From contig OY754468.1 in NCBI GenBank assembly GCA_963575645.1, forward strand, positions 19,988,465-20,052,464: DNA of 64,000 nucleotides, given 5' to 3'. How positions within the stretch are numbered: position 1 is the first letter of the stretch; each line of letters begins with the position of its first letter. Below the pieces are notes generated by a model, which ran no database searches, had not been told where the DNA came from, and worked only from the letters and a program-made list of their open reading frames with translations. The translations under genes and the position numbers were made by a program. Source of the DNA: Xanthostigma xanthostigma (Eukaryota > Arthropoda > Insecta > Raphidioptera > Raphidiidae). Shown here one piece after another: positions 1-64,000 of the stretch.

Positions 1-290
1 CCCCGAATCCAAAAAATATATTTTTGAAAAAACTCTGTGCTTCTGTTTGTCTGTGAACACGGTACAGGCCAAACGGATGAGCGGATTGAAACCAAATTTT
101 GGGAGGATATTTGGTATGAAGAGCCCTATTGCTTTTGAGGAAAATCGGCGTTTGCTCAGAAAAGATATATGTAATAACGGTATTTTTTATATAATAATGG
201 TATACCTTTCATGACAGCTTATTATTCTACTTATTTTTTCAAGAAAGTTTCGTTAAAAATGTTTTTCTAAACTTTATAGTTATATAGCTA
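1..290 (+). repeat. Interspersed repeat copy, 'cggatgagcggattgaaacc' family
   Basis: The stretch shares long blocks with about 3120-3410, 5640-6080, the minus strand of 12010-12240, 17700-17830, 49215-49252 and the minus strand of 58225-58320. Key shared blocks are 'ctctgtgcgtctgtttgt', 'aaacggatgagcggattg' and 'atcggcgcatgcgc'. It has no coding content. The family seems to be a non-autonomous element or its debris, and this copy is cut by the window edge. Confidence 0.6.
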
Positions 291-641
291 TTACCCGCGT
301 CACCTTACGCGATATCAGAAATTTTATTTTCTTTATTATAACCAAATGTCAACATTTTTGAAGTTGGAATGGTTCTGTTGCCCAATTGGCTGGAATTTTT
401 TTCTAAAAGATCGTCACAATTTATTTCATCCAACTCTCGTAATTTTCTGCCATCAATTTCATAAGAATTAAAAGCTAATTCTAAAATTAATACAAAATCG
501 ACTTCACAAAATTTTATCAAATCTGAATACGTGAATATAAATTCTCTGCAGTGATGGTTCCTTATTAAAATATGACTTTTTAAGTTAAGGTACTCAAGTA
601 CAGACAAACAAATAAGCAGATCCAAAAACGGAACGATTGAG
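291..641. repeat. Repeat debris, no supported gene
   Basis: The minus strand is open for 117 codons (305-658), but part of that frame matches non-coding repeats. The block 'gttgcccaattgg' and 'atgtcaacatttttgaag' recurs near 3985 and, inverted, near 4800-4850. The frame also runs into the neighbouring TTAA element. I therefore read this as repeat sequence with a chance ORF. No domain is recognisable. Confidence 0.45.
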
Positions 642-645
642 TTAA

Positions 646-881
646 CCCTTAAATGCACGACTTTTTATTTATATTTAAAAAAAATATGTATGTATGTCTC
701 AGGGTATGGGGATTACTGGAGTAATAATTTAAAAAATACTTCGAAGTTTCAGTCGGTTTAATTCTTCATTTTGTCTCTGTAGGATGCAGTCTACACTATA
801 GTATTTTTTTAAGGCAAAGGCGCATGATATTCAGCTATTAGAATATTATGTAGGCTGCATCCTACAATATGAATTTAAGGG
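646..881. mobile_element. piggyBac-like non-autonomous element (MITE)
   Basis: A 236-bp element is flanked on both sides by TTAA (642-645 and 882-885), the piggyBac target duplication. Its ends are inverted repeats, CCCTTAAATGCA at the left and CCCTTAAATTCA read inward from the right. An internal dyad (GTAGGATGCAG ... CTGCATCCTAC, about 780-865) resembles the subterminal repeats of piggyBac-type elements. There is no ORF, so it must depend on a transposase supplied elsewhere. Confidence 0.7.
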
Positions 882-886
882 TTAAT

Positions 887-2389
887 ACATGGCGCAGCAG
901 CGCTTACTTTGCTTGTTTGTAGAGTAGGTACTTGTGATTGATTAGATTAGTGATGGTATGTGCAATATGAGTCAGACTGTACATGAAATGCTACAGTTAG
1001 CGGTATTGTGCACGAGGCATGACCACCACTGCTAATGCTGTGCGTGAAATGGTCATATAATCGAAACTGACGGAATTGACAGACCCTAACTACATACATA
1101 ATGGCGGTCAATGAAGGAATTAACACCCATTCAAACACACTGGCTAATCGGTAAACGAAGCAAAAGGCAGAGAAAAGTTAAGACTGTAAAAATCTAAAAT
1201 GTTTATCCGTAATAAAACAGAGTCGTTATTTTTGTGTATCTGTGGCTTCGCTTAATTCTTCTAAACTACACAATAGACTTTGTTGCGGTTTTCACCATCA
1301 TTTAAAGAATATCTTCCAGAAGGTTTATATGTATAAAATTTGTGGAGCAATCTCGATATTTGTAATCAGGTTGTAAAAAAACTCTTTTAGGACGTTTAAA
1401 TGTTTGTCTTTTAAGGATAACCTACAGTAACTATTTATATCTTTCAAAAATTTGATTGAAAATAATAAGTTTTTTGTTTATTATTTATAAGACCTGAAGA
1501 ATTTTACAATAAGTTTTTTGCGAAGTTATTTTGACCGAAGTTGTATTAACCTTTATTCAAATAAATATGTTAGTGGCAACAAAATAATTATGTGGTTCAC
1601 TTATTTGGTGAGACTTGCGAAGCTACATGTGTAGTATTATTCCTTATATTCTATTAAACGAAAAATTCAGTCTCCACGACAAAGGCTCTTGCTTTAACGC
1701 AATAATATATAGCCTATGTCTATCCTGGAGATTCATTCTAAATATTAGTGATAAAAATTACCTCCTATATCCAAACTTTTCCTTTTTATAATATTATTAT
1801 TAATATAGATAAGTTCACTCAAAAATTACTATAAACAGAAAATCCGTACAAAAATAAATTAAGTAAAATTTCTCAAAATTTTTCGTCAACAATTACAAGC
1901 AAATTAAAACTAATTAAATGTCATTTTTTAATTTTCCATCGTAAAGATATAATGTAACAACAATGGGTTTTCTATTCGTGGTTAGAAATAGGTTTAAAAG
2001 TACGCGCATGTCCAAGATATAGTGATGTAATTATCGAACAATACACTGTAAACTGGCCTCCATAAATGTAATTGTAATGTATGTATGAATGCGAGAACAG
2101 TTTCATGGGGGTGGCAAATAAACATGCTTTTGTGTTATTCGAGGGAACTTTCAGTGACCATCGACTCGCCATAATTCTGTTAGAATTGCCTTTAATTGAA
2201 TACATGACATATGACCACAAGGCAAAGACAATTATGTCGAATTTTTCGTACCTTCATAGATAGATCTATAATTCCAGAAATAACCTCACTAGAAAACATC
2301 CCACCGAAAAACAGCTACCGGAAAAAAACACAGCTAGAAAAAAATGCCAACGAGATCAAATTCAATATACAATACCTGTGTATATTAAT
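887..2389. other. Intergenic, no supported gene
   Basis: Only short chance ORFs occur here. About 1640-1810 shows a weak copy of the RTE-like tail repeat seen at 21605-21830 and 46455-46690 (shared pieces: 'cacgac/cacgaaaagcgctt', 'taacgc.ataatatat', 'ttacctcctatatccaaac'). Nothing else is recognised. Confidence 0.5.
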
Positions 2390-2393
2390 TTAA

Positions 2394-2965
2394 GGTAGTT
2401 TGGGAGCCGCAATCCCAAGTCAAATAAATGACTTTTTTTCCTCAAGTAATTAGCCAAATCATGCTAATAATTAATAGAAATTCACATAAAAATTTTTTTG
2501 ATTTAATTTAATGCGAATTATAATTAAATAATTATAGTAATGTAATTAATAAAATAATAATTGATTAGTACTCAGCTGTCACTAGCCACTCTCACTACAA
2601 CAACAGACATAAACAACAGAGATAGAGGCCACATGTCAGTATTAAAAAATTAATAAAATCAAAAGTACGTAGTAAATTTTTCTGAAATTTTTGCAGTGTG
2701 TATTTCAGACATCGTTCTATCCATTAAAAAGTTTTTTTTGTTGGGTCAAGTTTGTCAATTTTTTTACAAATCCTCAATTTCCGGAGTTATTGAACAAGGA
2801 CACTCATAACAGCTTGTGTATTTTTGCATAACTTTAATTAATTACATCTCTTAAACGGTGTGGTAAAAAATCTGATTCTTTTTCTGTTGGTGTCTTTAAT
2901 TATAATCTTTTGAATAAATATAAAAAAATGTAGGGTCAAGTTTGTCATTTGGCTACCAAACTACC
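2394..2965. mobile_element. TTAA-flanked TIR element, 572 bp
   Basis: TTAA at 2390-2393 and 2966-2969 bracket an element whose ends are inverted repeats: GGTAGTTTGGGAGCC on the left and GGTAGTTTGGTAGCC read inward from the right (one mismatch in 15). Internally 'GGGTCAAGTTTGTCA' occurs twice in direct orientation (about 2743 and 2934). It has no coding capacity. The target site suggests piggyBac-type mobilisation, but the ends lack the usual CCC start, so the superfamily is uncertain. Confidence 0.6.
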
Positions 2966-3109
2966 TTAACTTAGGATTACTTTTTGTATCGAAATTTCGT
3001 GATCAGACAATTATTCAGTTACTCGATTTTTGCATTCCAACACCGTAAGTGGGGGGAATGGTACTAATTTAGCTTAATATTCACTTTTCAAAATTTTACA
3101 ATATTTTTT

Positions 3110-3545
3110 GGTTTTGAGGTCATCCGAATCCAAAAACATATTTTTGGAAAAACTCTGTGCGTCTGTTTGTTTGTGAGCACGATACATGTCAAACGGATGA
3201 GCGGATTGAAACCAAATTTTAGGAGAATGTTTGATATACAAATATAAGGGCTCTATTGTTTTTGGGAGAAACTGGCGCATGCGCAAAGGATATATGTGCT
3301 ATAATGTTGTTTTTTACATAAGAATGTTAATTTTCATAACGGTTTATTATTCGATTTATTTTTACAAGAAAGTGTCGTAAAATTAAAACTTTTCTAAACT
3401 TTATAATTTCGGAAATATTTTAAAAATAAAAAAAATCTGCTGTCTTTTGTTCTGTACATTTGTCAGAAATAAATTAGCCAAGTATGCCTTGATTAATTTT
3501 TTTATGACGTGATAACATATTAACCAATCAGACGAATACAGGCCG
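3110..3545 (+). repeat. Second copy of the 'cggatgagcggattgaaacc' repeat
   Basis: This region is closely similar to the window start. Its 3' part runs into 'atgacgtgataacatatta', a block also seen near 6200 and related to the ends of the TIR elements at 11826-12811 and 48661-49324. No gene is present. The minus-strand ORF at 3074-3286 is a by-product of the repeat. Confidence 0.55.
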
Positions 3546-4915
3546 TTACTCACGTAACCACACGCCGAGCTTTAACAGAATTTTACTTTCTATATCAAAA
3601 TAATAGCGGTCCCGCCTGGTTTCACCCGGGTGTGAAGAACGAATGGGGGGGACGCACACTCATATTAGTTTACCGAGATGAATGTTGTGCTCAAATTTCA
3701 TGATGATCGGAGTTACCGTTTAAAAGTTTTTGTCGGACGGACAAATTTTGAGTTACATTTTCTAACATTTTTCATTGATGCTCTGCTCTTATTGGTCGTA
3801 GCGTGATATTATAGAGCCTAAAGCCTTTCTCGATAAATGGGCTAACCAACAAAAAAAAATTTCAATTCGAACTAGTAGTTCCTGAGATTAGCGCGTTCAA
3901 ACAAACAAACAAACAAACTCTTCAGCTTTATATATTAATATACATTATTTCAAATTCCACTATTTTTTTTAAGTTGAAATGGTCCCGTCGCCCAATTGAT
4001 TGGAATTTTTTTTGTAATGCATCAGTTGTGCGTCAAATAATAACAGGTGTTTTGGCCCTTAAATATATGAAACTTATTATTTGGTGACTGAATTTTTAGT
4101 GGATTTTCCCTGTGTTCTCGTTTAAACAATAATAAAACTTATTGGGATTATTTTTCCCTCAGGTGTGATTTTTTCCGGTGGGATTTCTTGGATGAATTTT
4201 TATTCCAGTTGATTTTTTTTAATTTCCAATAAAACGCTTTATTTCGCAGACATCAAAGTAAAATTAAACTGTATTACAAGTCTGTTTATAGTTTCGTTTT
4301 TACCATAAAAAGAGACGGCACTACTGGTCAATATTCCTATTAATATTGCACACATCGTTAAAAATATTGCGAATGGAGAGCCTCTAAATCAAAAGAAATT
4401 GTCTTTTATTGGAATCAGCGTCTTTTTATGTCACTAAATAATTCGAGAACTCCGTTTTTTTTTGCATTTTTTAAGGTTTCAGATTAACGCGTTAGCTTGA
4501 ATTTTACTTTACTTAGGTGAAAATGTCGTTATAAATTGTATAAAAAGTATATAAATAAATTAGAGGAAATTATCTCAAATATAGTAGGTACCTATGTAAG
4601 TAGTTGGATTGTTCGTAGAACAAAATGTACGGCTGACGCTCACGGCGCGGAGAGTCGATCTACTCATTGAAAATGGGGCAGTTCAAGTGGCAATACGCGT
4701 GGGACTGTGCACACATTCATTCAAGGAGTTGTTATGAGTCGTATACAAATACGGTCAAACTTTATATTCTAATTTCTCTTTCATCACAGTTCAGATTGCC
4801 AATTGGGCGACGGCACCTTTCCATCTTCAAAAATATTGACATTTGACATACCTATTATAATATAGAAATTAAATTTTTATTAACGCGTGCGGTGACGCGG
4901 GTAACGACTGGTGTT
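3544..4915. repeat. Nested repeats including an RTE/SINE-like tail (about 3600-3950)
   Basis: The part 3600-3950 ('ggtcccgcctggtttcacccgggtg' through 'agattagcgcgttcaaacaaac' to 'tttatatattaatata') is the same repeat as at 14020-14715 and 37365-39925. It is typical of the 3' tails of arthropod RTE-type LINEs and their SINEs. It interrupts another repeat whose two sides (3544-3598 and 3960-4030) match 290-400, and in inverted orientation 4795-4915. The rest, 4030-4790, holds nothing I recognise. Confidence 0.5.
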
Positions 4916-5362
4916 AAATATTATGACACTTTCTATTCGTTAACGTACGCGGATTATATCAGCTTGGAGTATATCTCTCTTTATCAAAAGTTCTGTGTCT
5001 TTATCTATGATTGCTACTAGAACCAACGAACTTTTACCACGAAAAAAATAAATACAGGCATATTCCAAGATTATATTTAATACCTTCTATTTTGCTAGCA
5101 AAGATCGGGAGAAAGACTTAAACACTACGGTTCAGATAGATATACATGTCTCACTTATTATACTCTGAGGCTCATGCGCATGTCCGTGAATGGACGCGCG
5201 TCAGTTTGAACATGGAACTAAGCTAAGCTGTGGAAGGGAAGTGGCTTGCTCTATTCCACTTGCTAATTGCCCCACTACAGACACGACACTTGCGCACAAC
5301 GGGTCAAGTAAAAAGAAAGAGATAGAAACAGCCATTTGGTGTGTCACTTCATGGGCCACGCT

Positions 5363-5578
5363 ACCACTTACGACCACTAGCAATATAGAAGTTATTAAAT
5401 ATATAGTTCCAAGTACCAGAGAACGGACACAGAACCATCACCATCTTGCGCAGTAGCTAAAACGAAATTGTATCGGTTTTTGAGCTACTGCGCAAGACGG
5501 TGACGGTTCTGTGTCCGTTCTCTGGCTGCTTGGAAGCTTATAATTAATAACCTCTATATTGCTAGTGGTCGTAAGTGG
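5363..5578. repeat. Near-perfect 216-bp hairpin (foldback MITE)
   Basis: The left arm, 5363-5456 ('ccacttacgaccactagcaa' to 'cttgcgcagtagct'), is repeated inverted in 5487-5578 ('agctactgcgcaagacgg' to 'ttgctagtggtcgtaagtgg'). The arms are about 93 bp around a loop of roughly 30 nt, with few mismatches. The short ORFs on both strands here are products of the palindrome. High arm identity suggests recent formation or maintenance by conversion. Confidence 0.75.
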
Positions 5579-5599
5579 AAGCAGAAATGGTTTATTATT

Positions 5600-6230
5600 A
5601 GATCTATTTTTATAAGAGTTTAGTATAATTTTTTGGGAAAATCGGCGCATGCGCAAAAGAGATACATGCCTTAGTTGTTTTTTATATAATAATGGTGCAC
5701 CCCTTATAATGTTTTATTATTCTACTTTACAAGAAAGTTTTGTAAAATATGTTTTTTGAGGGAAAGACGATGTAAATAAAGTTGTTTCTATATAATGGTA
5801 TACTTTTCATAACGGTTTATTATTCGATCTATTTTTACAAGAGTTTTATAAAATGTTTTGGGAAAAATCGGCGCATGCGCAAAAGAGATTCATGCCATCG
5901 TTGTTTTTTATATAATAATGGTCTACTTTTTATAATGTTTTATTATTCTATTTTAGAGAAAGTTTTGTAAAAAATTCTTTGAGCGAAAGTCGGCGAATAT
6001 ATGCTATAAAGTTGTTTTTATATAATAATTGGGTACTTTTCATAACGGTTTATTATTCTATCTGTTTTTACAAGAAAGTAGTGATTTTTTTTCTAAACTC
6101 ATAATTTCAGAAATATTTTGAAAATAAAAAAGTCTGTTGTTCTTTTGTTCTGAAGATGTTAGTTAGGTAGTTGACAAACATTCTTAGTTTAATTTTTGCA
6201 TGACGTAATAACATATTACATAGAGAACCA
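5600..6230. repeat. Tandemly reiterated repeat fragments
   Basis: A block of about 170-200 bp containing 'aaaatcggcgcatgcgcaaaag', then 'ttgttttttatataataatgg', then 'tgttttattattc', occurs about three times in a row (5630-5780, 5780-5960, 5960-6090). It belongs to the same family as the window start. It ends in 'atgacgtaataacatatta' near 6200. No gene is present. Confidence 0.5.
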
Positions 6231-6411
6231 TGAAATTATTAAAATGATTTTTTCCTTTCTGTGTTTCAATATTTTCAACTGTTATTTTTTTTAAGTAAAT
6301 TAAGTTATATTATAAAGTTCTAAGTGTCGTTAAATATATAAACCGATTTTCTAACATAACGCCGAGGTATATTATAACTTATAAATACAATCAATCTACA
6401 GAACGAATGAC

Positions 6412-7545
6412 ATTAGTGTTATCAGTAAACAAAAAATATGTTGTAAAATAAAATAATCCAAGAAACATAGCGTTTTTTTTTCGGCAAATCAATGGAAGTT
6501 AACCTAAAAAATTCGCAGAAGTCCGAAAAACGCATTTTTCGCGTAAAAAAAGTAGATCTCTAATGCAAAAAAGTTAAATGACAAAGTTGTAGATCTTAAA
6601 AAAACCTATCGATTGACGCGCGTTCAGTCCAATTCGGATGCGTAGGTGCTGAGAAAACTTGGAAAAACCAGTCGTTTTTAAATTTGTGAATTACTTTTTT
6701 TCTTTTGTGATTTCAAATTTTATATTTGGTGAAATTATGTGTTATAGGATCACAAATCTTCAATTTTTTTAGCAAAAAATTTAGCATATTTTTCGAAATA
6801 TCGCATGTTTTCGAAAAAAAATACCTTTCGTAAAAACATCCCTGTTGGTCAGGAAATTATGCTAGGGCAACTTTTCAAAGCTCAATCTCTTCTTCTACAC
6901 TTATTTTATCATACAATTTTTGCAGCAAATAAAATATATCAATTTTTGATGCCCAAAACAGGCTCCGAAAAAAGTGTTTCTTTTCGGGTTACGTTTTTCG
7001 AGATTTTTTACCGGATTTTCGTAAAAACACGTATGAAACCAACAGCAATGCATTGTACTGATTTTTCTACGAATTAAGAAAAAAATTTATCCTGAATAAC
7101 AGGAATGTTTTTACGAAAGGTGTTTTTTTTCAAAAACATGCGATATTTCGAAAAATTTGAAAAATTTTTTGCTAAAAAAAAACTGAAGATTTGTGAACCT
7201 ATAACACATAATTTCACCAAATATAAACTTTGGAATCACAAAAGAAAAAAAGTTATTCACAAATTTAGAAACGACTATTTTCGATGGTTTTCTCAGCACC
7301 TACGCATCCGAATTGGACTGAACGCGCGTCAATCGATAGGTTTTTTTAAGATCTACAACTTTGTCATTTAACTTTTTTGCATTAGAAATCTACTTTTTTT
7401 TTAACGCGAAAAAAGCGTTTTTCGGACTTAGGCGAATTTTGTAGGTTAACTGAACCATTGATTTGCTGAAAAAAAAACGCTATGTTTCTTGGATTATTTT
7501 ATTTTACAACAACGTATTTTTTGTTTATTGATAACACTGACGTCA
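6412..7545. mobile_element. Large palindrome / foldback element FB1
   Basis: The left arm (about 6412-6850: 'agtgttatcagtaaacaaaa', 'ccaagaaacatagcg', 'taaaaacatccctgt') is mirrored by the right arm (about 7095-7545: 'acaggaatgttttta', 'cgctatgtttcttgg', 'tttgtttattgataacact'). Arms are about 430-450 bp around a loop of about 245 bp. The ORFs at 6805-7077 and 7105-7371 lie in the arm/loop junctions and have no recognisable domain. The exact ends and target duplication are not clear, since weaker inverted similarity continues outward for about 30 bp. Confidence 0.65.
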
Positions 7546-9267
7546 AATTTAACATTGAGCCTTCGCAGGTTGATTGCACTATATGTAAAATGTCGCGCCT
7601 TGTTCAACTTGGCTTGACACGCTGTCGCGTGTCTAGACTCTAGATAATTCAAAAACATACCTTATCCGCCATTTTGATTTAATAACCACAATTTATCCAG
7701 TGGTGTACACATTATATCTATGGAACGGTGGCACAAAGCGTCTTGTCTTGTTAGCACGTCAAATTAGGGTCGAGTTCAACTTGAATATAAGGGTTGTGCT
7801 TCACACACAATTTAGGTGATATTATATGTATGTTTGGTATATTTAGTATTGTGTAGACAACTCACTGGAATTTACACTGAATATTGTACGTTAGGTTTAC
7901 CAAAAGTGTAATTTGTTCTAGTTCTCATATGATTCGTAAATAGGCTCGGAATTATAGAAAACGTAAGTCAGCGAAAACACGAGAGGAATGCACTAAGCTT
8001 AAAAAGTCTAGTGTCGAGAGAAAGCGAGACCTACGACAGCGTCATGTACAGGAACCAGTATTACTTCTTCACGAAAAATTTAGGGCGCGGACCCGAACTG
8101 CGCCTTTCATTTTATCGTTTTCAGTTTCTTTAATTTCTAACTTTTTTCTTTATTTTTATTTTGAAATACTCGTTACTAATTTTGTATACATAATACAAAT
8201 ACGTTTAGTACTAATTTTATCCCAGCTGTATATATTTTTTTTTAATTTGTGGAAACTTACATAGTTAGTTTTAACCGTAATTACAAGTTTGATTCAATCC
8301 AGGTGATATATATTTTTATGTATACTTATCTATTTTAGTAGTGAATAATAACATACAGTAGAACTATTAAATGTACATACATTAATTTTCAATCAGTGCG
8401 CTAGCAGCCTTTTTTAATGAATGCTTTATTATATTTTGCAATATGACATTTCCCACAATATGTACGTATATATTCACACAAATATCAATAGAAAATTAAT
8501 ATTTTATGTAATACTGTTAACATAAAATACATAACATATACATAGACATATTAGTATCGTGAAAATGGGTCAGGTAAATAAAATAATGGAGTGATCGGTA
8601 AAATAACCAACCTAAATATTAATTAACATAAAATTTGTTGTAATCTGATGTGCAAATATTTGAAAATACGACAGGTAAAGAAAATTGCGAAGTAATCAGT
8701 TTAATAAACAATCAAAATAATAACTAATATAGGATGTATTATAATTAATATATGTAATTTATCAAAAGCAAACAAGAAAATAATTAATAAATAACATCCC
8801 TACCTAGAATACAGGGATAAAAAAATCGTAAAAAATCCAAAGCTAGAATTCTTTGTTCAACTCCCTCTTCTACCGCAACATCATTTAATCCGGAACTGGT
8901 TTCAATATTTGGTTCTCAGTTCCGGGATTCCGGAACTACTGCTCATAACGATAACAATCTACAAAAATACTGGATGTCTTTTTAGTGTTCCGAGCAAAAC
9001 GGACCACTTGTGGTATCTCTTCGGTGTCTGTCTGTCTGCCACTGGCGATTTTCTTTCAAACTGTTTGACGTTAAAAAATGGAATTTGACTGAGTGCGGTC
9101 GCCTTAAAGCAGACGTGAAGTATAAAAAGTCGAATTTTAATTGATATTTCTGTTTATAAATATCCTGTCCTAGTACTAGTTCTCCAAGTTGGGCAGGAAA
9201 TCCTTTTCATTACAATAACGCTAAATGTACTAATTATATTAAATTTTGGGGAATAAATGAGTTATTA
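7546..9267. other. Intergenic, no supported gene; weak coding trace near 7930-8105
   Basis: Around 7930-8105 the plus strand encodes a short Arg/Lys-rich stretch (ARNYRKRKSAKTREE and VERKRDLRQRH) with an in-frame stop just before it. It resembles the basic N-termini of some insect transposon proteins but is too short to assign. About 8120-8850 is very AT-rich. A short block near 8970-9120 ('tcggtgtctgtctgtctgcc') looks like interspersed repeat debris. Confidence 0.3.
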
Positions 9268-11696
9268 TAGGCCGGTCATATCTAACATTAAACTCGCAAA
9301 CTAACATGTAGTTCTGATTTTTTAATATGTTGTTAGGACCACTACCAGTAGAGTATATCCAAGTTTGCAGCTTCGAAAGACCTGTGCTAACTTTGCAGCA
9401 CTCAAAAAACTGCGAAATTTTCGCACTTTTTTTGTGATTCTCAATATAGGTCTTAAACTATGCATTTTTTTATAAAATATTTTTTATACGTTTTTAAGTA
9501 GACTAAAATCGCTACAATTTGAGACCAGAACCAGCTCTGTAGGTTCAATACTTACCAAGATACAGCTTTCCAAAAATTGACCAGTTTTTTCAAAAAAGTG
9601 AAATTTTAAGATTGGGTCAATTTTTGACCCCGATATCGGGGAAAATACTCATTTTAAGGGTAATATCATAGGAACATATATTGTAGCAAATGTAATTAGC
9701 TTTAATTTAAGCAGAAAACGACGTCTGTAAGCCATATAGTTTACTCACAAATTTTAAAAATACAAAAAATGAGAAAACAGCATTTTCGCAAATTTAAATT
9801 TAATACCTAGTAATCGTTATGTAAATCCATTCAGTGATTTTAATGTGGTTGAGTAACAAAATTGAGTAACATAGTAGCATAAACGAGTAACATAATAAAA
9901 AAAAATAACATAATTGATAACATCATAAAAAAATTATGCAGTTTTTGACAAAATACCGTCGTATTTCAGCCATTTTGTAAAAAATATTTACAAATTATAT
10001 TCATGAACCTTCCTCGTTTATCGCTCTTTCCATTACCGAAAACAATTTCAAAATCCGGTGAGTGGTTTAGTAGAAGAGAGCGGAGAAAAAGACAGAGACT
10101 TTGTTTTTAACTATGCAGTCTTTGACAAAATACCGTCGCATTTCAGCCTTTTTGAAAAAAATATTTACAAATGGTATACAGAAACCTTCCTCGTATATTT
10201 TTCTTTCTATTAGCGAAAACCATTTCAAGATCCGGAGCATGGTTTAGAAGAAATGAGCGGAGAAAAAGACAAAGATAGGCAGAGACTCTGTTTTTAACTA
10301 TGCAGTCTTTGACAAAACACCGTCGGTGTTCTTCTAAACTATGCGCCGGATCTTAAAATGGTTTTCGGTAATAGAAAGAGCGATAAGCAAGGAAGGTTTC
10401 TGTATATAATTTGTAAATAGTTTTTACAAAATGCCTGAACTACGACAGTGTTTTAGCTCAGACTGCATAGTTAAAAATAGAGCCTCTGTCTGTCTTTGTC
10501 TTTTTCTCAGGTCACTTCTTCTAAGCCATGCACTGAATCTTGAAATGCTTTTCGGTAGTCGGAAGAGCGATAAACAAGGAAAGTTTCTGTATATAATTTG
10601 TAAATATTTTTTACAAAATGCCAGAACAGCGACGGTGTTTTAGCAAAGACTACATAGTTCTATACAGAGTCTCTGTCTATCTTTGTCTTTTTCTCCGCTC
10701 ATTTCTTCTAAACCACGCACCGGATCTTGAAATGGTTTTCGCTAATAGAAAGAAAAATATACAAGGAAGGTTTCTATATATAATTTGTAAATATTTTTTC
10801 AAAATGGCTGAAATACGACGGTATTTTGTCAAAGACTGCATAGTTAAAAGCAAAGTCTCTGTCTTTTTCTCCGCTCTCTTCTACTAAACCACGCACCTGA
10901 TTTTGAAATTGTTTTTGGTAATAGAAAGAGCGATAAATGAGGAAGGTTTATGAATATAATTTGTAAATATTTTTTACAAAATGGCTGAAATACGACGGTA
11001 TTTCGTCAAAAACTGCATAATTTTTTTATGATGTTATCAATTATGTTATTTTTTTTTATTATGTTATTCGTTTATGCTACTATGTTACTCAATTTTGTTA
11101 CTCAACCACATTAAAATCACTGAATGGATTTACGTAACGATTACTAGGTATTAAATTTAACTTTGCGAAAATGCAGTTTTCTCATTTTATGGATTTTTAA
11201 AATTTGTGATTAAACTATATGGCCTACAGACGTCGTTCCCTGCTTAAATTAAAGCTAATTACATTTGCTACAATATATGTTCCTATGATATTACCCTTAA
11301 AAAGACTATTTTTCCCGATATCGGGGTCAAAAATTGACCAAATCTTAAAATTTCACTTTTTGGAAAAAACTGGTCAATTTTTGGAAAGCTGTATCTTGGT
11401 AAGTATTGAACCTACAGAGCTGGTTCTGGTCTCAAATTGTAGCAATTTTAGTCTACTTAAAAACGTATAAAAAATATTTTATAAAAAAATGCATAGTTTA
11501 AGACCTATATTGAGAATACCAAAAAAAGTGCGAAAATTTCGCAGTTTTTTGAGTGCTGCAAAGTTAGCACAGGTCTTTCGAAGCTGCAAACTTGGATATA
11601 CGCTACTGGTAGTGGTCCTAACCACATATTAAAAAATCAGAACTACATGTTAGTTTGCGAGATTAGCGATTTTTAGTGTAAAATATGACTGGGCTA
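9268..11696. mobile_element. Very large foldback element FB2, 2.43 kb
   Basis: The two halves are inverted copies along almost their whole length. 9268-10330 (for example 'gaccactaccagtagagtat', 'cttcgaaagacctgtgct') is mirrored in 10340-11696 ('agcacaggtctttcgaag', 'ctactggtagtggtcc'). The ends are TAGGCCGGTCATAT and, read inward from the right, TAGCCCAGTCATAT, with TTA duplicated on both sides (9265-9267 and 11697-11699). The central third is built of roughly 175-bp subrepeats containing 'actatgcagtctttgacaaa' and 'accttcctcgtttatcgctc', present as several direct and inverted copies. ORFs at 10431-10887 and 11219-11470 lie within the subrepeats and arms and show no domain. The mechanism is unknown; the structure is that of a foldback transposon. 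Confidence 0.8.
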
Positions 11697-11825
11697 TTAT
11701 TATAATTATTAATTGTAAAATTATTTGTAAATATTTTTTTTGTGAAAATACGGAATCTACTTACAAATTTTCTTTTATAGCTTTATAGTCTGATAGAAAT
11801 TAAACTTATTATTATTTAAAAATTA

Positions 11826-12811
11826 GTTGTCTGTAAAGTCGGTTTACGGACGATAGTTTTACGTGATAACGTATTCCGTAATACATAACCTAAATTTATA
11901 TAATAATTATAATAATTCGAATCTATGATATTGCATCTTTCGCTTCAAATTTAGGTAAATTTTATTAAGTAGAATAATAAAACACTATAAAAAGTACACT
12001 ATTATTATATAAAAAACAACTATGGCATGTATCTCTTTTGCGCATGCGCCGATTTTCCCCAAAAAATTTACAAAAATTTCTAGTAAAAATAGATAGAGTA
12101 AAAACCGTTTTAAAAACTATATTATTATTATATAAAACATCATTATAAGAGATATATTCTTTTACGCATGCGCCGATGTTCCCCAAAAACAATAGGCCAC
12201 TTCATATTTGCATATCAAACATCCTCCCAAAATTTGGTTTCAATCCGCTTATCCTTGGTGTCGGAATGATAAGAAATGTCAAAAGTGACGTTTGCAACTG
12301 TCAAAGTATTATGTTCTAATAATAATTAGTTATTCCAATAGTTAACTTAGAAGGCGTTGCATTTCACAAAATACTAATGTCAAAAAATTGAATTAAACAT
12401 TAGAAATGCAGCCGTTTTCATGTTAAGACAAGACATACGTTATCTTCTAATTTCCATGTACGGCAAACAAAGACGACCGACCGCGTCGCGTCATGCATTA
12501 GACAACATTGCATTTATACAGCTATTTTTCTATATAAATTTGTATAAAAAAACTGTTAAGGCAAATTCTGTTATACGAAATCTATGTAAAATGTTCTCCT
12601 CTTTCGTTTAAGACTGGTTTCAAACCGATCTGATTTAAATTGAGCGAGAAATTAGCAAAAAGCACGCACAGGGTCAGGCGGAACGTTACGCGTTACGAAC
12701 GTTAGGAACGTTAGGAACTTTACGTTACACTTTTTCGTGCATGCAGTCGGTGTTTTATCAATTTATAAGATTGGTGATTCATCAATTTATAAGATGTTAT
12801 CACGTCAAAAA
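11826..12811 (-). mobile_element. TIR element of the 'ACGTGATAACGT' family, fullest copy
   Basis: The right end, read inward, is TTTTGACGTGATAACATCTT. The left end reads inward as AGTTTTACGTGATAACGTATT after the subterminal 'gtcggtttacggacgatag'. A shorter copy in opposite orientation lies at 48661-49324 and shares both ends. Diverged relatives lie at about 17090-17830 and 58220-58745. Internal shared blocks include 'ctttcgtttaagactggttt' and 'gacatttcttatcattccg' (read on the other strand). There is no transposase ORF, so this is a non-autonomous DNA element of uncertain superfamily. Confidence 0.6.
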
Positions 12812-13646
12812 ACGTGCTTAATAATGTGCTGGCTACTTAAAAAAATAGTTTCTAAAACTTTCAAGTTTTGGGTGAAACGTAAAAAACAAGCCGAAAAACA
12901 CGCCTAAAAATATAAATTATCTACCTAACAGTTTGGTATTAAAATCCTAAGTAGTTAGGTAGGTATATAGCGAAAAGTAAATTCGTCTTATTTCAACATT
13001 TTAAATTAAGCACACTGAAGCACATTCATTAATTTACTCCAATTCATGCAAAACAGGTGCTATTTACACCAATTGTATAAAAATGCATCCGGTTCAATAT
13101 TTTTATGTCGACATTTCTATTGTATAAAAAAGTTAGCTGAAGAAAATAAAGATTAAATTCAATCTCTTTTTCCATTTTCGTTGTTGTTTAAAAGTGTTCC
13201 CTCAAGTGTGTCGAAACAGATGACGGTAGGTGGTTTGGTCGGGAACTGGGAACCTGAAACATAAGCTCGAAAGTCAGCCGACTGAATCCCGATTGTTCAC
13301 CCGAACTAGTCTCTGCGTTACTTGCATATATGTCTACGCGCGCGATTGTATGTGTGCGCTTCTTCCTGAACCATTCTTCCCGTGGGATGATGCCAGCTGC
13401 GTCGCTAGCTCTCCATGTACAATGTAGAGGGCAAGGAGTATTATCTCAATGCTTTCACATTGTAGTAATACCCGATTCTGGAAGAGAGCATACTATGTAA
13501 GTATAAATCAGTAGCGTATCATACCTTAGAAGTCCACAAATTTGAATGATAAAGTATAAAGCTATGGATTGACTAGCCGAGGAGTTTGAAAAAGGGATAT
13601 TTTACCATTTCAAGTGCACAAGCAGGGAATGGTACCAAGTTAGGTC
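12812..13646. other. Intergenic, no supported gene
   Basis: The stretch is AT-rich with only a 65-codon chance ORF (13230-13427) that shows no recognisable domain. The sequence is less AT-rich at 13200-13440. I see no splice-site and coding pattern that would support an exon. Confidence 0.4.
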
Positions 13647-13783
13647 AAAAACGTTATCAATTTATTAATAAATACACAGTAATAACTAATAATTATTTTT
13701 CATACCAGTCCACACTTATGTAAATTATTAATAATAATAATAATTATTACTGTGTATTTAATTAAAAAATTGATAACGTTTTT
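13647..13783. repeat. Short hairpin MITE
   Basis: 'aaaaacgttatcaattt' with 'aatacacagtaataa' on the left is mirrored by 'ttattactgtgtattt' and 'aaattgataacgttttt' on the right. The arms are about 45 bp around a loop of about 45 nt. It has no coding capacity. Confidence 0.65.
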
Positions 13784-13959
13784 CTCAAATATTTTCTTAT
13801 GTAACCTAATGAAAATTTTATATGAAATTATAGAAAAAATAGAGATTTCTAAAATGTAAAAAAAAATATATGTGCAAGACCGGTCAAGAGTCCAACCACT
13901 TTCCTGAGTTTTGGTCTACTGAGTTTGTTCAAGCCTATTTTAATTTTTTTCCCATGTGA

Positions 13960-15235
13960 GTTTCCCGGATTCAGGGTCGAGTCAGAGATTTGCTGATTGC
14001 CGTTTATATACTACTAGCGGTCCCGTCCGGTTTCACTCGGGTGCAAAATAACGAATGGGGGGAGGGGCATGAGTACGCAAGTTTATCTTCGTTTACCGAG
14101 ACGAATTATGTTGTGTCCAAATTTCATGATGATCGGAGTTACCGTTCATAAGTTTTTGTCGGACGGACAAATTTTATGTTATAAGCGGTTCCGCCCGGTT
14201 GCATCCGGGTGCTAAAGAACGAAAATATATAATTGAAAACACTGCAGGAAAATTATTTTTATATAGGTACCTACCTATAGTTGTACCAGTTTCCAAATGA
14301 GCTATTAATTAGATTTATTTAATTTTAATTAGTCGTAATAAAATTTAAAAAAATTGAAATGTAAGCCTTAGAAGAACGCAATGTAGGAAATAAAAAAAAA
14401 AATAAAATTGTATTCTCTGACGTGAGGCTTGAACCCACGACCCTGGCATTAAGAGTCTCATGCTCCTCTACCGACTGAGCTATCCGGGCTTGTGATTGTC
14501 AAGCGCTAATATTACAATATTTAGTTAGGGCATTTCACCTAAAAATATTTGTCGGACGAACAAATTTTAAGATACATATTATATAGCCTATAGCCTTCCT
14601 CGATAAATGGGCTATCCAACAAAAAAAAATTCAATTCGAACTAGTAGTTTCTGAGATTAGCGCGTTCAACCAAACAAACAAACTCTTCAGCTTTATATAT
14701 TAGTATAGATTTAAAAGTTTGTTTGCTAGATGTCATCGGTACAAATGAGACAAGTTTTCTGTCAAAACCGATATCAACGAGAGTCAATTAATAAGTTCTA
14801 GTATTTACCAAGAAAATTCGGTTTCGACGACGCTGGCAGTTTTTCCCTACGAACTATAAAAGTGAAACATGTTCCTGTGGGCCCTCACAGCTCAACCGTA
14901 CTCCACCCACACTAACAACAGTCGGTTATCCCCGTGCACAAGCTCTTTAACTCCTTTTCGTTCAAGGATTTCGAGTCCTGTTAGTTCCCTTTAAGCCTAT
15001 GGGATATCCCTATAATATGTCGTGGGACAAATAGGCTAGATTTCATTCTTCTACAATACCTACACATAGCAATGATCGTTTTATTTTTTACTTTATGTCA
15101 CAAGGGTTTCCTATTTCGTTAATATAGCTAATAATATAAGTAAAATAGATACGTTTAAGCACATTAATTACAACACTAAACCTTCAAAATTGCTAGATGG
15201 GTTTTATGACAGGTTGGCTTATATATTTATTATAG
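13960..15235 (+). repeat. Duplicated flank of P1 with RTE/SINE-like repeat
   Basis: From 'tttcccatgtgagtttcccg' (about 13950) onward this region is duplicated upstream of P4 (37300-40615), where it carries four extra insertions. It contains 14020-14715, an RTE/SINE-like repeat ending in TATATTAGTATAG, with a duplicated head ('gcggtcccgtccggtttc' and 'gcggttccgcccggttgc'), and the tRNA-Lys-like block. 14720-15235 is unassigned. The shared block shows that the amplified unit extends at least 2 kb upstream of P. Confidence 0.6.
14419..14489 (-). tRNA. tRNA-Lys(CTT)-like sequence, probably a pseudogene or SINE head
   Basis: Read on the minus strand it starts GCCCGGATAGCTCAGTCGGT and carries a CTT anticodon in 'GACTCTTAAT' and a good T-arm ('GGGTCGTGGGTTCAAGCC'). 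This matches the familiar animal tRNA-Lys(CTT) in boxes A and B. Relative to the normal gene, three extra bases lie in the D-arm region (GAG before GCATGAG). The 3' acceptor strand does not pair with GCCCGGA, so a functional tRNA is unlikely. A second copy, missing the T-arm, lies at 39604-39653 in the duplicated flank. Confidence 0.65.
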
Positions 15236-15239
15236 CTGT

Positions 15240-15690
15240 ACCCGGCCAAGCATTGCTGTGACTCAGTCTGGTTTGCGTGATGCTGTTACATTCAACGAAT
15301 GGCGTCTTCATTGCCGTAAAATATTTAATATAGCGGGCGTTGCTTTAACGTCCAACAAATGGCGCTCCGGTAGCCGTAAGATATTTGGTATAGCGTATGT
15401 TGCTTTAAAATCCAACAGATGGCGCTGTTTTGTACCAGTTAAAGCCCGCGAACGCACTTATCTAGCACGACCATTACTGCACGGACCAGAAAAGTCTGTT
15501 TGTGAAATAAGCATATTATTTAACGGCGTAGCGCACATTAGGGCGGTATCTGTAACCTGCAGCAACGACCGTCAGTCGGTCGCCTACAAATTATGCCTAG
15601 CCGTGCTGGATCTGTCTAGTGCGCTTAGTGATGTGTCGTACTTGAAACCGTAATAAAAGCTGCTGTTCGTGCTGGATAAGTATGCGCGGT
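15240..15690. mobile_element. Non-autonomous TIR element, copy 1
   Basis: The region contains three direct repeats of about 60 bp built on 'ggcg..c...gccgtaa.atatttggtatagcg..tgttgcttta' (15300-15425). Then comes a segment (15450-15640) whose reverse complement matches the elements at 46974-47290, 22535-22690, 34255-34375 and 55190-55300. It ends in 'gctggataagtatgcgcggtcttta', matching the right TIR of the 46974-47290 copy. The 131-codon ORF across it is not conserved as a protein and is read as chance. The same segment stands upstream of P4 (40645-41090). Confidence 0.5.
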
Positions 15691-15995
15691 CTTTAAAACA
15701 TTAGATTTATTGTTCAAAATTTTCGAACCAAATAAATATAACAAGTAACATATTTTAAACAGTTGATAATTGCGATTTATGTAAATTTTACTAGTCATTT
15801 CTGTTCGATAATTTGTTTAATAGGATTATCCCAAGAGACGGGCAGAACTTAAATTTTTAAGAATATTGTCCTTTAAATATTAAATTAATTTTATCAGTAA
15901 TATATCGTAGGTATAAATATGTTACTATATCTATGATCACAGGTAATTGAGATACTTTTGACTTCTTTTTATCTACCTGTTATCAAATAAGGGTC

Positions 15996-16027
15996 TATAA
16001 AAGACTCTGGAAGACTGTGGTTAGTCA
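15996..16027 (+). promoter_or_regulatory. Core promoter of P1 (TATA box and initiator)
   Basis: TATAAAAG at 15996-16003 is followed 31 bp downstream by an initiator-like TCACAGTT with its A at 16027, giving a 5' leader of about 50 nt. The same arrangement recurs before P2 (TATTAAAA at 25526, A at 25557), P4 (TATAAAAG at 41513, A at 41544) and P5 (TATATAGA at 49679, A at 49710), always at 31 bp. The initiator lies in a conserved dyad, ACTGTGGNTAGTCACAGT. The transcription start is inferred, not measured. Confidence 0.7.
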
Positions 16028-16076
16028 CAGTTCTTAGTTAGAAACTCACATTGAAAGACGCAAAATAGTTTTCAAG

Positions 16077-16946
16077 ATGCCGAAGTTACAACGGAATTCT
16101 AAGAACATCTCACTATCAATGAAAAGTGCTTTTCCTTTCGAAGAAACAGAAGGACCAATCGAGAACAAGCAACTCATTATTCAAGAAGTCGAAGAACAAA
16201 ACGACCAACAAAAGCTAACGGACACTAAGGTTTGTGAAACGTTTTTGGACAACATAATGGCAACTCTAAAACGCAATTCGAGGAGCGATTCACCTTCGAA
16301 GAAAGCATTGTTGCCATCCGAAGAAGCAGGAGAAACTATTCAAGCCAAAGACATCAATTATCTTCCTACCAGTCAAACAGATGTTCAAATGAGTGAACAA
16401 TTCATAGATACCATTATGGCAGATCTAAGACACGCGGATAATAATATAAAAACGACAGTTCCTGATGTCAGCAAGGATAATATCGAAACGGGGAAGAATA
16501 CGGACGTCACGACATTGATTCTATCAGAAGCAACAACTATTTCTACAAGAAAAGGTATTTTATCTCATCGGCTACAAAAAGGTCCCAAGAAGACTGTCAC
16601 ATGGAGAACAAACGACAAATTAGCGAACGTTCAGTTTTTCAAATCATCCGACTGCGCTGATGTCATTAAAAAGCGCACAGACTTTTACATAAAATTTAGA
16701 TCGCCTCCCAAATATCCAATTCGCAGGGTTAAAGCTCTTTCCGTGAGTGATGTGGTTCAAAAAGGTACGACTTTTAAAACAGCTGCATCACAAGATTTTA
16801 CAGAGCTGTCAAAACATTCGTGTGCGGATGGTGATTTGTGGTTTGACATGGATTTGAACGAAGCAGCGAAAGACGGTTCGACGTCATTTTCCGAGAGTGA
16901 AGAATTGGAAATGTGGATGGAAGAAATGAAGAATTTTCAGCACTAA
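16077..16946 (+). CDS. P1: PNUTS-like PP1-docking protein (289 aa)
   Basis: A single open frame starts at ATGCCGAAG, the start shared by all P copies, and ends in FQH. Residues 171-176 are KKTVTW, an RVxF-type docking motif for protein phosphatase 1. It is followed without gaps by RTNDKLANVQFF, which lines up with the region after KTVTW/KSVTW in PNUTS (PPP1R10), a nuclear PP1-targeting subunit. The conserved 'KL' falls at the same offset and an aromatic pair ends the block. The N-terminal TFIIS-like domain and C-terminal zinc finger of PNUTS are absent. Two internal repeats, ETFLDNIMATLKR (54-66) and EQFIDTIMADLRH (107-119), share the core FxDxIMAxL. The acidic tail contains ESEELEMWMEEM. The KR...KKQR basic pair of other copies is altered here. 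Role inferred: a small PP1-binding regulator; alternatively an unrelated protein with a convergent motif. Confidence 0.7.
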   Translation: MPKLQRNSKNISLSMKSAFPFEETEGPIENKQLIIQEVEEQNDQQKLTDTKVCETFLDNIMATLKRNSRSDSPSKKALLPSEEAGETIQAKDINYLPTSQTDVQMSEQFIDTIMADLRHADNNIKTTVPDVSKDNIETGKNTDVTTLILSEATTISTRKGILSHRLQKGPKKTVTWRTNDKLANVQFFKSSDCADVIKKRTDFYIKFRSPPKYPIRRVKALSVSDVVQKGTTFKTAASQDFTELSKHSCADGDLWFDMDLNEAAKDGSTSFSESEELEMWMEEMKNFQH

Positions 16947-17040
16947 TGTACAAAATGGACGACGCAGAAGCAAAAATGTGATATTTGTAAATTGAAGTTA
17001 AAATTATTCAAAGAATATATTATCTATTAATTATTAATGT

Positions 17041-17880
17041 TACATTTTTAGGCGCGAATAGCGTAAGCTAAAGCGCCTATATGTACTCGCTTTGTCTGTG
17101 AATCTGTGAATCTGTATGTCACGCTTTTTTGTGGATTGTGTACAGCTCAAACGCCTTAACCGATTTTAAAAAACTTTTTTTTGTTCGATTCGTCTCCGGG
17201 TAACTTAGATCCTAACGTCGCCCGATTTTTGAATTTTTGCTCCAGAGGGGAGCAATTTAGAAAAAACGAAGTTTTTCGCTTATAACTCGCTCAATTTAAA
17301 TCAGATCGGTTCGAAACATGTCTTAAACGAAAGAGGAGAAAATTTTACATAAATTTCGTACAACAGAATTTGCCCAATCAGTTTTTTTATACACATTTAT
17401 ATAGAAATAAATTCAATCTGATATAACCAATGGCAAACATCTTTCGGTTATCTCTCTCTGTTGCACGGTTTAACATGGCAATTTAAAAATTACGTATGTT
17501 CTGTCTTCAAATAAAATTGGTCGATAATATTATTTATTACAATAATGAAATTAAAAGATAGCATTTGTTCAAAAACGGATGCCGTTTCGAATATTTCTGA
17601 AATGCAACGCCTTCTGGGTTAACAATTTGAATAACTAATTATTAGAACATAATACTTTGCAGATGCAAACGTCACTTTTGACATTTCTTACCATTCCGAC
17701 ACCACGGATGAGCGGATTGAAACCAAATTTTGGGAGGATGTTTGATATGCAAATATGAAGTGGCCTATTGTTTTTTGGGAACATCGGCGCATGCGTAAAA
17801 GAATATATCTCTTATAATGTTGTTTTATATAATAATAATAGTGGAATTATAAAACGGTCGAATAAAAAAAAAAACTTGGT
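17041..17880 (+). mobile_element. Diverged TIR-family repeat next to a second repeat
   Basis: 17041-17290 begins 'ttaggcgcgaatagcgtaag' and reads into 'cgtctccgggtaacttagat', an interspersed repeat not seen elsewhere in the window. 17280-17830 is a diverged copy of the element at 11826-12811 and 48661-49324, sharing 'taactcgctcaatttaaatc', 'aaacgaaagaggagaa' and 'gtcacttttgacatttctta'. No coding capacity is apparent. Confidence 0.5.
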
Positions 17881-18097
17881 GACTGATGATGAGATACTGT
17901 TTTATTAACTTGAATATATTAAAATAATAGTTGTGTGACTAAATTAATAAGTGAGCGACTAAATTACTAATTGAACAACTGAATTACTAAGTGAGCGGTA
18001 AGAATGCCTTCGGTAATTTTAAAGCAGATATCTTCAACCGATTGAGATGAAAATTTGTATACACGTTAAGTTTGGATGACAATGCATGGTTAGCTGT
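17881..18097 (+). repeat. Leader of the satellite array
   Basis: About 17930-18000 has a short imperfect repeat ('gtgagcgactaaattactaa' and variants, about 28-30 bp, three copies). About 18000-18097 ('gcagatatcttcaaccgatt ... ttggatgacaatgcatgg') is a single-copy lead-in to the 120-bp array. It looks like the end of a transposable element within which the array expanded. Confidence 0.45.
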
Positions 18098-19848
18098 GTG
18101 ACGTCACTCTAAATCCAATATGGCGAACTTCTAAATATAGCGGATTTTATTATGCTTTCCTACAATATGGGTATCAAATGAAAGGGCTTGCTGAGAATAA
18201 CTCGAAAAATAAAGTGACGTCACTCTAAATCCAATATGGCGGACTTCTAAAAATGGCGGACTAATTTTATTTACTTTCCTACAATATGGGTAGCAAATGA
18301 AAGAGCTTGCTGTAAATAACTCGAAAATTAAAGTGACGTCACTCTAAATCCAATATGGCGGACTTCTAAAGATGGCGGACTAAGTTTTTTATGCTTTCCT
18401 ACAATATGGGTATCAAATGAAAGGGCTTGCTGAAAATAACTCGAAAAATAAAGTGACATCACTCTAAATCCAATATGGCGGACTTCTAAAGATGGCGGAC
18501 TAAGTTTATTATGCTTTCCTACAATATGGGTATCAAATGAAAGGGCTTGCTGTAAATAACTCGAAAAATAAAGTGACGTCACTCTAAATCCAATATGGCG
18601 GACTTTTAAAGATGGCGGACTAAGTTTATTATGCTTTCCTACAATATGGGTATCAAATGAAAGGGCTTGTTGAGAATAACTCGAAAAATAAAGTGACGTC
18701 ACTCTAAATCCAATATGGCGGACTTCTAAAAATGGCGGACTAATTTTATTTACTTTCCTACAATATGGGTATCAAATGAAAGAGCTTGCTGTAAATAACT
18801 CGAAAAATAAAGTGACGTCACTCTAAATCCAATATGGCGGACTTCTAAAGATGGCGGACTAAGTTTTTTATGCTTTCCTACAATATGGGTATCAAATGAA
18901 AGGGCTTGCTGAAAATAACTCGAAAAATAAAGTGACGTCACTCTAAATCCAATATGGCGGACTTCTAAAGATGGCGGACTAAGTTTATTATGCTTTCCTA
19001 CAATATGGGTATCAAATGAAAGGGCTTACTGTAAATAACTCGAAAAATAAAGTGACGTCACTCTAAATCCAATATGGCGGACTTCTAAAGATAGCGGACT
19101 AATTTTATTATGCTTTCCTACAATATGGGTATCAAATGAAAGGGCTTGCTGAGAATAACTCGAAAAATGAAGTGACGTTACTCTAAATCCAATATGGCGG
19201 ACTTCTAAAAATGGCGGACTAATTTTATTATGCTTTCCTACAATATGGGTATCAAATGAAAGGGCTTGCTGTAAATAACTCGAAAAATAAAGTGACGTCA
19301 CTCTAAATCCAATATGGCGGACTTCTAAAGATAGCGGACTAATTTTATTATGCTTTCCTACAATATGGGTATCAAATGAAAGGGCTTGCTGAGAATAACT
19401 CGAAAAATGAAGTGACGTTACTCTAAATCCAATATGGCGGACTTCTAAAAATGGCGGACTAATTTTATTATGCTTTCCTACAATATGGGTATCAAATGAA
19501 AGGGCTTGCTGTAAATAACTCGAAAAATAAAGTGACGTCACTCTAAATCCAATATGGCGGACTTCTAAAAATGGCGGACTAATATTATTATGCTTTGCTA
19601 CAATATGGGTATCAAATGAATGGGCTTGCTTAAAATAACTCGAAAAATAAAGTGAAGTCACTCAAAATCCAATATGGCGGACTTCTAAAAATGGCTGACT
19701 AATTTTATTATGCTTTCCTACAATATGGGTATCAAATGAAAGAGCCTGCTGTAAATAATTCGAAAAATAAAGTGACGTCACTCCAAATCCAATATGGCGG
19801 ACTTCTAAAGATGGCGGACTAATATTATTATGCTTTCCTACAATATGA
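18098..19848 (+). repeat. 120-bp satellite/minisatellite, about 15 units
   Basis: Units begin at 'gtgacgtcactctaaatcc', at about 18098, 18214, 18333, 18453, 18573, 18693, 18812, 18932, 19052, 19172, 19292, 19412, 19532, 19652 and 19772. The period is 116-120 bp, nearly always 120. Nearest-neighbour types alternate, and a 240-bp higher-order pair recurs around 19052-19532. Because 120 is a multiple of 3, the minus strand stays open and yields long repetitive ORFs with a 40-residue period. These are artefacts of the period, not genes. Most units carry the palindrome TGACGTCA and two ATGGCGGAC motifs. Confidence 0.9.
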
Positions 19849-20628
19849 AACAAGAAGGGGCTAATGTGGAGTTTTTAAAAAAACAATTCCGGGCTGAACG
19901 TTAAATATACACTGATTTTCAAACAAATCACCGGGGTAAAATTTCGCGCCTTGTAATTCTTGAATTACTTGGGCATATACTCCCACTGGTTTTAAATTTT
20001 ACTTGCTTATTGAATTATTTCTTTTATGTATATTTTATTACCTATCCCTACTTTATATATACTTGACAGACGTGTTTTTAATAGTTTGAATTATAAATTA
20101 GTTATTGATTGGTTGATTAAAATATAAAAGTTATCGACCACAAGTAAATTGCTGGAAAACTGAGTTTTTGCCTTATTAAAAATGACCTCATTTGCAATTT
20201 ATTAAACTGTAATAATTGTTGCTGGAAAACGGATGAATAAATAATTCAAATACAAGAAAGAAATTGGGTGTTGATCATTGAGTCATTATTATAATTTTTG
20301 GATTTTAATATAAACACTGAGCGTATGTAATTAAACTTATAGATGAAAAACTTCCTCGTAAAAATCGTCTTAAGCTCAACTCTCTTAAAATTATCTGGAC
20401 AAAACACTATGGTTTAATTGCAAAGATTAAACTTGGATGTTTGTTTGTAGTGTAATTGGGACCAATAAAACATCATAAAATGTGTTATAAAAACCCTAAT
20501 GATTCAAAACTATATACCTGGTGACTGTTAAAGATGGTTGATAAACCGAAAGATTAAATAAAAAAACGTGTGTTTATTACTAATAGATTATTAGCGGTGA
20601 TATTTTAACGAATTAAAGTCTATCAAAA
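19849..20628 (+). other. GR1 upstream flank
   Basis: No gene is present. From about 20020 the sequence matches the region between P and GR in the other units (26640-27225, 28540-29291, 44860-45489, 53330-54086), with shared blocks 'ttgattggttgatt', 'gctggaaaacggatgaataa' and 'acttcctcgtaaaaatcgt'. The conserved spacing may hold the GR promoter, but no TATA/initiator pair is convincing. Confidence 0.5.
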
Positions 20629-21604
20629 ATGATAAGATTCATAAATGATCCTTCAGATTTAATAAGTCTTATTTTAAAACTTTGTAAATGCTTCAATATA
20701 TTTTCGTGATAAAAAATGAAACTAATACATGCACAAAAAGAGGTCTAAATCTATTGCTTTGTGTAAAGTTTCTAACACATGTAATTTTAATTAGCTTTTC
20801 ACAAATAGATTATTACAAGCATGAAACGTGTACCGCGAATTTTATAAACACAGTTCTACAAGCGCTTGCAGTGTTATCGATCTTTTCAGCAGCGTACCAC
20901 ATTTTAAATCAAGAAAAAATGACAACAATTTTCAATAAAATAACTGTGCAATCACTCCGTACATGGTATAACTGGCATATATGATTTATATAACAAACGA
21001 CGTCAAAATATTAGTATTTTGATATTTTATTTGATGGACTTAATTTTGTTTATCAAATCAAGTTTATCAATAGCAGTACATAAAAGAGAACGTGAGAAGT
21101 CTATTATACCTACGTGGAATAAATTTTATTTAAATTTTGACATTTTTATTTGTTTATCAATTCATTTCTTGGTGTGATTTGTATCTATTCTTTCTCAACA
21201 AGTGAAGGCTTTGGTTGAAGATCTTGTTATGCAGAAAAGAAATGAAAAAACCGTCAATGAATATAAATTTGTAACCGCTTATCAAAAAGTATGTTATTTG
21301 GATGCTCAGATTGGCAACATTTTTCAAATATTGTACTCATATTTCGGAATTTATTTTTTATTTTCTATTCTATTAAAATGTATAGTACAAATTCGTTACT
21401 TATACGCTAGTTACAAAACCACGGATCAGCTTGAACGTATTGACGAATGTATTTGGTTCTTATGGCATGTTTTTGTTATGAAAATGTCCGTCACATTCTG
21501 CGTTAAATTCAGAGAGCAGGTAAATATTTACGTTTGTCATTATTACTTCTTTTATGAGTCCACGAGCTACAGGGAAAAAATATTTAAGTAATGATATTTA
21601 ATAT

Positions 21605-21910
21605 AAAGGCCCGTTTCGGATTCGCCCGAATTTGCAGATTGCTACTGTTTTTTCGTCAACTTACGTTGCAAAATTGGTCTTCACGAAAAGCGCTTTTATT
21701 TTAACGCGATAATATATAACCCATGTTCATCCGAAAGGTCCATTCTAAATACTGGCGAAAAAAAATTTGAAATCGGATGAGTAGTTTCGGTGATTACCTC
21801 CTACATCCAAACCTATAAACTTTACCTCTTTTTATTAACCGACTTCAAAAAAGGAGGAGGTTCTATGTTCGACTGTATACTTTTTTTTGTTTTTTTTTAT
21901 GTATGCTCAC
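21605..21910 (+). repeat. Two interspersed repeats in GR1 intron 1
   Basis: 21605-21830 is an RTE-like tail repeat ('ggattcgcccgaatttgcag' to 'cctacatccaaacctataaa'), also present in GR4 intron 1 at 46455-46690, so it predates the duplication of these units. 21836-21910 begins 'aaccgacttcaaaaaaggag', a repeat I associate with lepidopteran genomes. The 108-codon ORF across it shows no domain. Confidence 0.55.
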
Positions 21911-22109
21911 CGATTTCTCCGTCAATTATTAAGGACCGATTTTCAAATTGTTTTCTTTATTCGAAAGAGTGCACTTCCGAGGTGGTCCCATCGGAACCCA
22001 GTCAGGATCTGATGATGGAATCCGGAGAAATCGAGGGAAACTCTCAAATTTCAAAGGCACGCATACTTGACCTACCCATTGCAATACTTTATCTAACACT
22101 AAAAAGAGA

Positions 22110-22368
22110 AAAATAAAATATTTTTAACAAAAAAATTGAACCGACTTCAAAATGTGCACTAAAAAGTAAAAAATAATAATTATTGTTATTTTTGGAGTCG
22201 GTGTCAGTCAAAATGAAATCTATTCCGAGAGCTAAAGACATGTAAGATTTACATTGCTACTTTCGAATTTCGATGTGACACCGACTCCAAATATAACAAT
22301 AATTATTATTTTTTACTTTTTAGTGCATATTTTGAAGTCGGTTCAATTTTTTTGTAAAAAATATTATT
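22110..22368. repeat. Hairpin MITE in GR1 intron 1
   Basis: 'aaaaaaattgaaccgacttc', 'gcactaaaaagtaaaaaata' and 'ggagtcggtgtca' on the left are mirrored by 'tgacaccgactcc', 'tattttttactttttagtgc' and 'gaagtcggttcaattttttt' on the right. The arms are about 105 bp around a loop of about 45 nt. A related hairpin lies at 62486-62621. Confidence 0.7.
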
Positions 22369-22534
22369 GATATTTAGTACCTATAGATAGGTATAACACT
22401 TAAAAATGAACATGTTACGAAACAATAATCATACTGCTTGCTTTGTCCTAAAAAGGACAAAATCAGAATAGTTTATTTACTTGTGCGACAATCCCTCACA
22501 GAGTTTAATATATTATTTTTTGAAACAGTAAAAG

Positions 22535-22690
22535 ACTGCACACACTTAAGCATGAATCAGCACAAACCTGTAACCTGCTTGATATCGTTACTCCGTTAAT
22601 TAACATGTGTACATTCACGAACAGACTTTTTTGCTCCGTGTTGTGCTGGTCGTATTGGTCCATGCTTGATAAGTGTGCGTGCTCTTTAAA
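22535..22690 (+). mobile_element. Shortened copy of the 46974-47290 TIR element
   Basis: It begins 'aaaagactgcacacactta' and ends 'atgcttgataagtgtgcgtgctcttt', the same ends as the fuller copy in GR4 intron 1, with part of the interior missing. It lies at the equivalent place before exon 2, so the insertion predates the GR1/GR4 duplication. Confidence 0.55.
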
Positions 22691-22994
22691 ATTCAATTTA
22701 TCGTAATTTTTAATTTAATTTTATTGTGTTTCAGCTATTACGAATTGGCTGTCTTCTCTATGATGAAGAAATAAGCCTTGCGTTTATGAACAAAGTACTA
22801 AGTTTTAATATATTTTTTCCTCAATTTTTAATCAGTAATTTCCGTAGTTATCGACCTAGAGTCTGTAGCGCAAGTTTTTCTCTCGCTGAACTTTGATATC
22901 TTAGCTGCAAGTAACCAGAGCTTTGAACTCTGCGCAAAAATAACGGATTTTGATACCAATTATTATTTCCATGTTTGAAACGGTCAATCGCTTA

Positions 22995-23904
22995 TACTCC
23001 AGTAAATAAGCCGGGAAATACTATACAATCTGGAAAAGTGGTGGAACAGCTCCGATTTCAAAAATTCTTTTTTTCCTTGATTCCTTAGACCCTCAGGAAC
23101 ATTCATCACCACTAACCTCCGCCTCACTCCGAAAATTGGAAAAAGTAGGGTGGTTTTAACTCTCTCAAAAGCACCCGCCAGTGAAACAGTGGAAACAAAT
23201 TTTGGAAAATAAAAATTTTATTTTAAAAATCATCTCTTGGGGGTTTTCGAGGTCGCTGATTACGAATCCGAGGTCTGTAATCAAGTGAGGGTAGTTCTAA
23301 CCCCTCAAAACCAGCCCCAGTCGTGACAGTAATGAAAAAAAAAATTGTAATTAAAAATAATGACTTTTATAATTGTTTTATCAGTTATTTATTTTGAAAA
23401 AAATTACAGTATACATATAACGAGCTTCAATTACATAATTATACTTTATAAGAGTGCTTTTGAAGGGTTGAAACTACCCTTACTTGACTACAGATCTCGA
23501 ATTCGTAATCAGCGACCTCGAAAACCCCCGAGAGACAATTTTTAAGACAAAATATAATTTTTTACTGTTTTTTTAATTACAGTGACGACTGGGGGTGGTT
23601 TTGAGGGGTTGGAACTACCCTCACTTGATTACAGACCTTGTATTCGTAATCAGCAGCCTCGAAAACTCCCGAGAGACGATTTTTAAGGCAAAATTTTTAT
23701 TTTTCAAAATTTTTTTCCACTGTTTCACTGGCGAGTGCTTTTGAGAAGGTTAAAACTACCCTACTTTTTCCAATTTTCGGAGTGAGGCGGAGGTTAGGAG
23801 TGATGCATGTTCCTGAGGGTCTAAGGAATCAAGGAAAAAAAGAATTTTTGAAATCGGAGCTGTTCCACCACTTTTCCAGATTTTTCGGCTTATTTACTGG
23901 ACTA
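22995..23904. mobile_element. Foldback element FB4 inserted in GR1 exon 2 region
   Basis: The ends are TACTCCAGTAAATAAGCCG and, read inward from the right, TAGTCCAGTAAATAAGCCG, flanked by duplicated TTA (22992-22994 and 23905-23907). Other units show the uninterrupted site ('caatcgcttggcagttgac' in GR4). The arms, about 290 bp each, include 'tggtggaacagctccgattt', 'cactccgaaaattgg' and 'cagtgaaacagtgg', mirrored on the right. A central segment of about 330 bp contains a further inverted pair ('gtgagggtagttctaacccc' and its mirror). The ORF at 23360-23545 is within it and has no domain. Confidence 0.8.
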
Positions 23905-24510
23905 TTAGCAGTTGACAACATCGGAGAAAACGCTTAAATATTATATTGCTCTGTACCTATACGGAGTTAAAATTTGATAAGAATTCTTAGAAAATAGATT
24001 TAAAAAAACGTCTAAACATTTTAGTCTAGGTTTAAGTAATTATCTGACCATAAACCTTGTAAAAAATAAAAATATATTTTTTTGTAGAAAAACAATCTTG
24101 GAACCAAAATATTTTGTCAACAAGTGAATTTTATGTATTGAGGTGGATTATTCCATAGTGACAATGGTAAGACATATTCTTTAATATAAATAGGAAAGAG
24201 TAGCATTTGTAGATAAGTTACGAAAAAACTTACACTCCAAACAGTAGTAGAGCTTGCAGAGATATGATTGTTTAAATAGCTTTTTCATAGATCATTCAAT
24301 CGTTCGATACAAACTTTTCACTGTAAATAAAATGTTTCATCTTGTGGAAGCTGTATTTGGAATTTTTTCTTGTTTTGTCTTTAATTACACTATATTTAGG
24401 TAATTACAGTTGTCGTGACCAACATATAGTTATAATGAACTTATTTATTATTTTAGATGCTTTCATTTGCATTCACCAATGCGGTCATACTTATCCAGTT
24501 CTCGCAATAG

Positions 24511-25525
24511 GAAAGATCATTAATCGAAGTGGAAGAATTTTGAAACTAATTGTGAATCAATTAAAAACACAATTTTATAATCAGTAACCGCCCAATAAAA
24601 ACTATTTTTACAAAATTTAAGTGTTCCAAAGATTACGCCAAAAATGTGGAGGGAACATTTAGTACGGAATGCTGGATCGACAAGCTCTTCTTTGGTCTCA
24701 TTATTTTCAAAGTGCATTGCCAAATTAGAAATTGTAACAGGTTAAAAAAATCAGTATAGGTATTTGTATTCCAATACCTGTGACAATTTTTGGAAAAATA
24801 CCTGGAGGCGGACTCACCCTTATCATTTTAACAAGGCTTAAGTGAAGTTAGTGTTAAAATGAAAAGATTATCCCCGGCAGCCACGTAAATTTTAAATTGG
24901 TATAATTTACGATAAATTCATATTTATCAAAAAATTGAACTAAAGCAACTAAAATGTAATTTAATAATATAAAAACAGAATGCTAACAATGCACAAAAAT
25001 GCTAAACGGCTTTTTCAGGCGCTCTTTCTGGGATACCTAATTGTGTACTCATGTTTTTTCAAGGGGATATTATTTTAAAATACTTGCATTATTTTTTCCT
25101 TTGCAGTTATTTTTGTAAGTATATAGTGGACATGCAAGTGTGCTTAATATAAAAATAATAATGCATTGTCGTTTTTTTAAAACAAACACGTAGAAAATAT
25201 TATTAATAAAGAAATGACCACTAATTATTTTCTACAACCAACTTATTATGTAGTAAATCAAATCGAAATTTAAGCGGTAAGTATAAAGGGTTTATCAATT
25301 TTTTTTCAAATTTAAATTTTTTCTATTTGTTTTCGTTTCCATCTTTATTTAACAAATAAAAATCGTTCATTAATCACTTTAATTTCTTAGAATATTTCCC
25401 TCTAAGTATTTAATCTGTAATCCATAAGTGAATATTACAGGTATACATATTTTTATATCTATATGATTACAGGTAATTAAAATACTTTTCACCTCTTATA
25501 ATCTACGTGTTATAAAATAAGGGTC
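24511..25525 (+). other. Spacer between GR1 and P2
   Basis: It is shared with the other units after the last GR exon (for example 'caggcgctctttctgggata' near 25018, also at 37106 and 56884). No gene is present. The alternative frame of the last GR exon stays open to 24587, but the other frame carries the GR motif, so this is taken as chance. P2 promoter elements begin at 25526. Confidence 0.5.
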
Positions 25526-25557
25526 TATTAAAAACTCTAGGAGACTGTGGATAGTCA
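25526..25557 (+). promoter_or_regulatory. Core promoter of P2 (weak TATA, initiator)
   Basis: TATTAAAA at 25526 lies 31 bp before the A of TCACAGTT at 25557, inside the dyad ACTGTGGATAGTCACAGT. The TATA element is weaker than in P1 and P4, but spacing and initiator are unchanged. Confidence 0.6.
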
Positions 25558-25606
25558 CAGTTCTTAGTTGAAAACTCACATTGAAAGACGCAAAATAGTT
25601 TTCAAG

Positions 25607-26512
25607 ATGCCGAAGTTACAACGAAATTCGAAGAACATTTCATCATCGATGAAAAGGGTTTTTCCTTTCGAAGAAACAGACGGATCAACCGAGAAGAAGC
25701 AACGCATTATTCAAGAAGTCGAAGAACAAAACGACCAACAAAAGCTAACGGACACTAAAGTTAGTGAAACGTTTTTGGATAACATAATGGCAAGTCTAAA
25801 ACGCATTTCGAGGCTCGATTCACCGTCGAAGAAAGGTTCTTTGCCATCCGAAGAAGCAGAAGATACTATTCAAGCCGAAGAAATTGGATGTCTTCCGACC
25901 AAGCAAACGAATTTTCAAATACGTGAACAATTCTTGGATACCATTATGGCAGATCTAAGACACGCGGATAATAGTATCAAAACGACAGTTCCTGATGTCA
26001 GCAAGGATAATATCGAAACGGGAAAGAACACAGACGAAACGACATTGTTTGTATCAGAAGCAGCAACTATTTCTGTTGATAACAACAATGCATCGCATGG
26101 AGAATCTACAAAAAAAGGTATTTTATCTCATCGGCTACGAAAAGGTCCCAAGAAGACTGTCACGTGGAGAACAAACGACAAATTAGCGAACGATCAGTTT
26201 TTCAAATCATCCGACTGCGCTGATGTCATTAAAAAACGCACTGACTTTTATATAAAATTTAGATCGCCTCCCAAATGTCCAATTCGCAGGGTTAAAGCTC
26301 TATCCGTGAGTGATGTGATTCAAAAAGGTACGACTTTTAAAAAAGCTGCATCACGAGATTTTACAGAGCTGTCAAATGAACATTCGTGTGCGGATGGTGA
26401 TTTGTGGTTTGATATGAATTTGAACGAAGCAGCGAAAAACGGTTCGACGTCAATTTCCGAGAGTGAAGAATTGGTAATGTGGATGGAAGAAATGAAAAAT
26501 TTTCAGCATTAA
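25607..26512 (+). CDS. P2: PNUTS-like PP1-docking protein (301 aa)
   Basis: This is the longest fully open copy. The start at 25607 (ATGCCGAAG) is chosen because all copies share it; the frame is open a little further upstream but without an ATG that other copies keep. Layout: a possible bipartite nuclear signal (KR at 16-17, KKQR at 30-33), repeats SETFLDNIMASLKR (53-66) and EQFLDTIMADLRH (107-119), a Ser/Asp/Asn-rich linker, GILSHRLRKGPKKTVTW (171-187) with the PP1 RVxF motif TVTW at 184-187, then DKLANDQFF, RSPPKCPIRRVKALSVSDV, and an acidic tail. The PNUTS resemblance is confined to the docking region. GILSHRLRKG differs from P1 only by RLQ, while the linker differs by a small in-frame length change (DNNNASHGES absent in P1). 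No intron is evident. Function is inferred, expression unknown. Confidence 0.7.
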   Translation: MPKLQRNSKNISSSMKRVFPFEETDGSTEKKQRIIQEVEEQNDQQKLTDTKVSETFLDNIMASLKRISRLDSPSKKGSLPSEEAEDTIQAEEIGCLPTKQTNFQIREQFLDTIMADLRHADNSIKTTVPDVSKDNIETGKNTDETTLFVSEAATISVDNNNASHGESTKKGILSHRLRKGPKKTVTWRTNDKLANDQFFKSSDCADVIKKRTDFYIKFRSPPKCPIRRVKALSVSDVIQKGTTFKKAASRDFTELSNEHSCADGDLWFDMNLNEAAKNGSTSISESEELVMWMEEMKNFQH

Positions 26513-27225
26513 TGTACAAAATGGACGACGCAGAAGCAAAAATGTAAAATTATAAGTTAAAATTATTGTAAGAAAATGTTATTTATTAATTATTATTGTT
26601 CTAATTTATTTGTATATATTTTATTAAATTTTAGAGATTTATTGAATTATTTCTTTTATTCATATTTTACTACATATCCCTGATTTGTATAGGTATACTT
26701 AACAGACGTGTTTTTCATAGTCTGAATAATAAAGTAGTTATTGATCGCTTGATTTTGCTTTATTAAAAAAAGGTACCTTATATGCTATTTATTAAACTGT
26801 GATAGTTGTTACTGGAAAACGGGTGAATAAATAGTTCATATAAAAGAAGAAGTTTTGATTTTAGTTTCTGATCGAATAATGTCTATAAAAATTAATACAA
26901 AAACTGAGCGTTTGTAATTAAACCTATAGATGAAAAACTTCCTCGTAAAAGTCGTTTTAAGCTCATCTTTAGAAAAAACTCTCTAAATATTATCTACGAC
27001 AAAATACTTTGGTTAATTATAAACATTAATTTTGGGTTTTAGTTTCTAGTTGAATTTAGTCTATAAAAATGATAAATTTTGTTATAAAAACCTTAATGAT
27101 TTGAAATTATATGCCTGGTGACTAAAGATGGTTGATAAACGGAAATATTAAATAGAAAAACGTGTGCTTATTACTAAGCGATTATGATTAGTGGTGAAAT
27201 TTTAACGAATTAAAGTTTAACAAAA
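26513..27225 (+). other. Spacer between P2 and GR2
   Basis: This is unit flank shared with other copies: post-P tail 'atggacgacgcagaagcaaa', then AT-rich sequence, then 'gctggaaaacgggtgaataa'-type and 'acttcctcgtaaaagtcgt' blocks. No gene and no separate insertion are seen. Confidence 0.5.
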
Positions 27226-27630
27226 ATGATAAGATTCAATAAGTCTTATTTTAAAATTTTGTAAATGCTGCAATATTTTCGTGATAAAAAATGGAAATAA
27301 TAGATTCACAAAAACAGGTCTAAATCTATTGATTTGTGTAAAGTTTCTAATACATGTAATTTTAATAAGCTTTTCACAAATAGATTGTTACAAGCATGAA
27401 ACATGTACGGTGAATTTTATAAACACAGTTCTGCAAGCGCTTACAGCAACGTACCACATTTTAAATCAAGAAAAAATGATAAAGATTCTAGATAAAATAA
27501 CTGAATGCAATCACTCATTGTGTGATATAACTGGCATATATATTTCATATAACAAACGACAACAAAATATTAATATTTTGATATTTTATTTGATGGACGT
27601 AATTTTGTTTATCAAATCAAGTTTATTAAT
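27226..27630 (+). pseudogene. GR2: truncated gustatory receptor exon 1, fused to P3
   Basis: It matches GR exon 1 from ATGATAAGATTC (27226). About 20 bp (the bases for INDPLD) are missing near the start, so the frame from that ATG fails after a few codons. The downstream part is open (27281 onward: GLNLLICVKFLIHVILISF...). GR similarity stops at 'atcaaatcaagtttattaat' (27630), about 45% into exon 1, where P sequence begins. Exons 2 and 3 are missing. This is the product of a deletion or unequal exchange between a GR and a P copy. Confidence 0.75.
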
Positions 27631-28303
27631 TATTGAAACGTTTTTGGATACCATAATGGCAAGTCTAAAACGCAATTCGAGGAGCGAGTCACCATCGACC
27701 AAACAAAGGGATTTTCAAATACGTAAACAATTCTTGGATACCATTATGGCTGGTCTAAGATACGCGGATGATAGTATCAAAACGACAGTTCCTGATGTCA
27801 GCAAGGATGATATCGCAATGGGGAAAAATACAGATGAAATGACTTTGTTTGGATCAGAAGAAGCTACGATTTCTGTTGATAGCAACAATGCATCGCATGG
27901 AGAATCTACAAAAAAAGGTATTTTATCTCATTGGCTACGAAAATGTCCCCAAAAGACTGTCACATAGACAACAAATGATAAATTAGCGAACGTCCAGTTT
28001 TTCAAATCGACAGACTACGCTAATGTCATTAAAAAGCACAGTGATTTTTATATAAAATTTAGATCACCTCCCAAATGTCCGGTTCGCAGGGTTAAAGCTC
28101 TATCCGTGAGTGATGTGGTTCAAAAAGCGATAACTTTTAAAAAAGCAGCAACACAAGATTTTACAAAGCTGTCAAATTCATGTGCGGATGGTGATTTATG
28201 GTTTGACATGAATTTGAACGAAGTAGCGAAGGACGGTACGACATTTTCCGAAAGTGAAGAGTTGGAAATGTGGCTGGAAGAAATGAAAAATTTTCAGCTC
28301 TAA
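27631..28303 (+). pseudogene. P3: 5'-truncated PNUTS-like copy in GR/P chimera
   Basis: It picks up P sequence at ETFLDTIMASLKR (promoter and first ~52 codons lost). It lacks the segment between the two FLDTIM repeats (SPSTKQRDFQIRK joins the flanks of that gap), and carries TAG in place of the codon for W of TVTW (27964-27966). The rest, to FQL at 28303, is open in the same frame. The 228-codon ORF spanning GR2 and P3 (27281-27967) is the accidental fusion of a receptor N-terminus with a P middle. Most likely dead, though a transcript cannot be excluded. Confidence 0.75.
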
Positions 28304-29291
28304 TGTACGGATTATACGACGCGGAAGTAGAAATGCAATGTACAAAATGGCCAACGCAGAAGCAAAAATGTGATATTTGTAAATTGAAATTATTGTAATA
28401 ATGTGTTATTTATTAATTATTATTGTTACATTTGCACATATTTTATTACATTTTATATATTTCTTGAATTATTATAAGTTAAAATTATTGTAATAATATA
28501 ATATTTATTAATAATTATTGTTATATTTTATTTTTTTATTTATTTATTGTATTTATATCTTTTTTTACATATAGGTACCTACTTTGTGTATACTTGTTTA
28601 CCATAGTTTATATGATACGAAGTGTAAAGGAATAATAAATTAATTATTGATTGGTTGATTGACATACAAAAGTATTCGACCACAGGTAAATTGCCGGAAT
28701 ACTGTTTTACCCTATTAAAAATGAGACTTCATATGCGTGTGGTTCATAATTAAATAAATATTAGTGGAAGTGATATAACTCTTTATTAAACATGTAATAT
28801 TTGTTGCTGGAAAACGGGTGAATAAATAATCCAAATAGGTACAGCTTAAAAAAAACTATTCATATACAAGAAATAGATTGGGTATTGATCATTGAGTGAT
28901 TATTATAATTTTGGATTTTAGTTTCTGATCGAAACTTGTCTATAAAAATTGATAAAAAAACTGATAGTTTTTAATTAAACCTATAGATGAGAAATTTCCT
29001 ATAGTAAAAATCGTATAAAACTTTTTTAAAATATTTTGGGTTAATGACAAAGATTAATTTTGGATTTTAGTTTGTAGTTGAATTGGGACCTATTAAAAAT
29101 ATTATTTGTTTTAAAAACCTTAATGATTTAAAATTATATAGGGCAATGCGAATCTTGCTAGTGAATATTCAAGACGGTTGATAAATCGAAAGTTTAAATA
29201 ATATTATTTAAAAATAAATACGATATTAAACGTTTATTAGTTAGAGATTATGATTAGTGGTCATATTTGAACGGTTTAAATTTTATAAAAA
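28304..29291 (+). other. Spacer between P3 and GR3
   Basis: Unit flank, closely similar to 53258-54086 (for example 'ggtgaataaataatccaaat' and 'gggcaatgcgaatcttgcta'), which pairs GR3 with GR5 as nearest relatives. AT-rich, no gene. Confidence 0.5.
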
Positions 29292-30247
29292 ATGATTAGA
29301 TTCATAAATGATCCTTTAGACTCAATAAGTCTTATTTTAAAATTTTGTAAATGCTTCAATATTTTCGTGATAAGAAATGAAAATAATATATTCACAAAAA
29401 CAGGTCCAAGTCTGTTGGTTTGTGTAAAGTTTCTAATACATGTAATTTTAATAAGCTTTTCACAAATAGATTGTTACAAGCATGAAACGTGTACCGCGAA
29501 TTTTATAAACACAGTTTTACAAGCGCTTGCAGTGTTATCAATCTTTTCAGCTGCGTACCACATTTTAAATCAAGAAAAAATGATAACAATTCTAGATAAA
29601 ATAACTAAATGCAATCACTCATTGCATGTTATAACTGGCATATATGTTTCATATAACAAACGGCAACAAAATATTAATATTTTGATATTTTATTTGATGG
29701 AAGTAATTTTGTTTGTCAAATCAAGTTTATTAATCGCAGTACACAAAGGAGAAAGGGTGATGTCAATGATCTATTTTACGTGGATTAAAAATTTTTTAAA
29801 TTTTGACATTTTTGTCTTATTATCAATTCATTTATTTATGGGGTTTGTATCAATTCTTTCTCAACAAGTGAAGGCTCTGAATGAATATCTTGTTCGGCAG
29901 AAGAGAAATGAAAAAACCGTCAATGAATATAAATTTGTAGCCGCTTATCAAAAAGTATGCTATTTGCATGCCCAGATTGGCGACATTTTTCAAATATTAA
30001 ACTCATATTTTGGATTTTATTTTTTAATTCTCTATTCCATTAATGTGTTGTATAGCACAAATTCGTTGTACGTTAGTTACAAAACCACGGATCAGCTTGA
30101 ACGTATTGATGAAATGATTTGGTTTTTAAAGCATATTATTGTTACGAAAATGTCCGTCACATCCTGCGTTAAACTCAAAGAGCAGGTAAATATTTATATT
30201 TTTCATTATTACTTCTTTTTTAAGTTCTCTAAAAATCTGATGATATT

Positions 30248-31124
30248 TGTTGGAGATACGAAGTAGCCACTGCTATTATAAACAGTATAAGTAATGTAAC
30301 TATGGTAGTAGTCTAGAAGTGACCACAACAAAGTGAAAACGCGAAATTCTGCTCATAGATCTGTATCATTATAAAGTGACATATATTCATATAATAAATA
30401 TCTGATACGTACCTTAGAGTTATTCATTGCGTTATTTAACTTGCTAACAGGTTATGGGCCCAGAATAGATTCAGGTAACGTCGAGAAAAAATCGTGAAAA
30501 AATCACGAGAAAAATTGGGCACCTTTGATCGCGTAGTGTGTGTGGTATAAACGGGAAAACCGTTTTGTGTGAGACTCAGTCAGCGAAAATTGTATTTGCG
30601 AGATAAAATTTAAAAAACTCGTGTCGCAGTGCCAAACCCTGCCGACAATATAGTGTATTTGCTTTTATAGGCAGTGTGGCTCAACTGTTTGAACTTAACT
30701 TTGTTTTTGGACAAAATAAAAAAATTACCCCTTAATACACCCCTTAAAAAAACAGTTTTTTACTTAATTTCAATATCAATTCAGCATCTGTAACAAATTA
30801 TATACACCCTTCAGTATGTAAATCTACATTAGTAAACTTGTGTTTTCATCAAATTTGTAAGTCCGGTCCTGTCGAGCCGATTTTTTTAAAATTTTAGTAG
30901 CACATTTTAATAATTACTAAAGAGTTAAATTTCAAATTTGAAACGATTCTGAGAATTTTTTTGGTATTTTTGGGCCCAAAAAAAATTTTCAACCCCTAAA
31001 ACCCACCCTTAAAGTGGCCCGATCGGACCCATTTTAAATAGGCTTCGTGCGGTGATGGATTTCAACATGTGGTCCAAATTTCGTTAAAATCAATTAACTC
31101 CTTCGAAAGTTATAGCCCGCACAC

Positions 31125-31165
<41 letters not shown>

Positions 31166-34113
31166 TAAACATACTTTTCAAAAAATGGTGCCAAAGTGTT
31201 TAGGGGGCTATGAAACGTCGAGAAATTTTGGTCCGACCCCTAGGTCCCGCCATCAGACCGACGCCAATAGTGTAAGTGCCTTATGGCAAATACACTAAAA
31301 AGGAATAATGTCAGCATTTATGAGAATCGAACCACTAAATGCGGAAAATTATGATACATGGAAAATTCAAATGGAGGCCATATTAGTGAAAAAAGACGTG
31401 TGGGCCTATGTGAATGGTACGGTAAAAAAGCCATTGACCGGAGATCTGGAAATCAGAGAATGGTCAAACAAAGATGCTAAAGCAAAAGCGGATATTGTGT
31501 TGTCAATATCTACTTCAGAGCTTAATGTGATTCGTGGATTGACAACTTCAAGAGAAATTTGGCTAAAAATAGAGTCAACATTTCAATCAAAGGGACCGGC
31601 GCGAAAAGCGACACTATTGAAAAAAATAATTTTGTCACGGTTAAAAGAAGGTGAAGATGTTCGGACACATTTAACGGAATTTTTCGAAACGGTTGCCAAA
31701 TTGAAAGAAATTGGAATATTGATTAATGATGAGGTATTAGCTATTTTATTGTTATACAGTTTGCCAGAATCATTTGAAAATTTTCGTTGCGCCATTGAAA
31801 CACGTGACGAGTTACTAGAGCCTGAAATATTACGTGTGAAAATTTTAGAAGAATTCCAATCATGTAGAATGAGCAGCAACAGCGAAGAGCAAAATGTTAT
31901 GCATGCAAAGAGGACACATTTTCGTCAAAATAAAAGAATTCCACAAGAAAATTGTGAAGATTCGGGAAATAGAACCGGAAGTCAGACGAATGCGGGACAA
32001 AGAAAATGTTTTCGTTGTGGAAAAGTAGGTCATATTGCCAAAAAGTGTATGGCAAGATATCCGGTGAATACACAAGCAAGCGCACGACAAGTGGAAGAAA
32101 ATGACAATGAATCAGTGCAGAGTTTGGACAACAAGTGCAGAAACACAGCGATGTTAAACACAGCTGAAGAAGTGATGTTTAATTGTGAAAATTTTAATGC
32201 TCAGAACTGGTGTTTGGACAGCGGATGTACTGCACATATATGTACATTGAAAAGACAAGATTTGAAAAAATAGAAAATGTTAACAAAACATTGAATTTAG
32301 CGAATAATGATTCAACGACTATAAGCGGTGTTGGAAATGTACGAATGTTCAAGGAAATAAAGAATCCTGTAAAATATAAAGAAAACAACATAGTGATGTC
32401 AGTGAGTCATACGAAGAGTGAAATTGACGAGTGGCATTACAAGTTTGGACATTTAAATGAGAGAGATATAAAAGACATGGCGAAAAGCGGTGTTGTACAC
32501 GGTTTAAAGCTGAAAAGTGATCAGTCAATGATAAAATGCGGAGTTTGTATTCGTGAAAAGCAGACTAGAATTCCATTTCCGAAGTGTGAAAACAATCGTA
32601 CAAAAGACTTGTTAGAAATAGTGCATTCAGACGTATGTGGCCCGATGAGAACTGCATCTCATTCTGGTGCCAAATATTTCGTAACTTTTATTGATGACAA
32701 GTCACGTTGGTGTGAGATAGTTTTTATAAAAAACAAAAGTGACGTTTTGAATGCTTTTACAAAGTATAAAGCTGCTGCTGAAACACTAACGGGAAGAAAA
32801 ATAAAAGCACTACAATCGGACAATGGAAGGGAGTATTGCAATAAGGAGTTTGATAACTTTTTAGAACAAAACGGTATCGCGAGACGGTTATCGACACCGT
32901 ATACTTCTCAGCAAAACGGTGTGGCAAAGAGGAAAAATAGAACATTGGTCGAAATGGCTAGATGTATGATGCGACAAGCAAATGTTCCTCCGGTGTTTTG
33001 GGCAGAGGCAGTAAATACAGCGTGTTACGTGAGAAATCGGTGCGCAACTAAGCCATTAGAAGGGCAAACACCGTACATGTTATGGAAGGGGAAAATTCCC
33101 ACAGTTATATATTTTAAAATTTTTGGTTCAAAATGTTTCGTTTTGGACAAAAATCCTCAAAAATCTAAATTTGATTCAAAATCAGAAGACGGTATTTTTA
33201 TAGGCTATTCAAACGAATCGAAAGCATATCGAATATATTTACCGAAATCACAAAAAGTAATAGTGAGTCGTGATGTTAAATTTTTAAATGAATCAGCTTT
33301 TGATGAGGAATACCAGGAGTTTGAGGAAGAGACAGAAAAAATATCGAGATTTGACGAGGTTGAGCCAAATGAAAGTAGACAAAATACGTCTTTACCAGTA
33401 TTTCAACCGCCGAAACGTGGAAGGGGACGACCAATGTTATTGCGTTCCGGATCGGTTGGAAGACCGAAGAAATTGTATCATCCGGCTAGTGACAATAATA
33501 ATGAAGACGACAGAGAGAACAGTGAAGTTATATATTATAATTTACCTGAAGAGAATACAGATTATAATGACACATTCCTGAAATGTTATTTAACAATAAC
33601 TCATAATCCAGTAACGTGGCAAGAGGCAAAGCAAAGCGATAATGTTGAAGACTGGAGAGTAGCTTAGCAGATACGAAACAACACTGGTGTGCATCATTCA
33701 AGAACAAAGAACATCGACTTGCGCCACCATTTTATTCGGGATAATTGTGCGTCAGGTGAAATTGATCTACAATGTATGTCTACCGACGACATGCCAGCAG
33801 ATATTTTGACCAAGGGATTGTCTGGACATAAACATATTCATTGTTAGAGTAGATTAGGAATTATTGAGCTGAATTAAGAGAGTAGTTCGAGGTATCTACT
33901 TCGAGGGGAGGTGTTGGAGATACGAAGTAGCCACTGCTATTATAAACAGTATAAGTAATGTAACTATGGTAGTAGTCTAGAAGTGACCACAACAAAGTGA
34001 AAACGCGAAATTCTGCTCATAGATCTGTATTATTATAAAGTGACATATATTCATATAATAAATATCTGATACGTACCTTAGAGTTATTCATTGCGTTATT
34101 TAACTTGCTAACA
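30248..34113 (+). mobile_element. Copia-family LTR retrotransposon fossil in GR3 intron 1
   Basis: LTRs of 202 bp (30248-30449 and 33912-34113) start TGTTGG and end CTAACA and differ at one position by eye, so the insertion is young. The target duplication is ATATT (30243-30247 and 34114-34118); the empty site is visible in GR1, GR4 and GR5. After the 5' LTR comes GGTTATGGGCCCAG, the copia-type primer site matching initiator-Met tRNA. A purine tract (GAGGGGAGG) precedes the 3' LTR. Parts recognised: a gag-like region with a CCHC knuckle (about 31308-32200), a GAG-pre-integrase and integrase region (about 32400-33400), and a short tail like the end of copia RNase H. It is shorter than typical copia and broken in at least two places. 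Its leader contains a TIR insertion. Confidence 0.85.
30652..31294. mobile_element. TIR insertion inside the copia leader
   Basis: TAGTGTATTTGC at the left is mirrored by GCAAATACACTA at the right, and similarity extends a little inward (TATAGGCA against ATAAGGCA). The interior holds an (AT)n run (about 31132-31160) and interspersed-repeat text ('ttcgttaaaatcaattaact', 'gggggctatgaaacgtcgag'). No ORF and no clear target duplication, so the call is tentative. Confidence 0.45.
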
Positions 34114-34254
34114 ATATTTAATATAAAACAACCGAAAAACGAACATGAAATGGAACAATAATCACTGCTATCTTCATCCTAAAAAGAACAAAATCAGTCA
34201 TCAGGCGACATAATAATTTGACTGTCAACACAAATTAATTAATGAAAGCGATAC

Positions 34255-34375
34255 ATTTTAGTACACTAGATCGGTCCAGCACGGCTAGATAGAAATTGCA
34301 GGCGAGTATACCTTCAAGAAGTGGCTTTTCTGCTCCGTGCTGCACTGGTCGTGTTGGTCCATGCTTGAAAAATGT
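34255..34375 (+). mobile_element. Partial TIR-element copy before GR3 exon 2
   Basis: It matches part of the 46974-47290 element ('tcggtccagcacggctag', 'tttctgctccgtgctg', 'tggtccatgcttga'). The equivalent copies in GR4 (46974-47290) and GR5 (55190-55300) show it predates the duplications. Confidence 0.5.
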
Positions 34376-35081
34376 TCACGGTCAAGAAAATGTATTATAT
34401 TAAATTTAGTGTAATTTTTAATTTCATTTTATTGTTTCAGCTATTACGAACTGGTCGTCTTCTCTATGATGAAGATATAAGTCTTGCGTTTATGAACGAA
34501 GTAATAAGTTTAAATATATTTTTGACACAATTTTTAAACATTAATTCCGTAGTTATTGTATTAGAGTTTCCTCTTGTTGAATGTACTTTGGTATCTCTGC
34601 TCCAAGCGATCATAGCTTTTAACTCTGCACAAACAGAACTAATTTTGATAGAACTTATTATTGTCACGTTTGAAACGGTTAATCTTTTGACAGTTGACAA
34701 CATCGAGGAAAACGCTTAAATATTATATTACATTGTTCTGTACCTGTATAGAGTTAAAATTTTATAAGAATTCTTAGAAAATTGATTTGCCTTAAAAACC
34801 CCTTTAAAAATTCTAGTCTAGTTAAAGTAAAGTAATTATTCGACTAGGCACTTTGAAATAAAATAAAAATATATTTTTTGTAGAAAAACACACTTGGAAC
34901 CAAAATATTTTGTCAGCAAGTAAATTTTATGTGTTGCGGAATATTAATGCTGGACTATACCATAATAACAATGGTAAAAAATGCTTTTTATATAAATGAA
35001 AAAATGTAGAATTTTTAGATAAAGTACGAAAAAACTTACAGTTCAAATTTTAGTAGCCGAGATCGTAGTGATATCGTTGTA

Positions 35082-35651
35082 CAGAGTGACATATGGGAAA
35101 CGGACGTTTTACAAATGAATGTATAATCAGTTGTTTTTGATGAAAAAATAATTTGTTTTAAAAAACGACAGATCAATACCTACCATTTGATTTAATATAG
35201 GTAGTTAGGTATGAAAAATTATATCATTCAGGTGGCGGCCATTCTCTTGAATGCACACTTCAAGTCTGTGCCGAAAGTTATCCATAACTTTCGCTAACAG
35301 CTCTCGTTCAACCAAATGCACCTCTTCTGTAATGGCATCTTTTAACTCCATTAATGTTTCCTGTTAATCTGAAACCATTAATCCATCGCAGGATCGTATT
35401 ACGGCTTGGAATTGCGCCATTCCGACCGATATTAAAATGGCGACGAAAGATCCGCTGTGCTGCAATAACAGACTCACCATTTCGAACGAACGTATCGTAC
35501 GCGAACACTCGCTGCTGTATCGTCTATTGCTACATTTTATCTAAAACGGTAGGTCACTTCGAAGCGAACGTTCTAAACCGCAACAATTATCCACCACTGA
35601 CAGCTGTGTACTAGCCATTCTAAAAACGTCCGTTTCCCATATGTCACCCTG
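35082..35651 (-). mobile_element. Tc1/mariner-type non-autonomous element in GR3 intron 2
   Basis: The ends are CAGAGTGACATATGGGAAAC and, inward from the right, CAGGGTGACATATGGGAAAC, flanked by TA (35080-35081 and 35652-35653). GR5 has the empty site. On the minus strand a 66-codon frame (35308-35508) encodes the N-terminal helix-turn-helix (DUF4817-like) of insect mariner-type transposases: VRNGESVIAAQRIFRRHFN, then IPSRNTILRWINGFRLTGN. The catalytic DDE part is absent, so the copy is an internally shortened derivative. Confidence 0.75.
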
Positions 35652-35764
35652 TATAAATGGTGTTTGCATGCTGGATATACAAGCTTTTCACTGTAAATAA
35701 AATGTTTCTACTCGTGGGAACTGGATTTGGAAATTTTTCTTGCTTTGTCTTTTATTACAATAAT

Positions 35765-36371
35765 TAGTCTAGGTGGTAGGGAGATTTTCCTTATGTTAAT
35801 GTGGAAACATACTCTATCTCGCTGAATTTTTGCACACGCTTTTAGGCTCCTCTCAATGTTCCAAATGCTCAAAAGTCAAAAGTCTGCTACCTAAAAGGTG
35901 CAAAATTTGTTTTCTAATTTTCTCGGCTTGTATTATAGCTATACGACAAAAATAACTGCAACGGTTACCGATTTATATCAGACACTACGAACGATGTTTT
36001 CAGATATTTTCAGAATAACAACATTTAATTTTTCTGCGTAGGGAGAGAGAGATAAAGAGAGTTAATGTAACAATATTTGCTACAATACTTTTGAATTCGT
36101 AGAACTGTAGAATCGTTACAGTTACGACGAAAGTCATGAGGGACAAACTTGTAGTACTGGGACCGCCCTCTACATTGGTATAATTATTTTTGTTGTAGCT
36201 ATAATACAAGCCGAGAAAATTAGAAAACAAATTTTGCACCTTTCAGGCCTCCCCGTAGCGCAACAATTGTATACTTGTGCATTTGGGACACTGAGAGGGG
36301 CCTAAAAGCGTATGCAAAAATTCAGCGAGGTATAGTATGTTTCCAGTTCAAACTCCCTACCGCCTGGACTA
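35765..36371. mobile_element. Foldback element FB5 in GR3 intron 2
   Basis: Inverted ends TAGTCTAGGTGGTAGGGAG and TAGTCCAGGCGGTAGGGAG are flanked by AAT (35762-35764 and 36372-36374). The arms of about 180 bp include 'atactatacctcgctgaatt'-type text, 'aggtgcaaaatttgttttct' and 'tctcggcttgtattatagct', each mirrored. A much shortened relic of the same insertion lies in GR5 (about 56153-56275), so it entered before GR3 and GR5 separated. The ORF at 36000-36239 is inside and has no domain. Confidence 0.75.
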
Positions 36372-36537
36372 AATGTATTTAATTGTCTGCTTATTATTGT
36401 CGTAACCAAAATTTATAATCTCAAAGGTTTGTACTAGTACCTAACAAGTTTGTTTATATTTTTAGATGGTTTCGTTTGCATTCACCAATGCAGTCATTCT
36501 TATCCAGTTCTTACAAATGCAAGATTCCCATAAATAG

Positions 36538-37641
36538 GAAAGCTCATTTATCAAAGTGCAAGAAATTTGATATTAATTGCAAATCAATTGAAATAACACA
36601 ATTTTATAATCACAGTCACTGCCTAATAAGAAGTTTTAATTTTATACAATTTAAGAGTGTATGTATCTACTACGAAAATCTGAATCGACAAGCTCTTTTT
36701 TGGTCTCATTATTTTCAAGTTAAGAATTGTAATAGTTTAAAAAAGCAGTGTAGGTAGGTAGCTAATTGTATTTTATTATCTACGTGAAAATTTTTGAAGA
36801 AATTGTTTCCTATTTACGTTGTAGTTGGACGCAGCATTGTCGTTATAAGGCTAAGGTGAAGTTCTTGTTAATAGAGAAGATTACACCTGACAACATCGTA
36901 AATGAAGACAACAAAGCTTTTTTTAAATGAGAAAATATTAACATGCTATAATTTACCTACAGCAAACGTATATTTTTCAAAAAAATTGAACTAAAGCAAC
37001 TAAAATGTAATCTAATAATATAGTAACAGAATGTTAACAATGTGTAAAACCATTAAATGGTTTTTCTATTATGGATTTCAAAAGTAATGTGTGCTCAGAT
37101 TTTTAGGCGCTCTTTCTAGGACACCTCGTGTACGCATATGTTTTCTGAAGGGGAAATTATTTAAAAACAATTTCGTTATTTCTGTAAACATATAGTGGAC
37201 ATGCGAGCGTGATTAATATAAAAATAATAATGCGTTATCGTTATTTAAGATAAACAAGAAGAAAATATTACTAAATAAAGCAATGAGTTATTATTTATTT
37301 TCCCATGTGAGTTTCCCGGATTCAGGGTCGAGTCAGAGATTTGCTGATTGCCGTTTATATACTATTAGCGGTCCCGTCCGGTTTCACCCAGGTGCAAAAG
37401 AACGAATGGGGGGAAGGGACATGAGTACGCACGTTTATCTTCGTTTACCGAGACGAATTATGTTGTGTCCAAATTTAATGATGATCGGAGTTATCGTTCA
37501 AAAGTTTTTGTCGGACGGACAAATTTTATGTTATAAGCGGTCCCGCCCGGTTTCACCCGGGTGCAAAAGAACGAAAATATATAATTGAAAGTACTGTAGG
37601 AAAATTATTTTTATATAGGTAGGTACCTACCTATAGTTGTA
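36538..37641 (+). other. Spacer after GR3 and start of the P4 upstream block
   Basis: 36538-37290 is the post-GR flank shared with 24511-25260 and 56438-57070. From about 37300 ('tttcccatgtgagtttcccg') it is the same upstream block as 13950-14290 before P1. No gene; the 101-codon ORF at 37283-37588 is within the RTE/SINE-like repeat and is chance. Confidence 0.5.
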
Positions 37642-38628
37642 GGGGAATTGTGACATACTTTTTGTTATAAGTCAAATATTTGAAATAAATGAAGTCATGT
37701 TTGTTTTGAATCTTGCGTATATTCACCAACGTTTCATTAACAATGAAGTTGTTTAAGTTTTAGCACAATAAACATAACATAAAATTAAAAATCAAACATA
37801 AATCCCACTTAGGTCGACGTGTGTAAGATGACATAGTATGTGATCTTAGACTTTTATGGTAAGATGACATATGTCATCTTAGACTTGTATGGTATCTCAT
37901 CTTATACTATTAATTTTCCAAGCATAATTCGCAGGTAAACTGTTCCTTTTTTGCAGGTATGTCTGCGCATATTGTATGACACCAATTGGAGCATAGTTGA
38001 CACTTCACCCAATATTCTTTTGGCCTAGATTTGCTAAATAGTCCATTGCAGTAAATGCAAGCTGGGTCATCTTCCTCCTCATTCTCCTTGGATCTTCGAC
38101 TTCCTCGAGGTTCTCGTCATCAGCCAAAATAACATTGATTTTCGTAGCGGGAAGTTAAAATAATTTAATAGGTACCCGATTTTTATAAGGGTAAGACGTA
38201 GGGGTAAGATGACATAATATGTCATCTTAAGCCCACGGTTCGTATGTCATCTTACCCAATGGTGAATGCAAATGTATTTCAACTGTCGTGACAAAAACTT
38301 TGAAGTTAGAATATGCTTGTATCGATAATTGTGCCATATAATAAACCTAGATTACATTAAAAATTAGTTCAGCTAGAAAATACTTACATTAAGTACATAT
38401 ATTTGACCACCAAATAAAAACGTGATCAATATTTTTTTCACTTCAAAATCACAAAAACATTCGCTATATTGAAATACACGTCCGTTGTCCACCATACTGA
38501 ACTTCAATACTAGCGACACCTACAGGCCGTCTCTAAAACATCACGTGTACACATTTAGCGCGAATCTTTAAATGGATATTGCTGGTGTGTCATCTTATCT
38601 GACTATGTCATCTTGAGCACAACTCCCC
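37642..38628 (-). mobile_element. pogo-like DNA transposon derivative with PHD-finger tail
   Basis: The element is 987 bp, flanked by TA (37640-37641 and 38629-38630), with ends GGGGAATTGTGACATA and, inward from the right, GGGGAGTTGTGCTCAA. The empty site is visible upstream of P1 ('tatagttgtaccagtt', about 14276). Subterminal regions are full of 'aagatgacata' motifs and their inverse (about ten). On the minus strand, about 37921-38081 encodes a zinc-finger tail with the spacing of the PHD-like tails of insect pogo/Tigger-type transposases: CIYCNGLF, WVKCQLCSNWCHTIC, FTCELC. A frame change just upstream and the small size show most of the transposase is gone. Confidence 0.75.
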
Positions 38629-38660
38629 TACCAGTTTTCAAATGAGCTATTAATTAGATT

Positions 38661-39506
38661 AATAGCACAAGTTAACAATTGGTGTTGTAAGAATGCTCTA
38701 TCTTTAAATTCAAATAAAACCAAATTTATGATTATTCAACCCACTCAGTGCAAAAATAAGCCTTATATACAGCTGTCTGTAGATAATTGTCCCATAGAAA
38801 AGGTAGAAAAATTTAATTTTTTAGGTATTGTTTTTAATTCTAATTTAAAATGGGATGACCATATAAGCAAATTAGCTAATGAATTGTCTAAGTTTATTTA
38901 TGTAATAAGAAAAGCTAGGTATCTATATAACGACTCAACTCTTTTAAGAACCATATATTACGGTTTCGTTTTTTCACGTTTAAAGTATGGAATACTAGCT
39001 TGGGGCAATAGCCCACATTCCACTAACATTTTTATAATTCAAAAGAAACTGATTCGAGTCATGTTTGGACTAAAGTGGTTTGATTCGTGCAGAGGTCTAT
39101 TTAGGAACAATAATATTTTAACCGTACCGTGTATTTTTTTATATTACAGCTTGGTATATGCCCGTCTGCATATTCATTCCTATACAAGTGCTAACAATAT
39201 ACACAATTACGATACCCGCAACTGTCATCTTTTAGTAACACCAAAAGGGCACATAAACGTTTTTTTAAATAGTCCTCATAACTTTGCTATCCGAGCTTAT
39301 AATAAATTGCCGTCGGAATATAAAAACCTAGCTTCTCTTGCGACCTTCAAAAATAAAATAAAAGAATTTTTAATTAAGAACGAATTTTACACTATAACAG
39401 AATTTTTAAACTTATAGCTTTAAGCTTCTTTTTTTGACATGTCAAATAAATGTATTTCATTTCTATTGACAAAATATATTCTATTCTATTCTATTCTATT
39501 CTATTT
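38661..39506 (+). mobile_element. 5'-truncated CR1-type LINE, 3' end
   Basis: Open coding from about 38662 to 39417 gives the last part of a non-LTR reverse transcriptase ORF: NNWCCKNALSLNSNKTKFM, FNFLGIVFNSNLKWDDHISK, then the C-terminal thumb-and-tail region (YNTRNCHLLVTPKGHINVF, FAIRAYNKLPSEYKN). It is followed by a short 3' UTR and an (ATTCT)n tail (39478-39506), as in CR1/L2-type LINEs, which lack poly(A). The insertion is absent from the paralogous flank of P1 (site near 14310). The 229-codon ORF is free of stops, which suggests recent insertion. Related to, but distinct from, the LINE in P4. Confidence 0.8.
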
Positions 39507-40076
39507 CTTTAATTTTCATTAGTCGTAATAAAATTTTAAAAAATTGAAATGTAAGCCTTAGAAAAAAGCAATGTAGGAAATAAAAAAAAAAAATTAAATT
39601 CGCTGACGTGGGGCACTAAGAGTCTCATGCTCTACCGACTGAGCTATCCGGGCTTGTGATTGTGAGGCGTTAATATTACAATATTTAGTTAGGGCATTTC
39701 ACTGATAATATTTGTCGGATGGACAAATTTTGAGATACATCTTGCAACATTTTTCATTGATGCTCGGATCCAATTGGTCGTAGCGTGATATTATTATAGC
39801 CCATAGCCTTCCTCGATAAATGGGCTATCAAGCAAAAAAACATTTTTCAATTCGAACCAGTAGTTTCTGAGATTAGCGCGTTCAACCAAACAAAAACTCT
39901 TTAGCTTTATATATTAGTATAGAGTATAGATTTGAAAGTTTGTTTGCTAGATGTAATCGGTACAAATGAGACAAGTTTTCTGTCAAAACCGATATCAACG
40001 AGAGTCAATTAATAAATTCTAGTATTTACCAAGAAAACTCGGTTTCGACGACGCTGGAAGTTTTTCCCTACGAACT
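39507..40076 (+). repeat. Duplicated P4 upstream flank (RTE/SINE-like tail, tRNA-Lys-like relic)
   Basis: It continues the block paralogous to 14310-14860. It contains the degenerate tRNA-Lys-like copy (minus strand, 39604-39653; anticodon region 'GACTCTTAGT', T-arm missing) and the TATATTAGTATAG repeat end (about 39908-39922). Confidence 0.6.
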
Positions 40077-40088
40077 ATAAAAGTGAAA

Positions 40089-40273
40089 TGAATAAAATTG
40101 TCGGCCAATTTTTCTCAGACCATATATATTGACAAAAAATAATAAAAATACAAATCAATATAACACAGGATGACGTTTCGATCCGGATTTGAATCTTCTT
40201 CAGAAATACCTAAAAAATATAAAAATTAATTAGTATTAAGTTATTTATTAACTAATTGTACGCAAAGATTTGT
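40089..40273 (-). mobile_element. Penelope-like retroelement fragment with hammerhead-like motif
   Basis: A 185-bp insertion is bounded by a 12-bp duplication, ATAAAAGTGAAA (40077-40088 and 40274-40285). The P1 flank shows the empty site ('cgaactataaaagtgaaac', about 14853). On the minus strand, 40211-40167 contains CTGAAGA, a stem GATTC...GGATC, GAAA, then ACGTC. That is the order of a minimal hammerhead ribozyme with a self-complementary ACGU helix III. Penelope-like elements are known to carry such minimal hammerheads in their terminal repeats. Helix I is imperfect (AGG/CCU plus one pair around an internal loop), so activity is uncertain. Confidence 0.6.
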
Positions 40274-40644
40274 ATAAAAGTGAAACATGTTCCTGTGGGC
40301 CCTCACAGCTCAACCGTACTCCACCCACACTAACAACAGTCGGTTATCCCCGTGCAAAAGCTCTTTAACTCCTTTTCGTTCAAGGATTTCGAGTCCTGTT
40401 AGTTCCCTTTCAGCCTATGGGATATACTTATAATATGTCGTGGGACAAATAGGCTAGATTTCATTCTTCTACAATACCTACACATAGCAATGATCGTTTT
40501 ATTTTTTACTTTATGTCACAAGGGTTTCCTATTTCGTTAATATAGCTAATAATATAAGTAAAATAGAAACGTTTAAGCACATTAATTACAATCCTAAACC
40601 TTCAAAATTCCTAGATGGGTTTTGTGACAGGTTGGCTTATATTT

Positions 40645-41090
40645 ATTAATTATAGCTGTATCCGGCCACGCATTGCTGTGACTCAGTCAGGTTTGCGTGT
40701 TGCTGTTACGTTCAACGAATGGCGTCCCCATTGCCGTAAAATATTTAGTATAGCGTGTGTTGCTTTTACGTTCGATAGATGGAGCTTCGGTAGCCATAAG
40801 ATATTTGGTATAGCGTATGTTGCTTTAAAGTCCAACAGGTGGCGTTGTTTTGTACCAGTTAAAGACCGCGAACGCACTTATCAAGCACGACCATTACTGC
40901 ACAGACCAGAAAAGTCTGTTTGTGAAGGTAAGCATGTTATTTAACGGGGTAGCGCACATTAGAACGGTATCTGTAACCAGCGACGACCGTCAGTCGGTCG
41001 CCTACAAATTATGCCTAGCCGTGCTGGAACTGTCTAGTGCGCTAGTGATGTGTCGTACGTGAAACCGTAATAAAAGCTGCCGTTCGTGCT
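40645..41090. mobile_element. Non-autonomous TIR element, copy 2
   Basis: Paralogue of 15240-15690 with the same direct repeats ('gccgtaaaatatttagtata' and variants) and the same right segment. Small length differences destroy the long ORF seen in copy 1, which argues against a protein there. It predates the duplication of the P1 and P4 flanks. Confidence 0.5.
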
Positions 41091-41329
41091 TTTTAATTAT
41101 AAATGATTATTGTTCAAAATTTTCGAACCAAATTAATGTAACAAGTAATATATTTTAAACAGTTGATAATTGCGATATGTAAAATTTACTAGTTATTTCT
41201 GTTCGAAAATTTGTTTAATAGGATTATCCCAAGCGACGGGCAGAACTTAAATTTTTTAGAATATTGTCCTTTAAGTATTTTATCTGTAATGCATAAGTGA
41301 ATATCACAGATATAAATATTTTATTATAT

Positions 41330-41584
41330 CTATGATCACGGGTAATAAAGATACTTTTGAGCTCTTATAATCTACCTGTTATCAAATAAGGGTAGGTATA
41401 TAAAAGACTCCATGACTGTGGATAGTCACAGTTCTTAGTTAGAAAGTCTATGATCACAGGTGATTGAGATACTCTTGACTTCTTTTTATCTACCTGTTAT
41501 CAAATAAGGGTCTATAAAAGACTCTGAGAGACTGTGGATAGTCACAGTTCTTAGTTAGAAACTCACACTGAAAGACGCAAAATA
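41330..41584 (+). promoter_or_regulatory. Tandemly duplicated P4 promoter
   Basis: A 118-bp segment from 'ctatgatcacgggta' (41330) recurs from 'ctatgatcacaggtg' (41448). Each copy holds a TATA box (TATAAAAG at 41399 and 41513), the dyad ACTGTGGATAGTCACAGT and an initiator TCACAGTT (A at 41428 and 41544; spacing 29 and 31). Other P copies have one promoter. The downstream copy sits at the standard distance from the P4 start codon (41595). Confidence 0.65.
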
Positions 41585-41594
41585 TTTTTTCAAG

Positions 41595-44500
41595 ATGCCG
41601 AAGTTACAACGCATTTCGAAGAACATCTCACCATCGATGAAAAGGGCTTTTCCTTTCGAAGAAACAGAAGGACCAACCAAGAAGAAGCAACGCATTATTA
41701 AAAAAATCGAAGAACAAAACGACCAACAAAACCTAACTGACACTAAGGTTAGTGAATCGTTCTTGGATACCATAATGACAAGTCTAAAACGCAATTCGAG
41801 GAGCGATTCACCGTCGAAGAAATATTCTTTGCCATCCGAAGAAGCAGAAGATACTATTCAAGCCGAAGAAATTAGATTTCTTCCGACCAAGCAAACGGAT
41901 TTTCAAATACGTGAACAATTCTTGGATACCATTATAGCAGGTCTAAGATACGCGGATGATAGTATCGAAACAACAGTTCCTGATGTCAGCAAGGATGATA
42001 TCGCAACGGGGAAGAATACAGACGAAACGACTTTATTTGGATCAGAAGAAGCAACGATTTCTGTTGATAACAACAATGCATCTACAAAAAAAGATATTTT
42101 ATGCCATTAATATTAATAATAATATTTATTTTACCACATTGACAAAAGAGTATATGGCATGTCCATAAAAAAATTAGAGTTACATATTAAAAAATTCATT
42201 AATGCTATAAAATTCTCTGCTTACTAAATCATTCTTTAACTTACTTTTCATGGTTTGCAATGGCGAAGATTTGATTTCAACTGACAGACGATTGTAAAGT
42301 TTGATACAGTTATAGAGCACACCTTTTTCAATGGTAGTCAAGGAATGATCTGGCAAGCGAAAATCATTGTTTCCCCTGGTGTTATACTTATGTAATAATT
42401 GATGGTTACTGAAAAGGCTAAAATGTACTTTTACGAAAACAATACATTCATAGATGTATTCAGAAGGCAGTGTCATGAGTCCAAGAGCCTTAAAGATTCC
42501 TCTGCATGATTGTCTGGCGCTTAATTTGGCCATAATACGTATGCATTTCTTTTGTCCTTTGAAGATTAACTCTGTATTAACAGCACCCCAAAAAATAACC
42601 CATACTTCATTCTAGAGTAAAAGTTACCGAAGTACATTGTTTTTATGGTATTGTAATTGCAGAATGTACTCATCCTGCGTATTGCGTATAGACAACTTCC
42701 AAGTTGTTTTGCTAATACATTAATATGCTTGCACCACTTGATATGCTGATCCACAAAAATCCCCAGAAATTTTGCATCAGTCGAAAAATTAGCTTTAATA
42801 TTATTAAGATATAAACAATCAGGTGTTTTTTTGTTACTTTGCTTAGTTTTAAATAGTAGAAGATTAGTTTTGTTTGTATTAAGAACTAATTTATTACTGG
42901 CAAACCAGTTATTTATTTTAGCAAACATTTCTACTGTTTTGTCAGACACTTCGGCTACATTTGAGCCAGTAACTAGGAGAGTTGTGTCATCAGCATAACA
43001 AATGATGCATGCATCAGCAACACAACTTGGAAGGTCGTTTATATAGAAATTAAAGAGTAAAGGACCCAAAACACTGCCTTGAGGTACACCGATATTTAAT
43101 ATTCTGAAGTCAGATTTGGAATGACCATCATTTTCAGTATTTATTTTTACATATTGAGAGCGGTTTTTAAGATAGGATTTCAGCCAATTCCAAGCTTCTC
43201 CTCTTATACCATAGCTGTGCAATTTATCCATTAAAATTAAATGGTCGACGCAGTCGAAGGCTTTCGACAAGTCAAGAAAGACCCCCAGAGTATTTTTTTG
43301 GCCATCTAGTGCTTGTAAAATCTTCTCTAGAAATTCAAAAATTGCAGTATTGGTGGACTGGTACTTTTTAAAGCCATGCTGGTTCTTAGATAGAATATTC
43401 ATTTTATTTGCAAAACAGGTAATTCTGTTATGCATTACATATTGATAAATTTTTGAAAAATAGGAGAGTAGACTAATAGGTCTGTAATTCGACAATAATG
43501 TAGAGTCTCCACTTTTAAAAACAGGGGTAACCACCGCTAATTTCAGTGCATTAGGGAAGATTCCTTGCTCCAGTGATGCATTTATGGCATTAACTAGAGG
43601 ATTTAAAATATAGACGTAAACCGATTTTATTAATGTGCTCGTTATCTCGTCGTAGCCTGACGATTTTTTATTTTTAGTTTTTTTAATAATACTTGCAATC
43701 TCCTCCTCAAGGCAAGGGGAAATAAATATTGATTTTTCATTGCACGGTATACTTCGAAATGGGACAGCCTGAGTAGAGCTTGTCAAGTTTTTAGCAACAT
43801 TAACAAAAAAATTGTTAAAAATGTTGGCAGCTTCCCGTGCCGACTTTGCAGTTTTGTCACCATTCATAATTCCCGCCAAGCTGTTATTTTTTATTTTACT
43901 CTTGTTTCCGTTAATTATTTTCCACATTGTTTTAGCTTTATTATCACTGTTTGATATTTCGTTTTCAAAGAAAGTTGTTTTGGCTGAATGTAGTTTATTG
44001 ACGTATTCGCATTTTAATTTATTATAGTAGTTTTTGAACACTGGAAATTTCAAGGAGAGATCTAACCATCCTTGCAGGTTATGTCTGAGTATTTTTATTT
44101 CAGGTGTAATCCATTTACATTTATGTGTCGTTGGTACTGCTTGCTTGACTTTGATTATGGGGAAACAGTTGATAAAATGTTTCATGAAAAATATTAAATT
44201 TCTCATCAGCGTTTACGGTTTCGTACACCGCAGACCAATTTTCATCCTACGAAAAGGTCCCCAAAAGACTGTCACATGGAGAACAAATGATAAATTAGCG
44301 AACGTCCAGTTTTTCAAATCGACAGACTGCGCTGATGTCATTAAAAAGCGCACTGACTTTTATATAAAATTTAGATCACCTCCCAAATGTCCGATTCGCA
44401 GGGTTAAAGCTCTTTCCGTGAGTGATGTGGTTCAAAAAGCTATGACTTTTAAAAAAGCAGCAGCACAAGATTTTACAAAGCTGTCAAATTCACGTGCGGA

Positions 44501-44615
44501 TGGTGATTTGTGGTTTGACATGAATTTGAACGAAGTAGCGAAGGACGGTACGACATTTTCCGAAAGTGAAGAATTGGAAATGTGGGTGGAAGAAATGAAA
44601 AATTTTCAGCACTAA
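41595..44615 (+). pseudogene. P4: PNUTS-like copy split by a LINE
   Basis: The first part (41595 to about 42107) encodes the N-terminal two thirds to the linker before the docking motif, with the KR...KKKQR basic cluster and both FLDTIM repeats (ESFLDTIMTSLKR, EQFLDTIIAGLRY). The last part (about 44247-44615) resumes at LRKGPQKTVTWRTNDK and runs to FQH. About 2.1 kb of antisense LINE lies between, with a few bases lost at the junction and no evident target duplication. Without the LINE the copy would be close to P5. The 193-codon ORF ending at 44615 begins inside the LINE and is an accidental fusion. It still includes the complete docking motif and acidic tail behind an unrelated N-terminus. 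Confidence 0.75.
42111..44246 (-). mobile_element. CR1-type LINE with reverse transcriptase, in P4
   Basis: The minus-strand frame 44206-42566 (546 codons) is a non-LTR reverse transcriptase. It has the linker after the endonuclease (KCKWITPEIKILRHNLQGWL), fingers KKTKNKKSSGYDEITSTLIK, LSNYRPISLLSYFSKIYQ, FLDLSKAFDCVDH, GVPQGSVLGPLLFNFYIND, and the catalytic YADDTTLL. The C-terminal part continues at 42533-42180 (YNTRGNNDFRLP, LYNRLSVEIKS) after a frameshift, and another shift lies at the 5' end near 44200, where ENWSAVYETVNADEKF is in a different frame. The endonuclease is absent, so the copy is 5'-truncated. The 3' tail at the left end is a short TTA-rich run (42111-42130). Clade assignment to CR1/Daphne-like LINEs is tentative. 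Confidence 0.85.
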
Positions 44616-45489
44616 TGTACGGATTATACGACGCGGAAGTAGAAATGCAGTGTACAAAATGGACAACGCAGAAGCAAAAATGTGATATTTGTAAATTGAA
44701 ATTATTGTAAGTTATTTATTAATTATTATTGTAATACCTATTTGTACATATTTTATTACATTTTATATATTCATTGAATTATTATAAGTTAAAATTATTG
44801 TAAGAATATATTATTTATTAATTATTATTGTTATATTTTATTTAATTTTACATATTTATTAAATTATTTCTTTTATAATTTTATATTTTATTACATATCC
44901 CTACTTTGTATATACTTGACAGACGTGTTTTTCATAGGCTGAATAATATATTAGTTATTGATTGGTTGATTGAAAATATATAAAAGTATTCAACCACAAG
45001 TAAATTGCCGGAAAACTGAGTTTTTGCCTTATTCAAAATGACCTCATATGCTATTTATTAAACTGTAATAGTTGTTGCTGGAAAACGGGTGAATAAATGA
45101 TTCAAATACAAGAAAGAAATTGGGTGTTGATCATTGAGTCATTATTATAATTTTTGATTTTAATACAAAAACTGAGCGTTTGTAATTAAACTTATAGATG
45201 AAAAACTTCCTCGTAAAAATCGTCTTAAGCTCAACTCTACAAAAACTCTCTTAAAATTAAAAACACTTTGGGTTAATTACAAAGATTAAACTTGGATTTT
45301 TGTTTGTAGTTTAATTGGGACCAATAAAACATCATAAAATGTGTTATAAAAACCTTAATGATTCGAAATTATATACCTGGTGACTATTGAAAATGGTTAA
45401 TAAACCGAAAGATTAAATAAAAAAACGTGTGTTATTACTAAAAGATTATGATTAGCGGTGATATTTTAACGAATTAAAGTCTATCAAAA
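44616..45489 (+). other. Spacer between P4 and GR4
   Basis: Unit flank as before GR1 (very similar to 19990-20628). AT-rich; no gene or extra insertion recognised. Confidence 0.5.
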
Positions 45490-46454
45490 ATGATAAGATT
45501 CATAAATGATCCTTTAGATTCAATAAGTCTTATTTTAAAATTTTGTAAATGCTTCAATATTTTCGTGATAAGAAATGAAAATAATACATTCACAAAAACA
45601 GGTCTAAATCTATTGATTTGCGTTAAGTTTCTAATACATGTAATTTTAATAAGCTTTTCACAAATAGACTGTTACAAGCATGAAACGTGTACCGCGAATT
45701 TTATAAACACAGTTTTACAAGTGCTTGCAGTGTTATCAATCTTTTCAGCACCGTACCACATTTTAAATCAAGAAAAAATGTCAACAATTCTCGATAAAAT
45801 AACACAATGCAATCACTCAATACATGGTATAACTGGCATATATGTTTTATATAACAAACGACAACAAAATATTAATATTTTGATATTTTATTTGATGGAT
45901 TTAATTTTGCGTATCAAATCAAGTTTATTAAGAGCAGTATATAAAAGAGAACGTTTGATGTCAATGATCTATTATACGTGGATTAATAAATTTTGAAATT
46001 TCTGTTTGTTTATCAATTCATTTATTTGTGGGTTTTGTAACGATTCTTTCTCAACAAGTGAAGGCTCTGAATGAATATCTTGTTCGGCAGAAAAGAAATG
46101 AAAAAACCGTCAATGAATATAAATTTGTAACAGCTTATCAAAAAGTATGTTATTTGCACGCCGAGATTGGCCACATTTTTCAAATATTAAACTCTTATTT
46201 CGGAATTTATTTTTTAATTCTATATTCTATTCAAATGTTGTGTAGTACAAATTCGTTATACGCTAGTTACAAAACCACGGATCAGCTTGAACGTATTGAC
46301 GAATGTATTTGGTTCTTATGGCATGTTTTTGTTATGAAAATGTCCGTCACATCTTGCGTTAAATTGAGAGAGCAGGTAAATATTTACTTTCTTCATTATT
46401 ACTTCTTCTTTAAGTCCACTAGCTATCGAAAAAAAAAATAGCCAATAATATTTA

Positions 46455-46690
46455 ATATAAAGGCCCAGTTCGGTTTCGCCCGAATTTGTAGATTGCCACC
46501 GTTTTTTATCTACGTTGCAAAACTGGCCTCCACGAAAAGCGCTTCTATTTTAACGCGATAAAACCTATGTTCATCCAAAAGGTCCGTTCTAAATATGGGT
46601 GAAAACATGTTTGAATTTGGATGAGTAGTTTCGGAGATTATCTCCTACATCCAAACTTATACACTTTACTTGTTTATAATATTTATAGTC
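46455..46690 (+). repeat. RTE-like tail repeat in GR4 intron 1
   Basis: Same repeat and position as 21605-21830 in GR1 ('cggtttcgcccgaatttgta' to 'cctacatccaaacttataca'). It is absent from the equivalent intron of GR3 and GR5, which fits GR1/GR4 and GR3/GR5 as two subgroups. Confidence 0.55.
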
Positions 46691-46973
46691 CGGTCAAAAT
46701 AGACAAAAAAATAGTGGTAGTGGTGAATAAATTTTGTAGCAGATGAAGGATTGGTGGGGACTTTTGATATTTTATTTGTAATACCAATTTTCAGCTTTAT
46801 GCGAAGCATAGTAAATTGAAATGTTCATTTTGACTGAACTATTTATAATAAAACACTCAAAAACGACCATGAAACGAAACAATAATCACTGCTTTTTTCG
46901 TCCTAAAAAGGACAAAATCAGAATAGTTTATATACTTGTGCGACAATTCGTTATAGACCTCTATATATTAGTA

Positions 46974-47290
46974 AAAGACTGCGCACACTTATCAAGCATG
47001 AATCAACACAAACCTGTAACCTGCGTGATGTCGCGCACTAGACCCGCACGGACCAACACAAACCAGCAACTTTTAGTGCAGATTAACGAATGGCACATCA
47101 CTAGATCGGTCCAAAAGGGCTAGAGACAAATTGCAGGCGACTGACCGACTGTTGCTGCTGCTTACAGGCGTTCGCCTAATATGTACTACTCCGTTAATTA
47201 ACATGACGTGTACATTCACGAACAGGCTTTTCTGCTCCGTGCTGTGCTGGTCGTATTGGCCCATGCTTGATAAGTATGCGTGCTCTTTAA
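46974..47290. mobile_element. Non-autonomous TIR element, fullest intronic copy
   Basis: Ends AAAAGACTGCGCACACTTATC and, read inward from the right, AAAGAGCACGCATACTTATC are inverted repeats of about 27 bp with a few mismatches, both leading into AAGCATG. The interior is shared with the elements near 15450-15640 and 40880-41060 in the opposite orientation. ORFs on either strand (63 and 61 codons) are not conserved between copies. Confidence 0.6.
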
Positions 47291-48298
47291 GTCAAACATA
47301 CATATCAAATTTTTAGCGTAATTTTTAATTTGATTTAATTGTGTTTCAGCTATTAAGAACTGGTCGTCTTCTCTATAATGAAGAAATAAGCCTTGCGTTT
47401 ATGAACGAAGTACTAAGTTTTAATATATATTTGCCACAATCTTTAAAATATTAATTTCCGTAGTTATCGTGCTAGAGTCTGAAGCGCAAGTTTTTCTTTC
47501 GCTATATGTACTTTGATATCTTAGCTGCAAGCGATCAGAGCTTTGAACTCTGCGCAAAAACAACTGATTTTGATAACAATTATTATTTCCAAGTTTAAAA
47601 CGGCCAATCGCTTGGCAGTTGACAACATCGAAGAAAAACGCCTAAATATTATATTGCTCTGTACCTATACGGAGTTATAATTTTATGAGAACTCTTAGCA
47701 AATTGATTAAAAATAATCCTCTAAAAATTCTCGCCTAGGTTTAAGTAATTATCCGACCATGCATCGTGCAAAAAAAAAATAAAAAAATTTTTTTTTTTTA
47801 TAGCAAAACAATCTTGGAACCAAAATATTTTGTCAACAAGTGAGTTTTATGTGTTGCGGAATATTTACCATGGATTATTCTATAGTGACAGTGGTAAGAC
47901 ATATTTTTTATATAAATGGAAAAGAGTAGCATTTGTAGATAAACTACGAAAAAACATTCAATCCAAATTCCAGTAGTCGGGCTTGCAGCGATATCGTTGT
48001 TTAAATGGCGTTTTCATGGATCATTCAATCGTTCCATACAAACTTTTCATACTGAAAATAAAATGGTTCATCTTGTGGAAAGTGTATTTAGAAATTTTTC
48101 TTGCTTTGTCTTTTATGACAATTATATTTAATTATCATTGTCGTAACCAACAGCTATAAACTCAAAAGTTTATAGTAGATATAACGAGTTTATTTATTAT
48201 TTTAGATGCTTTCATTTGCATTCACCAATGCGGCCATACTTATCCAATTCTCGCAATGGGGAAGACCATTCATCGAAGGGGAAGAATTTTTATACTAA

Positions 48299-48660
48299 TT
48301 GAGCATCAACTAAAAAACACAATTGTATAATCGCAGTCACCGCCCATAAAAAACTATTTTTACCAAACTTAATTGTTCCAAAAATTACGGTAAAAATTTG
48401 GAGGGAATATTTACTACGGAATGCTGGTTCGACAAGCTTAAAAATACTTGCGTTATTTTTTCCTTTACCGTTATTTTTGTAAACATGTAATGGACATCCA
48501 AGTGTGCTTAATATAAAAATAATAATTCGTTGTCGTTATTTTAAGATTAACAAGAAGAGAATATTATTAATAAAGAAATGAGTAATTTTTTTTTACAACC
48601 AACTTATTATTTAGTGAATCAAATCGAAATTTAAGCGGTAAGTCTGAAGGGTGGATCAAT
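48299..48660 (+). other. Spacer after GR4
   Basis: Shortened post-GR flank: the 24560-24720 part is followed directly by sequence like 25080-25280, so several hundred bases were lost here relative to GR1. No gene. Confidence 0.45.
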
Positions 48661-49324
48661 TTTTTTGACGTGATAACGTCTTATAAATTGATGAATCACC
48701 AATATTATAAATTGATAAAACACCGGCTGCATGTTCGAAAAAGTGTAACGTAACATTCCTAATGTTCCGCCTGACCCTGTGCGTGCTTTTTGCTAATTTC
48801 TCGCTCAATTTAAATCAGATCGGTTTGAAACCAGTCTTAAACGAAAGAGGAGAACATTTTACATAGATTTCGTATAACAGAATTTGCCTAAACAGTTTTT
48901 TTATACAAATTTATATAGAAAAATATTTTATACAAATTTATATAGAAAAATAGCTGTATAAATGCAATGTTGTGTAATGCATGGCGCGACGCGGTCGGTT
49001 GTCTTTGTTTGCCGTACATGGAAATTAGAAGCAAACGTATGTCTTGTCTTAACATGAAAACAGCTGCATTTCTAATGTTTAATTCAATTTTTTGACATTA
49101 GTATATTGTGAAATGCAAAGCCTGCTAAGTTAAGTATTGGAATAACTAATTATTATTAGAACATATAATACTTTGTAAATTGCAAACGTCACTTTTGACA
49201 TTTCTTATCATTCCGACACCAAGGATAAGCGGATTGAAACCAAATTTTGGGAGGTTTAGGTTATGTATTACGGAATACGTTATCACGTAAAACTATCGTC
49301 CGTAAACCGACTTTACAGACAACC
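48661..49324 (+). mobile_element. TIR element of the 'ACGTGATAACGT' family, shortened copy
   Basis: Begins TTTTTTGACGTGATAACGTC and ends GTTATCACGTAAAACTATCG plus the subterminal 'tccgtaaaccgactttacag', the same two ends as 11826-12811 in opposite orientation. Compared with that copy, a few hundred internal bases before 'tttaggttatgtattacgga' are missing. It interrupts the unit flank upstream of P5. Confidence 0.6.
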
Positions 49325-49678
49325 ATTTTTTTTTTTATTTTAATTTTACCTATTTGTTCTCATTTCCATCTTTATGCAACAAATGAAAACACCAAACGAA
49401 TGTCTGCTTCGATTAAATAGAATAGAAATACGTAGATCTATTTCATGAAGCAGTTACTCGTTTCGTGCTTTCTTATAAAATGGAAAGATTTGGGTTCGTG
49501 TCTCGTCGGTGGCAGTGTTTGAAAATAAATATTTCTTATATAGCGTTGCAACAATGGGTGCTTCTTAAGAATTGTAGCAAACTATAGCGGTCATTAAAAC
49601 ATGAGTGATTATTGTTCCAAATCTTAGAACCAAATTACTATAACAAAAAATTATTATCTACGTGATATCAAGTAAGGG
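49325..49678 (+). other. Upstream flank of P5
   Basis: Contains 'cacatttgttctcatttcc'-type text, 'ttatgcaacaaatgaaaac' and 'gggttcgtgtctcgtcggtg', which recur at 57120-57300 and 60330-60420 where the next unit begins. No gene. Confidence 0.5.
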
Positions 49679-49710
49679 TATATAGAACACTAAATGACTG
49701 TGGATAGTCA
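49679..49710 (+). promoter_or_regulatory. Core promoter of P5
   Basis: TATATAGA at 49679 is 31 bp before the A (49710) of TCACAGTT. The initiator dyad ACTGTGGATAGTCACAGT is intact. Five-prime leader about 50 nt. Confidence 0.6.
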
Positions 49711-49759
49711 CAGTTCTTAGTTAGAAAGTCGCATTGAACGACACAAATTAGTTTTCAAG

Positions 49760-50617
49760 ATGCCGAAGTTACAAAGAAATTCTAAGAACATCTCATCATC
49801 GATGAAAAGGGCTTTTCCTTTCGAAGAAACAGACGGACCAACCGAGAAGAAGCAACGCATTATTCAAGAAGTCGATGGACAAAACGACCAACCAAAGCTA
49901 ATGGTTAGTGAAACGTTTTTGGATACCATAATGGCAAGTCTAAAACGCAATTCGAGGAGTGATTCACCATCGAAGAAAGGTTCTTTGCCATCCGAAGAAG
50001 CAGAAGATACTATTCAAGCTGAAGAAATTAGATATCTTCCGACCAAGCAAACGGATTTTCCAATACGTGAACAATTCTTGGGTATCATTATGACAGGTCT
50101 AAGATACGCGGATGATAGTATCAAAACGACAGTTCCTGATGTCAGCAAGAATGATATCGCAACGGGGAAGAATATAGACGAAACGACTTTGTTTGAATCA
50201 GAAGAAGCAACGATTTCTATTGATAACAACAATGCATTTCATGTAAAATCTACAAAAAAAGGTATTTTATCTCATTGGCTACGAAAAGGTCCCCAAAAGA
50301 CTGTCACATGGACAACAAATGATAAATTAGCGAACGTCCAGTTTCTCACATCGACAGACTGCGCTAATGTCATTAAAAAGCACAGTGATTTTTATAAAAA
50401 ATTTAGATCACCTCCCAAATGCCCGATTCGCAGGGTTAAAGCTCTATCCGTGAGTGATGTGGTTCAAAAAGCTTTGACTTTTAAAAAAGCAGCAACACAA
50501 AATTTTACAAAGCTGTCAAATTCATGTGCGGATGGTGATTTATGGTTTGACATGAATTTGCACGAAAGTGAAGAATTGGAAATGTGGATGGAAGAAATGA
50601 AAGATTTTCAGCATTAA
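49760..50617 (+). CDS. P5: PNUTS-like PP1-docking protein (285 aa)
   Basis: Fully open from ATGCCGAAG. Features in order: possible bipartite nuclear signal (KR 16-17, KKQR 30-33), ETFLDTIMASLKR (51-63), EQFLGIIMTGLRY (105-117, repeat core altered), linker, GILSHWLRKGPQKTVTW (168-184) with TVTW at 181-184, then TTNDKLANVQFL, RSPPKCPIRRVKALSVSDV, and a shortened acidic tail ending KDFQH. Relative to P2, TDTK is missing near residue 48 and the AAKDGSTSFS stretch of the tail is gone, both in frame. All changes preserve the frame, as expected if the protein is still under some constraint. The LTR element downstream begins 148 bp after the stop codon. Confidence 0.7.
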   Translation: MPKLQRNSKNISSSMKRAFPFEETDGPTEKKQRIIQEVDGQNDQPKLMVSETFLDTIMASLKRNSRSDSPSKKGSLPSEEAEDTIQAEEIRYLPTKQTDFPIREQFLGIIMTGLRYADDSIKTTVPDVSKNDIATGKNIDETTLFESEEATISIDNNNAFHVKSTKKGILSHWLRKGPQKTVTWTTNDKLANVQFLTSTDCANVIKKHSDFYKKFRSPPKCPIRRVKALSVSDVVQKALTFKKAATQNFTKLSNSCADGDLWFDMNLHESEELEMWMEEMKDFQH

Positions 50618-50765
50618 TGTACGGATTATACGACGCGGAAATAGAAATGCAATGTACAAAATGGACGACGCAGAAGAAAAAATGTGATATGTGTAAATTG
50701 TAAGTTATTTATTAATTATTATTGTTATATTTGTACCTACATATTTTATTACATTTTATATATTC

Positions 50766-53257
50766 TGTAATATATTGAGCTGGAGACGGTCCTGTAATTG
50801 CATTACGTTAAATAACTTCATGATTGCATAATCGAGTTTCGTTGTAAAATACCGTTTTTAGGAACGGATAGATTCATTCTTTTTTTTGGCTTTGAAACTA
50901 AAAAACTATTGTAAAGCAGCCCCTAGACGATCAATATATTGCACAATATATTGCACAATAATCGATATTGTACAATAATATTGAACGTCTGTAGATCATA
51001 TTGAAAGATTGCGCAATATATTGAGTCAATCAAAAAGAGTTTGATTTTTATTGTGCAATCTAGTAAATATTGCATCGTCTGCGGGCAATATTGTGCAATA
51101 CTGGTTCAGTTGTGTGTTAACAGTGATAAAGGTAACATCTATAATGGCTACAAAGGGAAAAGATCTCGCATTATAGTATCTCTTTTTTGAATTTCAAGCG
51201 TAACCATTCTCAAGAGTTCATCAAATAATGTACTATCTAGTCGCAAAAAGTTTTGAAAATCACTTGGTTCACTAATTCTCAGTTCACTTAACAGATTTTC
51301 ATGAGTGTACTTATTTCTTTCTTTAAACCATTCCTTCATCCACCTACGCTTCCTTTTCTCTCTTTTTTTTTGCAGCTATAACTAATGCAATGGCCACACA
51401 ACTTGCTGTCTTCTTATTATTCCACATGTTGACTGCACAAGTATCAGCCGTGAACTAATTTATTGTGCAATAATATTGCATCGTGTGGGTTGGCCAACTT
51501 ATTCTATTGCACAAAATATTGTACAATATATTGACGTAAATATTGATCGTCTAGGGGCACCTTAAGTCCTCTGTACAATTATATATTCAATTAAATATTA
51601 CTTTCATTTATATTGAGTTTAATTTGTAAATATACCACAATTGGCGACGAGGATATTTTTGAATCCATCAAGTAATTAAAGAAATTATTGTGCAGTATTT
51701 AGAAATAAGTAATGGCTTATTTTTCATTCAATGTTCGTGCATTCGATCATAACGAAAATGATTGGAATGCGTTCAAAGTGCATTTCGACCAAGTTTGCAT
51801 CGCAAACGAAATTATTCAAGCAGAAAAAAAGCGGGCAATGCTTCTTTCCGTATTATCCGAAGATTCGTTCGTGCTGTTGCAAGATTTATGCTCTCCAGAA
51901 TCACCGGAGTCCCAATCGTTCGATAAACTAGTCGAAATCATGGACACACATTTCAAGCCGGTACATTCTGTGTTTGCATTAAGGCTTGCTTTTTATTCAG
52001 CTTCGAAAGAATCGCATGAATCCATAAATCAATGGGCAGTAAGAGTTCGCAAATTGGCGAAAAATTGTGATTTCGGAGGCAGTTTGGATTCAACGTTAAG
52101 GGATAAGTTTATAATGGGGCTGGAAGTTAGTCCAATAAAAGATAAATTATTCCTAGAAACAAACGCGCTAACTTTTGCAAAGGCAGTGGAGATTGCTAAT
52201 TCAGTTGATAGCATCAAGAAGCAATATGACGGAGAAAACTCTATACACGTGAAACAAGAAATACACCGTGTTGCGGCATCATCAAGAGGAAGTTCCCAAT
52301 CAAGATCTGTCGATAAGAAGCGATGCAGCGTTTGCGGCTATACAAATCATTCTGAGGAAAATTGCCGATTTAAAGAGTTTACCTGCAACTATTGTCATCA
52401 AAAAGGGCATCTTAAAAAAACCGTGTCAACGGGTACTAATAGTATAAATAATGTAAATATAGCGTTATCTCAATTTCTTTTAGAATACAGAAATTGTGTG
52501 CATAGCACAACCGGATCGTCTCCAGCGATGTTAATGCTAAACCGTTCGTTACGAACAAGACTCGATTTAATAAAACCAAATACTGATATCGCAGACCCAA
52601 GCATCGATAAAATTAAAAAACATGTTTTACTTAAGCAGCAAAAGCAGGAACAATATTACGGGGGAACTAACAGAAAACCTCTTAATATTGGAGAGTGCGT
52701 GTACGTCAAAGATTTCAGGGTACCGGGTAAAGTATCGTGGACCAAAGGTGTAATTTTCAAAAAACTCGGTAAATTAATTTACTTGATTAAAATTGACAAC
52801 TCGGCGTTTGTATGGAAGCGGCACATAAATCAAATAAAAACATATAATACACAAACATCATATTTACCCGCTACCCTGTACTCAGATCTCGATATTAAAT
52901 CTGAGCAAACGCACGACGTGGAAAGTAAGTCAGAAACTGAACCTCGTTACAATTTACGTAGTCGGGTTAAAAATTAAAAAAATATATAAAATAAATGATA
53001 ATAAAAATAAATATTAAAAAAAAAGGGAAAATAATGTAATATATTGAGCTGGAGACGGTCCTGTAATTGCATTACGTTAAATAACTTCATGATTGCATAA
53101 TCGAGTTTCGTTGTAAAATACCGTTTTTAGGAACGGATAGATTCATTCTTTTTTTTGGCTTTGAAACTAAAAAACTATTGTAAGTCCTCTGTACAATTAT
53201 ATATTCAATTAAATATTACTTTCATTTATATTGAGTTTAATTTGTAAATATACCACA
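50766..53257 (+). mobile_element. Ty3/gypsy (Mag-like) LTR retrotransposon fossil between P5 and GR5
   Basis: LTRs of about 223 bp (3' copy 53035-53257) start TGTAATATATTG and end ATACCACA. The 5' LTR (50766-51639) is the same sequence by eye but carries a 650-bp DNA element. The target duplication is TATTC (50761-50765 and 53258-53262). The start ATTGGCGACGAGG after the 5' LTR is the likely primer site, and a purine-rich tract precedes the 3' LTR. Recognised parts are a gag region with CCHC knuckles (from about 51712) and a C-terminal integrase-like region (to about 52974). It is much shorter than an intact gypsy element, lacks most pol functions and is broken. Identical LTRs point to a very young insertion. 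Confidence 0.85.
50914..51563 (-). mobile_element. PIF/Harbinger-type element inside the gypsy 5' LTR
   Basis: Inverted ends AGCAGCCCCTAGACGATCAA and AGGTGCCCCTAGACGATCAA are flanked by TAA on both sides, the 3-bp target duplication of PIF/Harbinger elements; the empty site is the intact 3' LTR. On the minus strand 51339-51148 encodes the start of a Harbinger-type transposase domain (DFQNFLRLDSTLFDELLRMV, then IQKRDTIMRD). The interior is rich in 'atattgcacaatatattg' direct and inverted motifs. The catalytic region is missing. It inserted after the gypsy element, making it the youngest layer of this nest. Confidence 0.75.
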
Positions 53258-53262
53258 TATTC

Positions 53263-54086
53263 CTTGAATTATTATAAGTTAAAATTATTGTAATAATATA
53301 ATATAAATTAATGGTTATTGATTTTTAATATATTATTTTATATATTTATTGAATTTATATATTTTTTACATATACCTACTTTGTTTACCATAGTTTATAT
53401 GATACGAAGTTTAAAGGAATATTAAATTAATTATTATTGATTGGTTGATTGAAATATAAACGTGTTCGACCACAGGTAAACTGCCGGAATACTGTGTTTT
53501 ACCCTATTAAAATTGAGACTTCATATGCGTGTGGTTCATAATTAAATAAATATTAGTGGAAGTGATATAACTCTTTATTAAACTGTAATATTTGTTGCTG
53601 GAAAACGGGTGAATAAATAATCCAAATAGGTACAGCTTAAAAAAAAACTATTCATATAAAAGAAATAAATTGGGTGTTGATCATTGAGTGATTATTATAA
53701 TTTTGGATTTTAGTTTCTGATCGAAACTTGTCTATAAAAATTAATACAAAACTGATAGTTTTTAATTAAACCTTTAGATGAATAATTTCCTATAGTAAAA
53801 ATTGTATAAAACTTTCTTAAAATATTTTGGGTTAATGACAAAGATAATTATTTGGATTTTAGTTTTTAGTTGAATTGGGACCAATAAAAATATTATTTGT
53901 AATAAAAACCTTAATGATTTAAAATTATATATGGCAATGCGAATCTTGCTAGTGAATATTCAAGACGATTGATAAATCGGAAGTTTAAATAATATTTGTC
54001 AAAAATAAATACGATAGAAAACGTTTGTCTATTAGTAAGAGATTATGACTAGTGGTCATATTTGAATGAATTAAAGTCTATAAAAA
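53263..54086 (+). other. Spacer between the gypsy fossil and GR5
   Basis: Unit flank, near-copy of 28450-29291. AT-rich, no gene. Confidence 0.5.
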
Positions 54087-55189
54087 ATGATAAGATTCAT
54101 AAATGATCCTTTAGATTCAATAAGTCTTATTTTAAAATTTTGTAAATGCTTCAATATTTTCGTGATAAGAAATGAAAATAATATATTCACAAAAACAGGT
54201 CTAAATCTATTGATCTGTGTAAAGTTTCTAATGCATGTAATTTTAATAAGCTTTTCACAGATAGATTGTCACAAGCATGAAACGTGTACCGCGAATTTTA
54301 TAAACACAGTTTTACAAGCGCTTGCAGTATTATCAATTTTTTCAGCAGCATACCACATTTTAAATCAAGAAAAAATGATAACAATTCTAGATAAAATAAC
54401 TAAATGCAATCACTCATTGCATGTTATAACTGGCATATATGTTTCGTATAACAAACGGCAACAAAATATTAATATTTTGATATTTTATTTGATGGACGTA
54501 ATTTTGTTTATCAAATCAAGTTTATTAATCGCAGTACACAAAGGAGAAAGGGTGATGTCAATGATCTATTTTTTGTGGATTAAAAATTTCTTAAATTTTG
54601 ATATTGTTGTTTGCTTATCAATTCACTTATTTGTGGGGTTTGTATCAATTCTTTCTCAACAAGTGAAGGCTCTGAATGAATATCTTGTTCGGCAGAAGAG
54701 AAATGAAAAAACCGTCAATGAATATAAATTTGTAGCCGCTTATCAAAAAGTATGCCATTTGCATGCCCAGATTGGCGACATTTTTCAAATAATAAACTCA
54801 TATTGTGGATTTTATTTTTTAATTCTCTATTCCATTAATGTGTTGTATAGCACAAATTCATTGTACGTTAGTTAAAAAACCACGGATCAGCTTGAACGTA
54901 TTGATGAAATTATTTGGTTTTTAAAGCATATTTTTGTTACGAAAATGTCCGTCACATCCTGCGTTAAACTCAAAGAGCAGGTAAATATTTATGTTTTTCA
55001 TTATTACATCTTTTTAAGTTCACTAAAAATCTAATGATATTAATATAAAACAACCTAAAAAGCGAACATGAAATGAAACAATAATCAATGCTATATCTTT
55101 GTCCTAAATAGAACAAAATCAGTCACCAGGCGACATAATAATTTGACTTTCAACACAAATTAATTAATGAAAGCGATACATGTACACTA

Positions 55190-55300
55190 GATTGGTCCAG
55201 CACGGCTAGACAGAAATTGCAGACGAGCTATACCTTCAAGAACTGGCCATTCTGCTCCGTGCTGCAGTGGTCGTGTTGGTCCATGCTTGAAAAATGTTCA
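55190..55300 (+). mobile_element. Partial TIR-element copy before GR5 exon 2
   Basis: Same relic as at 34255-34375 in GR3 ('ttggtccagcacggctagac', 'cattctgctccgtgctgc', 'ttggtccatgcttga'). Confidence 0.5.
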
Positions 55301-56152
55301 CTGTCAAACAAATATATTATATTAAATTTAATGTAATTTTTATTTTCATTTTATTGTTTCAGCTATTACGAACTGGTCGTCTTCTCTATGATGAAGATTT
55401 TAGTCTTGCGTTTATAAACGATGTAATAAGTTTAAATATATTTTTGCCACAATTTTTAAACATTAATTCCGTAGCTATTGTATTGGAGTTTGTAGTGCAA
55501 GGTTTCCTCTCGTTGAATGTACTTTGATATCTCTGCTCCAAGCGATCATAGCTGTTAACTCTGCACAAACAGAACTAATTTTGATAGCACTTATTATTGT
55601 CAAGTGTTAAACGGTTAATCGCTTGACAGTTGACAACATCGTGGAAAACGCTTAAATATTATATTATATTATTATATTGTTCTATACCTGTATAGAGTTA
55701 AAATTTTATAAAAATTCTAAGAAAATTGATTTGCACAACTACCTTAAAAATTCCTTTAAAAATTCTAGTCTAGTTTAAAGTTATTATTCGACTAGGCACT
55801 TTGCAAAAAAATAAAAATATATTTTTTGTAGAAAAACAAACTTGGAACCAAAATATTTTGTCAGCAAGTGAATTTTATGTGTTGCGGAATATTAATGCTG
55901 GACTATACCATAATAACAATGGTAAAAAATGTTTTTTATATAAATGAAAAAATGTAACATTTTTGGATAAAGTACGAAAAAAATTACAATTCAAATTTTA
56001 GTAGCCGAGATCGTAGCGATATCGTTGTTTAAATGGTGTTTGCATGCTGGTTATTCAATCGTTCGATACAAGCTTTTCACTGTAAATAAAATGTTTCAAC
56101 TCGTGGGAACTGGATTTGGAAATTTTTCTTGCTTTGTCTTTTATTACAATTA

Positions 56153-56275
56153 GTCCAGGCGGTAGGGAGACTTTCCCTATGTTAATGTGGAAACATACTC
56201 TATCTCGCTGAATTTTTGCACTCCTCTCAATGTTCCAAATGCACAAAAGTCTACTACCTAAAAGGTGCCTAAATG
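56153..56275. repeat. Relic of foldback FB5 in GR5 intron 2
   Basis: Left end and part of the arm of the element at 35765-36371 ('tagtccaggcggtagggaga' to 'ctacctaaaaggtgcct'), with most of the element lost. The shared position shows the insertion is older than the GR3/GR5 split. Confidence 0.65.
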
Positions 56276-56437
56276 TATTTAATTGTCTGCTTATTATTGT
56301 CGTAACCAAAATGTTTAATCTCAAAGGTTTATACTAGTACCTAACAAGTTTATTTATAATTTTAGATGGTTTCGTTTGCATTCACCAATGCAGTGATTCT
56401 TATCCAGTTCTTACAAATGCAAGATTCCCATAAATAG

Positions 56438-57371
56438 GAAAGCTCATTTATCAAAGTGAAAGAAATTTGATATTAATTGCCAATCAATTGAAATAACACA
56501 ATTTTATAATCACAGTCACTGCCCAATAAGAAGTTTAAATTTTACAAAATTTTAGCTAATTGTATTTTAATATCTACGTGTCAATTTTTGGAAAAAAATG
56601 TTTTCTATTTACGTTGTAGTTGGACGCAGCATTGTCGTTATAAGGCTTAGGTGAAGTTCTTGTTAATAGAGAAGATTACACCCGGCAACATCGTAAATAA
56701 AGACAACAAAGCTTTTTTTAAATGAGAAAATATTAACTTGCTATAATTTACCTACAACAAAATTGAACTAAAGCAACTAAAATGTAATCTAAAAATATAA
56801 TAACAGAATGCTCACAATATGTATAAAACCGCTAAATGGTTTTTCTATTATGGATTTCAAAAGGAATGTGTGCTCAGATTTTTAGGCGCTCTTTCTGGGA
56901 CACCTCGTGTACGCATATGTTTTTTCAAGGGGATATTATTATTTTTGTAAACATATAGTGGACATGAGAGCGTGATTAATATAAAAATAATAGTACGTTA
57001 TCGTTATTTTAACAAGAAGAAATATTACTAAATAAAGCAATGAGTTATTATTTTCTACAACTAACTTATTTTTTACGGAATCTAATCGAAATTCAAGTTG
57101 TTATGAAGGATGTACCAATATTTTTTTTAAATTTCAATTTTGTCTATTTGTTCTCGTTTCTGTCTTTATGCAACAAATGAAAACCCAAAACGAATGTTTG
57201 CTTCGATTATATAGAGCAGAAATAGTTCAATTTCATCGAAGCAGATAGTTGATTCGTGTTTTTTTTATAACTTACCAAAAAGTTTGTATTTTGAATATTA
57301 TTACCGGTAAAATATTTAAGTGATGGAAATAATTCTTTTAAATACATTTTTTGGCAAATTAATTTTCATTA
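56438..57371 (+). other. Spacer after GR5, beginning of a sixth unit's flank
   Basis: 56438-57060 matches the post-GR3 flank (36538-37290). 57100-57300 matches the P5 upstream flank (49340-49480). No gene. Confidence 0.5.
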
Positions 57372-59959
57372 TAGACCGGCAGCTCGTGACAGATTTTATC
57401 AACCAATCGTATCGCGTATGCCCTTCAAGTTGATGATTATAAAGTAGGTTTAACTAAAAAATGGATCTAAGCGAGATCGTGTGGGCGGGACATGTAGCGT
57501 GCAATGTCATCTGAAATTGCAAAAAAAAATTGAATTTTTAATCAATCGTATCGCGTATGCCATTCATGCCTTGATGTAATTTATAAAAAAACAAATCCAG
57601 AGAAGCATCGGCATACGTTTAGGTCGGGGCCTTGTGGCTGAACTCAGTCCTCGAAGTTGCAAAAAAAAACAATAATTTTAACCAATCGTATTACGTATGC
57701 CGTGTCTACTAAATGTTTATATTGATTGTGAAAATAATTTTTGACCAGTCGGCATACGTTTTTACTGGGGCCAAATATTTTTTTTCAATGATGGCGTTTG
57801 TAAAAAAAAACCTTGTTTTAAATCAATCGTATCGTTATTGAAAATTGTTGCAAAACACTGTTTTCATTGTAAAATAAAGAAATACAAGCTGGCATACAAT
57901 AATTTTGGGGTCCGGTGGTTAGAGGAACCAGAGAAATTGCAAATTTTGATATGAATTTTTTTCAATCGTATCGCGTATGCCCTTCTGGATTTTACTAGTA
58001 ATCATACTTTTTTCATCAAATTCAAAAGGGCATACAATTTCCGTGGGGCAAAAACGCGTAATAGCCCAGTCAATGCACAGAAAAAACTGCCAAACCTGGA
58101 AATTCTACCAAACAGCACCGATTAGCACCAAAATTTGGCTGTAGGTTCTACTTACCCTCTATTTTAAAGTTGTCAATGAAAACCTATACTATTATCTTAC
58201 AAAAACAACATTATAATATATATTTCTTATGCGCTTGCACCGACGTCTCTCAAAAACAATAGGCCTCTTCATATTTGTATATCAAACATCCTCCCAAAAT
58301 TTGGTTTCATTCCGCTCATCCATGATGTTGGAACGGTAAAAAATGTCAAAACTGACATTTTCATCTGTCAAAGTATGTTCTAATAATTAATTAGTTATTC
58401 AAATCGTTAACTCAGAAGGCGTTGCATTTCACAAAATACTAATGTCAAAAGACTGACTAATATTTGAAATGACATTCGTTTTTGAACAAATGCAGTATTT
58501 TTATTTTAAGACAATACATACGCTGTTTTTAAATTCCCATGGTACAGTATGCAACAAACGAAGACAGACGATTCGTGTATGCTATGTATTAGACAAAATT
58601 GAATTTATAGAGCTTGTTTTGTATATAAAGCTGTATAAAAAAGTGTTTCGACGAATTCTATTATACAAAATCTATGTAAAATTTTCTCCTCTTTCGTTTA
58701 AAACGAACTGATTTAAATTGAGCGAATTATAAGCAAAAAACTTAGTTTGCTTCTCGTTTGGGAGTTTTGGAGGGTTTTTAATTATTTGTTGTTCTAGCGG
58801 CAATAGAAATACACACTCTGTGAAAATTTCAACTCTCTACCTATTACGGTTTTTGAGATACAACCCGCTGACAGACAGACGGACTGACAGCGGAGGCTTA
58901 GTAATAGGGTCCCGTTGAGCACCCTTCGGGTACGAAAACCTAAAAACAATGAATTTTTCGGGGAAAACTCATAAAAATTTTTTTGAAGTGTTTGAAAAAA
59001 TATTTATTTTTTTATGGAAGCTCCTAGTATCAAAATTAAGCGAGTTATGTCATCGTCCCAATCGCATAACGGCTAACGTGAATCCGTATGCCTTCATAAA
59101 ATTTGGCCGAATAGCATAATTTTGCAAAAAAATTGCAAAGGGCATAAATTTGACTCTATTTAATAAATAGAGTAACTATGATCCATTGAAGTTAATGATA
59201 AGTATTTCGTGGCATACTTGATTCGATTTAAAAAAAATTCCAGACACATCTCCTTTTTAAAAAAATGTTGATTCTCGTTATTGTCCCGCACAATTTGTAT
59301 GCCCTTTTAAATTTGATAAGAAATAATAATTACGAAGTTAAATCCAAAAGGGCATACACGATACGATTGGTTTATTATGGATACATTTTTTACAGTTTTA
59401 AAACGTATGACTTTGGACAAGGTCTCGAAAATATGTATGCCGTTAAAATATATAACATATAAAAATCGGAATTAACCATGGCTTCAAAGGCATACACGAT
59501 ACGATTGATTTAAAACAAGGTTTTTTTTTACAAACGCCATCATTGAAAAAAAATATTTGGCCCCAGTAAAAACGTATGCCGACTGGTCAAAAATTATTTT
59601 CACAATCAATATAAACATTTAGTAGACACGGCATACGTAATACGATTGGTTAAAATTATTGTTTTTTTTTGCAACTTCGAGGACTGAGTTCAGCCACAAG
59701 GCCCCGACCTAAACGTATGCCGATGCTTCTCTGGATTTGTTTTTTTATAAATTACATCAAGGCATGAATGGCATACGCGATACGATTGATTAAAAATTCA
59801 ATTTTTTTTTGCAATTTCAGATGACAGTGCACGCTACATGTCCCGCCCACACGATCTCGCTTAGATCCATTTTTTAGTTAAACCTACTTTATAATCATCA
59901 ACTTGAAGGGCATACGCGATACGATTGGTTGATAAAATCTGTCACGAGCTGCCGGTCTA
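57372..59959. mobile_element. Large foldback element FB3, 2.59 kb, with nested insertions
   Basis: The ends TAGACCGGCAGCTCGTGACA are perfectly inverted and flanked by TTA (57369-57371 and 59960-59962). The arms of about 480 bp (57372-57850 and 59480-59959) are nearly identical inverted copies. They are built of roughly 140-bp subrepeats, each starting 'aatcgtatcgcgtatgcc' (57410, 57543, 57682 and variants near 57830 and 57965; mirrored on the right arm). The centre contains a relative of the 11826-12811 TIR family (58220-58745) and a 'gacagacagacggactgaca' repeat (58745-58955). Short ORFs at 58469 and 59265 have no domain. It interrupts the flank of a sixth unit. Confidence 0.8.
58220..58970 (-). 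repeat. Nested repeats at the centre of FB3
   Basis: 58220-58745 is related on the minus strand to 17280-17830 ('aaaatttggtttcattccgc', 'ctcctctttcgttta'). 58745-58955 ('tctcgtttgggagttttgga' to 'cccttcgggtacgaaaacc') is an interspersed repeat I associate with lepidopteran genomes. Confidence 0.55.
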
Positions 59960-60480
59960 TTAGTATATACCTATATTTTGTTTTACACGACAGTGACAAC
60001 AAAATCATAAACCTTTCGGATTGAAAAAGAGTAAACCATTTATATTTTATTGATAGGAAATAATTTCATCTTTGATTCACTCATAACTCTCACTTAGTTT
60101 TTAATATTAATTAGAATATGGTCATGGCTAATTACGCAAATAGGCATAGAATCCAAAAAACAATATATTAAAAAAAACTCACCGTTGTAAAGGTTCACGA
60201 CTAGCGCTACCTAAGATAAAAATCAACTCTCGCATGATGTAAAAAAACAGTTACAAATATGCTTTAAACATGAGAAAGATTGATGTTTGGATAGATCACT
60301 CATTCTGCCGCGAAAGTGGAAAGTTTCGGATTCGTGTTTTGACGGTGACAGTGTTCGAAAATAAATATTTTTAATATAGGGTTGTAACAATTGGTGATTC
60401 TTAACAATTGTAGCCAATTATAGCTATATCTTACTTTTATTATTTATGTAACATTAACAACAATCAATAAACGAGTAAAT
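59960..60480 (+). other. Remaining flank of a sixth P unit, P gene absent
   Basis: 60300-60430 ('aagtttcggattcgtgtttt', 'cagtgttcgaaaataaatat', 'ttgtaacaattggtgattct') matches 49480-49580, about 200 bp upstream of P5. The P5 promoter text does not follow, and no P coding sequence is found to 64000. The array is cut here by loss or rearrangement. Confidence 0.5.
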
Positions 60481-62485
60481 TAAAATTACCATGCTATTTC
60501 TTTGAATTTAGTTTTTTATTTCGACTTGTTATTCTCATTCGGGAAATGTATCCGTTATTAGTGTTAAACTTTACGTTATAAATTGGCAAAGCTTAAAAAA
60601 CATCTGTATTCCTATAGTTTTCAAATATTACCTCAGTTAAAATATAAACAGTATTTTTAAATTCGTATTTGATTTAGCAGCTTTTTAGTAAATAATTCAA
60701 CGTGTTTTTTTTCTTAAAGCTTTGTTCAGAATATTATTATTTTTTTCTCAATAAAAGACAATATTTATTGTGAAGTTTAGAATGTCTTTTGTTCTCTAGT
60801 TGGCCAGTCACGTTCTTGACCTTTTTACTTGACCGGCCTGATATATGGCTTCTCGATTCGGTGCTACGCTTTAACTGCTCTAATCTCTAGGGGCGTTTAG
60901 AAAAACCAAGTGATACATATGTGCGAGAAAAAGATAGATAGAAGAATGGCTTACAATACCTCTACACGTTCCTAACTACCTTATACATCTATATAGGTAT
61001 AACTTGTAAGAAAATACATTGGCCCACTTTATATCACACACGAAAACATCAAAAAATCTCGAACAAATAAACCGATTGAAAAAGAAAGTGAAAAGTCAAT
61101 ATAGATTGTAAATAAATGTTATATTTGTGTAACTAGACCGGAAAACGATGCACGTCGAGTACATTTTTTTAAGGCCACCAACAGATGATTTTTTGGGCCT
61201 AGCACCAATTCATATATTCAATTTATTATTTTTAACAGGCTTTTATTAGCGTCACTGTACGTATGCATGTTTGTATGTGCCTATGGTATGGAATCTTTCA
61301 AATTAATTTTCACCCATTTCAAGACGTCTGAATAAAATTAACATTTTGCTTACGTAATGAAAACCCATGACATTACAATAATTTATATAAATATATATGA
61401 ACATATTACTAATTACTATAAATTAATTACTTAACTTGAAAAAATACTGTAAGTATGCTAATGAGCCGTACAGCTCTGCACTTTGCGTTGCCCACTTTGT
61501 AGGCGAGGTTTTTTGTTAGATAATTGAAATTATAGATTAAAAAACTGAAAAATAAAAGATAGTTTTTGAATATAATGCTTTTTAGTAATAAATTTAAAAT
61601 TCAATTATCATTTCACCAGCTCTCAGCTGGAACCTGGGAACTGAAGTATGTTGAGTACAGAAAAAATTATTTAATTCGAGATGCACACCCTATTTAAAAA
61701 AGTATGATTTTTTAAAATTTTCCAAATTTTTGCATACAGTGTTCATGGTGTCAGTGTATTCGAAAATAAATTGTTGTGGTCATGCATGATAGATTTATGA
61801 ATCTATTTCTGGATAAATAGCTCGTCATTTCTAAATTAATTGTATTCTTCCATAGTATCGTCTATGAAATACTAAATCTATGGTATTTTAATTTATATCT
61901 GTCTATTACGAATATTTGATTGAAATAACAAGGTAAAATAGAGCAATTTTTTTCCAATATGAATTTAATGCTATACGCGTAAAAATAAATGTCAAAAATT
62001 TATCGAATGCAAAAAATTCAATTATACGCGGTCTGTCAAATATGTCGCTGCAGAATTGTACACGTGTTATTTAAACCGAAAGCATTCCTACTCGTGTTGA
62101 TCCCAAAACCTGAACCAAATAAGGGTGGATCAAAAACTTGGATCTAGCCACAACAAAACAATTACCATGTGCTTGGTCAATAAGAACAGACTTAACCCTA
62201 TTTAATTTTCGCTCATTCTAAAATGTTTCTTGGAAACAAGGTCATATTTAGATAATATTTAAAATTTTCGTTACTTACATTTATTTAATTTTTCAATGTG
62301 CACCAACACCACTTTGCGATCGTTTTTTTGAGGGATGATCTCATATAAATTTTCCTTAAATCAGTCTAGCAGCTTCGCAATTAAATATTAAGGAAGAAGA
62401 CGGTTAACAACGTGCAAACTACGTATTGCAGACACCAAAAAATAAAAAATAAATTAACCTATAAAAAATTGGACCTCTTTCAGAC
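60481..62485. other. Intergenic, no supported gene
   Basis: Very AT-rich with no ORF of note. About 61230-61400 ('aacaggcttttattagcgtc', 'cacccatttcaagacgtctg', 'tacgtaatgaaaacccatga') looks like interspersed repeat text. Nothing else recognised. Confidence 0.4.
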
Positions 62486-62621
62486 AAGGTTATTAAAAAG
62501 CGTATATTAATTAAATTTTGAGGTCGGCGATGATGAAGTACATAAGTACATAAAAATTAGTAGTAATTAAATTGGCGTCGACTTCAAAACTTTATTAATT
62601 TACGCTTTTTAGTGACCTTTT
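62486..62621. repeat. Hairpin MITE related to 22110-22368
   Basis: 'aaggttattaaaaagcgtat' and 'attttgaggtcggcg' on the left are mirrored by 'cgtcgacttcaaaac' and 'tacgctttttagtgacctt' on the right. Arms about 50 bp with some mismatches. No coding capacity. Confidence 0.6.
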
Positions 62622-62938
62622 TTGTAGGGAGCTCATTAAATAAGTTAATCTACTACATTTACCGAAAGAGAACTTCTAGCTAGATTAGACGAGATATTTT
62701 CATGAAAATTTTAATAAGTTCTATAAAAAAATTTAATTTTTCTAGCTGAGAAATCTTAAAAAAACACAATATGATACTGACACATCGGTCAACTTATTTT
62801 GGTCCACCCGTTATGTAACCAAAGGGTATTTGTGTTTAATTTTGAAATAAAAACTTGACATTCCTTTTTCCATGATATAGGAAATAATTCACTTTTAAAT
62901 TGTATTGACCAGCAGTTCAGCATGAGCTTTACTTCGTA
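62622..62938. other. Intergenic, no supported gene
   Basis: AT-rich; no ORF, repeat end or motif recognised. Confidence 0.3.
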
Positions 62939-63785
62939 AGGCTGCTGCACTCGAAGCTGGTTATACCGCTGGTATCGTTGCCGGGACTTGCACTGGCTGT
63001 GAATACGGAAATGACGTCACTGCTACTCGCGTACGTGGTCACAAGGTGGATTTCAAAATTAGAACCGAGGATATGTTTTGTACTTCTTTGTCTGCTTATC
63101 ACGTGGACGATATGGGCCCACAAACAAACATGGCGTCATAGTGTGTGTACAACAAACATTCACTTTTGTTAACATTCGAACTGTCATTGCGCGAGCACCA
63201 AATCCACCTACAAAGTCAATTTCCTTACACGCATCGTGTGAAGCGAACACATAAAAGTCTTCATGAAATCAGGGCCACAGCACGCTTCAAACTTAACAAA
63301 CTAGCGACAAAAGTAGCCTCGTGTGTAGCAACTTTAAAGGCCGCTGCACACGAGGCTGGATTCCTTGCTAGATTTGACTACTAGTTTTCTAGCACTTGTG
63401 TTCTTAATTGCTTTTATGTGATTGATTCACACAAGACGTCTTTTCAAGTTTGTTTTTTTGATTAGATCAGGTGCGCGCGCAGTGACAATTTAAATATAAA
63501 CACAAAGCAAACCGTGTCTGTTGTCAGACTCTGAGCAGAATGACGCTAAGTTGGTTTGCGGGTGTTTGTTCATGCCACCCACGTGACAAGATACTGTTTC
63601 CTTATTGGTTCTTGCTCAGAGCAAGCAGAGGACCTAGTAAGAAAAATAGCCCCTGTTCTAATTTTAAAATATATCTTGTGAGCTAGCAGGCGAGCTTGCA
63701 GTGACGTCATTTCCAGCCTCGTACCTAGCCTACCGGCCAGCAGAAGTCCAAGCAGTGTTTCAAGCCTTGTGTGCAACGGCCGTAA
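62939..63785. mobile_element. Inverted-repeat element(s) with 'GGCCGTTGCACAC' ends
   Basis: The left block 'aaggctgctgcactcgaagc ... gaaatgacgtcactgc' (62939-63023) is mirrored loosely by 'gcagtgacgtcatttccagc ... ttgtgtgcaacggccg' (63698-63782). A second left-type end, GGCCGCTGCACACGAGGCTGG, lies at 63341-63361 and pairs with the same right end. Either one element with a duplicated end or two nested elements is present. Ends of this type suggest a hAT-like MITE, but no target duplication is clear. Several 60-80 codon ORFs on both strands lack domains. Confidence 0.45.
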
Positions 63786-64000
63786 GATGCGAATATTGTT
63801 CTTCTTCAATGAACAAAATGTTGTCTATATTTTTTTCGATACAAAATCGTTATACATGTGTAAAACGAAATGAATAAAACGACATAATTCCTGTTTTATC
63901 AGACAATAGAATTATTCGTATTGTTGACTAGAATGAGCCAGGTACCATATACACAGTATCGTGTCTCCCATCGAAACGGCCGGTCTTTTGTAAGTTCTGC

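What the first reader, a model, noticed from the sequence alone, without database searches (positions are those of the whole stretch)
16077..50617. A co-amplified family of small PNUTS-like PP1-docking proteins
Five copies (P1 16077, P2 25607, P3 27631, P4 41595, P5 49760) encode a protein whose only recognisable part is KTVTW followed by KL and an aromatic pair at the spacing of the PNUTS PP1-binding region. The rest of PNUTS (TFIIS-like domain, zinc finger) is absent. Three copies are fully open and their length differences (TDTK, DNNNASHGES, part of the acidic tail) are in frame. What is seen: the motif and the open frames. Known: RVxF motifs dock PP1, and PNUTS uses KTVTW or KSVTW. Inferred: an intronless, tandemly amplified PP1 regulator, possibly a retrocopy derivative of PNUTS or a convergent motif.
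Basis: partly seen in the sequence, partly recalled or inferred. Interest (0 to 1): 0.85.

Follow-up and report, generated by a model that had tools for sequence, protein, structure and literature searches.

The report
Chimeric PNUTS-derived PP1-docking genes, snakefly
A snakefly chromosome carries a small tandem family of single-frame genes that look like a fusion of an unrelated, much-amplified insect gene with the phosphatase-docking piece of the nuclear regulator PNUTS; three copies are still readable, but it is not known whether they are expressed or bind the phosphatase.

Summary
Of five tandem copies, P1, P2 and P5 are open (289, 301, 285 aa), P3 is truncated with a stop at the W of KTVTW, and P4 is split by a reverse-transcriptase element; a sixth, decayed copy lies 2 Mb away. 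Assembly statistics identify the snakefly Xanthostigma xanthostigma (chromosome 5, an autosome), not a lepidopteran. The PNUTS link goes beyond the motif: 47 residues match the PP1-binding segment of the snakefly's own PNUTS (0 of 20,000 shuffles as good, also with KTVTW masked). It is not a plain PNUTS retrocopy: the N-terminal half, and probably a TATA-type box, belong to an orphan family with at least 32 copies on the same chromosome. Best reading: a chimera of orphan module, PNUTS docking segment and a tail of unknown origin, encoding a PP1 competitor or re-targeting subunit. Past purifying selection is seen (dN/dS about 0.48), but neighbouring receptor copies, 4 of 5 broken, give similar values, so present function is likely, not shown. 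Expression and PP1 binding are untested.

The parts
16077..16946 (+). P1, open, 289 aa
25607..26512 (+). P2, open, 301 aa
27635..28303 (+). P3, truncated pseudogene; TAG at the W of KTVTW; read in frame after a gustatory-receptor-like fragment (ORF 27281-27967)
41595..42110 (+). P4 N-terminal part
42566..44206 (-). reverse-transcriptase (RVT_1) ORF of the element that splits P4
44242..44615 (+). P4 C-terminal part with KTVTW (44265-44279)
49760..50617 (+). P5, open, 285 aa
16548..16688 (+). PNUTS-like PP1-docking segment of P1 (aa 158-204; KTVTW 16590-16604)
26111..26251 (+). PNUTS-like segment of P2 (aa 169-215; KTVTW 26153-26167)
50255..50395 (+). PNUTS-like segment of P5 (aa 166-212; KTVTW 50297-50311)
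16077..16526 (+). P1 N-terminal half: two units related to the orphan 'MPRL' family (HMM hits aa 1-69 and 73-150)
15991..16003 (+). TATA-like box GGGTCTATAAAAG, P1
25521..25533 (+). TATA-like box, P2
41508..41520 (+). TATA-like box, P4
49676..49688 (+). TATA-like box, P5

Best explanation
P is a chimeric gene of a snakefly, a single open frame without visible introns. A member of a chromosome-5 orphan family (here called MPRL, after its first residues) kept its N-terminal module, probably duplicated it, and gained the central PP1-docking segment of PNUTS from the same chromosome, plus a C-terminal tail of unknown origin. The fusion was later amplified in tandem together with a chemosensory-receptor gene. 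The protein most likely wraps the PNUTS segment around the PP1 catalytic subunit (V and W of KTVTW in the RVxF pockets, the downstream hydrophobics in the next groove) without PNUTS's TFIIS-like domain and zinc finger; it would therefore act as a competitor of PNUTS for PP1, or take PP1 to wherever the MPRL module resides. Shown: copies, open frames, both homologies, past constraint. Inferred: origin by fusion, PP1 binding, competition or re-targeting, nuclear location.
For: Genome-wide protein search with P1 (34 matches at E<=1): 7 pieces of the five P copies, 3 of the decayed copy, 23 MPRL members and one other, the PNUTS exon (C5:37.499 Mb, E 0.009). In the reverse search PNUTS finds itself, then P2 (0.002), P5 (0.034), P1 (0.043), then one hit at 0.7. 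That exon is PNUTS by its match to PPP1R10 chain 4moy_B (E 2.9e-5) and its CCCH finger. 47-residue core: score 94-95 against a maximum of 58 in 20,000 shuffles per copy; with KTVTW masked 69-70 against 52. N-terminal half: MPRL profile gives 41-54 bits for P1, P2, P5 and P4N against at most 7.9 bits in 900 shuffled P sequences. The box GGGTNTATW lies 84-87 nt upstream of 4 of 4 P starts examined and 117-126 nt upstream of 27 of 31 MPRL starts; 0.009 expected per 200 nt in the window. dN/dS P1-P2 0.48 (bootstrap 0.29-0.83), P1-P5 0.49, P2-P5 0.47; chance that the three frames stay free of stops without selection 0.0025 or 6e-5, by branch length used. V/W changes typically abolish PP1 binding, as shown for human PNUTS, and R420A does not affect association (passages of PMC10731240); W726A loses PP1 in fly PNUTS (passages of PMC3814315).
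Against: No transcript or binding data. The five receptor copies in the same array, 4 of 5 broken, show dN/dS 0.30-0.77, so a low ratio reflects past rather than present constraint. Younger pairs P5-P4 and P5-P3 have ratios 0.80 and 0.69 with intervals that include 1. 3 of 6 copies are dead. The stop simulation was applied to the three copies that happened to be open, which overstates it. The PP1 core is not the most conserved part (pooled pN/pS: N-half 0.69, core 0.42, C-tail 0.31). P2 has D at the first PhiPhi place, P5 has L at the Phe place, and the Arg place is lost in P1, P2 and P5. KTVTW is more like human PNUTS than snakefly PNUTS (KSVKW). Against the PDB sequences, whole P1 has only chance-level hits (PES4 0.61, then a PP1-targeting peptide 1.1). 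The second MPRL unit is at noise level in P2 and P5 (6.8 and 7.5 bits), and the linker before the core alone does not match MPRL (67, 390, 296 of 1000 shuffles as good). The 300 bases upstream of P and MPRL do not align overall.
Confidence: 0.66

Rival explanations
1. Relic family: the chimera once worked, but the remaining open copies are drifting and have no present role.
For: 3 of 6 copies are dead; P5-P4 and P5-P3 ratios 0.80 and 0.69; broken neighbouring receptor copies have similar ratios.
Against: P1 and P2 carry no stop or frameshift although the receptor copies next to them are broken or truncated; length differences are whole codons; C-tail and PP1 core ratios are low.
Confidence: 0.2
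2. Convergence: an orphan protein evolved an RVxF-type PP1 motif by itself; the PNUTS likeness is chance plus functional convergence.
For: RVxF motifs are short and found in most PP1 regulators (PMC10731240); KTVTW is closer to human than to snakefly PNUTS; the R420 place is missing.
Against: Shared residues flank the motif on both sides in register (KGIL, KGPKK, W[RK]T[ND], L, Q[FY]F); 0 of 20,000 shuffles reach the score with the motif masked; PNUTS is the only match outside P and MPRL at E<=1, and P copies are PNUTS's best matches after itself.
Confidence: 0.12
3. PNUTS retrocopy derivative: a processed PNUTS mRNA inserted and lost its ends.
For: No introns seen; but the PNUTS piece also lies inside one 519-aa open region of the PNUTS gene, so absence of introns there is no evidence of an mRNA intermediate.
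Against: Sequence before the core matches MPRL; the tail does not match PNUTS downstream of the core (343-885 of 1000 shuffles as good) and only marginally the low-complexity part upstream of it (8-13 of 1000); promoter-like box shared with MPRL. A retro-event supplying only the middle piece is not excluded.
Confidence: 0.08

Closest known systems
PNUTS (PPP1R10), PP1 nuclear targeting subunit
   Same: 47-residue central PP1-docking segment: RVxF, some of the following hydrophobic contacts, GIL and KGPKK before the motif as in the snakefly PNUTS
   Different: No TFIIS-like domain or zinc finger found in P1, P2, P5; Arg place lost; N-terminal half from another family; small, single-frame, multi-copy
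MPRL orphan family (this genome; at least 32 copies on C5, one on C9)
   Same: First ~70 residues, a weaker second unit, single open frame, GGGT-TATA box upstream
   Different: MPRL lacks the PNUTS segment; P lacks the conserved MPRL C-terminus (FWKNEDLPRLLRKFKRLNLR and like)
PPP1R2 (inhibitor-2) retro-derived family of mammals (PMC3840573; abstract and outline seen)
   Same: Extra incomplete copies of a PP1 regulator, some possibly functional
   Different: Those are retroposons of one gene; P is a fusion with a different family and amplified in tandem
PP1-specific phosphatase-targeting peptide (PDB 8sw5)
   Same: P2 segment aligns over KGIL...KTVTW...KL (E 0.057 with the 71-aa segment)
   Different: By its PDB name a targeting peptide made for PP1, not a natural gene (origin recalled)

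Membership tests
PNUTS / PPP1R10 | RVxF core [K/R]-X(0-1)-[V/I/L]-X-[F/W] (definition from PMC10731240) | tested here: met
   KTVTW in P1, P2, P4, P5 and the C5:18.04 Mb copy; P3 has a stop at W
PNUTS / PPP1R10 | PhiPhi and Phe contacts after the motif | tested here: inconclusive
   P1: V-Q then F-F, as I-Q, Y-F in snakefly PNUTS; P2 has D-Q; P5 has F-L; binding not measured
PNUTS / PPP1R10 | Arg motif (R420 of human PNUTS) | tested here: not met
   No Arg at that place in P1, P2, P5; R420A does not affect association in human cells (PMC10731240)
PNUTS / PPP1R10 | TFIIS-like N-terminal domain and CCCH zinc finger | tested here: not met
   Pfam scan at E<=1: P1 none; P2 and P5 one unrelated sub-cut-off hit each; snakefly PNUTS exon has the finger
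PNUTS / PPP1R10 | binds PP1 | not testable with these tools
   no assay
MPRL orphan family | N-terminal module | tested here: met
   HMM hits aa 1-69 in P1 (32.2 bits), P2 (42.1), P4 (41.9), aa 1-66 in P5 (32.5)
MPRL orphan family | conserved C-terminal half | tested here: not met
   C-tail of P against MPRL C half: 408-900 of 1000 shuffles as good
Retrocopy of PNUTS | PNUTS sequence continuing on both sides of the core | tested here: not met
   flanks do not continue PNUTS beyond marginal low-complexity likeness
Retrocopy of PNUTS | poly(A) remnant and target-site duplication | not tested
   not examined

The most novel reading that the evidence does not exclude
A lineage-specific PP1 regulator born by fusing the PNUTS docking segment to an amplified, TATA-driven orphan family, working as a natural decoy that takes PP1 away from PNUTS (and so from RNA polymerase II and chromosomes) in a restricted tissue such as the germ line; its expansion beside a relative of 32 or more copies on one autosome would fit an intragenomic conflict.
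Probability: 0.2. Interest if true: 0.7.

Novelty: new variant of a known kind. Interest (0 to 1): 0.48.

Why it matters
PP1 gets its specificity from many docking proteins, and how new ones arise is rarely caught in sequence. Here the likely donor (PNUTS), the recipient family (MPRL), open copies and dead copies all sit on one chromosome, so the birth of a PP1 regulator by fusion could be dated and tested; one dead copy is broken exactly at the docking tryptophan.

Tried and rejected
Lepidopteran origin: rejected; contig sizes, 28 scaffolds and a 17,745-base mitochondrial contig match the snakefly assembly of PMC11871431. TIM (a lepidopteran Z marker, recalled) hit C3 and C12 and said nothing about C5.

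DNA similarity of the 300 bases upstream of P and MPRL (4 MPRL x 4 P): 4 of 300 shuffles as good in the best of 16 comparisons, 16-276 of 300 in the other 15. Only the short box is shared; I chose that box after looking at both sets, and copies within each set are not independent.

C-tail origin: not PNUTS downstream, not MPRL; marginal against the low-complexity part of PNUTS upstream (8-13 of 1000), not claimed. The long PNUTS alignments (0 of 2000 shuffles as good; masked 1, 0, 0 of 2000) run through low-complexity sequence, so I rely on the 47-residue core.

dN/dS as proof of present function: given up after the receptor control. Structure model of P2 from a 3-sequence alignment: mean pLDDT 35.9, no residue at 70 or above; it fits disorder, but with so thin an alignment proves nothing, so no fold search was made.

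MPRL: no Pfam family at E<=1 and no PDB match at E<=10, one member given to each.

Literature: no such gene in the titles and abstract starts listed for PNUTS with RVxF terms (20 of 22 listed), with duplication and retrogene terms (20 of 6,862), for RVxF with chimeric gene (10 of 104), PNUTS with new-gene terms (10 of 19,664), snakefly gene families (7 of 7) and the species name (5 of 5). Searches saw only the top of long lists, so this is a weak negative.
Full report
What is there. The window is G000:C5:19988465-20052464. Contig lengths (C1 84.21, C2 69.27, C5 53.13, C13 18.36 Mb; mitochondrial contig 17,745 bases; 28 contigs, 623.3 Mb) equal those of the male snakefly Xanthostigma xanthostigma, irXanXant1.1, in PMC11871431 (parts 1 and 2 of 4 of the text read). 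C5 is chromosome 5, an autosome; the X is the 18.36-Mb scaffold.

Copies. A protein search of the whole genome with P1 gave 34 matches at E<=1: seven pieces of the five P copies in the window, three pieces of a decayed copy at C5:18.038 Mb (two TAA in one piece, frame changes between pieces), 23 members of the MPRL family, and PNUTS. P1, P2 and P5 are open; P3 is truncated and has TAG at the tryptophan of KTVTW; P4 is split by an RVT_1 element. So 3 of 6 copies are open.

The array. P is co-amplified with a chemosensory-receptor-like gene (7tm_7, E 2e-4, 21.2 bits, below the curated cut-off of 26.6) and with further unnamed sequence. Five receptor copies lie in the array; one (29292-30263) is open, the other four carry frameshifts, a stop, or truncation.

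PNUTS relation. Outside P and MPRL, the only match of P1 in the genome at E<=1 is the PNUTS exon at C5:37.499 Mb (E 0.009); reciprocally, PNUTS finds P2, P5 and P1 next after itself (0.002, 0.034, 0.043). The exon's identity rests on PPP1R10 chain 4moy_B (E 2.9e-5) and a CCCH finger. The shared core reads, in P2, KKGILSHRLRKGPKKTVTWRTNDKLANDQFFK and, in PNUTS, KRGILVYHKRKGPKKSVKWKTDSELKEIQYFE. Local scores are 94, 95 and 95 (P1, P2, P5) against maxima of 58, 55 and 57 in 20,000 shuffles each; with the five motif residues masked, 69, 70, 70 against 48, 52, 51. Against the PDB sequences the evidence is weak: the P2 segment finds only a PP1-targeting peptide, 8sw5, at E 0.057, and whole P1 finds PES4 at 0.61 and 8sw5 at 1.1.

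Chimeric build. A profile of 31 MPRL proteins (30 cut out plus the one at 0.48 Mb) hits P4N, P1, P2 and P5 with 54.4, 53.7, 49.6 and 40.8 bits; the best of 900 shuffled P sequences has 7.9. The first unit covers aa 1-69 (1-66 in P5); a second, weaker unit covers about aa 73-150 (19.7 bits in P1, 12.1 in P4, but 6.8 and 7.5, noise level, in P2 and P5). The two units of P also resemble each other (0, 0 and 2 of 1000 shuffles as good for P1, P2, P5). The linker just before the core does not match the MPRL C half when tested alone (67, 390, 296 of 1000). The PNUTS core follows at aa 158-204 in P1. MPRL has at least 32 members on C5 (31 open; one partial with a stop) and one on C9, with median dN/dS 0.34 over 462 of 465 pairs. 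A box GGGTNTATW stands upstream of 4 of 4 P starts examined (P1, P2, P4, P5) and 27 of 31 MPRL starts; the whole window has 6 such sites on both strands, those four included. Hence the gene looks like an MPRL-type gene, perhaps promoter included, that gained a PNUTS piece; a plain retrocopy of PNUTS would not bring the N-terminal half. The direction and mechanism of the fusion are inferred.

Docking. In human PNUTS the contacts are RVxF-PhiPhi-Phe-Arg, with TVTW 398-401 and R420; V and F/W changes typically abolish binding, R420A does not affect association (passages of PMC10731240); PNUTS 394-433 binds PP1 with KD 9.3 nM (passage of PMC4999541); PP1 does not co-precipitate with W726A fly PNUTS (passages of PMC3814315). 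P1 keeps RVxF, a V-Q where the snakefly PNUTS has I-Q, and the following F-F; P2 has D-Q-F-F, P5 V-Q-F-L; none of the three keeps the Arg. So P1 is predicted to bind PP1, P2 and P5 perhaps less tightly. The GIL before the motif resembles the SILK motif (consensus recalled) but lacks the K/R, in P and in snakefly PNUTS alike.

Selection. dN/dS (NG86, own script, 10 pairs): P1-P2 0.48 (0.29-0.83), P1-P5 0.49 (0.32-0.77), P2-P5 0.47 (0.30-0.78), P1-P4 0.46, P1-P3 0.37, P2-P4 0.41, P2-P3 0.34, P4-P3 0.39 (0.20-0.84), but P5-P4 0.80 (0.46-1.56) and P5-P3 0.69 (0.35-1.52). Pooled pN/pS of P1, P2, P5: N-half 0.69, core 0.42, tail 0.31, so the tail of unknown origin is the most constrained part. Without selection the three frames would all stay free of stops with probability 0.0025 (all-site branch lengths) or 6e-5 (dS branch lengths), an overstatement, as the open copies were chosen for being open. 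Control: the ten receptor pairs, 4 of 5 copies broken, give 0.30-0.77. So constraint acted during most of the history; that it acts now is suggested by P1 and P2 being intact where the neighbouring receptor copies are broken, not proved.

How it may work. PNUTS joins PP1 with WDR82 and Tox4 in a nuclear complex that acts on transcription, and exchange to PP1-binding-dead PNUTS in the fly ovarian germ line leaves nurse-cell chromosomes compacted (passages of PMC12278311). A protein with the docking piece and without the TFIIS-like domain and zinc finger would compete with PNUTS for PP1 or carry PP1 elsewhere. The family STPPase_N, which covers PP1 and relatives (scope recalled), has three exon matches over its cut-off in this genome (67, 65 and 31 bits); which of them are PP1 was not tested. 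Nuclear location is a guess from basic clusters in the N-terminal half.

Verdict. A real, small, chimeric gene family; a new combination of known and orphan parts; function probable, unproved.

Noticed in passing
G000:C5 10.08-10.58 Mb, 14.55-14.67 Mb, 0.48 Mb; C9:5.05 Mb (L029-L058, L020, L098): Orphan single-frame MPRL family, at least 32 members on one autosome, often in opposite-strand pairs 2-3 kb apart, with a GGGT-TATA box in 27 of 31 examined; no Pfam or PDB match for the member tested.
   Followed up: partly
window 19987-21837, 26549-27630, 28457-30247, 44767-46681, 53257-55041: Five 7tm_7-like receptor copies co-amplified with P; one open (29292-30263), nearest relative outside the array on C4 at 60% identity.
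   Followed up: partly
window 27281-27967: Receptor fragment joined in frame to the truncated P3, a chimeric ORF at the junction of two repeat units.
   Followed up: no
window 18098-19847: 120-base minisatellite, 14.6 copies, 94% matches; two minus-strand ORFs of 124 and 211 aa run through parts of it.
   Followed up: no
window 31308-33667: Copia-type LTR retrotransposon gag and integrase domains.
   Followed up: no
starts of C5, C8, C10, C13 (L097, L087, L088, L090): Scaffold starts made of a T-rich satellite (TTTCCCTTTTTTGGGCCGT-like), no TTAGG in the 60-120 bases read; C11 start is different.
   Followed up: no
G000:C3:19.10 Mb and C12:13.36 Mb: Two loci that match triosephosphate isomerase.
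   Followed up: no
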